Shown piece after piece: positions 1-64,000 of a DNA stretch of 64,000 bases. The DNA comes from Gari tellinella. Taxonomy: Eukaryota; Mollusca; Bivalvia; Cardiida; Psammobiidae. A program made the translations under genes and the position numbers. Where the stretch lies: assembly GCA_922989275.2 (NCBI GenBank), contig OV277864.1:53939550-54003549 (forward strand), written 5' to 3'. Position 1 is the first letter of the stretch. Every line of letters starts with the position of its first letter. A model generated the notes under the pieces. It worked only from the letters and a program-made list of their open reading frames with translations, was not told the origin of the DNA and did no database searches.

Positions 1-188
1 GGTCTTCAGTAGACTATCAGTCGACAGTGCCGATCTCATTGGATGATTGAAAGATAAGAAAACAATATTTGAGATGATATAAATGTTTATATTACATGTT
101 TTTCTATTGTTTTCTTTTTTTAAAATACAATGTAAAAATTATAAAGCATCAACATTCATAATATATAAATATCAATCAATGATCCATC

Positions 189-515
189 TCAGTAGCTCAT
201 ACACAGACGAATGCCGAAAGCGCAATCATCATCTTCATCATCGTCTACGAACTCGACAATAACCATCTCCTCCTCAACTACAATCATCTCCTCCTTCACT
301 GGACCTTCTGTGATCTCTTCTACCACGGTGATCTCATTAGCAATCTCTTCAATTGTGGCACATTCTTTAGCAATCTCTTCAGTTACGGTGACATCTCTAG
401 CGGTCACTTCATTTGCGGCGACCTCTTCATTGGCAATCTCTTCCTTTACCATGACTTCTTTAGCAGTCTTGATTATAACCCCCATCTCAATCTCTTCATC
501 ATTTAAGATATTCAT
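189..515 (-). CDS. Candidate acidic last exon of the minus-strand gene
   Basis: Open frame of 108 codons ending in TGA. Just before its first codon the minus strand reads TTACTTTTAG, a good 3' splice acceptor, and an in-frame TAG blocks extension upstream, so a last exon is a better reading than a free-standing gene. The peptide is strongly acidic (Glu with Ile, Val, Ala, Thr), made of degenerate EEIANE-like repeats, and ends in an Asp/Glu run followed by CAFGIRLCMSY. It begins in phase 0, as the donor of the exon at 2637-2772 requires, so the junction is allowed but not shown. No function is recognised. The repetitive DNA could equally be a minisatellite with a chance open frame; a serine-rich frame on the other strand is its shadow. 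Confidence 0.35.
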   Translation of the reverse strand: MNILNDEEIEMGVIIKTAKEVMVKEEIANEEVAANEVTARDVTVTEEIAKECATIEEIANEITVVEEITEGPVKEEMIVVEEEMVIVEFVDDDEDDDCAFGIRLCMSY

Positions 516-605
516 CTAAAAGTAATATGAGAAAGTCATAAAAATCTAAAAGTAATAAGAGAAAGTCATAAAAAATCTATAAGTAATAAGAGAAAGTCTT
601 AAAAC
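516..605. repeat. Three-copy ~30-bp tandem repeat
   Basis: Three near-identical units of the form CTAAAAGTAATAAGAGAAAG followed by TCATAAAA lie head to tail next to the acceptor of the acidic exon. On the minus strand they form the end of the putative last intron. Confidence 0.7.
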
Positions 606-756
606 CAATCTCTTCTATGACAGATTCCCTATCTGGAATATTGAAAATTAAATTATTGTTAACTTGTGCTTCTTCTAATACAATTTGCAGTTGGTGCAAT
701 TGCTAATTAGCTCCTGGAACTTCATACAAACAGTTCCAGTTTCCAATTAAGTCATT
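605..756 (-). other. Coding-like segment with an in-frame stop
   Basis: On the minus strand an acceptor-like CCCCTTATTTAG at 757-768 opens a 152-base stretch with protein-like composition (ends VIEEIG before a GT) but one TAG in the middle. It may be a decayed exon, or two short exons of the minus-strand gene. Nothing else coding is visible between 606 and 1100. Confidence 0.2.
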
Positions 757-1102
757 CTAAATAAGGGGAGATCCTTTGAAAGCACAGAAAACAAAGCAAA
801 TACTGAAAATTGCAGACTCGGTTTAATTGAGTCTGTTCATGAGCAATACTTAAATATGCAACAGTGCTCACGCCCCCTACATGTAGCACCAGCTTAAGCG
901 GAATTCAACTTTCAACTGTAAATGCGCTGAAATCAATGATTCCAAAGGACCAGAAAGTATAACAACACTGAGAATGAAGTACGAAATGAAGCCCATTTTC
1001 ACTATTTAGACCTTTGTTCTATAAAATGTAACTCAAACTGACAAACAGTGCAAACCATAGTCAGAGATTCAGAGGACACTTTACATTTGCAAAGGATAAG
1101 TG

Positions 1103-1352
1103 TACAGTGGAGAATCTGTTATTCTTTCCCAATAAACGCGTTTACGCTAAAACTATTATTAGCAGTGCAAACAGTTTGGAGCCAGATCAGACGCCGGGTA
1201 ACCCGGCGTCTGATCAGGCTCCAAACTGTTTGCCACCAAGATAAACAAGAATTATCAGAATTGTCCAAAAATTGTACTTTTCTACGTTTTAGTGCTTTGC
1301 GTTTGCGTACGTTTGCGTTTAAACGGGAAAGAATATCAGATTCTCCACTGTA
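1103..1352 (+). mobile_element. Family A hairpin element, copy 1
   Basis: TA-flanked element of about 246 bp between the TA dinucleotides. The outer ~26 bp (CAGTGGAGAATCTGTTATTC and on) are inverted at the far end. The flank-to-centre regions differ between arms, and the centre is a ~66-bp perfect palindrome around CCGGGTAACCCGG with TGATCAGACG stems. No coding capacity; the open frames running through its arms recur in every A copy and are artefacts. Confidence 0.85.
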
Positions 1353-1523
1353 CTATTCATACTTACACTGATGTAAAATACGCGTGTATACGTATTTTTA
1401 ATTACCCCATAAATATGCCTTTTTACGCATTTAAATTATACCCCCACAGAAGAACATAGTTCCAATTTTTACAGTCATGAATATATACCATAAGAAATAA
1501 TTTCTATATCAAAGTGTAGCTTA

Positions 1524-1740
1524 ACTCATTCAACCCTGAAACTTTTACTGGACAATTCCAATTTCAAAATAAGTAAAGTCAATTTTTGATTATTTAGAGT
1601 TAATTTGACAATATATTTCAAAATGTTAAACAGTGTAGACCCTGATCAGACGGCTCCTTAATGAGAATGGGACAAGTGTAATCCTCACATGTACACCGTT
1701 TGTAAATGACGAGTTTACTCGTCGCTAGTGTTGAACGTGT
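1524..1740 (+). mobile_element. Family C element nested in D
   Basis: Starts ACTCATTCAACCCTGAAACT after TA and ends near GTTGAACGTGT. The left half of its central palindrome (GTGTAGACCCTGATCAGACG) is present but most of the right half is deleted. The right target dinucleotide has become TG. Confidence 0.7.
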
Positions 1741-1794
1741 TGAAGTAGACTGAAAGTTTAAGGCGAACTCTAATTTACTTTCAGCCTGCTTTAA

Positions 1795-2338
1795 AGGGAC
1801 TCGCAACCGGATGGTGTACTTGTCAAAATAAAATAAAATACTCAAATAAAAGCAAATTTGTGGCATTATTTGGCTTCTGACATTAAAAAAATATGATCAG
1901 TCCAAAAAAAGTCTCAAGAATCGTCACCGAATCTTAGATTTTTAGATATTTTCCATCGTTTTTCTATACCGACTAGTAGACGGTATAGTTGTTGTTGTTG
2001 CTTCTCTACACGGGCTCAGACATAAACACGAGCCGAATTACGAAGTTGTATGCACTTTCGATCGCTACACATTGAAATACGTTAAATCGATCCGAGATAA
2101 ACGGATAGTTCCGTGGTCCATTGGTCTAAGCGGTTTCCCCTATTTTGCCTTCTGTCCGCCAATGCCGGGCCCCGGGTTCGAATCCCACCAGAGACTAATA
2201 TTTTTTTTTGTTGAAATACTTTTTTTTTAAACAGAATTTCTTACATGTATCCTAAACTAATTCTTTATCATTTATATAACCGTTTGACACATATTTACAA
2301 ATTACTATTTTTAATGCACCATCTGGTTGCGAGTCGCT
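1795..2338 (+). mobile_element. Family G element, complete copy, with tRNA-like centre
   Basis: 544 bp between TTAA flanks (1791-1794 and 2339-2342). Terminal inverted repeats AGGGACTCGCAACC and GGTTGCGAGTCGCT extend into GGATGGTG/CACCATCT. The body carries a (GTT)n run, a tRNA-like segment at 2108-2194 and AT-rich arms. It sits in the D stem sequence CTGCTTTAAGTGG, whose two halves are rejoined when G plus one TTAA is removed. No open frame. Confidence 0.8.
2108..2194 (+). repeat. tRNA-like segment (SINE type) inside G
   Basis: Contains a perfect pol III B-box (GGGTTCGAATCCC) and an A-box-like TGGTCCATTGG at the expected upstream distance. The acceptor-stem halves do not pair, so this is a tRNA-derived repeat and not a tRNA gene. 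The same segment occurs at 17800-17851, 25141-25227 (opposite strand) and 35751-35840. Confidence 0.7.
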
Positions 2339-2636
2339 TTAAGTGGTCAACATTCTAACGCTGAATAAAGATTATCTTAGAATCCTTAGCTGAGTTCCGA
2401 AAAAGACTGACAGCATCCTACCCATAGACCCCACCCCTTGTACATAGTTTTAACCAAATTTTAGACCGTTTTATAAGCATGATCCACCTCACCATGCACT
2501 TAGTTGCGCAGAGCCTTAATACGTTCCGGAAGGATCCCGGCTCTTGTAATGGAAGAGGAAGAAGAAGATCTGTTTACGGGTTTTATTAATGATTCAAAAG
2601 CATATACCCAGTAATAAAGATGTTAAACTATCTTAC
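2339..2636. other. Intron of the minus-strand gene, with an alternative 3' exon candidate
   Basis: On the minus strand a strong pyrimidine tract (CTTCTTCTTCCTCTTCC) ends in ATTACAAG at 2543. Splicing the exon at 2637-2772 to this acceptor gives eight more residues (SRDPSGTY) and a stop at 2516-2518. The intron would be only 94 bases. This competes with the acidic exon at 189-515 as the gene's end. A second frame here (ILPERIKALRN, stop) looks protein-like but is out of phase with the known donor. Confidence 0.3.
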
Positions 2637-2772
2637 CATATTGCTGCTCCAGGGATTGTTTATCTCATATTGCATCTCTTTCTCAAGTTGATCTTGTTTG
2701 TATGAGGTTTTCACAAGAGTTGGTCCAACTTTCATGTTGTCCAAGCGTGGCTTCCAGTACAGCTCATAATTT
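2637..2772 (-). CDS. Exon 3 of the minus-strand gene
   Basis: 136 bases. Acceptor TTATTTTCCAG on the minus strand, donor ATG|GTAAGA. Adds one residue completed across the junction (Arg) and 45 codons, including YELYWKPRLDNMKVGP and QLEKEMQYEINNPW. No alternative frame is open throughout between these splice sites with matching phase. Confidence 0.7.
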
Positions 2773-4927
2773 CTGGAAAATAAGATAAAATTAAATGAAA
2801 TAAAATTAGAAAATATTTGTAAATAAAAAAAAAATGCGTATAACAAGCGTATAAGGAAAGTGTATACAGTGGAGAATCTGTTATTCTTTCCCGTTTAAAC
2901 GCAAACGTACGCAAACGCAAAGCACTAAAACGTAGAAAAGAACAACTTTTGGACAATTCTGATAATTCTTGTTTAACTTGGTGGCAAACAGTTTGGAGCC
3001 TGATCAGACGCCGGGTTACCCGGCGTCTGATCTGGCTCCAAACTGTTTGCCCTACAAATAATAGTTTTAGCGTAAACGCGTTTATTGGGAAAGAATAACA
3101 GATTCTCCACTGTATCACGCATAAATCCGACACCATACAGACATGCCAAGCGTATTTTAGAGAAATACTTGAGGCTTTTTAACCCGTTACCCCTACATAG
3201 CATGATTCTAATATTGAAGAGATGTGACCACTTAAAGCAGTTTGAAAGTGAAGCAGAATATAAATGTTCACATAGGACAATTTAACTCTTCAAAAATGCA
3301 CTGTTTTTAAATAATGAGTATACTCGTTGCTGGGGTTCAATGAGCTAATGCTCATGATATGAACATTTATTATATGCCTTTGTATGATATCGAGCGTTTC
3401 CGCGTGTATTTGCTCAGTAAAATACAAGAGTCTGTATCAGCCACCTTGTATCAGCCACTTTGTATTTTACTCTGACCTCGCTTTCGATTTAACGTGACGT
3501 CATTTACGTCTGTGTGTACAAGTGCCGCGTTATTCATTGTGGCAAACAAAAAATCCTGTTCTGCTTCAAATAACTAATAAATTTTGGCTCTAAAATGATT
3601 TAACAATTATTTAATTGTTTCTGGTGTGTATTCAAGGCATATAATAAACACATTACCAATTGGCAGTGTGCTACAGAGTGTTGCATTTAGCTCTCGACGT
3701 TTTTGGCGGAAACAACCGATCAGACTCGCGCCAAGGCGCTCGTCAGATCGGCTATTTCCGCCAAAAACGTCTCGAGCTAAATACATCACTCTGTATCGCA
3801 CTGTCAACTGGTAATGTGTATGTATTTAAGTATGATGCAGAAAGCCCCTAATACAAGTTTTCTTAACAATAACATGTTATCTGTCTAATGGAATTTATTT
3901 GCTACTGCACTAATCATTTAAAGCATAATAATTATTCAATCCAAACAAACCTTTGCGCTGCATCATAATGTCTTCTGTTTGCGGCACGCTCTCTGAACCA
4001 GTTGTATGCATCTGATCCTTCTGGTCTGTAAGAGAACATTGCACTCGTTAAACAGTCTGCAAGCTACGGGGTGATTAGTATTGCAAAATGTTAATATCTA
4101 GATGAGGCGCCGAGTTACTCAGCATCTCACTTGGATACAATCTTAGTGACAATCTTTTTTTAAAGATCCATAATCATGCCTTATTTATTTATTGTTCAAG
4201 ATAAACCGAAACTTGATAGGTACAGTGGAGAATCTGTTATTCTTTCCCGTTTAAACGCAAACGTACGCAAACGCAAAGCACTAAAACGTAGAAAAGAACA
4301 ACTTTTGGACAATTCTAATAATTCTTGTTCACTTGGTGGCAAACAGTTTGGAGCCTGATCAGACGCCGGGTTACCCGGCGTCTGATCTGGCTCCAAACTG
4401 TTTGCAATGCAAATAATAGTTTTAGCGTAAACGCGTTTATTGGGAAAGAATAACAGATTCTCCACTGTAAAGGCCGTAAAACTATGTAAAAACTTGTTTG
4501 TGCCATCGTTTGCCACAATCTTATATAAAAATTTAAAGCATTTTGAATCGTTAAAAATATCGTTGTTGAAAAATATCCCGCATTACCTGTTATGATAATA
4601 ATTTGGGAACGAGTCAAATTCTTTAACTGGAAGCTGTGAAATCTATTTTGAAATAATTAAGTCGATTAAAATCGTCCTGGAATAAACTTATAGTATTACA
4701 ACACCGGTATTAAATAGCATCGACATACAGAGAGAGTAAAATATCCATTAAAACACTTTTGTAAAAAAAAATATATTATATGTTTCACAGACAAGATTAC
4801 ATTCAGTCAATATCGCCAAGTGTAAGACCATTTTCTATGTAACAATCCAGTATATTAACGTTTGTTTCTCTAGAATATTAAACAATAATACTTACAAATC
4901 CCAATAGTGAAAATCTCCTTTGACCAT
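2637..4927 (-). CDS. Small multi-exon gene, unrecognised protein (81 residues visible)
   Basis: Three exons on the minus strand, 4896-4927, 3951-4025 and 2637-2772, have consensus splice sites and join without a stop. Exon 1 ends two bases into a codon, exon 2 starts with one base and ends with two, exon 3 starts with one and ends in phase 0. The peptide begins MVKGDFHYWDL, continues AYNWFRERAANRRHYDAA and then YELYWKPRLDNMKVGPTLV, ending NNPWSSNM at the last visible donor. It is rich in Trp, Tyr, Arg and Lys with no signal peptide, membrane segment or catalytic motif. I do not recognise the family. Small size, composition and an X-box-like promoter word suggest a ciliary or sperm axonemal protein, but that is only a guess. 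The introns hold A, D, N, C and G elements. The 3' end is unresolved (189-515 or 2516-2542). Confidence 0.7.
2867..3112 (-). mobile_element. Family A element, copy 2, in intron 2
   Basis: Reverse of copy 1, TA at 2865-2866 and 3113-3114. Central palindrome intact (CCGGGTTACCCGG). It lies between exons 2 and 3 of the minus-strand gene, so its hairpin would be in the pre-mRNA. Confidence 0.85.
3181..3480. repeat. D and N family fragments in intron 2
   Basis: 3181-3290 is a degraded D piece (ACCCGTTACCCC, CACTTAAAGCAG..GAAAGTGAAGCAGAAT). 3300-3345 is C-like (GAGTATACTCGTTGCTGGGGTTC). 3360-3480 matches the tail of the N element at 39330-39435 (GATATCGAGC, TACAAGAGT, TATTTTACTCTGACCTCG). Confidence 0.55.
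3626..3840. mobile_element. N fold-back element, copy 1
   Basis: Fold-back centred near 3720: CACATTACCAATTGGCAGTG on the left mirrors CACTGTCAACTGGTAATGTG on the right, with TTAGCTCTCGACGTTTTTGG mirrored by the sequence ending CTCGAGCTAA. The loop is GC-rich (CAAGGCGCTCGTC). A second, damaged copy lies at 39176-39330. Confidence 0.7.
3951..4025 (-). CDS. Exon 2 of the minus-strand gene
   Basis: 75 bases. Acceptor GTTCTCTTACAG and donor CAAAG|GTTTGT on the minus strand. Encodes PEGSDAYNWFRERAANRR and HYDAAQ with split codons at both ends that match exons 1 and 3. Confidence 0.7.
4223..4467 (-). mobile_element. Family A element, copy 3, in intron 1
   Basis: TA at 4221-4222 and 4468-4469; nearly identical to copy 2 and in the same orientation. 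From 4470 to 4890 I see only AT-rich intron sequence. Confidence 0.85.
4896..4927 (-). CDS. Exon 1 (start codon) of the minus-strand gene
   Basis: 32 coding bases from ATG (4925-4927) to a textbook donor GTAAGT read on the minus strand. Encodes MVKGDFHYWD plus two bases of the next codon. Context AAG-ATG-G has purine at -3 and G at +4. Confidence 0.65.
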
Positions 4928-5090
4928 CTTGTATATTTATGTCAGTTTGCTTTTGAAATGTGGGATAATTCGCAAAGACGTTGCTTCTTTGAATGACAAG
5001 CTTAAATAATGACTCGTATGTTTCTATGGTACAAACGACGTTAAGTACGTCACATTACGACGTTTACACACCATGACGTCATGTGAACGT
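4928..5090 (-). promoter_or_regulatory. Likely promoter of the minus-strand gene
   Basis: Upstream of the start codon lie GTTTCTATGGTACA (5020-5033), close to the RFX X-box consensus with about two mismatches, a half CRE (TACGTCAC, 5047-5054) and a perfect palindromic CRE TGACGTCA (5074-5081). X-boxes mark many ciliary genes. No TATA box at a clear distance. Function is inferred only from motif and position. Confidence 0.35.
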
Positions 5091-5149
5091 CTTTCGATAT
5101 TTCTATCTAGGATTTCCATGCCGCGGAACATTATAAGGGCAGTCTTCAA

Positions 5150-5266
5150 GGTTATAAAGCGTTTGAGTTGAGTTTGAAGTGGTTCACACTTCACAACCAT
5201 AGGCTCAAATCTGACAAATCAAATGCTTTAGAACGATCTCAGACTCAACTCAAACGCTTTATAACT
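5150..5266. mobile_element. Family I fold-back, copy 1
   Basis: TTATAAAGCGTTTGAGTTGA is mirrored by the far end CAACTCAAACGCTTTATAA. The centre is shortened relative to the copy at 23103-23254. Confidence 0.7.
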
Positions 5267-5349
5267 TTTGACACAGGGTAGTTCTTAGCATGAACAGCAC
5301 CCTCTATGAGGAATATAGATAGCTAGTCTTCAATGGCACGGTTAACCGA

Positions 5350-5776
5350 TTACCCCATTAATACTCCTTTCTACGCCTTTTACGCCTTTTATTTATTCCT
5401 CCTCTGATGAAGTTATTTCCAATTTATACAGTTAGAAATAGTTTCTGTGTTATCACGGGGTGCCAACTGCGTAATATCATTAAACTGTATTGCTACGACA
5501 ACCTATATGGGTATTATATAATACATTTGTATTGCTACGATGTCAGTGTATACAGTGAGAAATGTTTGTCTACGAACACAAAGTTGCCTTCGTGGCGTTT
5601 TAGTGCCACCTGGCTTTAAGCTGTTTTACAGTATTTTTCTTCTTTTGGTTTTGTCCTGCATTAAGATGCAACATGTCTTCAAGACAAGTAAATCATTTTC
5701 CGTTGAGTATATATAAAAATAATTATATATGTGTTAGTATTTCACTTATCCTTCAAAAAGATAGAATCGCTTACAC
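5350..5776. other. D left-end fragment and unassigned sequence
   Basis: 5350-5460 matches the D left arm (CCGATTACCCCATTAATACT, TTTATTTATTCCTCC). From 5460 to 5776 only AT-rich sequence with no splice-bounded frame is seen. Confidence 0.4.
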
Positions 5777-5963
5777 GACTCAAGATAAGAGTAAAATAAA
5801 CAAATGTTACGTTTTCTCACTTATGTTCAGCTCAAAATCCTATGGTGTTACTACTTATTAGAATCGTCTCGAAGAGACGATTCTAATGAGTTGTAACACC
5901 ATAGGGTCTAATGCAGAAATAACGATTTTAGATTTTGAAAAACTCCTGTTATCTAGAGCACTG
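5777..5963 (-). mobile_element. Family K hairpin, copy 1
   Basis: Long hairpin around TCGTCTCGAAGAGACGA with arms CTCATTAGAATCGTCTC and TCCTATGGTGTTACTAC; the ends are diverged from CAGGGCTCCAGATAAG. Confidence 0.65.
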
Positions 5964-6149
5964 TTTTACACCTCTCGTCGTATATATCTTCTCTCCTGAC
6001 ACTAGGAAGCTATAAATATACGTGTGCTGCATCTAGCTAATAGAAATAAAGCATATACGTGCAATAAAGATGGTATCATTCCCTGTTTTATACTTTTGTT
6101 GAATTCACTCTATGGCATTGATAAATACAAATTTGATAAACGTAACATA

Positions 6150-6361
6150 TAATGTAAACCTTTTCTATTACGACCACAAAATTGTGTTAAATATTAGGTG
6201 TTACGTAACGACATGTAACTGCTTAAAGCAAGGTAGCAGTAAAACAGAAAGCTCCTAAAGGAGCTTTTTGCTTTACTGTTACCTTGCTTTAAGCTCTCAT
6301 CTGCCTTTAATACAATCAATAATCCTTTATTTTGATGGTTGTAATAGAGAAAATTTGCTTG
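6150..6361 (+). mobile_element. Family E element, copy 1
   Basis: Ends diverged (TTCTATTACGACCAC left, TTGTAATAGAGA right). The central palindrome AAGCTCCTAAAGGAGCTTTT within the stem GCTTAAAGCAAGGTAGCAGT is intact. Confidence 0.75.
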
Positions 6362-6706
6362 TATTATGTAATCTGTGATGATGCATGCAGTTATTATCAA
6401 TAGTTGTATTGACGTATGAGAGTTGAACAATTTGAATCGAATCTCTAATGGTTTTCATTTGAAACAGTTATACGTTATTAGCTAAGAAATGAACTATTTA
6501 TCAAAATATTCAACGCTTTTGTTACTTTAATGTTCTTTCTCATCTATGCGTTACAAGATTAATGACAATTGTTACTGCATAATATCCCATTAAAACTCAA
6601 ATTCCTTTTGCAAACATTGAACAGATTCACAATTATGTCAATTGAACTTTAAAAAGAACAATAAATGCATAAAGCATATGTTTATTTTGTAAATGCATAA
6701 AGCTTA
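6362..6706. other. No gene seen
   Basis: AT-rich sequence with no repeat family recognised and no frame bounded by convincing splice sites. Confidence 0.5.
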
Positions 6707-6894
6707 ACCCTAGCGACGAGTATACTCGTCATTTACAAACAGTGTACCTGTAAAGAATACACTTGTCATATGCAGGGTCTACACTGTTTGTCATTTTGAA
6801 ATAAAGTGTTAAAATCAACCCTAAATAGTCAAAATTGGACTAGACTTATTTTGAAATTGGATTTTTCCATTAAAAGTTTCTGGGGTGAATGAGT
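6707..6894 (-). mobile_element. Family C element, copy 2 (core lost)
   Basis: TA flanks at 6705-6706 and 6895-6896. Reads ACCCTAGCGACGAGTATACT to TTTCTGGGGTGAATGAGT. Only one half of the central palindrome (GGGTCTACACTGTTTG) remains. Confidence 0.75.
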
Positions 6895-7062
6895 TAAAAG
6901 CGTTTTATTTATGCGTTTGTTTTAAAATGGTGTGTAAGCACCAGTTAGAGACCTGACAAGGAATAACACGATGTGTTATCTTGATCCAAACGGTTAACAA
7001 ATTGCAGCGAATTCTGAGTATGGCCAAATATAGAGGGGAGTCATACCTATTATCTTGTATTA

Positions 7063-7307
7063 ACTCATTATCCCCTGAAACTTCCAATGGACAATTCCAG
7101 TTTAATATAAAGGCTGGTCCATTTTCGACTATTTATGGTGTTTTTTTTATAATATATTTCAAAATAACAAACAGAGAAGACCCTGATCAAAGGGGTGCTG
7201 CAGGAGCCCTCTTATCAGGGTTGCACTGTTTGCATAGTACAAGTGTACTCTTCACATGAACACTTTTGGTAAAGGACGCATTTATGCGTCACTAGGGCTC
7301 AATGAGT
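7063..7307 (+). mobile_element. Family C element, copy 3
   Basis: TA at 7061-7062 and 7308-7309. Ends ACTCATTATCCCCTGAAACT and GGGCTCAATGAGT; the core is imperfect (AGGGGTGCTGCAGGAGCCCT). Confidence 0.8.
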
Positions 7308-7833
7308 TAATATAAGCACTTAACAACGCCCGTCTTTTAATATACGAAATGGGGAGACATATCAAGCAATAGTATGTTACCATATTTCAATAAAACTGTT
7401 CGAGATCATAGTTTTATACATGGGACCATAGTTTGGATTCAGTTCAATAAAAACTTTTCGAATTAAATGCTATCACTCTAGAAAAATGGTGTAATCTTAA
7501 CGTTATTGCGAATTTCTGGTACATGTTGCAAAGAGGTTTGATACCGGGTGTGATTTGGCGTCTTATATGCGGCTGATATGTTCGAGACTCTTATATGTTA
7601 GTTTGGCATCTTATCTGTGTCTGTACATGTACTGTAAAAGACTCTGAGATTCAACTTTGCGTTAAATTTTAAGGGAATCGTTGTTCGGAGGTCTGTTGTA
7701 GGGAGGGAGCACTGTATTGACTTAGATTGACGTGAAATAACTTGATCGCAGACAACCGTATTCTTTTTCAGCACCTTTCTCTCAATCCTGTATTACATTG
7801 CCCGTGTATTCGGTATTATAATCTCTTTGTAAA
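7308..7833. other. No gene; R-element end at 7680-7715
   Basis: Mostly unassigned. GTTGTAGGGAGGGAGCACTG followed by TA at 7691-7712 is the right terminus of an R element whose left end I cannot find with confidence. Confidence 0.5.
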
Positions 7834-8279
7834 CATACCCAGAGTATAAAGGTAATTTGCAAATAGTTTGATACTAAACAGACACCGCGTTACGCGGCGT
7901 CTGATCAGAATCCAAACTGTTAGACAGTCATTTCAATATTTCTTCAGTCTAAATACTTAAAACATAAAATTGAGAAATAGAAGCAGACGACAACTTTTTA
8001 AAGTAGATGACGTCATGGCATTAACTCTTTCCTCCCTAAAACTTTAAATAGACAATTCCAGTTTCCATTTAAGTCTAGTCCATTTCTGACTTTTAAGGGT
8101 TGTTTTTGTCAATTTTGACATTACTGACAAACAGCGAAGACCCTGATCAGAGGGCTCCTTTCGGAGCCCTCTGATCTGGGTCTTCACTGTTTGCATAGGA
8201 CAAGTGTACTATTCTCATGTACACTGTTTGAAAAGCACGCCTATATGCGGGACTAGGGTTCAAAGGGTTAAAGGGGGTA
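7834..8279 (-). mobile_element. Family B element carrying a nested C
   Basis: B body with core GACACCGCGTTACGCGGCGT, the arm AGAAGCAGACGACAACTT and a perfect CRE TGACGTCA at 8008-8015. Its terminal AGTGAAGGGGT appears to be interrupted by C at 8024-8268, the remainder AAAGGGGG following after 8270. Confidence 0.6.
8024..8268 (+). mobile_element. Family C element, copy 4 (best preserved)
   Basis: TA flanks at 8022-8023 and 8269-8270. ACTCTTTCCTCCCTAAAACT to GGGTTCAAAGGGT. The central palindrome GAGGGCTCCTTTCGGAGCCC lies within CAAACAGCGAAGACCCTGAT. Confidence 0.85.
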
Positions 8280-8608
8280 AATTGTATCTTCAATTTGTTA
8301 TTCTTTTTACTGATTTTGGGTGACTACAGTAGCGTTACAGACAGTTTATAACCCGGCGTTTGATCAGGATCCTAACTGTCTGACAGTTTAACAAAAATGA
8401 ATATGTATAAGGTTGGAACAAATGTGCAGATATAATATCAAACTATATGACTATGAACGGGTTTAATCAGAATAATACTTTAGACGGCAATACCCTGGTT
8501 TTCAGTACTATATTGCATGACCCGAATAGATCAATCAATCAATCAGTTGTGTTGATTTACATGAGATGCATTTTTAAAATCCCTATGTGATTGTGTTTCT
8601 TTTGCATA

Positions 8609-8820
8609 ACCCTTTGAAGTCTAACTACTTTTTCGTCTGGAACAATTGTCGTCTTCTAAAGCTGTAAAAACAAATCATATTCTAATTTTCTTTTCCAAAA
8701 TAGGGGCCACAGTATAAAACCGTTTGGATCTTGATGAGACGCCGCGTCATGCGGTGTCTCGTCAATACCCCTACGGATTTTCAATGCTAGCATTGGGTTC
8801 GCCGTTCGTGTGCAAAGGGC
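8609..8820 (+). mobile_element. Family B element, B3 subtype
   Basis: Ends ACCCTTTGAAGTCT and GTGTGCAAAGGGC with TA flanks; core GATGAGACGCCGCGTCATGC. It differs from main B in having GATGAGACG instead of GATCAGACG. Confidence 0.7.
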
Positions 8821-8983
8821 TAATTTGTATTGTCTTTTATAATTTGTAAAGTGCATATGTCTTAAATTCGAGCCGCACTTCACAGACTTTTGAGATGTAT
8901 TCGTTGATTTATTCTAAAATGTCATCCGATAACATTAATTAGCGTCAGACGAATTCTAAAAACTAATAGTAGGCAATTAAAAT

Positions 8984-9193
8984 GCCGTAAAACCTCTCTA
9001 TCACGCCTACTGAATATAAAGCAAATATAAATTGATTGTTTAATAGACATTTGATAGCTTAATGCAGGGTTACAGTAAAACAGAAAGCTTCTTTAGGACC
9101 TTTCTATTTACTGTCACATTGCTTTCAGCAGTCACCTGAAGTTAAGCACCTAATATCTAACACAAATGATTGTTTGTAATAGAAGGGCTTTAC
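8984..9193 (+). mobile_element. Family E element, copy 2 (diverged)
   Basis: GTAAAACCTCTCTATCACG on the left and TGTAATAGAAGGGCTTTAC on the right; the central stem GGGTTACAGTAAAACAGAAA is mirrored with several mismatches. Confidence 0.65.
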
Positions 9194-9239
9194 ATTTAAC
9201 AAAATAAACAAGTTCTATAACAACAAATGTTTTGAAAAT

Positions 9240-9560
9240 ACAGTCGAAACTCGATAGTTCGAACTCGCGTTAGTTCAAACATACCCATATTTGAAAGTTA
9301 AAACATGGCTTTGCCACGTTAAAACTTTGACATATTGGTATGTTTGACTTAAGCGAAATCGACTTATCGAAATCCAACTTTTGAAATACTGATTTGATCG
9401 ATTTTAAGCGAGTTCATAGTTCCATAAACCAAACAATTTAAAACGGTATTCTATAGCTTTGTTCTGCTAAATAAGCAGAACAGAACTTAATACTACATTG
9501 TACCACAATCTATCTTCGATTACTCAAACTCGTTTAATCGAACTTAACCTTAACTCAAAG
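9240..9560. mobile_element. Family J element, copy 1
   Basis: CAGTCGAAACTCGATAGTTC opens the element and related words (TTCGAACTCG, CGACTTATCGAAATC, ACTCAAACTCG, TTAATCGAACTTA) recur inverted toward 9545. An internal hairpin surrounds CATGGCTTTGCCACGTT. The CAGT..TTCGAACTCG ends resemble pogo/Tigger-type termini (inference). The right end is uncertain. Confidence 0.5.
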
Positions 9561-9638
9561 TTACAATATGTGCCATAGATACGTTTCAAATGTGAAACAA
9601 GGTTTCGAGTTATAATTCAACAGATAAAATATGGCTTA

Positions 9639-9838
9639 ATCCATTTGTGCCCACTATCCCATATATGGGACAAAGGCAAACAATGTAGACTCTGACCAGA
9701 CGCAACACTGTTTGCTGATAGTAATTTCAATATAAAACAAAATAGAAATGAAAAGTTTGACCAACCATCCATTTGATAAAAAAAAAATGGACTAATCCGA
9801 TATATAAACATGGAAGAATCCACTGGGCGTAAATGGGT
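9639..9838 (+). mobile_element. Family F element, copy 1 (core collapsed)
   Basis: TA flanks; ATCCATTTGTGCCCACTATC to GGGCGTAAATGGGT, with CCCATATATGGGAC near the left. The central palindrome has shrunk to GACCAGACGCAACACTGTTT. Confidence 0.75.
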
Positions 9839-9904
9839 TAATTCAAAGCATAGAAGTTTGGTTGTTATTACCACTTTCTAATCGATTTGAAGACTTGTTG
9901 GTTA

Positions 9905-10885
9905 GAAAAACAAATAAAGAGTGAGCAACCAATGTACAGTATAACCTCTCTATTACGACCACAAAATATTGTCAAATATAAGCCGTCTAAGACAGGTGCT
10001 GCTTAAAGCAATGTGAAAGTGAAAATTTATCTTTCACATTGCTCTAAGCTGTCACCTGCCTTTTATACAGACAATTAGCCTTCTTTTTAGTAGTTGTAAT
10101 AGAGAGGTTCTTCTGTATTTGTTATACGGGCAATTTAACAGAGAGAGTAAAACCTATGTATTTGTTATTTGGGCAATCGAACAAAGAGTGTTGAACCAAT
10201 TTATTTATTCTGCGGGAAAGCAAACAAAAATGTGAAACCAATGTATTTTTTATTCGGCCAATCAAACGAATTATATTTAAACAATACATTTGCTATACGG
10301 GCACTGAAACAAATAGTGTAGGACCAATGTATTTGTTATATGGGCACTCGAGAAAAAAAAAGATGATTTAAAGTAATCGAACAAGGAATGTGAGACCAAT
10401 GTATTTGTTATACGGGCAAACAAAAAACGATTGTGGAAACAATATATTTATTATATGGGCACTCGAACAAAGACTGTGGAGTAAATGAATTTGTTATTAG
10501 AGTAATCGAACAAGGAATATGAGACCAATGTATTTGTTATACGGGCAATCAAAAAACGATTGTGGAAGCAATATATTTGTTATATGGGCACTCGAACAAA
10601 GAGTGCGGAATAAATGAATTTGTTATTCGGGTAATCTATACAAGAGTGTGACGCCAATGCATTTGTTGTACGGGCAGTCAAACAAAGAGTGTAGAACGAA
10701 TGTATTTGTTATACGGGAAATTGTTTGTTAGCAAATCGAACAATGTGTGTGGAATTTATGTATTTGTACTACGAGCAAATTGAACAAAGAGCGTGAGTAC
10801 TAGCGTGAACTATGGAACCAATGTATTGGGGCAAATCGAACAAAAGTGTGCAACCAATGTATTTGTTTTACGGGCAAATAGGTAA
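9905..10885 (+). repeat. 43-bp minisatellite with 129-bp higher-order repeat
   Basis: About twenty diverged copies of a 43-bp unit (ACCAATGTATTTGTTATACG then GGCAATCGAACAAAGAGTGT). Variant order repeats every three units: GAGACCAATGTATTTG at 10392 recurs at 10521, exactly 129 bp later, with matching neighbours (CAAAAAACGATTGTGG, AGTAAATGAATTTG or ATAAATGAATTTG). An E element interrupts the left edge. Confidence 0.85.
9937..10115 (+). mobile_element. Family E element, copy 3, inserted in the minisatellite
   Basis: CAGTATAACCTCTCTATTAC to GTAATAGAGAGGTTCTTCTG, flanked by TA. Excising it with one TA restores ACCAATG-TA-TTTGTTATACGG, the exact minisatellite unit. The core is simplified (CAATGTGAAAGTGAAAATTT). 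Confidence 0.85.
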
Positions 10886-11238
10886 ATTTCTGTTTCCAAA
10901 GAATTCTGATTTTTTTTAGAAAACGCACAGAAACGTAGCTCGGCCGACTTCTAACAATCATCCATCTCTGATCATTGACCTCTCTTATTGAAACTATCGT
11001 TTGAGTCTCCCTTGGTAGTCTATTTCGACTCCCATATATTGCAGACGACATATGGCGCCCAGGAAATTCGATCATGCGCAGTCACTGCCCTCTGAGGGTA
11101 ACAATACACATCTTGGTCGCGTGAAGCTTCTGCATTAAATTGTTTGTGTTCTGAGAAATTCACGTTCAGCCAGCGGTAGGATTCGAACTCAAGACCTTCC
11201 GAGTCAAGGCCAGACGCTTGACAAAAACGCCATGGTTA
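10886..11238. other. Unassigned sequence with a tRNA-like SINE remnant
   Basis: 11160-11235 on the minus strand has a B-box (GAGTTCGAATCC) and a tRNA-like preceding arm (GTCTGGCCTTGACTC), typical of a SINE head. 10886-11110 holds an open frame on the minus strand starting beside CTGCGCATGATCG, but its composition and decay into the minisatellite argue against a gene. Confidence 0.4.
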
Positions 11239-11461
11239 GCTCTTTAGCTGCCAAGTTTTATCGAAATATCAAAATAGCGTCTGCATTGGAAGGGTCGTCT
11301 GCTATATTTTTAAGTCAACTTTAGGACTGTTTTGACTGAAGAAAAGTCGATACGAGTATCAAACAATTTGGATCCTGATCAGACACCGCGTTACGCGGCG
11401 TCTGATCAGAATCCAAATTGTTTGCAAAGTCGCCTTTTGGCGAAATTGGCAGTGAAAGAGT
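11239..11461 (+). mobile_element. Family B element, B2 subtype
   Basis: TA flanks; GCTCTTTAGCTGCC left and GGCAGTGAAAGAGT right. Core GACACCGCGTTACGCGGCGT inside CAATTTGGATCCTGATC. Confidence 0.8.
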
Positions 11462-11734
11462 TAATTTTCAAAGGCAACCATATGTTCTGAATAGGCCGGG
11501 GATATTTTAGGACGACTGTTAGGTTCAGTTCTATTTCTGCCTTTTATCTTCCAGACAGAAATTGTGCTAGATGTTCAAGCATATAAATCTGCTGATGTGC
11601 ATCAAGACATTTTTCTCTATCTTATTGCACCTGCAAAACACCTCACCCTTACCAAGCTAAATACTGCCGTCTGCTTAAATAAATCGTCTGAAAAAATATT
11701 ACAAATCAGTTTATATGATTGAAGTTAAGTTATA

Positions 11735-12152
11735 AATGAGTAAGAAACAGTTCGGATCAAGATCAGAAGCCGCGTTATACGCGGCGTCTGTTCTGGATAC
11801 AAACTTTTATCAAATTATAGCCAAGTTGCGCCAAGCATAGTAATGTTAATGTTATATAATATTGTACAGGAAGCGGTATATTATGATAAAACTGACACTT
11901 ATAATGTTTATTACCTATTTCCCTATCTAATAAAACTTGATGCTCATAATATTACCGGTGTATTTGCCCCCTTCACTGCCTTACCCCGAGTGAAATGGTT
12001 ATTTGCAAACAATTTGGATCCTGAACAGGCGTCTGATAATGACCCAAACTGTTTGACACTCATAACAAAATTTATTAAATCAAAATACCTGAAATTTAGA
12101 GAAATATAAACAGACGTCAATTGTTTCAAAACATATGACGTCACAGCAATAA
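11735..12152. mobile_element. Two damaged B elements
   Basis: 11735-11815 retains only the core (AAACAGTTCGGATCAAGATC). 11968-12152 keeps CCTTCACTGCCTTACCCCGA, a core missing its left stem, the AAACAGACGTCAATTG arm and a CRE TGACGTCA at 12136-12143. Confidence 0.65.
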
Positions 12153-12712
12153 TTGGTAAATGGCTTTAACTCCTTCATTGATGCAATACCGTCTACTGAA
12201 AAACTGTCTTCTGTTTGCCTAAATTTAAAGTTTATTGTATATTAATCAGACGCATAACTTTGGGTGTCTGGTCAGGGTCAAATTTGTACAATTCAGTGTA
12301 TTTAGCCATTGAATGGATTAACAAAATGTGAAGAACAAGCAAATTTTGGTTGATAAGACCTGTTTATAATTAGAAAAACATACGTTTTGATACTGTCAAT
12401 TGATAACTTAATATTCTACAACAACTAGCTTTACTTTTATCTTGTCTTAGCTCTTTCCTTCGCGGAACTTCCGTTTAGAGCATTTACCTATACATGTACT
12501 TCGCAGAGAAAAAAATAATTTCATTATACCAATGTGCTATGATAAAGATCCATAGCATTTTCCTAAATGCTGACAGATAGTTGTTTTAAACAGATTGCAG
12601 AAAGCAGAAGTCTGCTTAATTTAGATATCTGTTGTAGATCTTCTTTTAGTCTTCCAAAAAGTATAATGTCTCAAACATCGATAATAAGCATAGTGGAAAG
12701 CTAGTTATTTTA
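12153..12712. other. No gene; isolated core fragment
   Basis: 12245-12300 has a remnant of the hairpin core (CAGACGCATAACTTTGGGTG). The rest is AT-rich and unassigned. Confidence 0.4.
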
Positions 12713-12930
12713 AAACCCCTTCACTGGCATGGCGTCATCAATTTTAAACTAGTGTCGTCTGCTTTTATTTCTTAAATTTTAATTTTTGCTATTTTGACTG
12801 AAGAAATATTGAAATGAGTGTCAAACAGTTTGAATCCTGATCAGACACCGCATAACGCGGCGTTTGATCAGGATCCAAACTGTTTGCAAAAAAAAAACTG
12901 TTGTGCTCGGGGTAAGGCAGTGAAGGGGTT
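12713..12930 (+). mobile_element. Family B element, nearly complete
   Basis: AACCCCTTCACTGGCATGGC to GGTAAGGCAGTGAAGGGGTT. Arm TCGTCTGCTTTTATTTCTTA, core CACCGCATAACGCGGCGT. A poly-A slippage lies beside the right core arm. Confidence 0.85.
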
Positions 12931-13207
12931 AAAACGTTCATTCCTTTGGACTTACTGCTTGATCTTGATCTAATAGCAAGACTAAATTTATTAAGTATTT
13001 TCAACTTGGATGAATTACGATACCTAATTAAAATTCAGCCGGTTTCTAAGAATTTATTGTGCAATATATCCCGTTTAATGGCTCAAATGGACGCGATTAG
13101 CTTGAATATATTGCACCGCAATGTATTTAAATGAGCAACCCTTTAAATGCCCAAATACCTCTTTTCTACAAAAAATGAATTTATTAGCATGCATTTTGTT
13201 CATTAAT

Positions 13208-13545
13208 ACAGTGCTCCGTCTCTACAACAACATCCAGTGGAAGACAAGAAGTACGGTGGAGAATCTGTTATTCTTTCCCAAAAAACGCGTTTACGCTAAA
13301 AAACAATTATTTGCAGTACAAACAGTTTGGAGCCAGATCAGACACCGGGTAACCCGGTGTCTGATCAGGCTCCAAACTGTTTGCCACCAAGATAAACATG
13401 AAATATCAGAATTGTCCGAAAGTCGTTCTTTTCTACGTTTTAGCGCTTTGCGTTCGTTTGCGTTTAAACGGGAAAGAATAACAGATTCTCCACTGTATGT
13501 GTGTGTTTCGGAGAGAGTTGTTGTAGGGAGGGAAATCGACTTACA
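13208..13545 (+). mobile_element. R element split by an A element
   Basis: CAGTGCTCCGTCTCTACAAC (13209-13228) is the R left end and GAGAGTTGTTGTAGGGAGGG (13511-13530) part of its right end. A sits between at 13254-13495. The R terminal GAGCACTG is mutated to AAATCGAC. Confidence 0.65.
13254..13495 (+). mobile_element. Family A element, copy 4, inside R
   Basis: TA flanks at 13252-13253 and 13496-13497. Core stem reads GACACCGGGTAACCCGGTGT, with a compensated change that keeps the hairpin paired. Confidence 0.85.
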
Positions 13546-14124
13546 TTATATCTTCGAATACACCAGATGTGTTCTGATATGTTTAACCACTTTCTTCAAT
13601 AGTTCTGATGTATTTACAACTTCTGCTATCATATTTTGTATTCCATTCTGAATTTAAGAACCTTTTGATGTGTGGCATCATAAACATAGTGAGTATGACC
13701 CTGACCAAACGCTAAGTAACCTGTCGACTGAGCAGGACCAAAACTGTTTGCGACTCACCTTAAGTTGCATGAACTACGATTTTAAAAGACCTGCCACTTT
13801 CTACGGCATTGCAGTTCATCCACATTTGGTTTAAACAGGAATTAAAGCATTATAGTGTCTTTGCCCACTCTATGCGATGTAAGCTCCTTATAGAATATCT
13901 GTTGTTTGTCAGTTGGGTGTTAATTCTATTCAACTCAGAACAAAATCTCCATTATTCAAAATCTTCCTAAAAGATCAAATTATATTCAACTATTAATTTA
14001 ATTTCTAAGATCGTTTGTCTAGAACGCTGTCAGTGTTAGAGGTAGTGGCATCCAGTGGTTTCGTTCCCTGTGAAATTATTCGACAATATCGTAAATTATT
14101 ACTGCATAAAACACTTTCTTTTAC
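13546..14124. other. No gene; decayed B-like core
   Basis: 13690-13760 keeps TGACCCTGACCAAACGCTAA and GCAGGACCAAAACTGTTTG from a hairpin core. The remainder shows no supported feature. Confidence 0.4.
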
Positions 14125-14409
14125 TTAACTCTTCACCCCATACAACCCTGCTTCTAGATTTTGAAGATATATGATCACTTAAAGTAAATGAAGGTCGAAT
14201 TCAGCGTATTCTGCTTTCCTTTAAACCTACTTTAGGCTACTATCTATATACTAGGAATTATAAAATATTTCTGATACTGCGGCGTCTGAGTCAACGCAGT
14301 TCGCTGATAAGAATTTTTTTATTATTTTAAATTAGACCAGGCACCCCTTACATAAAAAATGGACTAATCCAATATGTAAGCATGGAAGAATCAACTAGGC
14401 GCAAATTGG
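14125..14409. mobile_element. D fragment followed by F fragment
   Basis: 14125-14275 is D-like (CTTCACCCCATACAACCCTG, TATTCTGCTTTCC). 14290-14409 is the right half of F (GACCAGGCACCCC, AAAAATGGACTAATCCAATA, ending CAAATTGG before TA). Confidence 0.6.
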
Positions 14410-14582
14410 TAAATACTTATACCGATATTTCGTCCGTCAAAATGCCTAAAAGGTATGATTTTAATAAAGAGGTAAGTGACATTTTAGCAGACTGTAACAT
14501 GTCATTAAAATACCTATTTTACTCCTGAACCTTTCAATGATAAAAAAAAAACAAAAAAAAAAAAAACATCGTGAGGTGTTTA

Positions 14583-14772
14583 CCCCTTCACCGCCATATT
14601 GTCGTCAGCTTCAATAATTTTGTCTGCACTATCGTTTCAAAGTTAGGTTTAAGGTAGTATCAAAACAAGTGGCAAACAGTTTTGATCCTGATCAGACGCC
14701 GCGTTAAGCGTCGTCTGATCAGAATCAAAATGTTTGCAAATGCTCTTTATGTCTTCATTGAGAGAGAAGGTT
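14583..14772 (+). mobile_element. Family B element, B2-like
   Basis: CCCCTTCACCGCCATATTGT left end; core GACGCCGCGTTAAGCGTCGT inside GTTTTGATCCTGATCA; right end GAGAGAGAAGGTT before TA. Preceded by an A-rich run with single C interruptions (14540-14566). Confidence 0.7.
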
Positions 14773-15117
14773 TAATACAGTCGCCAAAAGGCTTGTTTTT
14801 ATTCATCTATCATGCGTTTCTTCTCTTGCTTATTTGAATGGATTTTAAAGACAGCCATAGCATTTTGTTAAAACGGTATGGTTGCCTAGATTAATGGAAA
14901 TTGTATGTATTTTAGACTATCATGTATATACAATATATGTGGTTGGTATCTTATTAGATGTATATAAGTATGTGCAATAGTTTAAAGGACAGTGAATGTA
15001 AATTTCACTGAACATAGTCTCTTATAATTCATTTATGAATGGTATGGTTACGTTGTATCTTATGATGTATTTCCTGTTGTATTTATATTTGTTGTAACCA
15101 TGATGAGACTCTAATCT
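14773..15117. other. No gene seen
   Basis: AT-rich sequence; no family or exon recognised. Confidence 0.5.
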
Positions 15118-15278
15118 AGGAATAAACAACATATTTTTGACGTTCATGACGGTATGACCACATTAGCTTCGCAGGGGGTAAATTCCGTAAACGCCCGAAG
15201 GGCGTTTTCGATAAATTTACCCCCCGAAGCTAATGTAGTCATACCGTCATGAGCGGCAAAGAGATGTTGTTTATTCCT
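15118..15278. mobile_element. O fold-back: near-perfect 161-bp hairpin
   Basis: AGGAATAAACAACAT is mirrored by ATGTTGTTTATTCCT. The inner stem GACGGTATGACCACATTAGC pairs with GCTAATGTAGTCATACCGTC, and the tip is AACGCCCGAAGGGCGTT. No coding frame and no clear target duplication. Confidence 0.75.
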
Positions 15279-15925
15279 TATATTTATATTTATATTTTCT
15301 GTCTTGTCAATTTAATGTGTTTATTGGCCAGATTTGTTTTTCTGTATAAGAATTTATCATATACCGGTCAAAGAGGTTTGATAGATGTAATGTCGATGTA
15401 ATAGCCATTCCAGTTTCTAAATATGGTGAGAAAGTAGTCCCAACTACATGTACTGTAACTGTATTAAAAATTCAGGATTTTTTCCAGTAAACTTTCTCTC
15501 TGTGAATGGAAATGACTTACAAGGCAAACAAATAACAGTGCAACTTGAATATCTATTGCAAAAGCACATTCTAAAATTACAGGTCGCGGTTGTTTTCTTA
15601 ACCCATTTACACACATAGCAACGCGATGGCAACGACCTATGGGTCTGTATCACTGTGTCATATTACCGTCGACCAATGGGAGCTTAGTGTTAAGTGCCCG
15701 ATGTAGTCTATTTGAAGAAGTCCACGGATAGCACGGGGGAAATCCGAACTGGTTAAATCCAGATTCGAATAGTAGGTTCATCGGCAGATGACTGCATATT
15801 TTTTAATAGGATTACATAAGGACTTTACAGGTTGAATGTAAATATTAAAGAATGAACTGAACTGGATATTATCAAATAGTTGGTTTTTCCGCAGGGATAA
15901 AACATTTTGTCGAATTCGCTTATTA
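15279..15925. other. No gene seen
   Basis: Contains (TATTTA)n-like text at 15281-15297 and no splice-bounded frame. The small minus-strand frame at 15444-15653 has no protein-like features. Confidence 0.4.
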
Positions 15926-16171
15926 CAGTGGATAATCTGTTATTCTTTCCCAATAAACGCGTTTACGCTAAAACTATTATTTACAATATAAACAGTTTGG
16001 AGCCAGATCAGACGCCGGGTAACCCGGCGTCTGATCAGGCTCCAAACTGTTTGCCACCAAGATAAACATGAATTATCAGAATTGTCTAAAAATTGTTCTT
16101 TTCTACGTTTTAGTGCTTTGCGTTTGCGTACGTTTGCGTTTAAACAGGAAAGAGTAACAGATTCTCCACTG
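15926..16171 (+). mobile_element. Family A element, copy 5
   Basis: TA flanks at 15924-15925 and 16172-16173; left end CAGTGGATAATCTG. Core intact. 16172-16530 beyond it holds nothing recognised. Confidence 0.85.
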
Positions 16172-16530
16172 TACCCAATTTAACAACTATGAAATGAAAT
16201 ACGATGACAATCTGTCAAATTTATTTAATTTATTTAAGGTTTGGATGATTCAAGATTGGTATATATGGCTTATTACCAAATAAATAATACATAATAAAAT
16301 ATGTTTATCTGCACTCAAAATAAGATTTTATCATTATGACGTTGACCATCATGTCTTATCACCCCCTTTCACGTTCACTGCAATTCGTCTGCTCGCACAT
16401 ATAGTGTCTGCTTTTATCTCTAACGTTCAGATTCACTTCTAATTTAATGAGTTTAACACCATATGATTTGGTGTTGAAGAGACACACACACTCATCCCAC
16501 TCAAATCTGGAGCCCTGGATAAGTCTGGCC

Positions 16531-16672
16531 CAGCGCTTATAAAGCGTTTGAGTTGGGTCTGATTGCGTTCTCAAACATTTGATTTGCCAGATTTGATTCT
16601 AGGCTAAAATCTGCCCAATCAAATTCTTAAGAATGGTTTCAGACTCAATCCAAACGCCATATAGCCATGTAC
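16531..16672. mobile_element. Family I fold-back, copy 2
   Basis: CAGCGCTTATAAAGCGTTTG and AGTTGGGTCTGATTGCGTTC are mirrored by GACTCAATCCAAACGCC. The right end is damaged (ATATAGCCATG). Confidence 0.65.
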
Positions 16673-17150
16673 CCTGAGTTTCTCATGATTCTGTTCATAG
16701 TTTAGTGATTTTTGCATTCTACACGTTCGCGGATATCAAACAGGACAAAGGTATATGGAAATTACTTCATTTTGTTTGAGGAAATGAAACCGCTATAAGC
16801 TATAATATATCATCAGATTTTAATTGAAATACTTTTTAATTCAAAACCATATCGGAAATATTTCTTCAAACGGAATACAATTTTGACAGCGTCATTATAA
16901 AATGCAATCAATTTTCGTGATTACTCATTTACTTGTTTATACATGTACATGTACAGTGCGCAATTCGTAATTCTTCACCGAGTTACTAGGCATCTGATAT
17001 TGCCGTCTGATCTGGCTACAAAGTGTTTGCATTGAACGTCACTTCCATGGTAAGAATATCATTTATTGGAATAGAACAGAAAATCTTAGTTCTGAATTTT
17101 GACATTACAGCTTATCTTCACAAACGAAATTGAAACGATGCAACACCGAG
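16673..17150. other. No gene; short core fragment
   Basis: 16975-17035 has a degraded hairpin core (GAGTTACTAGGCATCTG, CTGATCTGGCTACAAAGTGT). Otherwise unassigned. Confidence 0.4.
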
Positions 17151-17151
17151 G

Positions 17152-17275
17152 TACAGTGTAGAAGAGAAAAGCAATCGTTTCGCAGTAATATGTAGAAAAT
17201 GACAGCTTTTTGACAATTAAACAGTTTGGAACCTTATCAGATGCCGGGTTACCGAAACGCTATTTCTTGGAAATA
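17152..17275 (+). mobile_element. Truncated A element
   Basis: CAGTGTAGAAGAGAAAAGC, AATATGTAGAAAATGACAG, AAACAGTTTGGAACCTTATC and half a core, then a break in the palindrome loop (GGGTTACC). Confidence 0.6.
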
Positions 17276-17308
17276 ATAATATCATCTCCATACGTTCCTG
17301 ATTGTATA

Positions 17309-17554
17309 CAGTGGAGAATCTGTTATTCTTTCCCAATAAACGCCTTTACGCTAAAACTATTATTTGCAGTGCAAACAGTTTGGAGCCAGATCAGACGCCG
17401 GGTAACCCGGCGTCTGATCAGGCTCCAAACTGTTCGCCACCAAGATAAACAAGAATTATCAGAATTGTCCAAAAGTTGTTCTTTTCTACGTTTTAGTGCT
17501 TTGCGTTTGCGTACGTTTGCGTTTAAACGGGAAAGAATAACAGATTATCCACTG
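17309..17554 (+). mobile_element. Family A element, copy 6
   Basis: TA flanks at 17307-17308 and 17555-17556. A further A fragment follows at 17572-17640 (TCAGTGGAGAACACGTTC, CGAAACGCAAACGCATTGC). Confidence 0.85.
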
Positions 17555-17799
17555 TACCTACATGTATGTTCAGTGGAGAACACGTTCTTTTTTCCCGCTG
17601 AAACGAAACGCAAACGCATTGCTATTAAATGTAGAAAATTAATCATTTCCCGAGGGTACCACAAGAGAATATCGGCGATCGAGTCTATTTTAGCATCAGC
17701 TTAAGTCGATAGTAAAGACTAGGTGTTGAATTGCGCTGTTTACCTTGTATCTATAATAGAAGTATAGTGAAAAAAAAAAAAAAAAAGTATGTGTCAAGT

Positions 17800-17990
17800 A
17801 CCTGTGCTCTGTCCCCGCATGCCGGGTCCCGGGTTCGAATCCCACCAGAGCTCAATAATTTGTTTTTCATTGAAATACATTTTTTAAACAGAATTTCTTA
17901 TCCTAAACTTACTCTTACCCGTTTATATAAGCGTTTGAAGTATATTTACAAATTGATATTTTTAAAAGCTAAATCTGGTTGCGAGCCTCT
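17800..17990 (+). mobile_element. Truncated G element (right part with B-box)
   Basis: Begins within the tRNA-like segment (GGGTTCGAATCCCACCAGAG) and runs to the right terminus GGTTGCGAGCCTCT followed by TTAA at 17991-17994. The left part is replaced by a 17-A run and unrelated sequence. Confidence 0.75.
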
Positions 17991-18130
17991 TTAAGCTGCC
18001 ATCGGCTAGGAAATAGAACAGTTTGCTTCTGCCGCACATTCATGACTATATTCAGTGGGGCTATTTTCTAAAGCTGAGAAGTAAAGAAAAAGGCGTGAAA
18101 ATGCGTATTTATGGTGACGATAATCAAATT
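17991..18130 (+). mobile_element. D fragment flanking G
   Basis: TTAAGCTGCCATCGGCTAGG, TTCATGACTATATTCAGTG and GGCGTGAAAATGCGTATTTA match the D right half, so this G copy, like the one at 1795, sits at the TTTAAG of a D stem. Confidence 0.65.
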
Positions 18131-18239
18131 ATCTTACATCACCATTTGAAAAAGAGTGGGTTACACATATGGTTATACAATGTAAGTGAAATGGTTACCA
18201 TCACGACTTCAACCCTTTGACATCAAGCATATTTTATAC

Positions 18240-18385
18240 AGAAAAATAGTTCATATGCCATACATGGCAAACATCAGAGTCTGCACGACCTAGGTGATAC
18301 GCCGCGTAACGAGGGTCTCATCAGGGTCTACGCTGTTTGCCAATGTCCATTTAAGTAGAGACACTAGGCTTCAATGGGTTAATAA
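18240..18385 (+). mobile_element. F-related hairpin fragment
   Basis: CATGGCAAACATCAGAGTC, a broken stem (GATACGCCGCGTAACG) and GGGTCTACGCTGTTTGCCAA, ending CTTCAATGGGT before TA. From 18386 to 18809 there is a fragment of core (TGATCAGGTTCCAATC) but no gene. Confidence 0.55.
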
Positions 18386-18809
18386 AAGAATCAAAACGTT
18401 TTGATTTCTGTTCGCGTCTGATCAGGTTCCAATCTATTTACAACTGAAAATACCAGTGCACTGGCACTACCAGGGTAATGCATGAGTTAATAAAACATGA
18501 ACAATCTAGCTACTGGAAAAGGAAAACATAATTTATGAAATAAACTAACACCTGAGATCTAATGTTTTGTTTTAAGATATAAAAACGAGTTCATGTTAAA
18601 AGGTTAACCTAAGCTAGACTTAGTAATTTATATTTTATTTTCTATACATGTAGATGGTTGTAAGCTTGCAAGTTGGTAAAACCTATCAGTTAACAATTTT
18701 GTTTTAAAAGTGTAATATCATCTCGCATAAATCGAAAACTTGAACGTATTTCTTCCGTGGACTCTATAATGGTCATATATATCAAAAAGCTATAACCTAT
18801 TAAGTTGTA

Positions 18810-19046
18810 CAGTAGAGAGGATTATATTCTTTGCCAATAAACGCGTTTACGCTTAAACTATTATTTCTATATCAAACAGTTTGGAGCCAGATCAGACGCC
18901 GGGTAACCCGGCGTCTGATCAGGCTCCAAACTGGTTGCCTTTCAGATTAAAACGAATGGTTATAATTGTCCTAAAGTTGTCCTTTTCTACGTTTCATTGC
19001 GATGCGTTTGCGTTTTAAACGGGAAAGAATAACGTCTTCTCCACTG
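18810..19046 (+). mobile_element. Family A element, copy 7 (diverged ends)
   Basis: TA flanks; left end CAGTAGAGAGGATTATATTC, right end AACGTCTTCTCCACTG. This end variant (ACGTCTTCTCC) recurs at 24626, 30797 and 39158, marking a subfamily. Confidence 0.8.
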
Positions 19047-19110
19047 TACGCTAACAAATCTTAACACTTGCTAATATACCGAGAATTGAATAAGCTTCCT
19101 CTTGCCCTTA

Positions 19111-19328
19111 ACCCATTTGTGCCCTCGATCCCATATATGGGACATAGGCAAACAGTGTAGACTCTGATCAGACGCCGCATTATGCGGCGTCTGATCAGAG
19201 TCTACACTGTTTGCTAATAGGAATTTCAATATAAAAAATGAAAATGAAAATTTTGACCAGGCATCCCTTTGATAAAAAATGGACTACGCCAATATAAAAC
19301 ATGGAAGAATTCACCAGGCGTAAATGGG
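19111..19328 (+). mobile_element. Family F element, copy 3 (best preserved)
   Basis: TA at 19109-19110 and 19329-19330. ACCCATTTGTGCCCTCGATC, CCCATATATGGGAC, then a perfect core GACGCCGCATTATGCGGCGT inside GTGTAGACTCTGATCA, then AAAAAATGGACTACGCC and CAGGCGTAAATGGGT. Confidence 0.85.
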
Positions 19329-19994
19329 TAAATTAGGTGTGAGACGTAATCATTTTCTGTTTAAACGTAACAAAAGGCAAACGGAGTGATCATCTAGAAA
19401 CACCACCCCGGGCGGAGCTCATGCTTTACCCGAACGTAGGAGGCGATTTGTTAAATCTTGATAGAGGATCTGGAGAGTATCCTTTGTTCTAAATACCTAT
19501 ACGCTGAGGAATCTGGATCTAGACAAGAAGAATTTCGTCGTTTTCAATGTAAGAAAACTGTTTCATGTTCCCATGACCTAGATATTTAAAGGATCAGAAT
19601 CATTTCAATACTAGTTTTTGAGGATTTCAAAATGTTCCTGCACTGCAAATATCAAATATCTGGACATATTAGTTTCATAGAAATGCATATTTCAAGATTT
19701 TACTACATCACTATATGCAGAATTGTGACCACATTCGGGGTCGATGTTTACCAATGGGACAACATTATAACAATCTTGATGGACGACCCAGTTAAAATGT
19801 GGCTAAGCCAAATTTGGTATATTCGAACTAATACGCGAGTTTAAACTAGCTAGATTCGACTGTATGACAATCAATTGTCACAAAATTATTAGAAGGCACT
19901 TATGTGTTATAAAGTATTTAACGCTTTTAACCCAAGTGTCAGAATAAAGTTGTTAGTGAGACTACTCATTAGAATCTATTCTGATAAGTGGTCA
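19329..19994. other. No gene; J right-end fragment
   Basis: 19790-19862 ends CTAGCTAGATTCGACTGTA, the inverted J terminus with a TA flank. The small plus-strand frame at 19632-19844 runs into it and has no independent support. Confidence 0.45.
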
Positions 19995-20337
19995 CATTAT
20001 TATGGTCCTGTCATTCTCCATTAGTGATCATTATTGATCACTTTCCGGTATGCATAACTCGAAAACTGTCTTCAAACAAACAACAAGGTCCTGTTCACAA
20101 AATTATCTCTTATAGGTCTATGAAACACTTTAATGTATATCAGTTCCTTGAAGATATGTGTACTCAACCCTGGTCAAATATTAATTTAATTGAAGACACT
20201 AATGAGGCGGTCGAACAATTTATTAATATGTTTAAGTCGGTCATGGACTCACATGCGCCTCTCCGGAATAAACGAGTGAAAGGAATAACCAACCTGACTG
20301 GTTTAACAACGAAAGTGAAATCAGAATAATTGCTAGA
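19995..20337 (+). pseudogene. LINE ORF2 fragment, endonuclease to RT linker
   Basis: The frame encodes DHFPVCITRK, matching the terminal SDHxPV motif of apurinic-type LINE endonucleases, then YRSMKHFNVYQFLEDM, NEAVEQFINMFKSVMDS and HAPLRNKRVK, the usual linker before reverse transcriptase. A frameshift follows: the expected NNQPDWFNNE reads on in another frame. Both ends are truncated, and D sequence begins at 20345. No RT domain is present. The clade is probably Jockey/CR1-like, judged from the linker style only. Confidence 0.7.
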
Positions 20338-20344
20338 TCTATAT

Positions 20345-20465
20345 CAACTTAAGGCTGGCTGAAAAAAGCTTAATGCATCTTAGGGCGCATTCTGCTTTAC
20401 TTTCCATACCTACTTTAAGTGATCACCTGTCTTCAATACTAGAACTATGTCATATGCGGGAAGGA
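20345..20465 (+). mobile_element. D core fragment
   Basis: GGCTGGCTGAAAAAAGC, GGGCGCATTCTGCTTTACTT and CACCTGTCTTCAATACTAGA. From 20466 to 20870 there are further hairpin-core scraps (GTGTAGACCCAGATGATATA at 20580-20599) and no gene. Confidence 0.55.
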
Positions 20466-20874
20466 ATTATTGTTGCGATGGTTTCATGTAGGCTTTGTTT
20501 TAGCTGCTGAGCCCCTGATCGGCTGTTGCACTAATAACCTTTAGCCCGCTAATTATGTCTATAGTAGTTTTTGCTGAAAGTGTAGACCCAGATGATATAC
20601 TTCCTTTAGGAGCTATCTGATCAGAATATACATTGTTTGCTAGGAGAATAAATTATTCTGAACTAGATAACATTCTAAGTTTTCAAATACATTGTATTCT
20701 ACTTTTAAATAAATGATTTGATTAGTATCCATAAAATGAGGGGCTATTTTTGAATATGCGTTGAGCTAAGGGTTAATGACTGATCAGGGCATTAGCTGCT
20801 TGTTAGGGCTTCTATGTGTTTATGGAGGTAATGATAGAAATATGGATATTAATCAAAACCTGCATGTTGTTTTA

Positions 20875-21058
20875 ACCTATTACTCCATAGATATGTATCA
20901 TAATAAATGTTTTCTGTTCTCTAGTAGATGGTAACTTGAAGCGGGTTTAAAGTAAAACAGAATGTACATTTATGTTAGGCTCATTATGCTTTACTTTAAA
21001 CCTGGTTAGAGTGGTCACCTCTCTTCAATACTAGAAATATACCATGGAGTAAAGGGTT
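20875..21058 (+). mobile_element. Family D element, copy 7
   Basis: ACCTATTACTCCATAGATAT to CATGGAGTAAAGGGT, TA flanks. Core diverged (ACAGAATGTACATTTATG). Confidence 0.75.
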
Positions 21059-21129
21059 TAAAGTATTTTTTGTATGTTCCTTACCGTTTGATATGAAATT
21101 TCACTTATCTAGATTTTTGCTATTTGTTA

Positions 21130-21333
21130 ACCCTTTGAACCCTAGTCCCGCATATTGGCGTCGTTTTCAAACAGTGTACACGTGAAAAGTACACTTGTCC
21201 TATGCAAACAGTGAAGACCCAGATCAGAGGGCTCCGAAAGGAGCCCTCTGATCAGGGTCTTCACTGTTTGTCATAATTCCAAACATTGACAAAAACAACC
21301 CTTTTCCATTTAAAGTTTCAGGGAGGAAAGAGT
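21130..21333 (-). mobile_element. Family C element, copy 5
   Basis: TA at 21128-21129 and 21334-21335. ACCCTTTGAACCCTAGTCCC to TTTCAGGGAGGAAAGAGT. The core GAGGGCTCCGAAAGGAGCCC is perfect. Confidence 0.85.
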
Positions 21334-21763
21334 TAAATCGTCGTTTTATTTGTGCTTTATATTGCCCCTACCTATCAATATTCAAATCCTTACCTGTCCC
21401 ATTGCTAATTGATTAAAATAGATACATATAGGGTTGTCACCAGGCACTTCGTGTTATAAAATATTTAAGATAACTATCAAATATATCAATCGTAAAACAG
21501 AATCATGTCCGAATATATTTATCTGTCAAATAACACTTTATGCTAATATGTTCGATATTCTGCAACAATGACTAATTTTAACGTCAGGGCATCCATTTCT
21601 CCGGATTTATCCGAAATCTTCGGATATTTATACTAGCAGGTGGTAGCTTAAAGCAGGCTGAAAGTATTTTGCATTAAGGCGCATTCTGCTTTTCTTACAA
21701 ACTTCTTTAAGTAATCGCGCTTTAAAAATAGAAAATTTGGAAATCTTAGGATTTTTCTCTTCC
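21334..21763. other. Upstream region of the secreted-protein gene
   Basis: Includes a D core fragment at 21640-21722 (GTAGCTTAAAGCAGGCTGAA). No obvious TATA box or upstream coding exon. Confidence 0.4.
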
Positions 21764-21863
21764 AGATCAACTTATGGCAGCCCTGCAACACTTTCATTTG
21801 TTAACATTTATGAAGTGTCTTAGCAACAAAGGCTCTGTTAATTTCAATTAGACCTGGGTAGCG
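21764..21863 (+). promoter_or_regulatory. Putative 5' UTR with a splice acceptor
   Basis: GGATTTTTCTCTTCCAG ending at 21765 is a strong 3' splice acceptor, so the 100 bases before the start codon may be a 5' UTR exon joined to an upstream non-coding exon. The start context GCG-ATG-G fits a strong initiation site. Confidence 0.4.
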
Positions 21864-22967
21864 ATGGGGCCTTACATTGGTTTCGGAATAGTGCTGGGCC
21901 TAGCTCTAAGCAGTGTTGCTTTTATCTCATACGATGTTTGCGTACTTTATCAGTCATTTCTTCAGCTTCATGGAGAATCGTTGTTAACCTGTTCCCAGAG
22001 ATGTAACTGCATCGATGGATGTCAGTATATCCGGTATAACGGTAAGATGACTCTATGTGAGCTGTTCAAATCCAAGCCAGACATCAACGGCGAGAAATGT
22101 CCAGGGTATGCTTTAATCGACATATCAAACACTACGTTTGTCCTAACCCTCCTACATAAGAAGCATTGTTCCGTGGACAGCTCAGGATCTTGCCATGACA
22201 TAAAGGCAAACAACACAAAATATTTGGGAAATACTAACCATATAGGCTCAAATAGAGTCGCTGTATGTGCACATGGACATATAATAGATGGACAATCTAG
22301 TACAGAATGCACTGAGGCTGGCCAATGGTCTGAACATGGAATTTGCAAACAAGTATGCGACAAACTGGAACTTAGAAGCATAATTATTGTTGTGAATCAA
22401 ATAAATGTAAGCACGTCGGCGGGAGAGCTGAGTTTTGACTCTATAGATAACACAACCACGCCACTATACGACGGCAGCACTGTTTCCGTGACATGCGCAA
22501 GAGGCATTGTTATGAAAGGTCAAGATACTGTCAGATGTTTCAATGGAAGCTGGAGCCAGTTCCCTACATGTGGGCCACGTGTACATGAACCATGTGACAC
22601 AGACAAAGAGTGTATAGACACCGACACTGAATGTTCCAACGGTACTTGTTTGTGTAAGTCAGGACTCTCTTACGACCCCTGTAATTTTACCTGCGTTGCA
22701 TCGTGTCCGAAAAAATATGGTGACACTTTTCACATTTATGACTGTACAAGTGTGTGGTATCCTGTGAAAGATATCGCTGATGTAACAAATAGCACAATTT
22801 GTAAATCGCTTTGTCTAGAATATTCTGATAAGAAGCACACTTGTAAATTTATTCGTTTAGACGGGCGTAGAAAACGGTGTTCGTTGATAAAAGGTATTGG
22901 AAGTCACAGAAGTTATTATCCATCAAGGGATATATGTTATCGGCGAGACTGTGGCCCTTGTAATTAA
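21864..22967 (+). CDS. Secreted PAN-like / sushi-domain protein, single coding exon
   Basis: An intact 367-residue frame, by far the best in the window. Residues 1-22 (MGPYIGFGIVLGLALSSVAF..) form a signal peptide. Residues 26-85 have the PAN/apple-like pattern of close cysteines (CSQRCNCIDGCQYIRYNG then CEL). Residues 102-163 and 165-237 are two sushi (CCP) modules, each with four cysteines and the closing pattern C..G.W....C (TECTEAGQWSEHGIC; VRCFNGSWSQFPTC). Residues 244-281 form a small Cys-rich EGF/EB-like module, and 281-367 a second Cys-rich region ending YRRDCGPCN. Seven N-glycosylation sequons (near 89, 116, 181, 196, 227, 274, 309) fit an extracellular protein. There is no membrane anchor. 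Such architectures occur in invertebrate lectin, adhesion or complement-like proteins; the ligand is unknown. No AATAAA is seen close after the stop. Confidence 0.85.
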   Translation: MGPYIGFGIVLGLALSSVAFISYDVCVLYQSFLQLHGESLLTCSQRCNCIDGCQYIRYNGKMTLCELFKSKPDINGEKCPGYALIDISNTTFVLTLLHKKHCSVDSSGSCHDIKANNTKYLGNTNHIGSNRVAVCAHGHIIDGQSSTECTEAGQWSEHGICKQVCDKLELRSIIIVVNQINVSTSAGELSFDSIDNTTTPLYDGSTVSVTCARGIVMKGQDTVRCFNGSWSQFPTCGPRVHEPCDTDKECIDTDTECSNGTCLCKSGLSYDPCNFTCVASCPKKYGDTFHIYDCTSVWYPVKDIADVTNSTICKSLCLEYSDKKHTCKFIRLDGRRKRCSLIKGIGSHRSYYPSRDICYRRDCGPCN

Positions 22968-23102
22968 TTGGACATAACAGGACAAAGCTTCGTTAGACAA
23001 ATGTTGTCGTAAGTCATATTATAAAAGTGTTAATTATTATTTATTTCTCCCTCTATTCATGTCTTATAACATCTCGTTGGAATCGTCTTTTCACAGAACC
23101 TG

Positions 23103-23254
23103 GGTCCATGCTTATAAAGCGTTTGAGCTGAGTGTGAAATCATTCTCAAACATTCTCAAGCATTTGATTGGTCAGATTTGAGCCTAGGCTCCTGACCAAT
23201 CAAATGCTTGAGAACGCACTCAGACTCAACTCAAACGCTTTATAAGCATGGTCC
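23103..23254. mobile_element. Family I fold-back, copy 3 (best preserved)
   Basis: GGTCCATGCTTATAAAGCG pairs with CGCTTTATAAGCATGGTCC at the far end; the tip is GAGCCTAGGCTC. Lies 135 bp after the stop codon of the secreted-protein gene, so it may fall in its 3' UTR. Confidence 0.8.
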
Positions 23255-23425
23255 CTAAACAAGTTTATATGTGATGAAAAAGCTATGCCATTATTTCCCT
23301 CTTTTCTTTATAGGACATGGTGTTGACTAATCTACTAACCCTTAATTACGCGTGTACATGTATATTTACAAATGGTGTTTTTAGGAAAATATAATCGATG
23401 TAAGAAAATTGACAAACATCCCCGC

Positions 23426-24168
23426 TAGGGATGGGTATTGCCAGAAATTTTGTATTGCAATATATTGCGATACTCCATTACTGTATTGCAATACGTATTG
23501 CAATATATTGCCTGTTATTAGAGTGAACTTAAGCAATGGATCTGGGGTGAATATGTGAAGAAAAATTAGTTGTACCACTTTGAATCTTATTTAAGACAAA
23601 TTGCACTGTTTGTAATGTTTTGTATATGAATATATATGTGTTGTTGTATTTTCAATTTTGACATATTTATTGTTGTATTTTCAATTCTGACATTTCTTTC
23701 GGGATTTTCATAACCAAATTGTCCACCATGATGGTAATTGACAGGGTACGTTTAACGGTGCCATGCAGTTGACAGTATCTGACAAAGTTCTAATCACATT
23801 TTTATCTAAAATGACCGACAATGTCAGTATTTAATACATATTTGTTTTTAGAAACTTTTTTTCATTCAGATAATATGTAAACCTTTATCATCTTTGATAA
23901 AGATATTAAATCTGGTACACACATTGATAAGGCAGTGATTCATTGATAATATACCATGCTCTGTGCTAAAAACAACAAGGGGGAAATCCCTCTGCCCTGC
24001 AAGCTGCTTATTTTGTTTGAACAAAACAAAATTGTGAATAAGTTTAGTTGTGAAACAAAGGGAATTTAATTTATTTATCATAGAGGAATAACCGGTTTTT
24101 CAATCAACCGTATTGCTTTCAGAACGTATTACAATATATTGGAAAACCGGTTTTATTGCACAGCCCTA
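23426..24168. mobile_element. Q: hAT-like element with perfect 8-bp target duplication
   Basis: 743 bp flanked by ATCCCCGC at 23418-23425 and 24169-24176. Ends TAGGGATGGG and GCACAGCCCTA are inverted with mismatches (TAGGG(A/C)TG). Subterminal repeats of GTATTGCAATATATTGC and the inverted GAAAACCGGTTTT are present. 8-bp duplication and TAGGG ends fit the hAT superfamily. No transposase frame, so non-autonomous. Confidence 0.75.
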
Positions 24169-24225
24169 ATCCCCGCAGGCTATGATTGTGAACAGTATTA
24201 TGAAGATTCAGTGCTTCAATGGATT

Positions 24226-24639
24226 AGACGGGGTTTTTTCTGTCCCGTTCAAAGTTAAAACGCAAAAGAAACGAAACTGAGTGCAATGAAATGTAGACAA
24301 TTGCAACATTTTGACTATTTGAATTAAAAAAAAAGGTGGTAAACAGTTTGGAAACTGATCACCTGACGTCTGTGGAAGTAATCGCACTTTTAGTGGTTAT
24401 GGACTTTTGGTTCTTGCGTAGATACCTCTCTTTTGACGTTTGATTACCTTTTGACTACTATTGACTATTGTAAATAACTATGTAGTTTTCGTATCATGTG
24501 ATAATGTTTGGCAATATTGCCTAATTTCCTGAATAAAATATATCAATCTATCAATCTATCTGATCTGGCTACAAACTATTTGCTATGGAACTAGTAGATT
24601 TGGTGTTTTTTGGGGGAATCGGTAACGTCTTCTCCACTG
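24226..24639 (+). mobile_element. Family A element interrupted by a LINE tail
   Basis: Left A sequence to the core half (AAACAGTTTGGAAACTGATC), then the insert, then CTGATCTGGCTACAAACT and the right end AACGTCTTCTCCACTG. The left terminus is degraded. Confidence 0.7.
24373..24558 (+). mobile_element. LINE/SINE 3' tail inserted in the A core
   Basis: 186 bp ending CTGAATAAAATATATCAATC with a tetranucleotide (ATCT/ATCA) tail. TCTG is repeated on both sides (24369-24372 and 24559-24562), a minimal target duplication. Consistent with a 5'-truncated retrotransposon. Confidence 0.55.
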
Positions 24640-24689
24640 TTCCAACTCATAATACCATAGATTCTGAAAACATAATCACGACCGTTATA

Positions 24690-24852
24690 CAGTGAGAAAG
24701 ACGCTATTCTTTTCCGTTTAAAAAATAACGTACACGCTATGCAGCAAAACATAATACAATGAAAACATCTTGGAATTAATGATTAATTATCAAAATATGA
24801 GTGACAGTCCTGGTCAGATACCGAGATGTCCTACTTCTGATATGGGTAAAAT
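24690..24852 (+). mobile_element. Truncated A element
   Basis: CAGTGAGAAAGACGCTATTC, AAATAACGTACACGCTATGC, then a decayed core (CTGGTCAGATACCGAGATG). The right half is missing. Confidence 0.6.
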
Positions 24853-25012
24853 ACGACCGACGTCACCAATGACGTGTTACTGCACAACATTTTGTTCCAC
24901 CTGTGTAAAATATTAGTGTAGAAGAGAGGGGCACCATAAGAATTATGTTTTCGATCCAACATTTTGTACTGTGATATGTATTATTATGTATTGTATGTTT
25001 AAAGCGACTCGC

Positions 25013-25539
25013 AACCAGATGGTGCATTAAAAATAGTAATTTGTAAATATGTGTCAAACGCTTATATAAATGGTAAATAATTAGTTTAGGATAAGAAATT
25101 CTGTTTAAAAAAATGTATTTCAATAAAAAAAAATATTGGTCTCTGGTGGGATTCGAACCCGGGGCCCGGCATTGGCGGACAGAAGGCAAAATAGGGGAAA
25201 CCGCTTAGACCAATGGAGCACGGAACTATCCGTTTATCTCGGATCGATTTAACGTATTTCAATGTGTAGCGATCGAAAGTGCATACAACTTCGTAATTCG
25301 GCTCGTGTTTATGTCTGAGCCCGTGTAGAGAAGCAACAACAACAACTATACCGTCTACTAGTCGGTATAGAAAAACGATGGAAAATATGTAAAAATCTAA
25401 GATTCGGTGACGATTCTTGAGACTTTTTTTGGACTGATCATATTTTTTTAATGTCAGAAGCCAAATAATGCCACAAATTTGCTTTTATTTGAGTATTTTA
25501 TTTTATTTTGACAAGTACACCATCCGGTTGCGAGTCCCT
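25013..25539 (-). mobile_element. Family G element, complete copy on the minus strand
   Basis: 527 bp flanked by TTAA (25009-25012 and 25540-25543). AGCGACTCGCAACCAGATGG to CATCCGGTTGCGAGTCCCT. The internal order is the mirror of 1795-2338: tRNA-like part at 25141-25227, (CAA)n run, then the AT-rich arm. High similarity to the first copy suggests recent spread. Confidence 0.85.
25141..25227 (-). repeat. tRNA-like segment inside G (minus)
   Basis: Reads CTCTGGTGGGATTCGAACCC on the plus strand, i.e. the inverse of the B-box region. Not a tRNA gene for the same reason as 2108-2194. Confidence 0.7.
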
Positions 25540-25700
25540 TTAATATATGTGTTTATTTGAATAAAATATGTTTAAACTAATTGATTGCAACAGTTGTATA
25601 TATGTACTAGTATTCGAAATATGCTACATTTACGTCATGTTATACAATTTGCGGAGACGTGATCTTTGTTCTTATTTAGCGTGACCTACACTTATGGAAC

Positions 25701-27200
25701 ATGTTCAACGAAAACAAAACAACCTCTCGTACATGGTACTTTCGGTTTTATACGAAATCCTGTTGCGACTTTCGACTCCTTTTTTTAACAGTAAAAAAAG
25801 AACGGAAAAGCAACGCTGATTTTCGCATTCTTCTCTCAGTCCTGAGTCCAGTAAACGGAAGGGGCCAATATAGGACATTCCTTTCAAGAATGCTAGAGGG
25901 TGAAACTCCAAGCTTTTATGGACCTATTAAGAAGAAAACATGTCGCCTGTTTAATCCAAACCCCAGATCTGGTTCTTCCAAGAAAAGGTTGACAGGTTTA
26001 GAAAATAACTGTACCTTTTTTCCAGGCTTTTCATTTCTAGTCAGAGTAGGCAATGTGATCTACAAAAACGTTTCAGAAAATCAGAAATTTCCATCCCACT
26101 ATCGCAAAATTGCTTGTTGAGAACTAGAGTGAAATCACAGTTGATTCCTATATTGGAAGCTGGCCACGAGATGCCAAATGGTGAATGCACGGTTGATTTA
26201 TTGATGGTGCATTATAAGTAAATTCGAAACAACCTGGACAAAGCCGAACATTTTATATTATGCCAATTGTATCGCTCATCAAATTTCTTGCAAAAAACAA
26301 TTTGAGAGTTTTTTGAGAGTAGATGTTGTTTGCGATGTTAACCAAGACGATAGTAAAACAGTGTGAAACTAGAAGGAAACGATACATAGGATCTAGACGA
26401 AAAATGACTGAAAGCTCTAGACCACCACAGGCATGGAACACTTTTCTTCGTTGCGACGAAACCAAAACTGAACTCTTCATTGTGTATGCAAACAGAAATG
26501 TATCATTTTATAAAGACGCAGCTACCGTCGTAACTAATGAAGAAAATGCTGTAAGCAACACTGCTATAGATACCGACTTAATAGCACTTTGCAACAATGA
26601 AGAAGCGGACACATTAATGTTTCTGCACGCATAACATGCAGCACTGCATGGGTGGTCAAGTCAGTTAACAGCGTCCTTTTTGATAATACGTTGCTATAGG
26701 TGTGGTTGTGTTTGATTAATTTCATTTGGACCAGCTTATGATGAAATTTGGTAAAAATGAGAGATTTGCGATGGATACCAATTCATTCGATTGTTAGATT
26801 TCTATGTCCTAGATCGAAAGCATTGGCATTCATTCATGCATTCAGAGGGTGTGATACCGTGTCAATCATTTGCTGCAAAGGAAAGACCAGCATCTTAGCA
26901 GGTCTGGTTTTCCATTGCTTAAGCTCTACTTATTTTTGTAAGATAATGAAATCGGCGTACTTGAAGAATTTGTTGTCAATATGTACGGTCGTTTCAGCCG
27001 TACCAGTTAAGTAAAAGAGGCTCGTATAGACCTTTTTGCTTGTAAACAACTTCCACATAATGGTATCCCTCCCTCAAAAGCTGCTCTTGCTGAGCATATC
27101 AAAATATCTGTCTTACAAGCAGGACATAATTTGGGGCAATCGCTATGCAAGTCGCAAGCTTTACCGTTGCCTTTAAGTTTGGAAAAGATAGCGAAGTTTG
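25701..27200 (+). pseudogene. Broken copy of a multicopy invertebrate family
   Basis: Coding-like stretches in shifting frames follow one order. 25900-26110 has PIKKKTCRLFNPNPR and SSKKRLTGLENNC. 26323-26631 ends NNEEADTLMFLHA and continues after a stop as HAALHGWSSQL. 26820-26890 has LAFIHAFRGCDTVS. 27068-27198 has PPSKAALAEHIK and SLEKIAKF. From general knowledge the pattern EEADTxxxLHA, HAFxGCDTxS, PPxKxALxxHxK belongs to a large uncharacterised family repeated in molluscs, corals and other invertebrates, probably carried by transposons. At least three stops or frameshifts break it. No name is offered. Confidence 0.6.
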
Positions 27201-28028
27201 TGTATTGTTGAGGTATTTTTTAACAAAATTTGGAATCTTTAATATTATTGCGGCTTTGTTATTTCAAATAAGTTTATGAAACTTTCTGTCAAATAACATC
27301 AGACAAGTATGAACACACTACATATTTTAAATGTACATAATTATATTTAATATAGAACATATAGCTAATACTAAACGCGTACTGAAAATGTTATAAAATT
27401 CATTGTTTTATATTAAAGTATCAAATTTTGTTCAAGATATTACCTCACAAATACACAAAAAGGTCCAGTGCCCTGGAGTAGGGTCATTTAGGTTCATGTT
27501 GTGACTTATTGAGTTATGTGATCTTATCGTGCGTTTTACCATCGTGTAGGCTAAATATTGCTCTTTATAATGATATATAACTCATGAATTTTGCACGTAT
27601 TCTATTGAAGTTATTGATCTAGTATATAACTTTTTGAAACACCCTCGTATTTCAAAATAAAATAGAATTGTTGCAACTGACCAAAAAGCACCCAAAACCC
27701 ATGAAAAATCGCGGCGGCAATTTTTAAAATGGCAAATTTAGCGCATGCGCCCTGCACATCTACATAATTCTATATATTGTCATAGCCTGACGGGTATTTA
27801 GTGGTTTTTGTAAAGAAAATTAGAGATGCAAATAACATTTGAAAAAAAACACAGGTACACATCATGTAAAATGACGCCATTTTGAAAACCGTGGCGGCCA
27901 TCTTGAAAATGGCAAAAATCCGAATGGCCAACGATATTTCCTATTCAGTTACTAGATAAGGAACCAGCATGCCAAATGTGGTGCTTGTCTCCGCAAGTGA
28001 ACTATTTTACCAGCTCCACTACCTCCAG
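27201..28028. other. No gene; GGCGGCCATCTTGAAAATGG-type repeat text
   Basis: 27700-27740 (AATCGCGGCGGCAATTTTTA) and 27870-27925 (CCGTGGCGGCCATCTTGAAA) are two versions of one motif, also related to the ends of the 4.6-kb element at 53815. They may belong to the transposon that carried the preceding broken gene. Confidence 0.4.
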
Positions 28029-28458
28029 AAGCCAACGCAGTTCTATTTCAATTTCAACAGTAAATCCCATAATTAGAATGCGAAAATAATAATAAAAACG
28101 ACTTTATTTTATGTGGATTACACATTTGGTATCAAACAAACCAATTTTCAATCATTTATGGTCAACAAAAATCAACTTTGTATTTTCATAATTTTACTTG
28201 GTCCGACTAATCTGTGTGAAAAATGGGAGAAAGAGTAAGGTCGAATTTTGCGATCCAGTTTTCGGGGCTACTATTGAAAAGTAAGAGCGATTATAAAGGC
28301 GAAATATTACTTTGTGCAAAATAAGATTTTCGCTTTCTTCCAACACATTTATGTACTAGCAGGGAAATAAAAAGGGACTACGTGTATTATGTAATGGGCC
28401 AATTTCGCATTCTAACTTTGAGTATTGCTGTTGCAATTCAAATACAACTGCGTTGACC
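28029..28458. mobile_element. S: element with ~65-bp inverted repeats
   Basis: GCCAACGCAGTTCTATTTCA and TTAGAATGCGAAAAT on the left are mirrored by ATTTCGCATTCTAA and TTGCAATTCAAATACAACTG on the right. The interior is AT-rich and non-coding. The target duplication is not clear. Confidence 0.6.
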
Positions 28459-28943
28459 TCGGAACTGAGAAAGGAATGCGAAACTTGACTTTGCATTTTC
28501 ATACTTTTCTTACATGTATATTATTTAAAAAATCAAAACTTAAATTTGATACATAGAGGATCCTACACGAGTGCTCTTGATTTAGCATTTTTTAATAAAT
28601 GAGTTGAGTAAAATAATATGACGTGAATCTTGGTGAGCATCATATTAATTTAAGTCAACGAGTTTATTGACATAACAATTTCAAATATAGGTAGCGCTTG
28701 TGGACGAACAGGTTAGGCTTGAATCCAAAACCCGATATTTCACCAGTGGAATACAATATTTACTAAATGGCTTTACGCCGCTCAAATTCCGCAAGTTACG
28801 TGATAAACGTACACAGTTTGGCCCCCATTTTGCGCCAGTTAAGCAAAGTCTGGATCTAAACTGTGGACATATACATTGTTTAGTTGTCCAGTTGCGCTTA
28901 GATTGGTAATACTAATTATATGTGTCATAATGAGTATGTTTTA
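28459..28943. other. No gene seen
   Basis: The small frame at 28700-28909 contains a core-like CAGTTTGGCCCCC and shows no protein features. Confidence 0.4.
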
Positions 28944-29045
28944 ACCCATTTCAGCCTAGTGTTCACTGAAGACAATATTGTCAACACTGTTGGCCATGAT
29001 TAGACGTCGCGTTACGCGGCGTCTCATTAAATTCTACAATTCGTT
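28944..29045 (+). mobile_element. F fragment
   Basis: ACCCATTTCAGCCTAGTGTT then core GACGTCGCGTTACGCGGCGT; the right arm is lost. Confidence 0.6.
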
Positions 29046-29098
29046 TCTATTTCGCTGTGAAATGATGTGCTGTATTGATAAACACTAAAATTTCTTTA

Positions 29099-29334
29099 AC
29101 TCCTTCCTTCCTCAACCCTGAAATGGACAAATCTAATTTTCAATTAAGTCAAGTTCCTTTTTTTACTTTTAGGGTTGATTTTACAATATATGACAAACAG
29201 TGTTGACCTTGATCAGAGGGCTCCTTAAGGAGCCCTTTGATCAGGATATACACTGTTTGCATAAGACAAGTGTGTTCGTCACACGTTCACTGTTTGCAGA
29301 GGACGCTTATATACGTGATTAGGGCTCAAAGAGT
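29099..29334 (+). mobile_element. Family C element, copy 6
   Basis: ACTCCTTCCTTCCTCAACCC to GGGCTCAAAGAGT with TA flanks; core GAGGGCTCCTTAAGGAGCCC. Confidence 0.85.
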
Positions 29335-29433
29335 AAAAAAGTACACTTGTTTTAATCATCAATCAAACACACATTGGGAAATCATTGAAATATTTATAAG
29401 TAGGTTAAGTGAAACTTTACAGAGATTTATATA

Positions 29434-29711
29434 CAGTGCTCCCTCCCTACAACGGCCCTCCGAACAACAAGTCCTACCTTACAACAACACTTGCCGCTGC
29501 TCCCCAAAAATGACAAGATTATGCTTCCACTTCCGCAATAAAGTCTGCTTAGAATCGTCGTCTGTCGCTCACTTTTTTAAGTTGCTCAGGGTTGAAACTT
29601 TTTGAAAATGCACTCTTAGGGAGTCAATCGTCCCTGCCTATAACAACTCCCTCCGATCAACACACACAAAAGGTGTCTCCCACTGGGTAAATTTGTAGAG
29701 AGGGAGCACTG
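29434..29711 (+). mobile_element. R element, complete copy
   Basis: CAGTGCTCCCTCCCTACAAC and the inverted GTAGAGAGGGAGCACTG; left TA at 29432-29433, right dinucleotide TG. Interior with CAACTCCCTCCGATCAAC and a poly-T stretch; non-coding. Confidence 0.75.
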
Positions 29712-29716
29712 TGGTA

Positions 29717-29962
29717 CAGTGGAGAATCTGTTATTCTTTCCCGTTTAAACGCAAACGTACGCAAACGCAAAGCACTAAAACGTAGAAAAGTACAACTTTT
29801 GGACAATTCTGATATTTCTTGTTTATCTTGGTGGCAAACAGTTTGGAGCCTGATCAGACGCCGGGTTACCCGGCGTCTGATCTGGCTCCGAACTGTTTGC
29901 ACTGCAAATAATAGTTTTAGCGTAAACGCGTTTATTGGGAAAGAATAACAGATTCTCCACTG
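29717..29962 (-). mobile_element. Family A element, copy 8
   Basis: TA at 29715-29716 and 29963-29964; five bases separate it from R and four from the next B. Core intact. Confidence 0.85.
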
Positions 29963-30039
29963 TACTAACCCCTTCACTGCCTAACCCAGAGAAGGATGGT
30001 TATTTACAAACAATCTGATCAGAATCAAACCTGTTGGAC

Positions 30040-30358
30040 CTATTTTCTGCAATGTTACTTTGATACATGTATTTTGCAAGACTAATGTATATACAGTAAA
30101 ACCTCGCTATTACGACCACTAAAACGAAGGCTAATTGAGTGTATAATAGACAGGTGACAGCTTAAAGCAAGGTGACAGTGAAACAGAAAGCTCCTATAGG
30201 AGCTTTCTGTTTCACTGTCACCTTGCTTTAAGCTGTCACCTATCGTAAACACTCTAATAATTGACATAATTTAGTGGTCGTAATAGAGAGGTTTCACTGT
30301 ATGTCCTCATGTTGCACTTCGGTGCCTGAGATGAAATAAAGGTAATGTTGTTGTTGTT
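30040..30358 (+). mobile_element. LINE-type 3' end with 18-bp target duplication, containing E
   Basis: The 18-mer GAATCAAACCTGTTGGAC occurs perfectly at 30022-30039 and 30359-30376. The insert ends with a small hairpin (GCACTTCGGTGC), AATAAA and a (TTG)n tail, all expected for target-primed reverse transcription. Apart from E its body is only ~111 bp. Confidence 0.8.
30094..30299 (+). mobile_element. Family E element, copy 4 (best preserved)
   Basis: CAGTAAAACCTCGCTATTAC to AATAGAGAGGTTTCACTG, TA at 30092-30093 and 30300-30301. The core GAAAGCTCCTATAGGAGCTT inside GCTTAAAGCAAGGTGACAGT is perfectly palindromic. Confidence 0.85.
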
Positions 30359-30480
30359 GAATCAAACCTGTTGGACACTCAGTTCGTTTTTTGTAAGTCA
30401 AGATACCTTTTTAAATTTGGGAAATAAAGCAGACAACAATTATTAGAAATTTATTACGTCATGCCAATGAAAGGTTTAAT

Positions 30481-30696
30481 CTGTCTCCTGTATATACTTA
30501 CAACTTTTTTATTGTTATCAGAAAATTATTCAATTTGATATAGTTTGGAGTTTAACAATCCTAAAGACGGGTCAAATGATTTGATTCCTGATGCGACGCC
30601 GAGACACGACAGAAAAAGGTCAAACACGCTATGCTGTGGCATATTTCGCAGTGAGTACGCGCCAAATGGGAAAATCCAAACTCTTATGTTATGGTA
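30481..30696. other. Unassigned spacer
   Basis: Low-complexity AT text and GGATTCCTG-like core debris; no gene. Confidence 0.3.
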
Positions 30697-30810
30697 CAGT
30701 GGCAAAGACGTTATTACCAGTGTCTGATCTGGCTCCAAACTGTTTGCAACTGAAATTGTAATTTTAGCATTTAAAGCGTTTATTGGGAAAGAATAACGTC
30801 TTCTCCACTG
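30697..30810 (-). mobile_element. Internally deleted A element
   Basis: CAGTGGCAAAGACGTTATTA joins directly to CAGTGTCTGATCTGGCTCCA, leaving 114 bp between TA flanks; right end AACGTCTTCTCCACTG. The deletion removes most of one arm and half the core. Confidence 0.75.
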
Positions 30811-30859
30811 TATGTGTAAGTGAACCCCCTGTTGTCTGATCAGACTCCAACTACATGTA

Positions 30860-31230
30860 CAGTGAAACCCCTCTAAACCGGACATGTGTGGGGACAACAA
30901 AAACATCCGGTTTAGAGGGGTTTCCGGTTTAGAGGGGGTTTAATCCAAAGCTTGTTTCTAGTATTGAATGTAGCAAACCACTTTTAAAAAGCAGGTTAAA
31001 AGTAAAGCAGAATGCGCCTTAAGGCGCATTCTGCGTTACTTTCAACCTGCTTTAAGCTATCATCTGCTAGAATATAGAAAATATTTCTGATAATATATGT
31101 TCATGAATGTATTTTTATAGTGAAGGAATAAAGCAAATGCGTAAAAATTGGTGGGAACGGGACCAAAGTTATTGTCCGGTTTAGAGAGAATTCCGATATT
31201 GAGAGGTTCCGGTTTAGAGGGGTTTTACTG
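30860..31230 (+). mobile_element. H element with a D element inside
   Basis: CAGTGAAACCCCTCTAAACC pairs with GGTTTAGAGGGGTTTTACTG; TA at 30858-30859 and 31231-31232. Extra subterminal copies of the CCGGTTTAGAGG word occur on both sides. The middle (30925-31150) is D: AAGCAGGTTAAAAGTAAAGC, core GCGCCTTAAGGCGC, AGCTATCATCTGCTAGAATA. Confidence 0.8.
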
Positions 31231-31524
31231 TATTTGCAACTCAGAAATAAATCGTAACAATTTTTAATTACCTGTCATTTTCTACCTTTCATTACATTGC
31301 TGTTTTATTTTTCGTTAGAAATTGGAAATAAAAACGTCTATCATTAAAATCTGCTATATATTTTAAAATGGATTTATTACCCAGAGGGATACACAAACAT
31401 GTGTTATTTGAAGAACGATTCTGATGAAAGTAAATGAATTATCAATCGTTAAGCCGTTGGATAACAATAAATATCCATTACCTCGCATTCGTTAAAGCCC
31501 TATACATGTAAATATTCAAGCTAG

Positions 31525-31800
31525 GTCCGTCTACTTGCAAACAGTTAAGATCCAGATTGAATGCTGAGTTACTTGGCGTCATATTAGGATCCAAACTCTT
31601 TGCCACTTATCGTGTTGTTTCTTTAGTCAAAATGCCTAAAGCGTTTACTTGAATACAATGTACATGCCACATCTTACATGTATGCTATACCCAGGCTTTG
31701 AACAGGTTGACACCATCCTTGCCTACCCCGAGTACACGCGTAACGCGGCGACTGATCAGGGTCCTAACTGTTTTGGGACTCATTGCATTACGCAGAATAT
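31525..31800. mobile_element. Two decayed hairpin cores
   Basis: 31540-31600 (CAAACAGTTAAGATCCAGAT, GGATCCAAACTCTTTGCC) and 31709-31800 (CCTTGCCTACCCCGAGTAC, GATCAGGGTCCTAACTG), both B-like. Confidence 0.5.
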
Positions 31801-32339
31801 CGGACATTCAAGTGGCTCACTTGCTCTCATTTTCGCGCATTAGAATAAGAAGGGCACTTTTATATAACTTGTAATAACTTTTTTTCTAGACAGATATCGT
31901 TCCTGTACAAACGGTCCGTGTTAGCTCAATCGTTTTCCTTTATGATGAAATTTGTTTGGATAAAATATTTTAATAAGATTTTGTTGAAAAAGACACCTCT
32001 TAATCACATTAAACAAAGAGTAAAATGCTGAAAGTAAGCCTCGACACGGTTAATATAACACGACCATGTGCATTTATACAAACCGATATCAATTCTGTGC
32101 AAACGGGCTCGTATAATTGAATATTTGTTCTTTGCTTTGATGTAAATTTAAGAAGTGTAAATTAATGATAATTTGGTCCTTTTTCAAATTGAAAATGAAA
32201 TTGATATTTTCATAGTGTCATCGGGTTTCCGTAAATACCAAGCGATTGCGGAAGCAAATATCCGGAAAGAGCCGAGCATTGACTGGTTCACAAGCAAACG
32301 AATAGCAGTTTATCTATAATCTAGAGCGATGTCCACTAT
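31801..32339. other. No gene seen
   Basis: AT-rich text without splice-bounded frames or repeat families that I recognise. Confidence 0.5.
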
Positions 32340-32450
32340 TCTGCCTAACGCAATAGTTCATTTAGTCAAAATACCTAAAATCTAAATTTGAAAGATAAAG
32401 GCAGACGGCATTTGATTAAAAATGATGACGTCATGGCAGTTAAAGGGTAA
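32340..32450 (-). mobile_element. B arm fragment with CRE
   Basis: TTAGTCAAAATACCTAAAATC, AAAGGCAGACGGCATTTG and a perfect TGACGTCA at 32426-32433, then GGCAGTTAAAGGGTA. Confidence 0.55.
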
Positions 32451-32607
32451 ATAAAATGTCTTCAACTTGAAGATGTTGACAACGTTGCAAACGAATGATT
32501 CTTTTTTTATTATTATGATATTCTCCTTACTGTGTAAAACTTGTTCAAATCTGCAATTACCATGATACTAGGCCTATATTGATGACAGAAGCAACCCGTT
32601 TGGATTT

Positions 32608-32910
32608 AAATACATCTCCTGACGACCTTTCGATCATAACGCCTTGCCAGACAATTTCCTTGCAAAAAGCATGGATCTTATGGACATGTGGGTAGCAAAG
32701 AACCATTGAAGCTTCTCGTGTGAGACCCAACCTTTATATTTGATAGTTTGGTAAGAAATAACCATTGAAAATCTCTAGAGCATGAGTATAATCTGAGCCT
32801 CACCAGGTAAATTGGCATGTGATTCATGCTTTGACAGTTAAAATTCACACCTATCCAGACAATGGGAGGTAGTACATCAAAGGACTGAGGAAAAGTCTTT
32901 AAATCCAGGT
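32608..32910. repeat. T repeat, copy 1 of a dispersed ~310-bp pair
   Basis: Begins CATCTCCTGACGACCTTTCG and matches 42670-42985 along its length with indels and scattered substitutions (GCAAAGAACCATTGAAGC, ATTTGATAGTTTGGT, CTAGAGCATGAGTATAATCT). The minus-strand frame that is open in the second copy is broken here. Confidence 0.75.
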
Positions 32911-33195
32911 CTTTATCGTTTCAGGGGCAGAAGTGTTTGGTATTCAGGCGTGTTTTATCTCTGTTAAACAGGACATTCTTTTATTTCTCAGGTATTAAAA
33001 TTAAAAGCAGATGCCATTATAGGAGGATTAAGTACTTCGTATTGTAGTTGGGAAATACATGTATGTCTCTTTAGGCTCTTGCAATACCTAAACCATTAAT
33101 GAATAAATGCATTGCATTTTCAATCACAGACTGATACTTACAGCCAAACTGTTTGTCACTTGTCTCTAGGTTCCTGTGATTAACAATGCATATTC

Positions 33196-33450
33196 ATTGT
33201 GTTCCCTCCCTACAAAACACCCATTTGGAGACAAAGCTCTCGCTAGTTGTTCGCAGGGAGTTGCTATATGGAAGGCAAACTTTTTTATCCTGAATTCTAT
33301 GGTTATTAGCAAACGGTTTGGTCCTGATCAGACGCCGCTTAACGCGGCGTCTGATTAGGATCCAAACTGTTTGACACTGGTTAATATTATAATTAAGAAA
33401 CAAAAGCAAACAAAAACTATTTAAACCATATGACGCCATGGAACAGTATA
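33196..33450. mobile_element. R fragment followed by B fragment
   Basis: 33198-33278: TGTTCCCTCCCTACAAAACA to GGGAGTTGCTATATGGA. 33298-33450: core GACGCCGCTTAACGCGGCGT and the arm ending ATGACGCCATGGAACAG. Confidence 0.6.
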
Positions 33451-34044
33451 GAAAGCATTGTTTTAAGGAGGGAACTGTTGCTTGGATATTAGGACAGCAG
33501 AAAAAGTACACACCAACTTAGGAGAGATACTGGCATATGGTCAAATGACAATCGCCGAAGGAAGGAAGGCAAAGCAATACCCACTTATATACTTGTTTCA
33601 GTTATCATTATATTAAAGCAGCAGAGCATTTTGCTTTTAACGGACGTTAGACGTTTACATTTTTTTTCGTTATATTAAATATATCCAAATTGTATTATAT
33701 CAGCAGGGTCCATTTTACTATAAGTTAGTAAGAGATTTTGTTTCGTTATATCCAAGATTTCGTTAAGTTTCATTTAGTGCAGGGGAGCTAATTCTTTACC
33801 AGAGAAGGTAGCTGAAGATCACGAGTTACCACACTTTAATACAGGACGTCAATCTCGATAACGCTTATATATACAAACAGTATGGGTCCAGATCAGATGC
33901 CGCGTTACTGGTCTGGATAAAAAACTGTTGGCCACTCATATTTTTAAATCAAAATACCTAAATATCTAATATGTTAGGGAGCAGATTATATTAGGGAGCA
34001 TATTACATGAATAGTATTATGGCATTGAATACAGGACTGTCATT
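33451..34044. other. No gene; B core fragment
   Basis: 33875-33950 keeps AAACAGTATGGGTCCAGATC and AAAAACTGTTGGCCACTC. Remaining sequence is unassigned. Confidence 0.4.
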
Positions 34045-34290
34045 TCTCCGGATTTTCCGAAATCTTTCTCTATTTCGACTACTAAAACGAAGCTTTTTGC
34101 CTGTATAAAAGACAGCTGACAGCTTAAAAGCAAGATGACAGTGAAACAAAAATCATATAAAGGAGCTTTCTGTTTTAATGCCGCCTTGCTTTAAAGAGAT
34201 TGGAAACCAAATACATAGTGTATTTGAAAAAATAAAAGAATATTGAGTGTACTCAAATATAAGCAAATGTGTAGCATTGCTACATGCATC
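34045..34290. mobile_element. E fragment abutting a G left end
   Basis: 34058-34192: TCTCTATTTCGACTACTAAA, GACAGCTTAAAAGCAAGATG, AAAGGAGCTTTCTGTTTTAA. At CTTGCTTTAAAGAGATTGG the text changes to a diverged G left arm (ATAAAAGAATATTGAGTGTA, AAATATAAGCAAATGTGTAG). This is a third G joined at the TTTAA of a D/E stem. Confidence 0.6.
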
Positions 34291-35084
34291 TGGTTCCATA
34301 AGAGGATTCGAGTGGAGTAGGCTGGAAACTCCCAGTTCAAGGAGCTATTACACAGAATCGAAATATAATGCATTATTTGGTTGTTGATACATATATAGAC
34401 TGTGTTCATTATACAGAGGGAAGTGGTATGTTCCATTATTTTTAAACTTTGTTCCATTGTTTCCCAATTGAGTTTTCGTGACCCCCGCCCCACGGACACA
34501 ATCTGGATCTCCCAAAGTACATACCTGTATTGTAAAAGGTGTAATTACTAGAAATCACACACAATTCCATCAATGTGGTAAAATACCGTTTCTCATAATC
34601 GTTATGTATTCCCCTTTAGAAATGGAACGATTTGTTTTCTTTGAACAGTGTTCTCGAGAAAATTCTGCATTTCTGGTTCACGTAAAGAATATTTTCTATC
34701 TGTTAAAAAGTGGTTGAAGCTCTGGATGTACCTTAAAGTTTGATCTTTCTTAAAATACGTTGATAAACTTCTGCATGATTTATCGTTATTAACATATTCA
34801 TCCTTTACTTACATAGGAAACACTGACCGTTGTTAATGTATTGGCATTTGTCATTCATATCCAGTTGCCATTAAATTTCAAGAGAACTTTCTCAAAATTT
34901 GGCAGAAAACTATCGCTTTTCGTGCAAGTCTGTTTCCACAATATGAATAGATATACATGTGCCAATTTTTGATCCCATCATGTTTTATGTCTAAAAAACT
35001 AATCTACAGAACATAAATTGCAAATCTCTAGGGAACTTCCCTTTTGCACGTGAGGTTTGTTTACCTCTGTTACAATAGTATTCT
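34291..35084. other. No gene seen
   Basis: AT-rich. The small frames at 34191-34499 (minus) and 34478-34717 (plus) lack splice or domain support. Confidence 0.4.
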
Positions 35085-35187
35085 CGGGAATCGTAGTATA
35101 GGGATGGCGGCCGTGCGTCTGCATGGTCATGGTCCAAACTGTTTGCAAATAATCCTTGTTCTAGGGACAAGGCAGTGAAGGGGTTGA
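35085..35187 (+). mobile_element. B right-end fragment
   Basis: GGTCCAAACTGTTTGCAAAT then GGACAAGGCAGTGAAGGGGT. Confidence 0.6.
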
Positions 35188-35456
35188 TGGTTTCTTTCCT
35201 ATCCATTTGAAACCAAATCAAATACCCATACTTCTGCCAAACTATCAGTGAGGTACGCGCTTGACCTCTGACATTGGAATGGACGGGTATTTGAAGGTTT
35301 GAGGTAAATCCAAGTCAACATCAACCCTATGGTGGGGACGCCAGACGTAAGAAATTTAGTTTTCGGAGACATTAAGATGGAGTCCCACTGCTTGTGAACC
35401 CACTGGTTCTTTTACATGCCCGGCGTTTAGCATCGACATATGGAAACTCGGTTTAA
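35188..35456. other. Unassigned
   Basis: Nothing supported. Confidence 0.3.
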
Positions 35457-35840
35457 AGGGACTCGCAACCGGATGGTGTACTTGTCAAAATAAAATAAAA
35501 TACTCAAATAAAAGCAAATGTGTGGCATTATTTGGCTTCTGACATTAAAAAAATATGATCAGTCCAAAAAAAGCCTCAAGAATCGTCACCGAATCTTATT
35601 TGTTTAGATATTTTCCGTCTTAGCTGACGGTATACTTGTTGTTGTTGCTTCTCTACACGGGCTCAGACATAAACCCGATCCGAATATGTACTATCAATCG
35701 CTACCAGTGCAACCAGTGTACTTACGTTAATTCGCTACCATATAGATAGAGAGCGCCAGTAGCCGCGTGGGTAAAGGCGTTTCCCTTTTTTTCATGTTTG
35801 TCTCCGCATGGAAGGTCACGGGTTCGAATCCCACCAGAGC
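35457..35840 (+). mobile_element. G element, right end missing
   Basis: TTAA at 35453-35456 then AGGGACTCGCAACCGGATGG and an almost unchanged left arm. The tRNA-like part (35751-35840) differs from other G copies, has a better A-box (TAGCCGCGTGGG) and ends GGGTTCGAATCCCACCAGAG; the right arm is absent. Confidence 0.75.
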
Positions 35841-35913
35841 TTCTTGTGTTGTGGTGTAGGTAGGTGTGCATTGAGCGATCGCCTGTCTCCAAATGTCAAC
35901 AGACTGCCCTTTA

Positions 35914-36152
35914 ACCATTTCACTCTCAATGACACTTCAAAGCGCGTTTGCAAACCTTTTGGATCCTGATCAGACGCCGCGTCACGCGGCGTCTGATTAT
36001 GATCCAAACTGTTTGACACTCGTTTTGAAATGGCTTCAGTCATTCTGTTTTATTTTTTAACTTTGAAACGACATTGCACAACAAAACTGAAGCAGACGAT
36101 AATGAAACGATGAGGTGGTAAATGTTTACAAAAGATTTGGCAGTGAAAGGGT
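35914..36152 (+). mobile_element. Family B element, B2 subtype
   Basis: ACCATTTCACTCTCAATGAC to GGCAGTGAAAGGGT with TA flanks; core GACGCCGCGTCACGCGGCGT. Confidence 0.8.
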
Positions 36153-36839
36153 TAATATAGATTTTATATGTTCTTATTATATTGTTAATTGGCTCCATTT
36201 CTCTATCTGAATCAGGTGTAGATGTACTGGTGGCTGATTTAAAAACGTTCAGCCTCTCTCTCTCTCTCTCTCTCCCTCTCTCTCTAGTGATGCCTAGTTC
36301 CTGTTTATATTTGTAATAGAATATGTTTAAACTAAAAGATAGATGGTCGGGTATGATAGATTTACATTCCCCCATATCACTATGAACGTATTATTTTGGG
36401 GACGACCCCAGCTGATGTTATTTATTACAGTTTTGGGGAAGGTGCAGGGATACAGATGGAATCCTCTTGCTGGAGAAACTACTGGCCCTTACACATGCAC
36501 GGCGTATAATCAACGTTATTTGGGAACTCGGCTTCTAAGGAACATTAGTAACGTTATTTCGTGAAGCTGGAGCTCAAACCTGTAAACCCTGTTTTACTTA
36601 TCCAGTACGCTATCGCTAGACCACGAATCATCCACTCTGACATCTCGGTAGTGGAATTATATATATTTGCATCAGGGGAATAACTCTAGGTTACTTTTCT
36701 CATTTTTTCATCAGAGTTATCCCTATAAGCAGTATAATTATGCTCTTCACTATTCTAGTCTGCTCAAACAGGGTTGTGTTCGAATAGTTTCGAATTAGAT
36801 CTAAGACAGCACAACTGAAGAAATATCGTGTCGATTTCC
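36153..36839. other. CT repeat, tRNA-like remnant, otherwise empty
   Basis: 36251-36287 is a (CT)n microsatellite with one interruption. 36545-36640 on the minus strand resembles a tRNA-derived SINE head (CGTGGTCTAGCGATAGCG) with a poor B-box. No gene. Confidence 0.5.
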
Positions 36840-36960
36840 AAATAGTTCGGATACTGATCAGACTTCGAGCTACTCAGCTTCTGATCCCGATTAAAATTGT
36901 TTGCATAGTCACTTATGGTGGTGGCATGGTTGATTTTATGACCATTTACTGAACCCTTTA
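36840..36960 (+). mobile_element. B core fragment
   Basis: AAATAGTTCGGATACTGATC and ATTAAAATTGTTTGCATAG around a decayed stem. Confidence 0.5.
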
Positions 36961-36988
36961 ATTGTCAATTTTTTTCGTGAGATTATAG

Positions 36989-38140
36989 CCCTCCACCGTT
37001 TCACTGTCGTCTGCCTCAATTTTGTTGTCTGCAATGTCGTTTCCAAGTTAGTAAATAGGGCAGTAGGACTGAAGAAATTTCGAAACGAGCGTCAAACAGT
37101 TTGGATCCTGACCAGACGCCGCGTTACGCGGCGTCTGCTCAGGATACAAACTGTTGCAAAACGCGCTTTTAAGGGTGTATCCAACCCATAAGCGATTGTT
37201 TCAAAGTATCAAACTTTTTTCTATCATTATTTTATTGGAAGAGCTATTTATGGTGAATGAAAAAATGGAGAAAAAAATATATGGTGGTGTCCTTTTTTTT
37301 TAGCTACAGCGATTTGAAAAAGGTATGTCAAATTTGGACTTTTTCTCTCAAATTTTACCCATTCAGAGTACAAGCTTCAGTAAAATCTATTTCAAAACAA
37401 AACAAACATGGTAATTTGGGTTTTCATTATTTATTTCATGTCTATGGTGGTATTTTCACATATAGAAACCAAATTTAGATAAAGCAGGCACTATAGGTTT
37501 GAACAATATGGATCCTCGAATATAAAAAATATGCTTTTTATAGGGCATGATTTTATTAGATTTTTAATTTTATGAAAACAAAGTAAAAAAGTTTGAAAAT
37601 GAAATAGTTCTAGTATTAAACTTGTTCTTATATTCTACCGAATGAAAGCCAATGCTAAGGCAGTTCAAAATATGAAAAGAAATTGAAAGGTCAGTGTTGA
37701 AAATTTTGAGTTATTTAAGTAAAAAGAGTTATCTCCCCTTTCAAAATTTACAAAAAAGTACCGTATCGATGATATTTAGAGCTTTATAAATTTCACATTT
37801 GGTGCCTGGTTTTTCTTAAATTAGTTTTTGTATGAAGAAATACTACCAAAGATAGGAAATAAATAACACACAACCAAATTATCATATTTGTTTTCATTTA
37901 AAATGGATTTTATTGAAGCGGGCTGTTTGAAAAGGACAAAATGAGAGAAAGTGGGTAGGGTAAATTTTACATGGCCATGGAGTCAACTGTTTTTCACCAA
38001 AATGTACACTTTTGCTATTTTTTCATTCATCTTAAATAGCTCTTCAAAACAAAACCATCATAAAGTGTTTCATATACTTTGAAAATTTCTTAAATTCATG
38101 ACATTGATACACCCTTAAGCGTCATTGAGAGTGAAAGAGT
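36989..38140 (+). mobile_element. Family B element (B2) split by a 942-bp insert
   Basis: GTTTCACTGTCGTCTGCC, core GACGCCGCGTTACGCGGCGT, ACGCGCTT then the insert, then GCGTCATTGAGAGTGAAAGA before TA. Confidence 0.8.
37173..38114. mobile_element. 942-bp TTAA-flanked element with long inverted repeats
   Basis: TTAA at 37169-37172 and 38115-38118. Termini GGGTGTATC / GATACACCC; farther in, GAAGAGCTATTTATGGTGAA and AATGAAAAAATGG on the left are mirrored by TTTTTTCATTCATCTTAAAT and AGCTCTTC on the right, so the inverted repeats exceed 100 bp imperfectly. A TA duplication with one more terminal base fits equally. The interior is AT-rich; the 73-codon frame at 37257 spans the repeat and is not a gene. 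Confidence 0.75.
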
Positions 38141-38142
38141 TA

Positions 38143-38590
38143 AACCTTGCACTGCCTTACCCCGGGTACACTCGTTATTTTTCAAACAGTCTGGACCCTG
38201 ATCAGGCGCTGCGTAACAGAAGTCAGATTGTTTGCCACACTTTAATATATTAGAATCTACTTAATTCAATGTATTCAAAAGTCGAGAAATAAAAGCAGAC
38301 GACGCCTGTTTAACCCTTTCCCTTATAGAAGCGACTTTTAGCACATTCATTGTATTCATCCGCCAAAGAAAATAGTTCCAATTTAATCAGTCATGAATAT
38401 ATATAATTGGGAAAAGTTTCTATATTTTAGCACATGGTAGCTTAAAGCAGGTTGAAAGTAAAGCAGAATGCGCCTCAAGGCGCATTCTGCTTTACTTTCA
38501 ACCTGCTTTGAGTAGTCCTATATGTTCAATACTAGAAATAAGCTATCAGGTAAAGGGTTAAAGCATATGACATCATGGTAATGACCGGGT
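38143..38590 (-). mobile_element. Family B element with nested D
   Basis: CCTTGCACTGCCTTACCCCG, decayed core, AAAAGCAGACGACGCCTGTT, [D], AAGCATATGACATCATGGTA. It shares its left TA (38141-38142) with the preceding B. Confidence 0.75.
38313..38558 (+). mobile_element. Family D element nested in B
   Basis: ACCCTTTCCCTTATAGAAGC to ATCAGGTAAAGGGT; TA at 38311-38312 and 38559-38560. Core GCGCCTCAAGGCGC. Excision restores the B arm CCTGTT-TA-AAGCATATGA. Confidence 0.8.
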
Positions 38591-38680
38591 TTGAATTAGA
38601 TAACTAAACATACATAAACAACAACAACTAGTCTGCAAGGAAGTGTTATCAATTGGCGAGACACAATGTCATGATATATA

Positions 38681-39171
38681 CAGTAGAAAAGACGATATTC
38701 TATTCCGTTTAACCCATTACCCCATAAATACACCTTTTTACGCTTTAAAATTATTCTTCCACTATAGATGATAGTACATTTTAATTAAGTCATGAACATG
38801 TACCATTAGAAATAGTTGCTATATCCTAGCAGATAATAGCTTAAAGCAGACTGAAAGTAAAGCAGAAAGTGCCTTTAGGCGCATTCTGCTAAATACTTTC
38901 AACCTGCTTTAAGTGGTACCTTGTTTTTGAGAATGGAAACATGCTATGGGGTAATGGGTTAAACGCAACCCAAACGCAATAAACTAATATGTAGAAAATG
39001 ACATTTTTTTGTTGATTCTCACTGATTATTTTAATCTGAGTGGCTAACAGTTTAGAGTCTGATCAGACGTCAGGCTACCTGGCGTCTGACCTGGCTCCAA
39101 ATTGTTTGCAGTAGAATTAAAAGTGTAAGGGTTAACGCGTTCTTTGGGAAAGAATAACGTGTTTTCCACTG
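38681..39171 (-). mobile_element. Family A element with nested D
   Basis: CAGTAGAAAAGACGATATTC to AACGTGTTTTCCACTG, TA flanks; core GACGTCAGGCTACCTGGCGT. Interrupted after CCGTT by D. Confidence 0.8.
38712..38959 (+). mobile_element. Family D element nested in A with exact empty site
   Basis: ACCCATTACCCCATAAATAC to TGCTATGGGGTAATGGGT, TA at 38710-38711 and 38960-38961. Removing it with one TA gives CCGTT-TA-AACGC, exactly the A consensus CCGTTTAAACGC. Confidence 0.9.
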
Positions 39172-39175
39172 TACA

Positions 39176-39470
39176 CATTACCAGTTTACGGTGAAATACA
39201 GAGCTGAACACATCGCCCTAGCCCTCGCAAAAGGCGCTCGACAGATCGGCTGTTTCCGCCAAACACGCCGAGAGCTAAGTACATCGCCATGTATCGCATC
39301 GTCAACTGGTAAATGTGTATTTATTGTATGCCTTCCTGTGATATCGAGCCTTTTTTGCGTGTATTTGTACAGAAAGATACAAGAGTGTATCTTACTCCTT
39401 GTATTTTACTGTTTGTATTTTACTCTGACCTCGAGAGTAAAAACAGTAAAAAAAGAAATAGATTAAAGAA
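39176..39470. mobile_element. N fold-back, copy 2, with tail
   Basis: CACATTACCAGTTTACGGTG mirrored by ATCGTCAACTGGTAAATGTG; the loop CAAAAGGCGCTCGACAGATC corresponds to copy 1. The tail to 39435 repeats 3380-3480. A-rich run at 39472-39482. Confidence 0.65.
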
Positions 39471-39484
39471 TTAAAAAAAAACAG

Positions 39485-39562
39485 TTTGCGACCTTGATCT
39501 TGGGTGGTTTTGACTTTGAACTTGGTCACCAAGTTCAAAGTCAAAACCACCCAAGCTCATTT
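39485..39562. repeat. Perfect short hairpin
   Basis: TTGGGTGGTTTTGACTTTGA followed by ACTTGG, TCA and its exact inverse. A ~29-bp perfect stem; no family assigned. Confidence 0.75.
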
Positions 39563-39808
39563 TTTTTAACAAAATGGCAAAAAACAACATATTGACAAGT
39601 CAGAGTGGATTTTTTATTCGTCAAATGTCTTTTGCCATCGATCCAAAACAGCTGTAAACGCTCTTTGTGACTGTTTCTCCGCTAATGGGCAACGTTTCTA
39701 ACGAATCTAATAGTAATTATCTCCTTATATTTTATGGTAAAAGTAAGACAGGACATCTTATATTGATTGAAACTCGAGGCCTAAACCGTACAGGAAACAA
39801 TGGGCTTA

Positions 39809-40019
39809 ACTCTTTGATTGCTGGGTCGTGTTTTCGTCTGCAAAAATTGTCGTCTGCTACTGTTTTTATTTTTAGCATAGAGTTTATTATAAAATTCAAA
39901 TCAGGATTAGAGTGGCAAACGATTTGGATCCTGGTGAGACGCCGCATAATGCGGCGTCTCATCAGGATCCAAACCGTTTGAAAAAGTTACCATGGTTTCG
40001 CCACTCCCGTGCAAAGAGT
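39809..40019 (+). mobile_element. Family B element, B3 subtype
   Basis: ACTCTTTGATTGCTGGGTCG to CCACTCCCGTGCAAAGAGT; TA flanks; core GAGACGCCGCATAATGCGGC within GGATCCTGGTGAGAC. Confidence 0.85.
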
Positions 40020-40021
40020 TA

Positions 40022-40214
40022 ACTCTTTGAAAGCTGAAATAAATTGTCGCCGGCGTCAATGGCCGTTTGCTACAAATCTAGAATAATTTCTGTTTCAAAA
40101 ACATCGTTTTTAATATAGGTCCAGAATGTCAAACAGTGTGGATCTTGTTGAGAAGTCGAGTTCTTTACTGTGTGCATAGGTAATTACGGTTTAGGTGGTA
40201 GCAGGTAAAGAGTT
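40022..40214 (+). mobile_element. B3 element abutting the previous one
   Basis: ACTCTTTGAAAGCTGAAAT to GTAGCAGGTAAAGAGTT. It uses the same TA (40020-40021) as the right flank of its neighbour. Core collapsed (GTGTGGATCTTGTTGAGAAG). Confidence 0.7.
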
Positions 40215-40414
40215 TAAGGTTAAGGACCCCTGATGAGATCGGACCAAAATCGATTACATACGTACATCGATAGGCCATTCTCGTCAACTTCCGGTCTGTT
40301 CTGAACCATGGTTCGAAACCAGCTCGGCAGTTCACGAGAATGGCCGATCGCTCTCCGTAAAGCTCCGATATTGACCGACATTAGCCCGATCTCATTAGGG
40401 GGCCTCAACCTTAA
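40214..40414. mobile_element. U fold-back with TTAA ends
   Basis: TTAAGGTTAAGGACCCCTGA and ATGAGATCGG are mirrored by CCGATCTCATTAGGGGGCCT and CAACCTTAA; inner stem GGCCATTCTCGTCAACTTCC mirrored by TTCACGAGAATGGCC. No family mate in the window. Confidence 0.65.
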
Positions 40415-40513
40415 GACTAATGGTATTGAAGAGCACAATGACATTGAATATTGATCTTCTATCTAAAATCCCTGACAGAAAGTCTACTGCTGAACAATAG
40501 CAGATTCCCTGTT

Positions 40514-40930
40514 CAGTTCAACCTCTCTATAACGACAACTTAATTGTGATGATAATCAGGTGTTTAACCCATTTATACCCAGTGTATTCTTCCATGTTTA
40601 AATATATTTGATAAGTCCATTTTTTATCAAAAGGTGCCTGTTTAAAATTTTCATTTTTATATTGTTTGATATTGAAATTCCTATCAGCAAGCAGTGTAGA
40701 CTCTGATCAGACGCCGCATAATGCGGCGTCTGATCAGAGTGTACACTGTTTGCTCATGTCCCATATATGGGATCGTAGGCACAAATGGGTTAAGGCGGGT
40801 AACTGCTTAAAGCAAGGGGAACGTACATCAGAAAGGTCATATAGGGGCGTTTTATTTTACATCCACTTTGCTTGCTTTTCATGCTCTCAATTCGCCTTCT
40901 TTTTGTGGTTGTAAAAGAGAGGTTTTATTG
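40514..40930 (+). mobile_element. Family E element with nested F
   Basis: CAGTTCAACCTCTCTATAAC to GTTGTAAAAGAGAGGTTTTA; right TA at 40931-40932. The F insertion lies in its left arm. Confidence 0.75.
40567..40790 (-). mobile_element. Family F element nested in E
   Basis: ACCCATTTATACCCAGTGTA to CGTAGGCACAAATGGGT; TA at 40565-40566 and 40791-40792; core GACGCCGCATAATGCGGCGT. Confidence 0.85.
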
Positions 40931-40983
40931 TATAGTAAAACTCTTCCATTTTGATACTTACTTGATTGATCATTACGCGTTTA

Positions 40984-41550
40984 ACCCATTAGCTCTCAGT
41001 GTATTCTTATATCTCGAACTCGCTTTCCTCGAACTACCCGATATTTCTATACATGAATTACATTCCTTCATGCTCGGTTAAGTCGACATACCCGTGTTTA
41101 AAAGTTAAAACGTAACTTAGCCACGTTTTAACTTTGAAATACGGATATGTTCGACATTACCGAGTTCGAGATATCGATGTTCGACTTTATGTATATTGGA
41201 TTTTGTCCATTTTTTATCAATTGGTTCATGGACTAAATTTCATTTTCGTTTTTGTTTCATAATGAAATTCCTATCGACAAACAACAGTGTAGACTCTGAT
41301 CAGACGCCGCATTATGCATAAAATGTACAATTAAATCTCTCTTTTACGGCCACTTTAAAGAAGGTCAAGGGCATAAAATACAGAGGACAGCTTAAAGCAA
41401 GATGATTATAAAATAAAAAGCCCCTAAATGACCTTTCTGTTGTACATTCACTTTGCTGTAAGCAGTCACCCGCCTGACCAGAGTCTACACGGTTTACCTA
41501 GTTGATAGTAGTAATGTCTCTTTTAGATGGGATCATGAGCACAAATGGTT
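40984..41550 (-). mobile_element. Family F element with nested J and E pieces
   Basis: F left end ACCCATTAGCTCTCAGTGTA, then J-like sequence (41010-41190: CTCGAACTCGCTTTCCTCGA to CCGAGTTCGAGATATCG), then F again (GTCCATTTTTTATCAATTGG, GTGTAGACTCTGATCAGACG). A truncated E (41327-41473, starting after TA in the core) follows, and finally GACCAGAGTCTACACGG and the F end ATGAGCACAAATGG. Confidence 0.65.
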
Positions 41551-41561
41551 TAATGCTACAA

Positions 41562-41805
41562 AAAGCAACTGTGAAAGTAAATCAGACAACTCTTTTATAA
41601 GCTTTTTTACACTGCCACCTGTCTTTATACAATGAATTTAGCCATCCTTTTAGGGTTGCAATAGACGGATTTTACTGTACTGTGTAGAAGGCAATACTTC
41701 CCCGTTTGAACGAAGCTTTACGCAAACGAGATACAGGTAGCACTAATTCAGAAAATGACAACTTTTTATGATAACGGTTTAATCTCACAAAGTGGCAAAC
41801 CATTA
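41562..41805 (+). mobile_element. E right half abutting a truncated A
   Basis: E right arm to GCAATAGACGGATTTTACTG (41677), then TA (41678-41679), then A (CTGTGTAGAAGGCAATACTT, AGAAAATGACAACTTTTTAT) to ~41805. Confidence 0.6.
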
Positions 41806-42465
41806 TAGTTATAAAGTGAAAATTTCAAATATCTTCTTCTCTGAAACTAATATGGCCAGAGCTTTGATATTTGGTATGGTGACACATCTAGAGGTACTTT
41901 ACCATTATTCGTCAAACTGTTCTGGTATGTTGCATATCTAGGTCACAGGAGTTGAAAATAGAAAAAAAATCAATTAAATTTAAAGTATCTTCTTTTCTGA
42001 AACCACAGTACCCTGAGCTTAGATATTTGGCACAAAGCATCAACTTCATGTCCTCTATCAAGATTTTCAAATTATACCCCTGGGGTAAAAAATGACCACG
42101 CCCGGGGTCACAAATTTACATAGAGTTATATAGTGAAACTTCAAACCTCTTCTTCTCTGAAAATAATATGACAAGAGCTTTGATATTTGTCATGGGAACA
42201 CTTCTAGGGGTACTTTACCAATATTGTTCAAGTGGTTTCGGTCCATTACATATCTAGGTCACAGGAGCTAAAACTAGATTTTTTCAATGAAACCTTAAAC
42301 AATCTTTTTGCCATATACCACAAGAGATATTTGGCACACAGAATCATCTACTCTTCAATTGTCAAAGTCATATTGTCATAATTTTTATTAGCTTTTCAAG
42401 ATATAATACATTTACATCAACGGTTCCAGGTGAGCGATTTATGGCCGTATACCGCTCTTGTTTTT
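41800..42465 (+). repeat. Tandem-core (pearl-like) element L2
   Basis: Two ~317-bp units: TTATAAAGTGAAAATTTCAA..TCTTCTTCTCTGAAACTAAT at 41808 recurs at 42125. Shared words are AGAGCTTTGATATTTG and CATATCTAGGTCACAGGAG. It ends GGTGAGCGATTTATGGCCGT, ATACCGCTCTTGTTTT, the same right-arm style as 59680-59716. Confidence 0.7.
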
Positions 42466-42666
42466 TACCTTTTCAACGCAATACCCTAAGAGTCTGTTTT
42501 TCATGGAATAAATGTTGATTTAACTGTATATTCTGGTCAGACGTTGCGTGGTATGGCGTCACATGGTACGGTGCCTGATCGGTTAACACATCCAAGCTTT
42601 TTGCAAGATCGACGTAGTGGCCTAAGATGGATTAGAGGTTTATACGTTGATAGGATGCTCAACTCA
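42466..42666. other. Core fragment, no gene
   Basis: 42530-42605 has a decayed hairpin core (TGGTCAGACGTTGCGTGG, GCCTGATCGGTTAACACATC). Confidence 0.4.
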
Positions 42667-42985
42667 TCAGTTTGGTCAATTTATTAAAGACATCTCCTGA
42701 CGACCTTTCGATCATAACGCCTTGCCAGACAATCCTTGCAAAAACATTGGTCTTGTGGACATGTCGGTAGCAAAGAACCATTGAAGCGTCTCATGTGAGG
42801 CCCGACCTTTATATTTGATAGTTTGGTTAGAAATAACCATTGAAAAACACTAGAGCATGAGTATAATCTGGGCCTCACCAGGTAAACTGAGATTGGTATA
42901 CCCGCTGGCAGTTTGTGCTGCATGCTTTGACAGTTACATTCACACCTATCGAGAACAATGGGGGGCTCCATGAATGGACTGAGGA
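42667..42985. repeat. T repeat, copy 2
   Basis: Partner of 32608-32910. The 95-codon minus-strand frame here (PTCPQDQCFCKDCLARRYD) is open but has indels relative to the other copy, so I do not call it a gene. Confidence 0.75.
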
Positions 42986-43239
42986 AATATCTGTAACTCT
43001 TTCAACACTAAGTAACTATTGCCGGTTCTTAGGTTCCCTTTAATAAAGGCCTTTTTAGTTACCCAAAAGATTAACCAGTAGATGCGTAGTTTAATAAATT
43101 CTGCTCTAAATTAGCAAATAGTGTAAACCCTGATCAGATGGCAGATCTATGTCTACGTACATTGTGATGCAAATGCAACGAATAAATTTCAAACAGGTCA
43201 ATGGCGTTGAAAGAGTTAAGCTTCAAACACCACTCGCAC

Positions 43240-44061
43240 CCAGGGCCGGATCCAGAAATTTTTCAGTGGGGGGGGGGGGGCACAGATGGGGAGGGTATGG
43301 GAGGGGTATAACCCCTCCCATAGGTGGGGGTCGGGGGAGGCCTCCCCCGAAAAAATTTTAAAACTTGCATACTAAATTGTGCATTCTGAGGGCATTCTAA
43401 GAAGAAGTTAACATCGATAGAATGATGTAAATATCTATCGTCAATTCTCGTATTCTCGGGGTTTCTCATAATCTCGTGTCTTACGAAAACGAATTAAATG
43501 GACACTCCTGACATCCAGAAATATTTAAACTCTTTTCCTCGGATAAATTTATGTTGGAAAATGTTGTAAGGACCAATAAAACATCAATTGGGTTGGAATT
43601 ATCTTTTTTCGAAATTTCACATGTAAAACGTGTTGGATATTGTAATTCATTTAATACTAGTGCATTATTCTGTATCTGTATCTGAATCTAAAAATAAATA
43701 AACAAACAAAACTTGATGCCACAGACGCAGAAATTGTCCATATGATAGATTTAAAGTGACTCTACAAACACTTCTCTGAACTGAAGAGTTAACCCCCTCC
43801 ATAGCAACAAACGTTGACAACCAAACAGAAGGCACGAGAATACGAGAAACATCTGACTGATTCAGATCCTGCAGGGAGGTGTATTCAAACGTAGAAATGA
43901 CCAAGATATTATTTTATTATTATTTTTTTTATGGATGATATACTTTAGTCGGGGTTTCAACTGCTTTTTAAGACACAAAGAAAAAATCTTATAAGCAAGG
44001 TATGTGCTTTATATATATTTTAAAGCTTAGCCACACGAGAATAGGAGACAACAGTATACCC
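43240..44061. repeat. GGGCCGGATCC-type dispersed repeat with G-run
   Basis: CAGGGCCGGATCCAGAAATT, a 13-G run at 43267-43279, then GGTATGGGAGGGGTATAACC, GAGGCCTCCCCCGAAAAAAT and TTGTGCATTCTGAGGGCATT. This layout (dishevelled G-run, then CCTCCCCC and AAAATTTT) recurs at 44457, 45055 and 45190. The remainder to 44061 is unassigned AT-rich text. Confidence 0.6.
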
Positions 44062-45130
44062 CCAATGAAACACCCAAAAAAGTGGTTTCATAAGACAAAG
44101 AGAAAAAAAATATCATAATCTGGAGAATTTTTTAATAGCTTTATCTCCATTCTCAGAAATATATTACTCCACAGCAGGGTCATACAAAGATTTTCATCAG
44201 TGCATTCAAAACACAGGCCTTCAACTGATCTCAATGCAAAAAGTTGAAAAAAGTAGGACTGTTTTTCAAGTGGAAAAGGAGGAAGATTTTCAATTAAATA
44301 GTTCATGTAGGAACTGTTTGATACAAAATACCTCATGGAGTCATCGTGCTCTTATAAAGTTAAGTAATCCACAAGCTTGAGTTAAAGACATTCTCACCCA
44401 AAGCCATTTTATTCTTTGGTTATAATTTATTCAACAGGCCGAAGATGCGTCCAAACAGGTTTAGGGGGTGTCCGGGGGTACTCCCCCTGAAATTTTTTGA
44501 AATCAAGCGCTTCATTTCCTGCATTCTGGGCCATACTGAGGGTGCTTCAAGACTTATTAGGCAATACGTAGGAATAGAAGGAGGTTTTGGTAGAAAAATA
44601 GGAAAAGTAGGAAGGTGAACAAAAAGTTGGAAAATAGTAGGATAGGTACGAAAAAAACTTGCATAAAAAAGTGTGCATTCTGAGGGCATTCTAAGAGAAA
44701 GTTAACATAGATAGAATGAAGTAAACACCCCCAATGAAACACCCAAAAAAGTGGTTTCATAAGACAAAGAGATGATAAATTTTCCAGCGTTTCATGCATT
44801 GAAAACACAGGCCTTCAACTGATCTCAATGCAAAAAGTTGGAAAAAAGTAGGAGTTTTTCAAGTGGAAAAGTAGGAAAAAGGAGGAAGATTTTCAATAAA
44901 ATAGTAGGAACTGTTTGATACAAAATATCACATGGAGTCATCATGCTCATATAAATTTAAGTAATCCGCAATCTTGAGTTAAAGACATTCTCGCCCAAAG
45001 TCATAATTATTCTTTGGTTATAATTTATTCAACAGGCCGAAGATGCGTCCCAACAGGTTTAGGGGGGTTCGGGGTACTCCCCCTGGAAAATTTTGAAATC
45101 ATGCGCTTCATTTCCTGCATTCTGGCTCTG
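44062..45130 (+). repeat. Diverged direct duplication (~0.45 kb, offset ~0.67 kb)
   Basis: CCAATGAAACACCCAAAAAA at 44062 recurs at 44729. GAAAACACAGGCCTTCAACT (44206 and 44803), GAACTGTTTGATACAAAATA (44311 and 44909), CAGGCCGAAGATGCGTCC (44437 and 45032) and GGTTTAGGGGG follow in the same order. The second copy is shortened near its start. Confidence 0.75.
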
Positions 45131-45690
45131 GTGAAAGGTTGTAGTCCAGCCATTAATCTCTAACCCTACCCCTCCTATTCATATTGTTACATTAGGGAGG
45201 TCCGGGGCATGCCCCCTCCTCTCACCCCCTGGACAATTTATACCCAGATGATCAATGGTGCGTTCTGATGGGAGTTTTTTCGCATTCAAAATAGGTAAAA
45301 TACTACATAAATCTGTGTAAATATTCGATTCAAAATAACATATCAAAATCTTTAATATAGGATAATACCTTTGACAGATTGTCTTCTGGCCATTAACCTG
45401 AAACCTACCCCTACCCGCTCTGATTATTGTTCACACTGTCACTAAGGGGATCCCGGGAACGTTTTAATTAATTTCTAGATGGTCTCTGGTGAATTCTGGG
45501 GCATTCTGCACATTCAAAACAGTTACAAATACAATAAATATATATATAAATATTCTGCAACTAATATTGGCAAAACTATTGGAGGGGACGGGCGCTGGTC
45601 CTACATGCCTGAGTTAATTGGGTATTATTCATCATCTAGTTAGGCATTCAATACTGCCTTGCTTTTTGTTACCCTTAAGTATTTTCATCT
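45131..45690. repeat. Further G-rich repeat units, no gene
   Basis: AGGGAGGTCCGGGGCATGCC (45195) and GGGGATCCCGGGAACG (45445) with CCATTAATCTCTAACCCTAC and CCATTAACCTGAAACCTACC repeat each other at ~250-bp spacing. Confidence 0.5.
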
Positions 45691-46975
45691 AATTTTATTA
45701 GATTAACAGGCCTGTAGGGTATGCAATTTGGGGACACAGGCCTTAGGCATAGCTAGATCATTTGTGTATGTGCTGAATGCTTTCGCACATTCAAAACATG
45801 TAAAATACCGGTACTTGCATAAAGTTATGTAAAGATCTAGGTAACTTTTACTTACACATGTATCGGCAAAATTATTGGGGGACACAGGGGCATTTTTATT
45901 TTTTGGTTTTGGGGGGGGGGGGGGGGTCACACCGTCGTGCCCCATCCTTGTTACTACGGGCCTGTCTCTGATTCAAACACAGACCAGGCATGCTGAGGAT
46001 TTGAGGGGGCACAGGGGCTATTTTGGATTTACTGGCCTGTAGGTTATGCAATTTGGGGGCACAGGCACGGGCATTTTCATTTTGTGGATGGGGGAGGGGG
46101 CACAGGGGGCATACTGCCGTGTCCCATCCTTGTAACTACATGCCTGTGTTGGTCTGGGGAGGGGGGCTCACAGCGGTGCCCCCATCATTGTTACTACAGG
46201 CCTGTGTCTGGTTCAAACACAGACCAGGCATACTGAGGATTTGAGGGGGCACAGGGGCTATTTTTGGATTTACTGGCCTGTTGGATATGTAATTTAGGGG
46301 CACAGGCAGTTTTATATTTTGTTTGGGGAGGGGCACAGGTGGCACACTGTCGTGCCCCCACCCTTGTTACTACGGGCCTGTGTCGGGTTCAAACACAAAC
46401 CAGGCATACTGAGGATTTGAGGGGGCACAGGGGCAATTTTGGATTGACTGGCCTGTAGGATATGCAATTTGGGGGCACAGGCACAGGCAGTTTTATTTTT
46501 TGGTTGGGGAGGGGCACAGGGGGCACACTGCCTTGCCCCCAGCCTTGTTACTATGGGCCTGTGTCGGGTTCAAACACAGACCAGGCATACTGAGGATTTG
46601 AGGGGGCACAGGGGCAATTTTGGATTGACTGGCCTGTAGGATATGCAATTTGGGGGCACAGGCACATGCAGTTTTATTTTTTGGTTGGGGAGGGGCACAG
46701 GGGGCACACTGCCGTGCCCCCCATCCTTGTTACTATGGGCCTGTGTCAGGTTCAAACACAGACCAGGCATACTGAGGATTTGAGGGGGCACAAGGGCAAT
46801 TTTGGATTGACTCCATTGCCTGTAGGGTATGCATTTTGGGGGCACAGGCACAGGTATTTTTATTTTTTGGTTGGGGAGGGGCACAGGGGGCACACTGTCG
46901 TGCCCCCCCCCCCTTGTTACTACGGGCCTGTGTCGGGTTCTAACACAGACCAGGCATACTGAGGATTTGATGGCC
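45690..46975. repeat. G-rich tandem array, ~181-bp unit
   Basis: GCATACTGAGGATTTGAG (first copy GCATGCTGAGG) begins units at about 45991, 46231, 46407, 46588, 46770 and 46957 (steps 240, 176, 181, 182, 187). Each unit has GGCCTGTAGGATATGCAATT, GGGGAGGGGCACAGGGGGCA and CACAGACCAGGCA. The 240-bp step has an internal extra piece; an 18-G run lies at 45911-45928. Frames of up to 190 codons on the minus strand arise only because the unit happens to be open, and the step is not a multiple of three. Confidence 0.85.
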
Positions 46976-47719
46976 AGAGATAAGAGACACAAGCCATTGC
47001 AACAGCTCCAGATAAGTTCAAGCAGGCTAGCTGAGGGACACATGCCCCCGTGCCCCCAGTGGATCTGTGCCTGTAATGCCATATGCCAATGCGACCTTCT
47101 TACCCAGCTATATGATGAATATATGAATGAAGCCCGGCCCACCTACCCACAGAGAAATATAACTGGACCCGTGCATGCGATAATTAATATTATAACATAA
47201 CATACAGCGTGAGCGTTGAATGACACTTGTTGTTATTTTGGTAAACCGTATATATAACTAGTTGAATAACTATGCAAATGAGGCTCACGATGCCATTTAC
47301 TTGTGACGTCGTTAAAGTGCGTTACATTTTATGCGTTCAATATCCAACGTCTTCATTCCTTCACGTAGATTCAATTTGTAGATTTTTAGTGTAATTAATC
47401 ATTATGAGATCTACATGAAAGTGTTTATTAATATATTTAATAACATAAACATTATGCTACTGAACGGGGTTAATTTAATAGGAACAACTTTTTCCTGTAT
47501 AGATCTACTTATTTCGCGCTTAAATAACCTTTTCTAGATAATGTTATAAAAAGAATATAACATTTGTGTTAATAATTTATTGGAATTATCAAACTCGTCG
47601 TTTTAGAAAACGATAAAAAAAAGCCTCGTTTAATAAATCCAATAAAGTATGAACACTCATGTCCTATATAAGTGTACGATCACGGAAAATGTGAAAAAAG
47701 TCAATTGATACCTCGTTTT
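46976..47719. other. No gene seen
   Basis: GATAAGAGACACAAGCCATT and CCCGTGCCCCCAGTGG mark the array edge; afterwards AT-rich sequence with no supported feature. Confidence 0.45.
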
Positions 47720-47940
47720 GAACCCATTGCCATGACGTCATGGATTCTAAACAATTATCGTCTCCTTTTATTTCTCAAATTTAAAGTTTAAATAGATCTA
47801 GATCTATTTTGACCAAAAATATTGAAATGAGTTTCAAACAATTTGTCAACAATTTACTGATCAAAACGCGGCGTTATGCGGCGTCTGAACAGGATCCAAA
47901 CTGTTTACAAGTAACAATTTTACCTGGGTTTAGACTGTCG
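47720..47940 (+). mobile_element. Family B element (left TIR form), core damaged
   Basis: ACCCATTGCCATGACGTCAT (CRE at 47733-47740), ATCGTCTCCTTTTATTTCTC, then ACGCGGCGTTATGCGGCGTC and AGGATCCAAACTGTTTAC. Confidence 0.65.
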
Positions 47941-48510
47941 GAAGGTGTGTATAAAATAGATAACATGAAAAAGCCTGTTCGTTCTAACTAGATCTACTGG
48001 TGTACAGTCTACTCTATTTTATTCAAACCTCAAATCCTATTCTAAATAGTATTTCCGGATTTTGACAGATGGCGGGAAACCGGTGTTATCTCCCTTGCTG
48101 AAGGTATAATCAATTAGATGACGTCAATACTCGGAATTCCGCTCGATATATTTTTCTAAACTGTCGTAAATCACTATGCCGTTCTCCTCAGCAGCAAATA
48201 CTGGTCAAAATATAACAATACAAATCACATTAGACCATGGTGCTCAATTGTCCTGATGATTGATAGATTTTTATCAATCGATCGGCAATTATGAACAGTT
48301 AGTCTAGTCAACGTTGACTCTTAGCATGGTATCCGCGACTTGCTTTGTAATTACAAACAGTTTGGATCCTTATCAGATACCGAGTAACTCAACATCTCAT
48401 TATGATCAAAACTGTTTGACACTCGTTTTAACACTGACCAAGTAAATGTCAACATAGATATTGTATTTGGTGTCATTAAAAGACGATACCTCTATTGCAG
48501 ACGATAAGTT
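47941..48510. other. CRE, B core remnant, no gene
   Basis: A perfect TGACGTCA at 48119-48126 stands outside any B element. 48352-48440 is a B core remnant (ACAAACAGTTTGGATCCTTA, ATCAAAACTGTTTGACACTC). Confidence 0.45.
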
Positions 48511-48516
48511 CGCGCG

Positions 48517-48960
48517 TTAAGGAACAATTAGGTCAGTAATGACGCACATAGACCGCTTTACATAGTTACGATATCGAAGCTTGAATGCGCGTAATAAAGT
48601 AATCATGTTAATTACATTATTTCTACATAATAACGAATGACAACTCGCGACTACTGTTCTAAATACACATCGTATAAAATTAATTGCAAAATTCAAGCAG
48701 TTTTGGCTGATGTAGTAAAAGAAAGAATCAATATTTACAATTCGTCGCCGCGGCATAATTTCCCGCGCGCACTTGTCAGATGTACCTGAAGTTGCTCTTC
48801 CAAAAATAGCACAGACTACAGTTTTGTATCGGAGAGACTCAAAAATAGAATCGTGTTGGTTATTTTCGTTCAATTGCGGATTTAATTCGGGTGAGGAATG
48901 TGACATAATCCTATATAGGTTTGTAATAGACGAGTGTGTGTGTATTTGTATTACGAGCAT
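48517..48960 (-). other. 147-codon frame of unknown status
   Basis: Starts MLVIQIHTHSSITN, ends VITDLIVP. It is relatively CpG-rich in the middle (CGCCGCGGCATAATTTCCCG). No domain, signal peptide or convincing splice site. The length is not remarkable for 64 kb of six-frame sequence; it could be a first exon or promoter-proximal region. Confidence 0.15.
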
Positions 48961-49130
48961 GTACTACTTTTCACACGGTTAGAGTGATGGTCATTCAGCT
49001 TCCCTTTAGATGAACATGCTCATGTCAGACTGTGCATACACCGATTTTACGACAAAATGCACATTCAGACTTATTTATTTCGTCACACTACCTGAAACTC
49101 AATTATCTCTTTCAACATTAACCAATTACC

Positions 49131-49371
49131 CCATAGGTTGATTCTATTTTTGAAAATAGGTGACCACTTAAAGCAGGTTGAATGTAAAGCAGAATGTGAC
49201 TTAGGCACATTAAATTCTGCTTTACTTTCAGCCTGCTTTAAGCTTTTATCTGCCTGGGTATAGTTCTTTCGCTACATATTCATGACTGTATTAAATGGAA
49301 ATATTTTCTTCAGTGAAAAATAAATTAGAGGTGTAAAAAAGCATAGATTTATGGGGGGGGGGGGGATGGGT
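49131..49371 (-). mobile_element. Family D element, with G-run
   Basis: ACCAATTACCCCATAGGTTG to GGATGGGT with TA flanks; core GTGACTTAGGCACATTAAAT. A 13-G run at 49353-49365 has expanded in the terminal TATGGGGTAATGGGT. Confidence 0.75.
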
Positions 49372-49967
49372 TAAAATATAGCCATTTGATCTTCATTTGC
49401 AAATAGTGAAGACCCTTATTAGAGGGTTTTCTCTTATCTCGATCTACACTTTTTACTAATTCAGAGCAGTATTTACACCGACTCCAAGTATTCTGGGTCA
49501 TGAGTTGGCAAATTAAATGATCAACAAGGGATCCGGAGGAGCCCTCTTATCTGGAGCTATACTTGTTGCTAATTCAGATGAGTATTTTTTAAACTACCCA
49601 GAATTTCAAGTAGACTGGTTTTTGTTTTGATAACATAAATGATCCACAAGGGAACTTTATAACGCCCAAGAGGGACTTCGTGTTGAAAGAGTTTAAATCT
49701 GGTTACAAACTTTAGATGTCTAACAGTCTTATTGATTTTATTTTGTATTTCAGGTAGATCTACAAGTTTAGCTGTATCAAGATCAGTTCTGACAGATTGA
49801 CAAGACAACCGTGTAGACTCCAGTATTCTAGATTTATAACAGCAGGGCAAATTGATATGGTAGCATCATAAAATGACATTCCGTCATATTCATGAACAGG
49901 TAAATGAAAGTAACAGTTTATAGCTGTCAGTAAAGTTTGTTACTGTTTGTATAGTTCATATTGTGTA
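49372..49967. other. C-type core scraps, no gene
   Basis: 49397-49460 (AAATAGTGAAGACCCTTATT, ATCTCGATCTACACTT) and 49530-49570 (GGAGGAGCCCTCTTATCTGG). Otherwise unassigned. Confidence 0.4.
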
Positions 49968-50401
49968 AAGCACTGGCCCTAAATTAGGACCATTAAAAGG
50001 AAGGCTAATTGATAGTATTTAGTCAACATATTAATTAACTTGGTACTTCAGAGTAATATGAAAGTAAAACGGACCTTTCTGTCTTACTCAAAGCAGTCGT
50101 CTGCCTTAACCCTTACTCCATAGCCTGTTTCTAGTTTTGAAGACAATGTGCCCACTAAAGCAGGTTAGAAGAAGAATACACCTTAAGGTGCATTCTGCTT
50201 TACTTTCAGCCTGCTTTAAGCTACCATCTGTAAGGATATAGAAAATATTTCTTGTTCATGAATGTATAGATTTGAGCTATTTTCTTCAGAGGAAGAATAA
50301 ATGAAATGCGCTAAAAGGTGCTTCTATGGGGGAAAGGGTTAAAGTTAAATAAAAAATATTCAATCTCAGTGGACAATGGTTCAAAAGAGAGGGGTTTTAA
50401 T
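49968..50401 (+). mobile_element. Family E element with nested D
   Basis: E left arm (GACCATTAAAAGGAAGGCTA), shortened core (AAAACGGACCTTTCTGTCTT), GTCGTCTGCC, [D], then GGTTCAAAAGAGAGGGGTTT. Both E ends are diverged. Confidence 0.65.
50109..50339 (-). mobile_element. Family D element nested in E
   Basis: ACCCTTACTCCATAGCCTGT to TATGGGGGAAAGGGT; TA flanks; core ACACCTTAAGGTGCATTC. Confidence 0.8.
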
Positions 50402-50548
50402 ATACATGTACTAAAACCTTTATGCTTTGATGAAACCCTATACTGTGAGAAATTGGCTCAAAGACATGATTCTAAGTAAATGTTACACACCGTACATGTA
50501 GTTTCTATATGAGAAATGACTTACAAGTAATCTCAGCATTAAAACTTG

Positions 50549-50690
50549 CTCCAGATAAGGTGCATTTTTCAAAAAGTAAAATCTTTATGTCCATCTGCAT
50601 TAAACCCTATGGTGTCACTGCTCATTAAATTTGTCTCTTTGAGATGATTCTATTGAGTAGTTACACCATTGGATTTGGTGATGGTATAAC
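50549..50690 (+). mobile_element. Truncated K element
   Basis: GCTCCAGATAAGGTGC, AAACCCTATGGTGTCACTGC and the tip TTTGTCTCTTTGAGATGATT. Confidence 0.65.
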
Positions 50691-50992
50691 TAGGATAGTG
50701 TTTCTAGTGGCTTTAATATAGCTTAACCCACTGAACCAAAGTGAAGATTATTACCTGTGACAAGTACATTTGTCCTATGCAAACAGTGTAGTGAGTTGCA
50801 TAGCATCCTGAGACAATGACTGCTGTGTTTACATTTAAGGGATTTCTCCCAAAATCATTTAATTTTTTTTACAATTAATGACAAGCAATGCCGACCTAGT
50901 CACCTAGATCATATTTTTTTTAATTGGAAGATACCATTTCTTTTCAAAAGTATAAACATGTACATGTATTTGCTTTAAGTACAATATTGGTC

Positions 50993-51241
50993 AACTCATT
51001 CACACCTGAAACTTCAAATGAAAATACCAACTACCAATTTTCTCTTGACCATGTGTGCCAATTTAGAGTTGTTGTGTGCAATATTTTGCAAAATGGCAAA
51101 CATTGTAGACCCTGATCAGAGGGCTCCTGAAGGAGCCCTCTGATCAGGGTCTACACTGTTTGCATAGGACATGTGTACTCGTTGCAGGTTTAATGTTCGT
51201 AAATGACCAGTATTATAAAGTCATCCCTAGAGTTGAACGTG
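50993..51241 (+). mobile_element. Family C element, copy 7
   Basis: ACTCATTCACACCTGAAACT to CCCTAGAGTTGAACGTGT; core GAGGGCTCCTGAAGGAGCCC. A further C end (ACACGCTCAACCCTAGGGAT) follows at 51279. Confidence 0.8.
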
Positions 51242-51887
51242 TGTAACAATGAAAATAAGCTATACATGTATTCAGTGTATAACACGCTCAACCCTAGGGA
51301 TGAGTATAGCTCCAAAACAACAGTAACTCAATAAGAAGATGAAATTATAAATGAGATGAAATTTTTGACAGAGATGGATAACTAAGCATATAATTTTATT
51401 TTTTTATGTGAATTAACAAACTGGTAAACCTGACTGTATGAAGATAAACATATACTATTACTTAAAGCTTCACAGTCTTAAAATTAATTAACCGCTTTTC
51501 CATGTATTAAACTCTACCATTTATGGACACATACTATCTGAGTTGTTACCTTGAATAACAAGACAAGAACATTTCCCCCAAGAAAAAGTTCTTTAAGACG
51601 GTACAGTGCAAACCTGTATCAGACATGTATCTTCTTCAGAAGTAGTCTGATCTGGATCTACACTGTTTTCACAAACTGTCAATACAAGTTAATAGCAAGA
51701 TAAGGGCTAGTACCTGTCAATATATTGTGCCAAGTTAGCAATATAGCTTGTATGAATATAGGGTGCCAAAATTTAATTATGGCTTTTACACTTTGAGTGC
51801 TACGTAATATTGTATTATCTGCTACTGTTGTAGAAATGTTTTAGTCCTCAAAAATTGGTCCATGTGTTAAATAATTTGGATTCAGAT
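51242..51887. other. Core fragment, no gene
   Basis: 51602-51672 is a broken C/F-type core (TACAGTGCAAACCTGTATC, TGATCTGGATCTACACTG). Remaining sequence is AT-rich and unassigned. Confidence 0.4.
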
Positions 51888-52077
51888 CAGGGCTCCAGAT
51901 AAGGGGAGTATTTCAAAAAAATAAAATCTTTATTGCTGCATTAAATCCTATGTTGTCACTACTCATTAGAATAATCTCGAAGAGTTGAATCTAATGAGTA
52001 GTGACACCATAGGATTTGGTGCTGAATGAGAGAGATGTTGGATTTATTCAGTTTACTCCCCCTTATCTGGAGCCTTG
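51888..52077 (+). mobile_element. Family K hairpin, copy 3
   Basis: CAGGGCTCCAGATAAGGGGA mirrored by CCCCCTTATCTGGAGCCTTG; tip AATAATCTCGAAGAGTTGAA. No target duplication is evident. Confidence 0.8.
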
Positions 52078-52130
52078 TTCATGATGCAGATGAGACACTA
52101 CAGTATGCGATTCAAACCGTTTTGAATTTA

Positions 52131-52322
52131 TGTGCTCCAGATAAGAGGGAGTAACCTGCACAAATCCAATATTTTCTCACTTATTTTAGCACCAAATCCT
52201 ATGGTGTTACTACTCATTAGAATTGTCTCTTTGAGACGATTCTAATGAGTAGTGACACCATAGGGTTTACAACAGAAATAAAGATTTTAATTTTTGAAAT
52301 ACTCCCCTTATCTGGAGCCCTG
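52131..52322 (-). mobile_element. Family K hairpin, copy 4, opposite orientation
   Basis: TGTGCTCCAGATAAGAGGGA to CTTATCTGGAGCCCTG; only 53 bp from copy 3, so the two together form a larger inverted pair. Confidence 0.8.
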
Positions 52323-52437
52323 ATAAGTATCTCTGTAATTCAGGTTGGAATCTGGAATCCATGGAACTTATGACATTGTTAAAATATACAAATTACGAAA
52401 TCTTAGAAGTAACTGTTCGTTATATAGCCCCTCTTTT

Positions 52438-52557
52438 ACTCATTCCTCTCTGGAACGTCATATTAACAATTCCAGCTTCCATTTAGTCTGGTCCCATTTT
52501 AGACTTATAAGGATTGGAAACTGGAATTGTCCATTAGAAGTGGCAGAGTGAATGAGT
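52438..52557 (+). mobile_element. Core-less C element
   Basis: CTCATTCCTCTCTGGAACGT to TAGAAGTGGCAGAGTGAATG with TA flanks, folding through AACAATTCCAGCTTCCATTT and AAACTGGAATTGTCC. 120 bp: outer arms joined without the TGATCAGA core. Confidence 0.75.
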
Positions 52558-52571
52558 TAACATTTACTTTA

Positions 52572-53110
52572 ACCCATTACCCCATAAGTACACCTTTTAA
52601 CCCCTTTAAGTTGTACTTAGCCAACCGCCAGTAGACTCACATGACAAGTAGGAGCTGTGCCAGCAGGGTTTCGTACCCCAGCAGGGCCTCCAAAGTTTGA
52701 TTGGTCTTACTCAGATGAGTTGAAAGTGATTTGGTTACACTTTCTCTTTTTCTTACTTTGTCTGTATGTGCATTTCTTCAGTTTTCTTGTCTGTGTCTTT
52801 CTTAACTATCTTTCTCTCAATTTTTCTGTCTGCGCGCCGCTGCAGTTATGTCAGATTTTATGACGTACGTAACCATGTAGATGTATAGATGTAGAATTTA
52901 TTCTCCCACTGAAGAACATAGCTCCTAGCTTTATATACAGGCATGAATATATGTACCAAGACAAATATTCTCTATATCCTAGCAGTTGTAGCTTAAAGCA
53001 GGCTGAAAGTAAAGCAGAATGTGCCTTAAGGCACATTCTGCCTTACTTTCAACCTACTTTTAGTGGTCATCTGTTTTTCAATACTAGAAATGGGCTATGG
53101 AGTAATGGGT
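52572..53110 (+). mobile_element. Family D element with 285-bp insert
   Basis: ACCCATTACCCCATAAGTAC, CCCCTTTAA, [insert], AATTTATTCTCCCACTGAAG, core GTGCCTTAAGGCACATTC, end TATGGAGTAATGGGT before TA. Confidence 0.8.
52610..52894. other. Unidentified insert in D
   Basis: The D consensus is continuous on both sides. The insert has a C/T-rich middle (TTTCTCTTTTTCTTACTTTG) and GCCAGCAGGGTTTCGTACCC, but no inverted ends or poly-A tail that I can define. Confidence 0.45.
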
Positions 53111-53375
53111 TAAACTGTTGGTTAAGAAAGAAAGGGCAGTAGATATAGCTCAATAGCATGATGATCACTTCTATGACAGTCATTGTAAGTTTAAACTTTT
53201 CACCCTTTTCTATTTAGAAATATTGACGCTCCATTCTTTCAAGCATTTGACTGATCAGAGTCTTCACAGTTTTAGTTCAGATAACAGATATTCGAAGTGA
53301 GCAGTTTTATGGTATAAATATGAAAGTTCAACAGAATGATGCTCTGAAGGACATGTTGCAGTTTAGCATACAACT

Positions 53376-53568
53376 CAGGACTCCAGATAAGGGGAGTATT
53401 TCAAAAACTAAAATCTTTTTTTTTGCAGTAAATCCTATGGTGTCACTACTCATTAGAATCGTCTCTTCGAGACGATTCTAATGAGTAGTAACACCATAGG
53501 TTTTGGTGCTGAAATGAGTGAGAAAGTAGAGGATTTCTTCTGTTTACTCCCTCTTATCTGGAGCCCTG
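53376..53568 (+). mobile_element. Family K hairpin, copy 5
   Basis: CAGGACTCCAGATAAGGGGA to CCTCTTATCTGGAGCCCTG; the tip TCGTCTCTTCGAGACGA is perfect. Confidence 0.8.
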
Positions 53569-55019
53569 CATTCTAGATTTCTTCGCAGATTTCTGAACTG
53601 AATCCGTAACCTCTATGAATAGTCTGTCTAAATTTGTGCAATTATCAGTTTAAGGAACCAAAGATCTTTGACATACCTGAACTCTTTGCATGCTAGCGGC
53701 GGATATATCTGCCACAGTGATTATCTTTGCAAACAGTTTGGATCCAGATGAGACGCTGTGTGACGCGGCGTCTCATCAGGATCCAAACTGTTAGTCCGGC
53801 CGCGGACACGTTTAACCTTGCTTGGAGTTGTATAGAAAATGTTTTTGTGGTTTTTGGTAGAATAGACCCTCAGCATCAAGGATCCGATGTATGACCGCCG
53901 GTCATCCTTGAGCATTTTAAGATATTCAAGATGACGTCCAAGATGGCCGCCGGCATATATCTGGCTAACTGTTAGGTTTGATTCAATAAGCTTTAACAGA
54001 TTTTTCAGCAAATTATTGCTCAATTTTATCTTTTGTGACATAATTAAAGTTCAAAATAGAAATAAATAATCTATAATTCAAAATGGCGTCCAAAATGGCC
54101 GACAAAGTACTTTTTTATGTAGAATAAAATGCAAAGTATGTGCGTTGCTTTACAAGGCTACGATTTGCTCCAATTTTTTCCCCGTCGTGATAATATAATT
54201 GTTCATAATTAATAATAAAGCGTGAAAAGATCGCGATTAATTCATTCATAAATGAATTATAAGAGACTGTCACCAGAGTAGAGTATACATAAAAACCATA
54301 CAGCTTAAGTGTACATTGAGATAGTTCTTGCATAACGATGTAAAATGCAATAAATATTTCAGATTAACAGAAAAGTAATTAGTCAAGTCAAAACTCAAAA
54401 TATTATAAATTAGTTCATAGAACCCAATTACCTACCTTTAATATATAAATTTCACTGTTTTGTAAGCAAAGAATGCTGAAATTATCATACAAAAGTAAAG
54501 TTCTGTGTTTGAATTACTGTGACATTTGTCACCACATGTCACCTTTCTTGTTAAATAGTTCAATTACGTGTGAGCTTCTTAGGAACAGGGAAATAAATTG
54601 GTAGAATGGATACCAATAATTCTTCTTGGGATGCAAGTCTCCTGAGGATGTGGTGGCACCTCTTTGAAACCAGATAACTGTGTACAGTATCTTTCAGTAT
54701 AAAACTTTGTTCAGTATTCCTTTTCATCAAGCCTTTTAACATGTATTATGTGAGTTCTAAGCTAGTACTGCTGCTGCAAAGAATCATCATATCTTTGAAA
54801 TATTGCTGAATGAGTACATGGCTACACAGACACTTGACTGAACAGTCTTTTGGCTTAACCATAGATTAGAATAAGAAAGAATGACATCACACATATAATT
54901 TCAAATATAAAAAATTGCACATCTTTACTCCTGAATTACCAAAGTAAACAGAACTTTGGTACAGTTACTGTCAAAGTCAGTCACTACAAAAGTGGTCATC
55001 TTGTATAAGAAGTGCATAA

Positions 55020-56470
55020 CTCTTGACATGATGATATACTGCAAGGCCGCTGGCCTATCAGGAGTGATAACCGAGATGATTAAAGCAGCTTCGGAGAACA
55101 AGGGGTTTGAGATTTGAAGACGACTGACTGATGCGATTTTCAGTAATTGTGTGATCTCTGAGGACAGGGAGGCAAATTACATCCTCAAACAATAAACAAT
55201 AAAAAAGTGAATAACAAGCTCGTATGAGCGACACTTATCATGTGGTAAAGCTCAAGGACCAGACAATAAAGTTGATGAACCGATTAAAAAGATACCTCTG
55301 TGCGTGAGATTATCAACATTGATGCATGGAGTTTTGCGTTGTTAAGGTTAGAGATACTATTGATTCGTTCTTCACCGTGTACCATCTATAGCACAAGTAA
55401 AAGGTCGAAATCAAACCTCTGCATGTGGCATTGGTTGATCTGGAGAAAGCCTTTAGATTCAATACCAAGAATGAGCTTTTGGTTTGAGGAATGCGATTTG
55501 CATGTCAAACAGAGTTTGAAAACCGCTTACGTGAAGCGGGCAGTTTTTGTGTATGATTTGCATTAGGTATTTGATCTCAACCCTCTGCTGTACCAGTGCT
55601 TGATGTTCTGCTTTACTAGTGTATGATGCTCTGTCATAAGAGTCTAGCAAAGGTGTTCCATTGGCGCTTCTGTACACAATTTTCTGTGATCACAAATTCA
55701 CTGACAGGGTAACCCAAAAAGGTGGATGGAAGGATGTTATCAAACCGAGTTGACTGAGAGTTAACACGAAGAATTCTTGGCTCATGATCTCAGAGTAGTC
55801 ATTTGCTTGGTCTTCTTCGAGCCTGTAGGGAATGTTGCTGTGCTGACTGTCAGATTGGAGAACATTCAATTACAGTAGTTATGTGACATTAATTGTAAAA
55901 TTACAAGCAGTGTAGACTTTGTATGCCCATGACGTCAGGACTAAACTTGTCTTTTTGATGGAAGACCAGTTACTCAGTTGGGTGTCGATGGGGCTACGTT
56001 TGGTGTCTAGAATAGCTTCTGTAACATGGTGTTTGCCATAAGAGGATTCGAGCTTGTCATAATCACAGGACATTTCAAAGAAAGGCCTAGCACAATTATA
56101 TCCTTTGAGACTCGTATAATTGTGTTCAACACCTGTTTGTTATTTTTTCATTTAATATGGAGGTTATTCATTAATGTCGTCTGCCGAAGACTTGCAGACA
56201 GTTTGCAGAAATTGAGCCTGTGACAGTTGGATCTGTGGCGTTAAACAGGACGAGGAGGTCCCACAGATACAAGTAATGAGAACTAAAGGTTTGGGATGTT
56301 TTGGACAGGTGCAGTGTGCCACTTCATGCATCAACTCAATAACGAGGAGGACCATTCTGCGCTTTAGACTTAGTAAGAGATCACAATCGCCATGGTTAGA
56401 CTATGGAAGAGATGACCAGATCCTGCGTGTCAGAGGAGCATATAAATCAGGTTTGAGGACATTCTAGCCA
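55020..56470 (+). pseudogene. Decayed LINE reverse-transcriptase inside W
   Basis: Separate frames carry KAAGLSGVITEMIKAA (from 55043) and LHVALVDLEKAF (from 55419), the well-known motifs ahead of and around the first RT catalytic Asp (usual forms KAxGPSGxxxEMxK and VDLEKAFD). Near 56290, LGCFGQVQ resembles the LRWFGHV motif of the region after RT. Frames shift between motifs and stops are frequent. 5' endonuclease not found; clade not assigned. Confidence 0.65.
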
Positions 56471-57869
56471 CATTCAGCCTACCTGAGTTGCTAGGACATC
56501 CACAGCAGTTGAGAAATAAACGCAGGATCATGTCAAGTACAACTAACTTAATTGCAAGCTATGTTAGAAACCTGACATGACCTTTTGTTTCTAAATATCA
56601 TTTATAGTGTGTAATTTTATTCCCTACTATAAGAATATTCATTTATATAATAGTACAATATGCATGTGCTAATATATAAACGTTGTATATATCGAAACCA
56701 ATATGTTTATTAACTCCATTACATAGTAGGTTGCTGTGTGCGACATACTCATTTTCAAATTCACAATACATGCAGAAACAGGAATAGTATCCAATTTATA
56801 TTACATCACACATAATATTACTTCTTGAAAAACAAACAAAACACAAACGCTGACTTTGGCAGCCATTCTGATTGCCATTTAGAAAACGAAACATATAATT
56901 CATGTTCAAAACACAAACATCAATGGTGACTCAAACTAAATTAACCTCAAATTTTGAAAACAGTTATTTCATAATTCTAAGTAATTCTTACAAAAACTCA
57001 TTTGTCTTAAAAAGAGGCTAAAAAGAATGGAATGCTTGGTGGATAGATTATATACTCACTTTTTACATTTATTTAACATTAAGTAAATGTTCAGGCTCCA
57101 TATCTTTTGAAGTACTTCATCAACTCAAGTTTTGTTATAGATTTTTAGGGCTCATACGTTCACCAATGTATTCCAGTAAAACATTTATATTAAACGACAC
57201 ATGTAACGAAAATGAAACACACAAGGTATATTCTTATTTCAAATCAAAGGGAGGTAATTTGATATTTGAAGACTTTCTAGTCTTGATAACGCCGTGAATA
57301 TTGCGATGAATGTGATTTTCTTTTCTTTAAGCAAATGTTCTAGCGGCTGAATATGAGCACCATTGTATCTCCTCTATGGAGAAAGTTTATAATAAAGAAT
57401 GCTGTTTTCCGGAAAGAGTTATCGACCTTTTCATTTTCAATACAATGTGCCAGTTATTTAGCCACAATGATAAGTTTATGTATGAGACGCTGATAATTAA
57501 GAATACAAACGTGGTTACTTTCTGGGTTTTTTTGCTTATTATATAATATTGAAGAGACAAGCATCTGTTTTGCATATTTTGTCGGCCATTTTTGACGCCA
57601 TTTTGAAATTAACAGTATACTTTTCTCTGTTTGCTTTTTTAAACATCGAAGAAGTATTGAACTACTTTTAATCTTGTTTACAGTTGACAATTACCTAATC
57701 TAAACTGACAGCAGTTTCATTTTTATTCTCGCAACCATCTTGGACGTCACCTTAATACTTTGTCGGCCATTTTGGACGCCAAATTGAATAAAGCATTATT
57801 ATTATTACTTCTATTTTGAACTTAAATAATGTCAAACGTTATGAAAGTGAACTATGTTCTGCTGAAAAT
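56471..57869. other. Interior of W, AT-rich
   Basis: No coding frame. 57570-57790 has extra copies of arm motifs (TTGTCGGCCATTTTGGACGC), suggesting internal duplication of the inverted repeat. Confidence 0.5.
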
Positions 57870-58660
57870 TTTAAATCAAACCCAACAGCTTGTCATTTTA
57901 CATCGTTATGCAAGGACTAACTCAATGTAAACTTAAGCTGTATGTTTTTTATGCATACTGTATTCTGGTGACAGTCTCTGATAATTCATTTATGAATGAG
58001 TTAATTGCCAACTTGATCTTTTCACGCTTTTTGTTTTATTAATTATGAACAATTATATTATCACGACGGGAAAAAACTGGAGCAAATCGTAGCCTTGTAA
58101 AGTGTCATTTTCATTTTATTTCACATAAAAATGGTCTTTGTCGGCCATTTTGGACGCCATTTTGAATTATAGATAATTTTTATTTCTATTTTGAACTTTA
58201 ATTATGTCATCAAAGATGAAATTGAAGTATAATTTGCTGAAAATTCCGTTATAGCTTATTGAATCAAACCTAACTGTTAGCCAGATACATGCTGCCGGCC
58301 ATCTTGGACGCCATCTTGAATATCTTGAAACGCTCAAGGATGACCGGCGGTCATACATCGGATCCTTGAAGCTGAGGGTCTATTCTACCAAAAACCACAA
58401 AAACATTTTCTATACAACTCCAAGCAAGGTTAAGCTAAAATATCCTTATCTGCTACCAGACTATGTTTGCCATTCTGACCCTGAATTTAAAAGAAATTTT
58501 GAAAATTTCTTATTCTAGAACAAAAGCAGACGACAATTGTTGCAGATGAAAAAAATTACCTAGCATGCAAAGAGTTAAGTTCTTGACCTTTTAGGGGCTT
58601 TAACAGTAAAAGTGCACATGTAACAAATTTTTATGCCGTCAATTTTGGAGGCATATTATT

Positions 58661-59716
58661 AGCTCACCTAAGCTAGCTCAGGGTGAGCTTTTGCAATCCT
58701 TGAATGTCCGGCGTCCGGTGTCAACAATTTTAGTGTTTACACTCTAGAGGCCACAATATTTATCCAATCTTTTTCAAACTTGCTCAGATGGTATATTGCC
58801 ATAAGAGTTCGAATGAGTTCGATTATGGTTGTAATCGGACAAATAGGTCATGAGTTATCTACCTTTGAACTGCTGAAAATGCCATATTTAACAGTGTTTA
58901 CACTCTAGAGGCCACAGTATTTATCCAATCTTTCTAAAACTTGCCCAGATTGTATATGACCATAAGAGTTCAGATGAGTTCGATTTTGGTTGAAATCTGA
59001 CAAATAGATCAAGAGTTATTTACCTTTAAATTGCTGAAAATGCCATATTTAACAGTGTTTACACTCTAGAGGTAAACAAATTTTATTCAATCTTTCTCAA
59101 ACTTACTCAGATTGTATATTTCCATAAGACTTCGGATGAGTTCATTTATGGTTGTAATCGGATCAATAGGTCAAAAGTTATATACCTTTGAATTGCTGAA
59201 AATGATATATTTGACAGTGTTTACGCTCTAGAGGCCACAATATTTATCCAAGCTCTCTCAAACTTGCCCAGATTGTATATGACCATAAGAGTTCGGAAAA
59301 AGGGTGATTATGGTTGGAATAGGACAAATAGATCAAGAGATTTCTACCTTTGAATTGCTGAAAATGCCATATTTTACTGCGTTTACACTCTTGCAACTAC
59401 AGTTTTCAATGGATTGTGATTATACTTGTACACAAAGGATGTAGCTATACGTTCTGGAAGGAGTGCAATTATTGTTGAAATGCTATAATCAGTGTGGCAA
59501 TAGTTACCTGCCCTTGATATACTTTGAAATGCTAGAAAAAGGCTTCATTTCAGTATTCTTTAGGCTTTAGTTATCTGCCTTTGATGTACTCTACTATACT
59601 AGAGTAGGTCGACAAACTTGAATAGATTTAGAATAAAACGGGTGAAATTCAAAGGTAAAGCTATCAGGCTTCATTACAAATGGTGAGCGATATCAGGGCC
59701 TTCAGGCCCTCTTGTA
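58661..59716 (+). repeat. Tandem-core (pearl-like) element L1
   Basis: Left arm AGCTCACCTAAGCTAGCTCA, GGGTGAGCTTTTGC, GTCCGGCGTCCGG. Four ~161-bp core repeats start CAGTGTTTACACTCTAGAGG at about 58732, 58892, 59053 and 59215 (steps 160, 161, 162), with a decayed fifth at 59377. Right arm GGTGAGCGATATCAGGGCCT, TCAGGCCCTCTTGTAG contains a hairpin. The arm/core/arm design with ~160-bp cores is that of pearl elements described in oysters. Confidence 0.8.
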
Positions 59717-59719
59717 GTT

Positions 59720-60245
59720 ATTGCACTCAGAATCCAGTGTATGTCTGTCCGTTTGTATGAGTGTATGTCTGTCTGTCCCACATCTTGTCTGCTCTTTAAC
59801 TCCTACATATAGAATAGATTTTGAAATAACTTTATAGGGATATTCACCACATTGAAGCAATGTGTTGGAAGTAAGACTGTGGTTTGTATCTCAAAGGTCA
59901 AGGTCACAAAGGTAAAAAAGTTGAACTTACGTTGTGTATGGCTCTAACTCATTCAAGCATGAATATATTTACAGATAACATAGAACAAACTTTCTTCTTG
60001 AAAATACATTGAGTTGTGTGCAAGATCGAGGTCTGTAGCTCAAAAGTCAAGGTCACAATCTGGGGTCAAAGGTAAAAGAGGACACCTTTTGTTGTGTCTG
60101 GGCTCTAACGCCATCATGCATTGATAGATTTCAAAATAATAATGTGGCAGGAATATTCTTCTAGAGAATTCAATTTTTCTTGCACAAAACTCAGATCTGA
60201 AGCTCAAAGGTCAAGGTCACAATTTTGAAAAGTGGCAATTTGTTT
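59720..60245 (+). repeat. Second tandem-core repeat, L3
   Basis: CTCAAAGGTCAAGGTCACA recurs at 59890, 60039 (one change) and 60203, spacing 149 and 164 bp; shared TTGTGTCTGGGCTCTAAC and TGAATATATTTACAGATAAC / GATAGATTTCAAAATAAT. Starts TGTATGTCTGTCCGTTTG. Confidence 0.7.
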
Positions 60246-60542
60246 GTACCCAAGCTTTAAATATTGTTTAATAATTTTTCAAATTAATGAGTATTCTATG
60301 GAGTAAGAGGTTAAATTCAAATGACATCACTGCTGACTTGCTATATGTATAAGAAAAACAAAACCTTATCCTCCCTTCCGAATGTTTGTGACGAGAGACA
60401 AAAAAAAAAGTAAGATAAATTTCTTTTCAATAGTTTGGCATTACTGCCCTTTGGGGCCATTCACCTAATAGTGATTAGACGAGCAGCAGAGATAGAGGTG
60501 AGAAAAGATAGATCAATGACTGTGTGTTTTTCTTAGAGCAGT
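60246..60542. other. Unassigned
   Basis: No supported feature. Confidence 0.3.
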
Positions 60543-60730
60543 CAGGGCTCCAGATAAGAGAAGTACAAAAAAAAAATCTTTATTTCTGCATTAAACCCTA
60601 TGGTGTCACTACTCATTAGAATCGTCTCTTTGAGACGATTCTAATGAGTAGTGACACTATAGGATTTGGTGCTGAATTGAGTGAGAAAATGTTGGATTTG
60701 TTCAGTTTACTTCCTATTATCTGGAGCTGT
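60543..60730 (+). mobile_element. Family K hairpin, copy 6
   Basis: CAGGGCTCCAGATAAGAGA to CCTATTATCTGGAGCTGTG; tip TCGTCTCTTTGAGACGA. Confidence 0.8.
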
Positions 60731-60879
60731 GGACTCGCAGAGATATTGACCCATTTCCATCAATACAGGAGTTATCTTTATTGACACATGTTTAGCGAAC
60801 TGTTTTACTTGGTTTGCAAAATGTCAGATTTCTTTGAACTGAAAACAACAGTAAAACCTCCCCTCAATAACCACCATTA

Positions 60880-61087
60880 ACCCTTAGCCCGCCAAATAAA
60901 TTGTTGTCTGCTATATTTCTCGTCTGCTTTAAGTTTCAAAGTGCTTCAAAGTTGCTCAAAATTGCTGAAAATGTTGTCCGAGTGTCAAACAGCTTGGATC
61001 CGGATGAGACGCCGAGTTACTCGGCGTCTCATCTGGATCCAAGCTGTTTGCATATGGAGCTATAGTCGTGAGTGGCAGACTAAGGGT
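60880..61087 (+). mobile_element. Family B element, third end type
   Basis: ACCCTTAGCCCGCCAAATAA to GAGTGGCAGACTAAGGGT with TA flanks; core GAGACGCCGAGTTACTCGGC, stem CAGCTTGGATCCGGATGAGA. Confidence 0.85.
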
Positions 61088-61130
61088 TAAAAGGGCTAAA
61101 TGGATACCAGTAAAGGCAAGGGGCTACTTA

Positions 61131-61360
61131 ACCCTTTGCCTCATAGCCTGTTTCTAGTTTTGAAGATAGGTGACCACTGAAAGCAGGTTGAAAGTAAAGC
61201 AAAATGGGCCTTAGGCGCATTCTGCTTTACTTTCTACCATCTGCTAGGATATAGAAAATATTTCTAATCGTATTAGTTATGACTTTATAAAGTGGAACTA
61301 TTTTCTTCAGTGGAAGAATAAATGAAAGGCATAAAAAGGCGTATATATGGGGTAATGGTT
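61131..61360 (-). mobile_element. Family D element
   Basis: ACCCTTTGCCTCATAGCCTG to ATATGGGGTAATGGTT; core GGGCCTTAGGCGCATTC; the right stem is shortened. Confidence 0.8.
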
Positions 61361-61366
61361 TAATGT

Positions 61367-61485
61367 AGGGCTCCAGATAAGGAGAGTGTTTCAAACACTT
61401 GCACGTAAATCTTTATTTCTGCATTAAACCCTATGGTGCCACACCTCATGAGAATTATCTCTTAATTATAACCTTGCCCAATATG
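61367..61485 (+). mobile_element. Truncated K element
   Basis: AGGGCTCCAGATAAGGAGAG, AAACCCTATGGTGCCAC; stops after GAGAATTATCTC. It begins six bases after the preceding D. Confidence 0.65.
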
Positions 61486-61560
61486 AAAATGTACCAGCTT
61501 AACTATAAAATTGACTTAAAACAGCAAGGAACCAATTTGGTAGGAAAGAGTTGAGTGTCA

Positions 61561-61807
61561 ACCTATTACCCCATAAATACAACCTTTTTACGACTTTAAT
61601 TTATTCCTCCACTAAAGGAAATAGTTCCAATTCATACAGTCAGGAATGTGTAGCAAAATAAATATTTTCTATATTCTATCAGATGATTGCTTAAAGTAGG
61701 CTGAAAGTAAAGCAGAATGCGCCTTAAGGCGCATTGTACTTTATTTTCAACCTGCTTTAAGTAGCCACCTGTTTCCAAAACTAGATACATGCTATGGGGT
61801 AATGGGT
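61561..61807 (+). mobile_element. Family D element
   Basis: ACCTATTACCCCATAAATAC to GCTATGGGGTAATGGGT; right TA, left dinucleotide CA; core GCGCCTTAAGGCGC. Confidence 0.8.
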
Positions 61808-61900
61808 TAAACAAATCCTATCAGAAACCTGTGCAGACCCTGATCAGACAGTGGACATGAAGGGGCAGCTAGCGCTAGTCTGATATGGGTCTACACAATA

Positions 61901-62297
61901 ACCTGCTTCTATATTTGAAGACAGGTGATGTCTTAACCCATTACCCCATAGCCTGATTCTTGTTTTAAGGAAAGATTGATCACTAAAAGCATTCTACTGT
62001 TCTTTCAGCCTGCTTTAAGCTATTTTCTGCTGGGATATAGAAAATATTTCTTATGATACATATTCGTGACCGAATAAAATGTGGTAATGGGTTAAAGCAG
62101 GTTGAAAGTAAAGCAGAATGCACTCTAAGGTGCATTCTGCTTTATGTCAGCCTACTTTGAGCTATATGATCTGCTAGAATAGAGAAAATATTCCTTAAAT
62201 TATTACTAATATTGATGACTCAATAAACTAGAATTTTTTTTATCTAGTGGAGGAAAAAATAGAATGTTCTGAAAAGTGTATTTATAGTGTAAGGGGT
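61901..62297 (-). mobile_element. Family D element with a second D inside
   Basis: ACCTGCTTCTATATTTGAAG, GGTGATGTCT, [D], AGCAGGTTGAAAGTAAAGC, core ACTCTAAGGTGCATTC, end AGTGTAAGGGGT before TA. A C-type core remnant (GACCCTGATCAGACAGTG) lies just left at 61836. Confidence 0.75.
61936..62092 (-). mobile_element. D nested in D
   Basis: ACCCATTACCCCATAGCCTG to AATGTGGTAATGGGT; TA at 61934-61935 and 62093-62094. It landed in the TTAA of the outer stem CTTAAAGCAGG; its own core is deleted (157 bp). Confidence 0.8.
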
Positions 62298-62395
62298 TAT
62301 AAGATTTTGAATGCGCTATAAACAGGAGAAGTGTTAATTGAACGTTTACGTCAAAGCAGTTCAATTGTAATCGCTGTATGTAAGGTATGTGCTGT

Positions 62396-62593
62396 AAAGC
62401 AAAACCTCTTTATTACGACCATAAACCAAAGGCTTATTCAAAGCCAGTTTATAGCTTAAAGCAAGGTGACAGAAAAACAGAAAGCTCCTAAAGGAGCTTT
62501 CTGTTTTACTGTCACTTTGCTTTAAGCTATCACCTGTCATAAACATCTTATAATTAAATGAAATTTTGTGGTCGTAATAGAGAGGTTCTACTG
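62396..62593 (+). mobile_element. Family E element
   Basis: AAGCAAAACCTCTTTATTAC to TCGTAATAGAGAGGTTCTAC; core AAGCTCCTAAAGGAGCTT perfect. Confidence 0.85.
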
Positions 62594-62654
62594 TATTGTA
62601 AGGCTTGTGTACTATTCCTAACAATGTATGACGGTACCACTAATTTTCTCTGTA

Positions 62655-62889
62655 ACCTGGAGAAGACGTTATTCTTTCCCGCTTAAACGCAAATGAAATG
62701 CAAACTCATCACAATAAAAGATAGAAAAGGTCACCTTTTCCACAATTTTTACTCTTCGTGTTAGTCTGAGTGGCAAATTGTTTGGAGCCTGATCAGACGC
62801 CAATGAACCCAGCAGCTGATCAGGCTCCAAAATGATATCATAGCTTTAGCCTAAACCCATTTTTGGGGAAAGAATAACGTCTTTTCCCC
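62655..62889 (-). mobile_element. Family A element, core decayed
   Basis: CCTGGAGAAGACGTTATTC to AATAACGTCTTTTCCCC; core stem GACGCCAATGAACCCAGCAG no longer pairs fully. Confidence 0.75.
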
Positions 62890-62891
62890 TA

Positions 62892-63127
62892 ACGCATTAC
62901 TCCGTAAATACACCTTTTTACCCCTCTATTCTATTCCTCCACTGAAGAAAACAGTTCAAATTTATACAGTTATAAAACTGTACCAAAAGAAATCATTTCC
63001 AATCCTTTCAGATAGTAATTAAAGCTTGCAGAATGAAAGGCACATTCTGCTTCATTTTCAATCTGCTTTAAGTGGTCACCAGGTCCTGTCTTCAAACATC
63101 TAAGAATCAGGCTTTTGGGTAATGGGT
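62892..63127 (+). mobile_element. Family D element abutting A
   Basis: CGCATTACTCCGTAAATACA to GCTTTTGGGTAATGGGT; TA at 62890-62891 is shared with the A right flank. Core reduced (GAATGAAAGGCACATTC). Confidence 0.75.
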
Positions 63128-63189
63128 AAATAAGTGCACTGCTTTAATCCTTAATTTCTATGCTTGAACTAAGAATATGTATGTTTTTG

Positions 63190-63262
63190 TAAACAGTGTA
63201 AACCCTGATCAGAGGGCTCTGTAAGTATATATAGCTCTCTGATCAGGGTCAGCACTGTTCAA
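63190..63262. mobile_element. C-type core without arms
   Basis: GTAAACAGTGTAAACCCTGA, TCAGAGGGCTCTGTAAG, AGCTCTCTGATCAGGGTCAG. The outer C ends are not found. Confidence 0.6.
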
Positions 63263-63348
63263 TTTACTCTTTTGAAATACTTTCTAAAAACAGGTTTGAA
63301 AATTCACCATAAAGTCGTCTCTTTTTCAACAGTGGAATAATCCATTTG

Positions 63349-63539
63349 CAGTTCCTGATAAAGGGAGTATTTCTAAAACTAAAATCTTTATTTCTGCATT
63401 AAACCCTATGGTGTTACTACTCATTAGAATCGTCTCTTTGAGACGATTCTAATGAGTAGTTACACCATAGGATTTGATGCTGAAATAAGTGAGAAAATGT
63501 TTAATTTATTCAGTTTACTCCCTGGAGTCTGGAGCCCTG
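63349..63539 (+). mobile_element. Family K hairpin, copy 8
   Basis: CAGTTCCTGATAAAGGGAGT to TCTGGAGCCCTG; arms and tip TCGTCTCTTTGAGACGA intact. Confidence 0.8.
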
Positions 63540-63760
63540 CATTTTTGTAAATTTCTGCAGTGCAAGGGTTAAAAGCGAGGGGGTCCCTGTGAAAACAGAT
63601 CTCCTGTATAAATAATTCAGTGAATCCAGGGGTAAACAAGAATTATTCTCCCTAAATTGCGTCAGAGTGATGTCAACGAATGAGCAGTTGTTAGAGTAAC
63701 CATATCGCCAAGGTAATGGAAACACGATCTGACATTAGCACGCTCTGTGATATAACTACA
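63540..63760. other. Unassigned
   Basis: Nothing supported. Confidence 0.3.
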
Positions 63761-63853
63761 GTGCTCCCTCTCTACATCAACACCCGTTCCGAGACTAATA
63801 TTTTATGTGTTGTTTGGAGGGAGTTGTTATAGGGAGAGAAAACTGTCTCCTTC
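63761..63853 (+). mobile_element. Short R element
   Basis: CAGTGCTCCCTCTCTACATC to GGGAGTTGTTATAGGGAGAG; about 93 bp, internally deleted relative to 29434-29711. Confidence 0.7.
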
Positions 63854-63855
63854 AC

Positions 63856-64000
63856 TTCCCTATCGCTAGTGCTGTGGTTATTTGCAAACAGTGTGGATCC
63901 TGATCAGATGCCGCGTAACACAGCCTCTGATCAAGATCCAAACTGTTTGACATTTAAATTACGATATTGCTGTAGTAATTTTATCTAACAATATTTAGAT
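63856..64000 (+). mobile_element. B element cut by the window edge
   Basis: CCTTCACTTCCCTATCGCTA, GTGTGGATCCTGATCAGATG, AGATCCAAACTGTTTGAC; the right arm runs off the end. Confidence 0.7.

Follow-up and report, generated by a model that had tools for sequence, protein, structure and literature searches.

Two hairpin sequences recur throughout the window, by which we mean the whole 64-kb stretch of DNA that was analyzed. Profile searches of the window (E ≤ 0.05) detected core1, a hairpin of 65/66 bp, at 47 loci and core2, a hairpin of ∼95 bp that unites the D and E hairpins of the original prediction, at 27 loci. The same searches found no match to either in 20 simulated first-order Markov windows. 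Core1 and core2 differ in sequence. When the window's hairpins were ranked by strength, the top 48, classed by reading the list, comprised 25 of core1, 11 of core2, 6 of a third type (core3), and 6 others. The proposed inner motif of core1, CAAACAGTnnGGAnnCTGATCAGA with its mirror, was present where it had been described, and in families A, B, C, and F the ends that border core1 are clearly different. One F copy (core1 19149-19213) has a perfect 31-bp stem. A scan of genome contigs with the core pattern gave no matches, and the single match in viral contigs (L001) lay inside a phage-type ORF and had no blastn match to the window.

Of all the families examined, A and H alone are of the TA type. 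Family A is a TA MITE of ∼250 bp with a 28-bp terminal inverted repeat and arms of ∼65 and ∼120 bp round core1. The copy at 1103..1352 (+ strand; core1 1168-1232) has arms of 65 and 120 bp, the 28-bp repeat, and TA on both sides. Further copies lie at 2865..3114 (−; core1 2985-3049), 4221..4469 (−; core1 4340-4404), 13252..13497 (+; core1 13319-13383), 15924..16173 (+; core1 15989-16053), 17307..17556 (+; core1 17372-17436), 29715..29964 (−; core1 29835-29899), and, more diverged, 18808..19048 (+; core1 18873-18937). Two old A-like elements, at 38957..39172 (−; core1 39044-39108) and 62658..62889 (−; core1 62774-62838), have the flank CCACTC, as do the B-like elements described below. Family H has TA sites and pogo-like ends and carries version D of core2. 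Its better-kept copies, at 30092..30301 (+; core2 version D 30149-30243), 9935..10117 (+; shortened core2 9991-10059), and 62395..62595 (+; core2 version D 62445-62538), have CAGT ends and TA on at least one side; family A combines CAGT ends with TA on both sides (8 of 8 aligned copies), as in Tc1/mariner or pogo elements. The ends of A and H (TACAGT, TA on both sides) are of what we take to be the pogo/Tigger and Tc1/mariner MITE type. Unlike such MITEs, however, A and H carry hairpins that are also present in TTAA elements. An H end was found at 8 of the 9 version D loci and a weak H match at the ninth, and D, being the core of H, was therefore rejected as a family in its own right. The proposal that D and E share a stem but differ in their ends thus held in that they are versions of one core (best cross-matches ∼1e-11 to 1e-13, others weaker), but in this window D lacks independent ends.

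The terminal sequence of families B, C, F, and E is TTAACYCWTT, with TTAA at the element edges; contrary to the proposal, the families are thus not TA-flanked throughout. Because B, C, and F all have this terminal ∼10 bp, their ends are not unrelated to each other. Core1 is carried by B, C, F, and B-like families, and core2 by E. Family B lies at 11236..11464 (−; core1 11360-11424; arms 124/40; TTAG at one end) and 12714..12932 (−; core1 12822-12886; short arm 46 bp; far end unmatched in the end scan). The B-like MITEs lie at 35911..36155 (+; core1 35951-36015), 39806..40022 (−; core1 39916-39980; type J, TTAACTCTTTGCACGG), and 60877..61090 (−; core1 60986-61050; type G, TTAACCCTTAGTCTGCC). 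Family F is represented at 19108..19332 (+) and, with part of core1 missing, at 9636..9841 (+); family C at 21127..21336 (−; core1 21205-21270) and 29096..29337 (+; core1 29194-29259), with a left arm and core1 (51097-51162) of the C2 subfamily at 50991..51162 (+). Family E copies lie at 38709..38962 (−; core2 version E 38829-38923; arms 120/39), 38310..38561 (−; core2 38431-38517; arms 121/44), 49118..49374 (+; core2 49157-49253; arms 39/121), 50106..50342 (+; core2 50148-50231; arms 42/111), 61128..61363 (+; core2 61166-61243; arms 38/120), and 61560..61810 (−; core2 61680-61772; far end unmatched in the end scan).

The hairpin occupies a regular position in the TTAA elements. A scan for ends 30-150 bp either side of each core found both TTAA ends for 11 elements with core1 and 8 with core2, the latter including a chimera and a composite. 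Outside family C, the core lay 35-46 bp from one end in every such element (core1 8/8; core2 8/8, one of them the chimera and one the composite), most having a short arm of ∼40 and a long arm of ∼110-120 bp. Where one TTAA end alone was found, its distance was 107, 46, 42, 143, 136, 106, and 52 bp from core1 and 47, 39, 38, and 48 bp from core2; a further distance of 80 bp, at 41381, is to the end of an F element. PiggyBac-type MITEs have TTAA target sites, as does Kolobok. B, C, F, and E resemble the piggyBac type, their candidate superfamily, in their CYC-type termini and in TTAA at both ends; read from the element edges, TTAA is found at both ends in B, C, F, E, G, and J (exact or near in C, F, E, G, J, and the copy with core1 at 35951), apart from the TTAG of one B copy. 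PiggyBac-type MITEs are not known to carry a hairpin at a fixed distance from one end.

Family A and the TTAA elements are MITEs in being short (∼180-260 bp, with no transposase coding capacity) and multicopy, with terminal inverted repeats and the target site at both ends. They are not foldback elements, in which long terminal inverted repeats form most of the element: the hairpin is internal and off-center, and the arms differ beyond their terminal part. No transposase domain was found in 38 scanned ORFs of the 130 stop-to-stop ORFs of at least 70 amino acids in the window, and an A element, translated and used as a protein query, had one candidate, which did not score. The single trans-acting transposase once suggested for all families is rejected because there are two target-site types. 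The window also holds an ORF with a Sushi domain; a protein search with it gave 2929 candidates, none of which scored.

Nested insertion of hairpin MITEs, a further part of the original prediction, is evident. A C element (8021..8271, +; core1 8128-8193; TTAA at both ends) lies inside the apparent right terminal repeat of a B element, an F element (40564..40793, −; TTAA at both ends) is inserted in an H element (40514..40931, −; core2 40796-40873), and core1 of another F element (41194..41552, −) is interrupted by an H left end and core2 (41327-41475). The chimera at 3179..3347 (+) has an E left end and half of core2, then a C right arm and end. It joins two TTAA elements, and no element intermediate between the TA and TTAA states was found in the 64-kb window. 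The supposed core-less form at 52438..52557 (+) is present as an inverted duplication of a C arm, whereas the supposed core-only form at 63190-63262 is a C2-type core with no recognized end within 30-150 bp and is more simply a decayed element.

Core1 is alike in A and the TTAA families; between their arms no robust similarity was found. In 30 near-full copies from the 47 loci (those omitted from the core tables and trees had mostly truncated or strongly decayed cores), A was 70-80% identical to the TTAA families (0.80 to B, 0.70 to C), and mean identity across A, B, B-like, C, and F was 0.65-0.80, far above chance. Comparison of 26 long and 21 short hand-picked arms with terminal repeats removed gave p values of 0.24-0.89 (long) and 0.33-0.66 (short) for A against the TTAA families. 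A similarity between the right arms of A and C (p 0.018, uncorrected, one of 36 comparisons) was discarded, the later arm comparison giving 0.24. In a boundary profile of 27 copies the likeness of core1 stopped near the hairpin base. Specifically, between old A and B-like copies identity was 0.69 in one core arm and 0.78 in the other; on the right it was 0.73 for the adjoining 6 nt of flank and 0.27 beyond, and the left flank gave 0.34 and 0.25. The 6-nt match to B-like copies was weaker for young A copies (0.51). Owing to the AT-rich flanks, values of 0.36-0.45 occur in some comparisons away from B. The edge of core2 is blurred: to its right, identity is ∼0.48 for 10 nt and 0.33 thereafter, and to its left there is no clear step.

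Most families have their own version of the core. The core1 tree, from the same 30 copies, grouped A with old A (support 87/89; unrooted, few columns, most branches unresolved), and the core2 tree, from 19 of the 27 loci, placed D (H elements) and E (TTAA elements) on two sides of a 100/99 branch (likewise unrooted, few columns, most branches unresolved). Grouping of cores by terminal family, which the original prediction had held against itself, was thus largely found, but the lack of cross-family similarity that it had named alongside was not. Its central claim, that cores move between terminal modules, stands insofar as both hairpins occur in a TA and a TTAA class; ongoing shuffling does not fit cores that group largely by class. 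Because the cores sort in this way, each hairpin would have crossed between TA and TTAA at least once, not continually.

Simple vertical descent from one old hairpin element could account for the shared cores if the arms and ends drifted past recognition while selection kept the hairpin, with no core movement, and if altered ends converted elements from TTAA to TA or from TA to TTAA. The TTAA families have in common the terminal 10 bp, the layout of short (∼40 bp) and long (∼110-120 bp) arms, and part of the arm sequence. F and C ends are alike beyond the terminal ∼10 bp (left ends p 0.001, uncorrected), the long arms of B, G, and J resemble each other (B-G, B-J, G-J; p 0.003-0.01), and B-E and G-C comparisons gave p 0.033 and 0.02. 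Within the TTAA class, therefore, plain divergence may explain much, to judge from the shared TTAACYC and partly alike arms. With copies oriented by arm length or flank, core1 position 17 shows an identically oriented A·A mismatch in 9 of 10 A and 2 of 4 C copies and in those at 53730 and 31538 (60986 has A opposite C), and both sides of the stem had changed in 9 of 24 pairs (17 of the 30 near-full copies), as fits a maintained palindrome. Between classes, however, descent requires a change of target site with both ends rewritten at once, and this twice, for A and for H. Moreover, with cores still ∼0.80 identical, flanks as old as the cores would be expected to remain alignable if under constraint; around core1, however, identity reaches background within ∼6 nt. 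We consider descent without core movement unlikely.

The hairpin could itself be mobile, a fold-back unit inserted into several MITE families. The unit shared through core1 is indeed the hairpin, and 17 of the 47 core1 loci have no recognized end within 30-150 bp. Nevertheless, the end-less loci look decayed, inspection by eye of the core base in families A, B, C, E, F, and H showed no clear direct repeat (in F, ATAGG to the left and CTAATAGG to the right are 3 out of register), and cores sort largely by family, unlike the outcome of many separate insertions; such mobility is very unlikely. Still less credible, and in our judgment highly improbable, is independent capture by each class of hairpins from host sequence or an RNA gene. 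The hairpins are stable and of RNA-precursor size, but no Rfam family reached the gathering threshold in the 64-kb window, and core1 carriers of both classes agree in fine detail, including the position-17 mismatch. A tRNA scan of the window found none. As a control for the capture reading given below, core3 kept one flank type, which bordered it on both sides at 6 of 8 loci and on a single side at the remaining 2 (by eye).

The reading that we favor, with moderate confidence, is that newly arising MITEs have on rare occasions captured a hairpin that already existed and then been amplified. Element interiors seem to have moved from one kind of transposon to another, a passage that looks old and rare rather than ongoing. 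The architecture would be end and arm, hairpin, arm and end, in non-autonomous elements of two target-site classes, TA and TTAA, with two unlike hairpins serving as ready-made internal modules. Each would have crossed classes once or very few times as a new MITE arose, either as filler copied from a neighboring hairpin during excision-gap repair or through nested insertion and then deletion; the new founder would then have been amplified by a transposase reading its own ends. For core1 we infer a TTAA-to-TA direction because more of its carrier families are TTAA elements and because CCACTC flanks the core in both old A and B-like copies. Core2 may likewise have moved as a unit.

Partial precedents exist. 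MER6/MER6A (PMC6887750), a Tc1/mariner MITE, carries the V domain of V-SINEs between mariner ends of 56-57 and 101-104 bp. As here (A ends ∼65 and ∼120 bp), a module is common to otherwise unrelated elements; there, however, it is a SINE body shared with a retroelement, whereas here two hairpins are each common to two target-site classes of DNA transposon. The palindromic, non-autonomous Foldback4 family of Drosophila has internal modules inserted, deleted, or substituted, but within one family with common ends (PMC2955051); in the present elements it is the ends that differ and the hairpin that is common. Defective Galileo copies arising by interrupted gap repair and template switching (PMC4168063), and abortive gap repair (Rubin and Levy 1997, as cited in PMC4877112 and PMC2213677), offer a similar repair-based route to new non-autonomous copies, although the excerpts of these papers describe change within a family and no hairpin transfer between classes. 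One of these excerpts (PMC4877112) also mentions Bari MITEs whose interior bears no relation to Bari itself. Among the matches listed from the open-licence literature, no title or abstract opening describes one hairpin common to TA and TTAA MITEs, and six core motifs did not occur in its paper texts.

Classification of MITEs goes by the ends and usually treats what lies between them as leftover filler; in this window the interior is the common part and the ends vary, a pattern seen twice and across two target-site classes. If true genome-wide, it would offer a concrete route for the birth of new MITE families and make it directly testable whether internal hairpins help their carriers to multiply, as may be the case here. 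Repeat libraries clustered by overall similarity may also merge elements moved by different transposases. A bolder reading, which we regard as unlikely, is that the hairpin is a working portable part, held ∼40 bp from one end in non-C TTAA elements, that raises transposition whatever the transposase. It would bring the ends together or expose them as single strands, one hairpin could replace another of unlike sequence in that socket, and both arms would be kept changing together by selection for pairing and not just by ancestry.

As a minor observation, the tip of C-type core1 and that of D-type core2 are alike at 10 of 13 bases (P ∼4e-4 as a single comparison). With P estimated at ∼0.02 after ∼40 comparisons, a common tip is only suggestive.

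Two hairpins, core1 and core2, recur inside gene-less MITEs of the window. The core1 hairpin is 65 bp long (66 bp in family C) and comprises CAAACAGTnnGGAnnCTGATCAGA, a GC-rich tip, and the mirror of the first part. The core2 hairpin is about 95 bp long and of GCTTAAAGC type. A profile search of the window found 47 core1 and 27 core2 loci; the same search of 20 simulated first-order Markov windows gave no match to either. Folded as single-stranded DNA, four core1 copies gave -36 to -40 kcal/mol and one core2 copy gave -54.7 kcal/mol, the energies of the tested copies being 13 to 20 standard deviations below those of shuffles. The modules of the element families studied occupy 13,011 of the 64,000 bases. 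The tip CAGArrGCTCCT is common to a C-type core1 (8128-8193) and to core2 of the D version, which is found in H elements (30149-30243), with 10 of 13 bases in common; this likeness is suggestive only.

Each hairpin is carried by elements with different ends and target sites. Family A has a 28-bp terminal repeat, TACAGTGGAGAATCTGTTATTCTTTCCC, with TA at either side (eight copies aligned). The H ends, TACAGTAAAACCTC, are pogo-like and also stand with TA. TTAACYCWTT is the terminus of families B, C, F, and E and of the B-like families G and J. A C element at 8021-8271, inside what seems to be a B element's right terminal repeat, and an F element at 40564-40793, inside an H element, are both bounded by TTAA, which supports probable insertion at TTAA. 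Judged by these ends and target sites, core1 has a single TA carrier family and several TTAA carriers, and core2 has one carrier of each class, H (TA) and E (TTAA).

A scan for ends 30-150 bp from each core found at least one end at 30 of 47 core1 and 20 of 27 core2 loci, against a rate of 0.206 at random positions. Both ends of one kind were present at 19 of 47 core1 and 11 of 27 core2 loci; the random rate was 0.057, some random positions lying inside elements. Among non-C TTAA elements with both ends, the shorter arm between hairpin and terminus measured 40-46 bp for core1 (8/8) and 35-44 bp for core2 (8/8, counting the 3222 chimera and the 61968 composite). It was 66-78 bp in C (3/3), 65-67 bp in A (8/8), and 50-57 bp in H (3/3). 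The agreement in shorter-arm length means that two different hairpins are placed nearly alike in TTAA elements, although most of the arms of these elements cannot be aligned. The placement can be either an inherited layout or a constraint.

Mean core1 identity, taken from 30 of the 47 loci, was 0.98 within A, 0.80 between A and B, 0.76 between A and F, 0.70 between A and C, and 0.65 between B and C. The arms were compared with terminal repeats removed in 28 long-arm and 21 short-arm family pairs. Only three long-arm pairs reached p ≤ 0.01 (B-G, B-J, and G-J), with B-E at 0.033 and G-C at 0.02; no short-arm pair did so, nor did any pair with A or H (long arms only for H). With the repeats kept, 36 uncorrected comparisons gave p ≤ 0.01 for the F-C and C-J left ends and the G-J right arms, and 0.018 for the A-C right arms. 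These comparisons point to partial kinship of the TTAA families via ends and arms, and to no detectable kinship of A and H with them outside the hairpin, as judged for H from its long arms.

Diverged A-like copies (old A) and B-like copies were 0.69 and 0.78 identical in the two core arms. On the right flank, identity was 0.73 over the first 6 nt (MCACTC) and 0.27 further out; on the left it was 0.34 over the last ten bases and 0.25 beyond. For all A copies against B-like copies the right 6-nt flank was 0.51 identical, and flank values for A against F and C were 0.16 to 0.45, which is noise for flanks this rich in AT. On the right of core2, identity was about 0.48 over the first 10 nt beyond the inner motif and then 0.33, and the left profile had no clear step. 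These profiles show core1 to be a unit bounded by the hairpin, whereas for core2 this is only assumed.

In an unrooted tree of 30 core1 copies, C formed one clade (support 100/99), as did A with old A (87/89) and F (87/70), and C and F were joined (89/97). A without old A formed no group, the B-like cores did not resolve, and 19 of 25 inner branches had support below 80, with the bootstrap not settled. The unrooted core2 tree (19 of 27 loci) placed D and E on opposite sides of a 100/99 branch. The trees fit one or a few crossings per core rather than continual exchange; being unrooted, they do not give the direction of crossing.

Pairing in core1 was assessed over 24 outer pairs in 17 chosen copies, the structure being read from these same sequences. 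Paired cells made up 90%, and with the partner offset by 1-3 columns pairing fell to 23-40%. Changes on both sides were present in 9 pairs, a count reached in 1 of 500 shuffles, and in 24 cells, a count reached in 0 of 500; relatedness of the sequences inflates these statistics. The number of further pair types was not unusual (108 of 500 shuffles), and 5 of 24 pairs were invariant. Position 17 is a persistent exception to the pairing: an A.A mismatch is present there in 9 of 10 A, 2 of 4 C, and 2 of 11 B-like copies, and the copy starting at 60986 has A opposite C. All these mismatches have one orientation, assigned by arm length where known and otherwise by flank.

Most likely, a new MITE was born when a neighboring element's hairpin landed between new ends, the part that a transposase reads. 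The route would be either excision-gap repair with copied filler or nested insertion followed by deletion, and the new combination would then have multiplied. An advantage of the hairpin to its carrier is plausible, since internal sequence can alter MITE mobility, as with mPing (PMC9921582). A comparable case already described is MER6, in which a SINE and a mariner MITE have a module in common (PMC6887750). Among the results listed by our literature searches, which covered mostly papers open without subscription, there was no report of hairpins common to TA and TTAA MITEs.

Several loci show how new end-core combinations can arise: an F element with an H left end and core2 inside its core1, the H right end missing (41194-41552); a chimera of an E left end and half hairpin followed by a C right arm (3179-3347); and a coreless inverted duplication of the C arm (52438-52557). 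None is a TA element newly bearing a TTAA-type core in mobile form. At 24235-24640, core1 of an old A-like element is apparently split at its tip by about 195 bp; taken with the H element found inside the F core1, it gives a hint that insertions are drawn to hairpin tips. Two C2-type elements (a C subfamily) form an inverted pair at 6704-7310, separated by about 160 bp. At 17569-17701, an A-type end runs into different, coreless sequence with an open frame that has no Pfam match; a longer element related to A might begin or end here.

A third hairpin, core3 (GAGACGATTCTAATGAGTAGT, eight loci), served as a control. By eye, one flank type (CTCCAGATAAGGGGAGT) stands on both sides at six loci, decayed on one side at one; at 50594 and 61418 it is present on a single side. 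Family members with CTCCAGATAAGGGGAGTATTTC flanks lie at 5827-5917, 50594-50683, 51936-52276, 53423-53513, 60585-60676, 61418-61461, and 63393-63484. Sharing between families does not extend to every hairpin in the window.

The window is eukaryotic in style, and its overall appearance suggests an invertebrate, perhaps a mollusc. It has dense interspersed repeats and one long open frame of 371 codons (21852-22964), in which Pfam recognizes a Sushi domain (1.5e-11). The frame is likely part of a host gene; a protein search with it scored no relative. By eye, 2110-2200 has the look of a tRNA-derived SINE head, and an ARAGORN scan of the window found no tRNA. Tandem arrays lie at 46162-46970 (181-bp units) and 58732-59391 (161-bp units). 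Long near-complete palindromes at 3648-3819 and 15118-15278, with arms of 85 and 79 bp, look mutually unlike.
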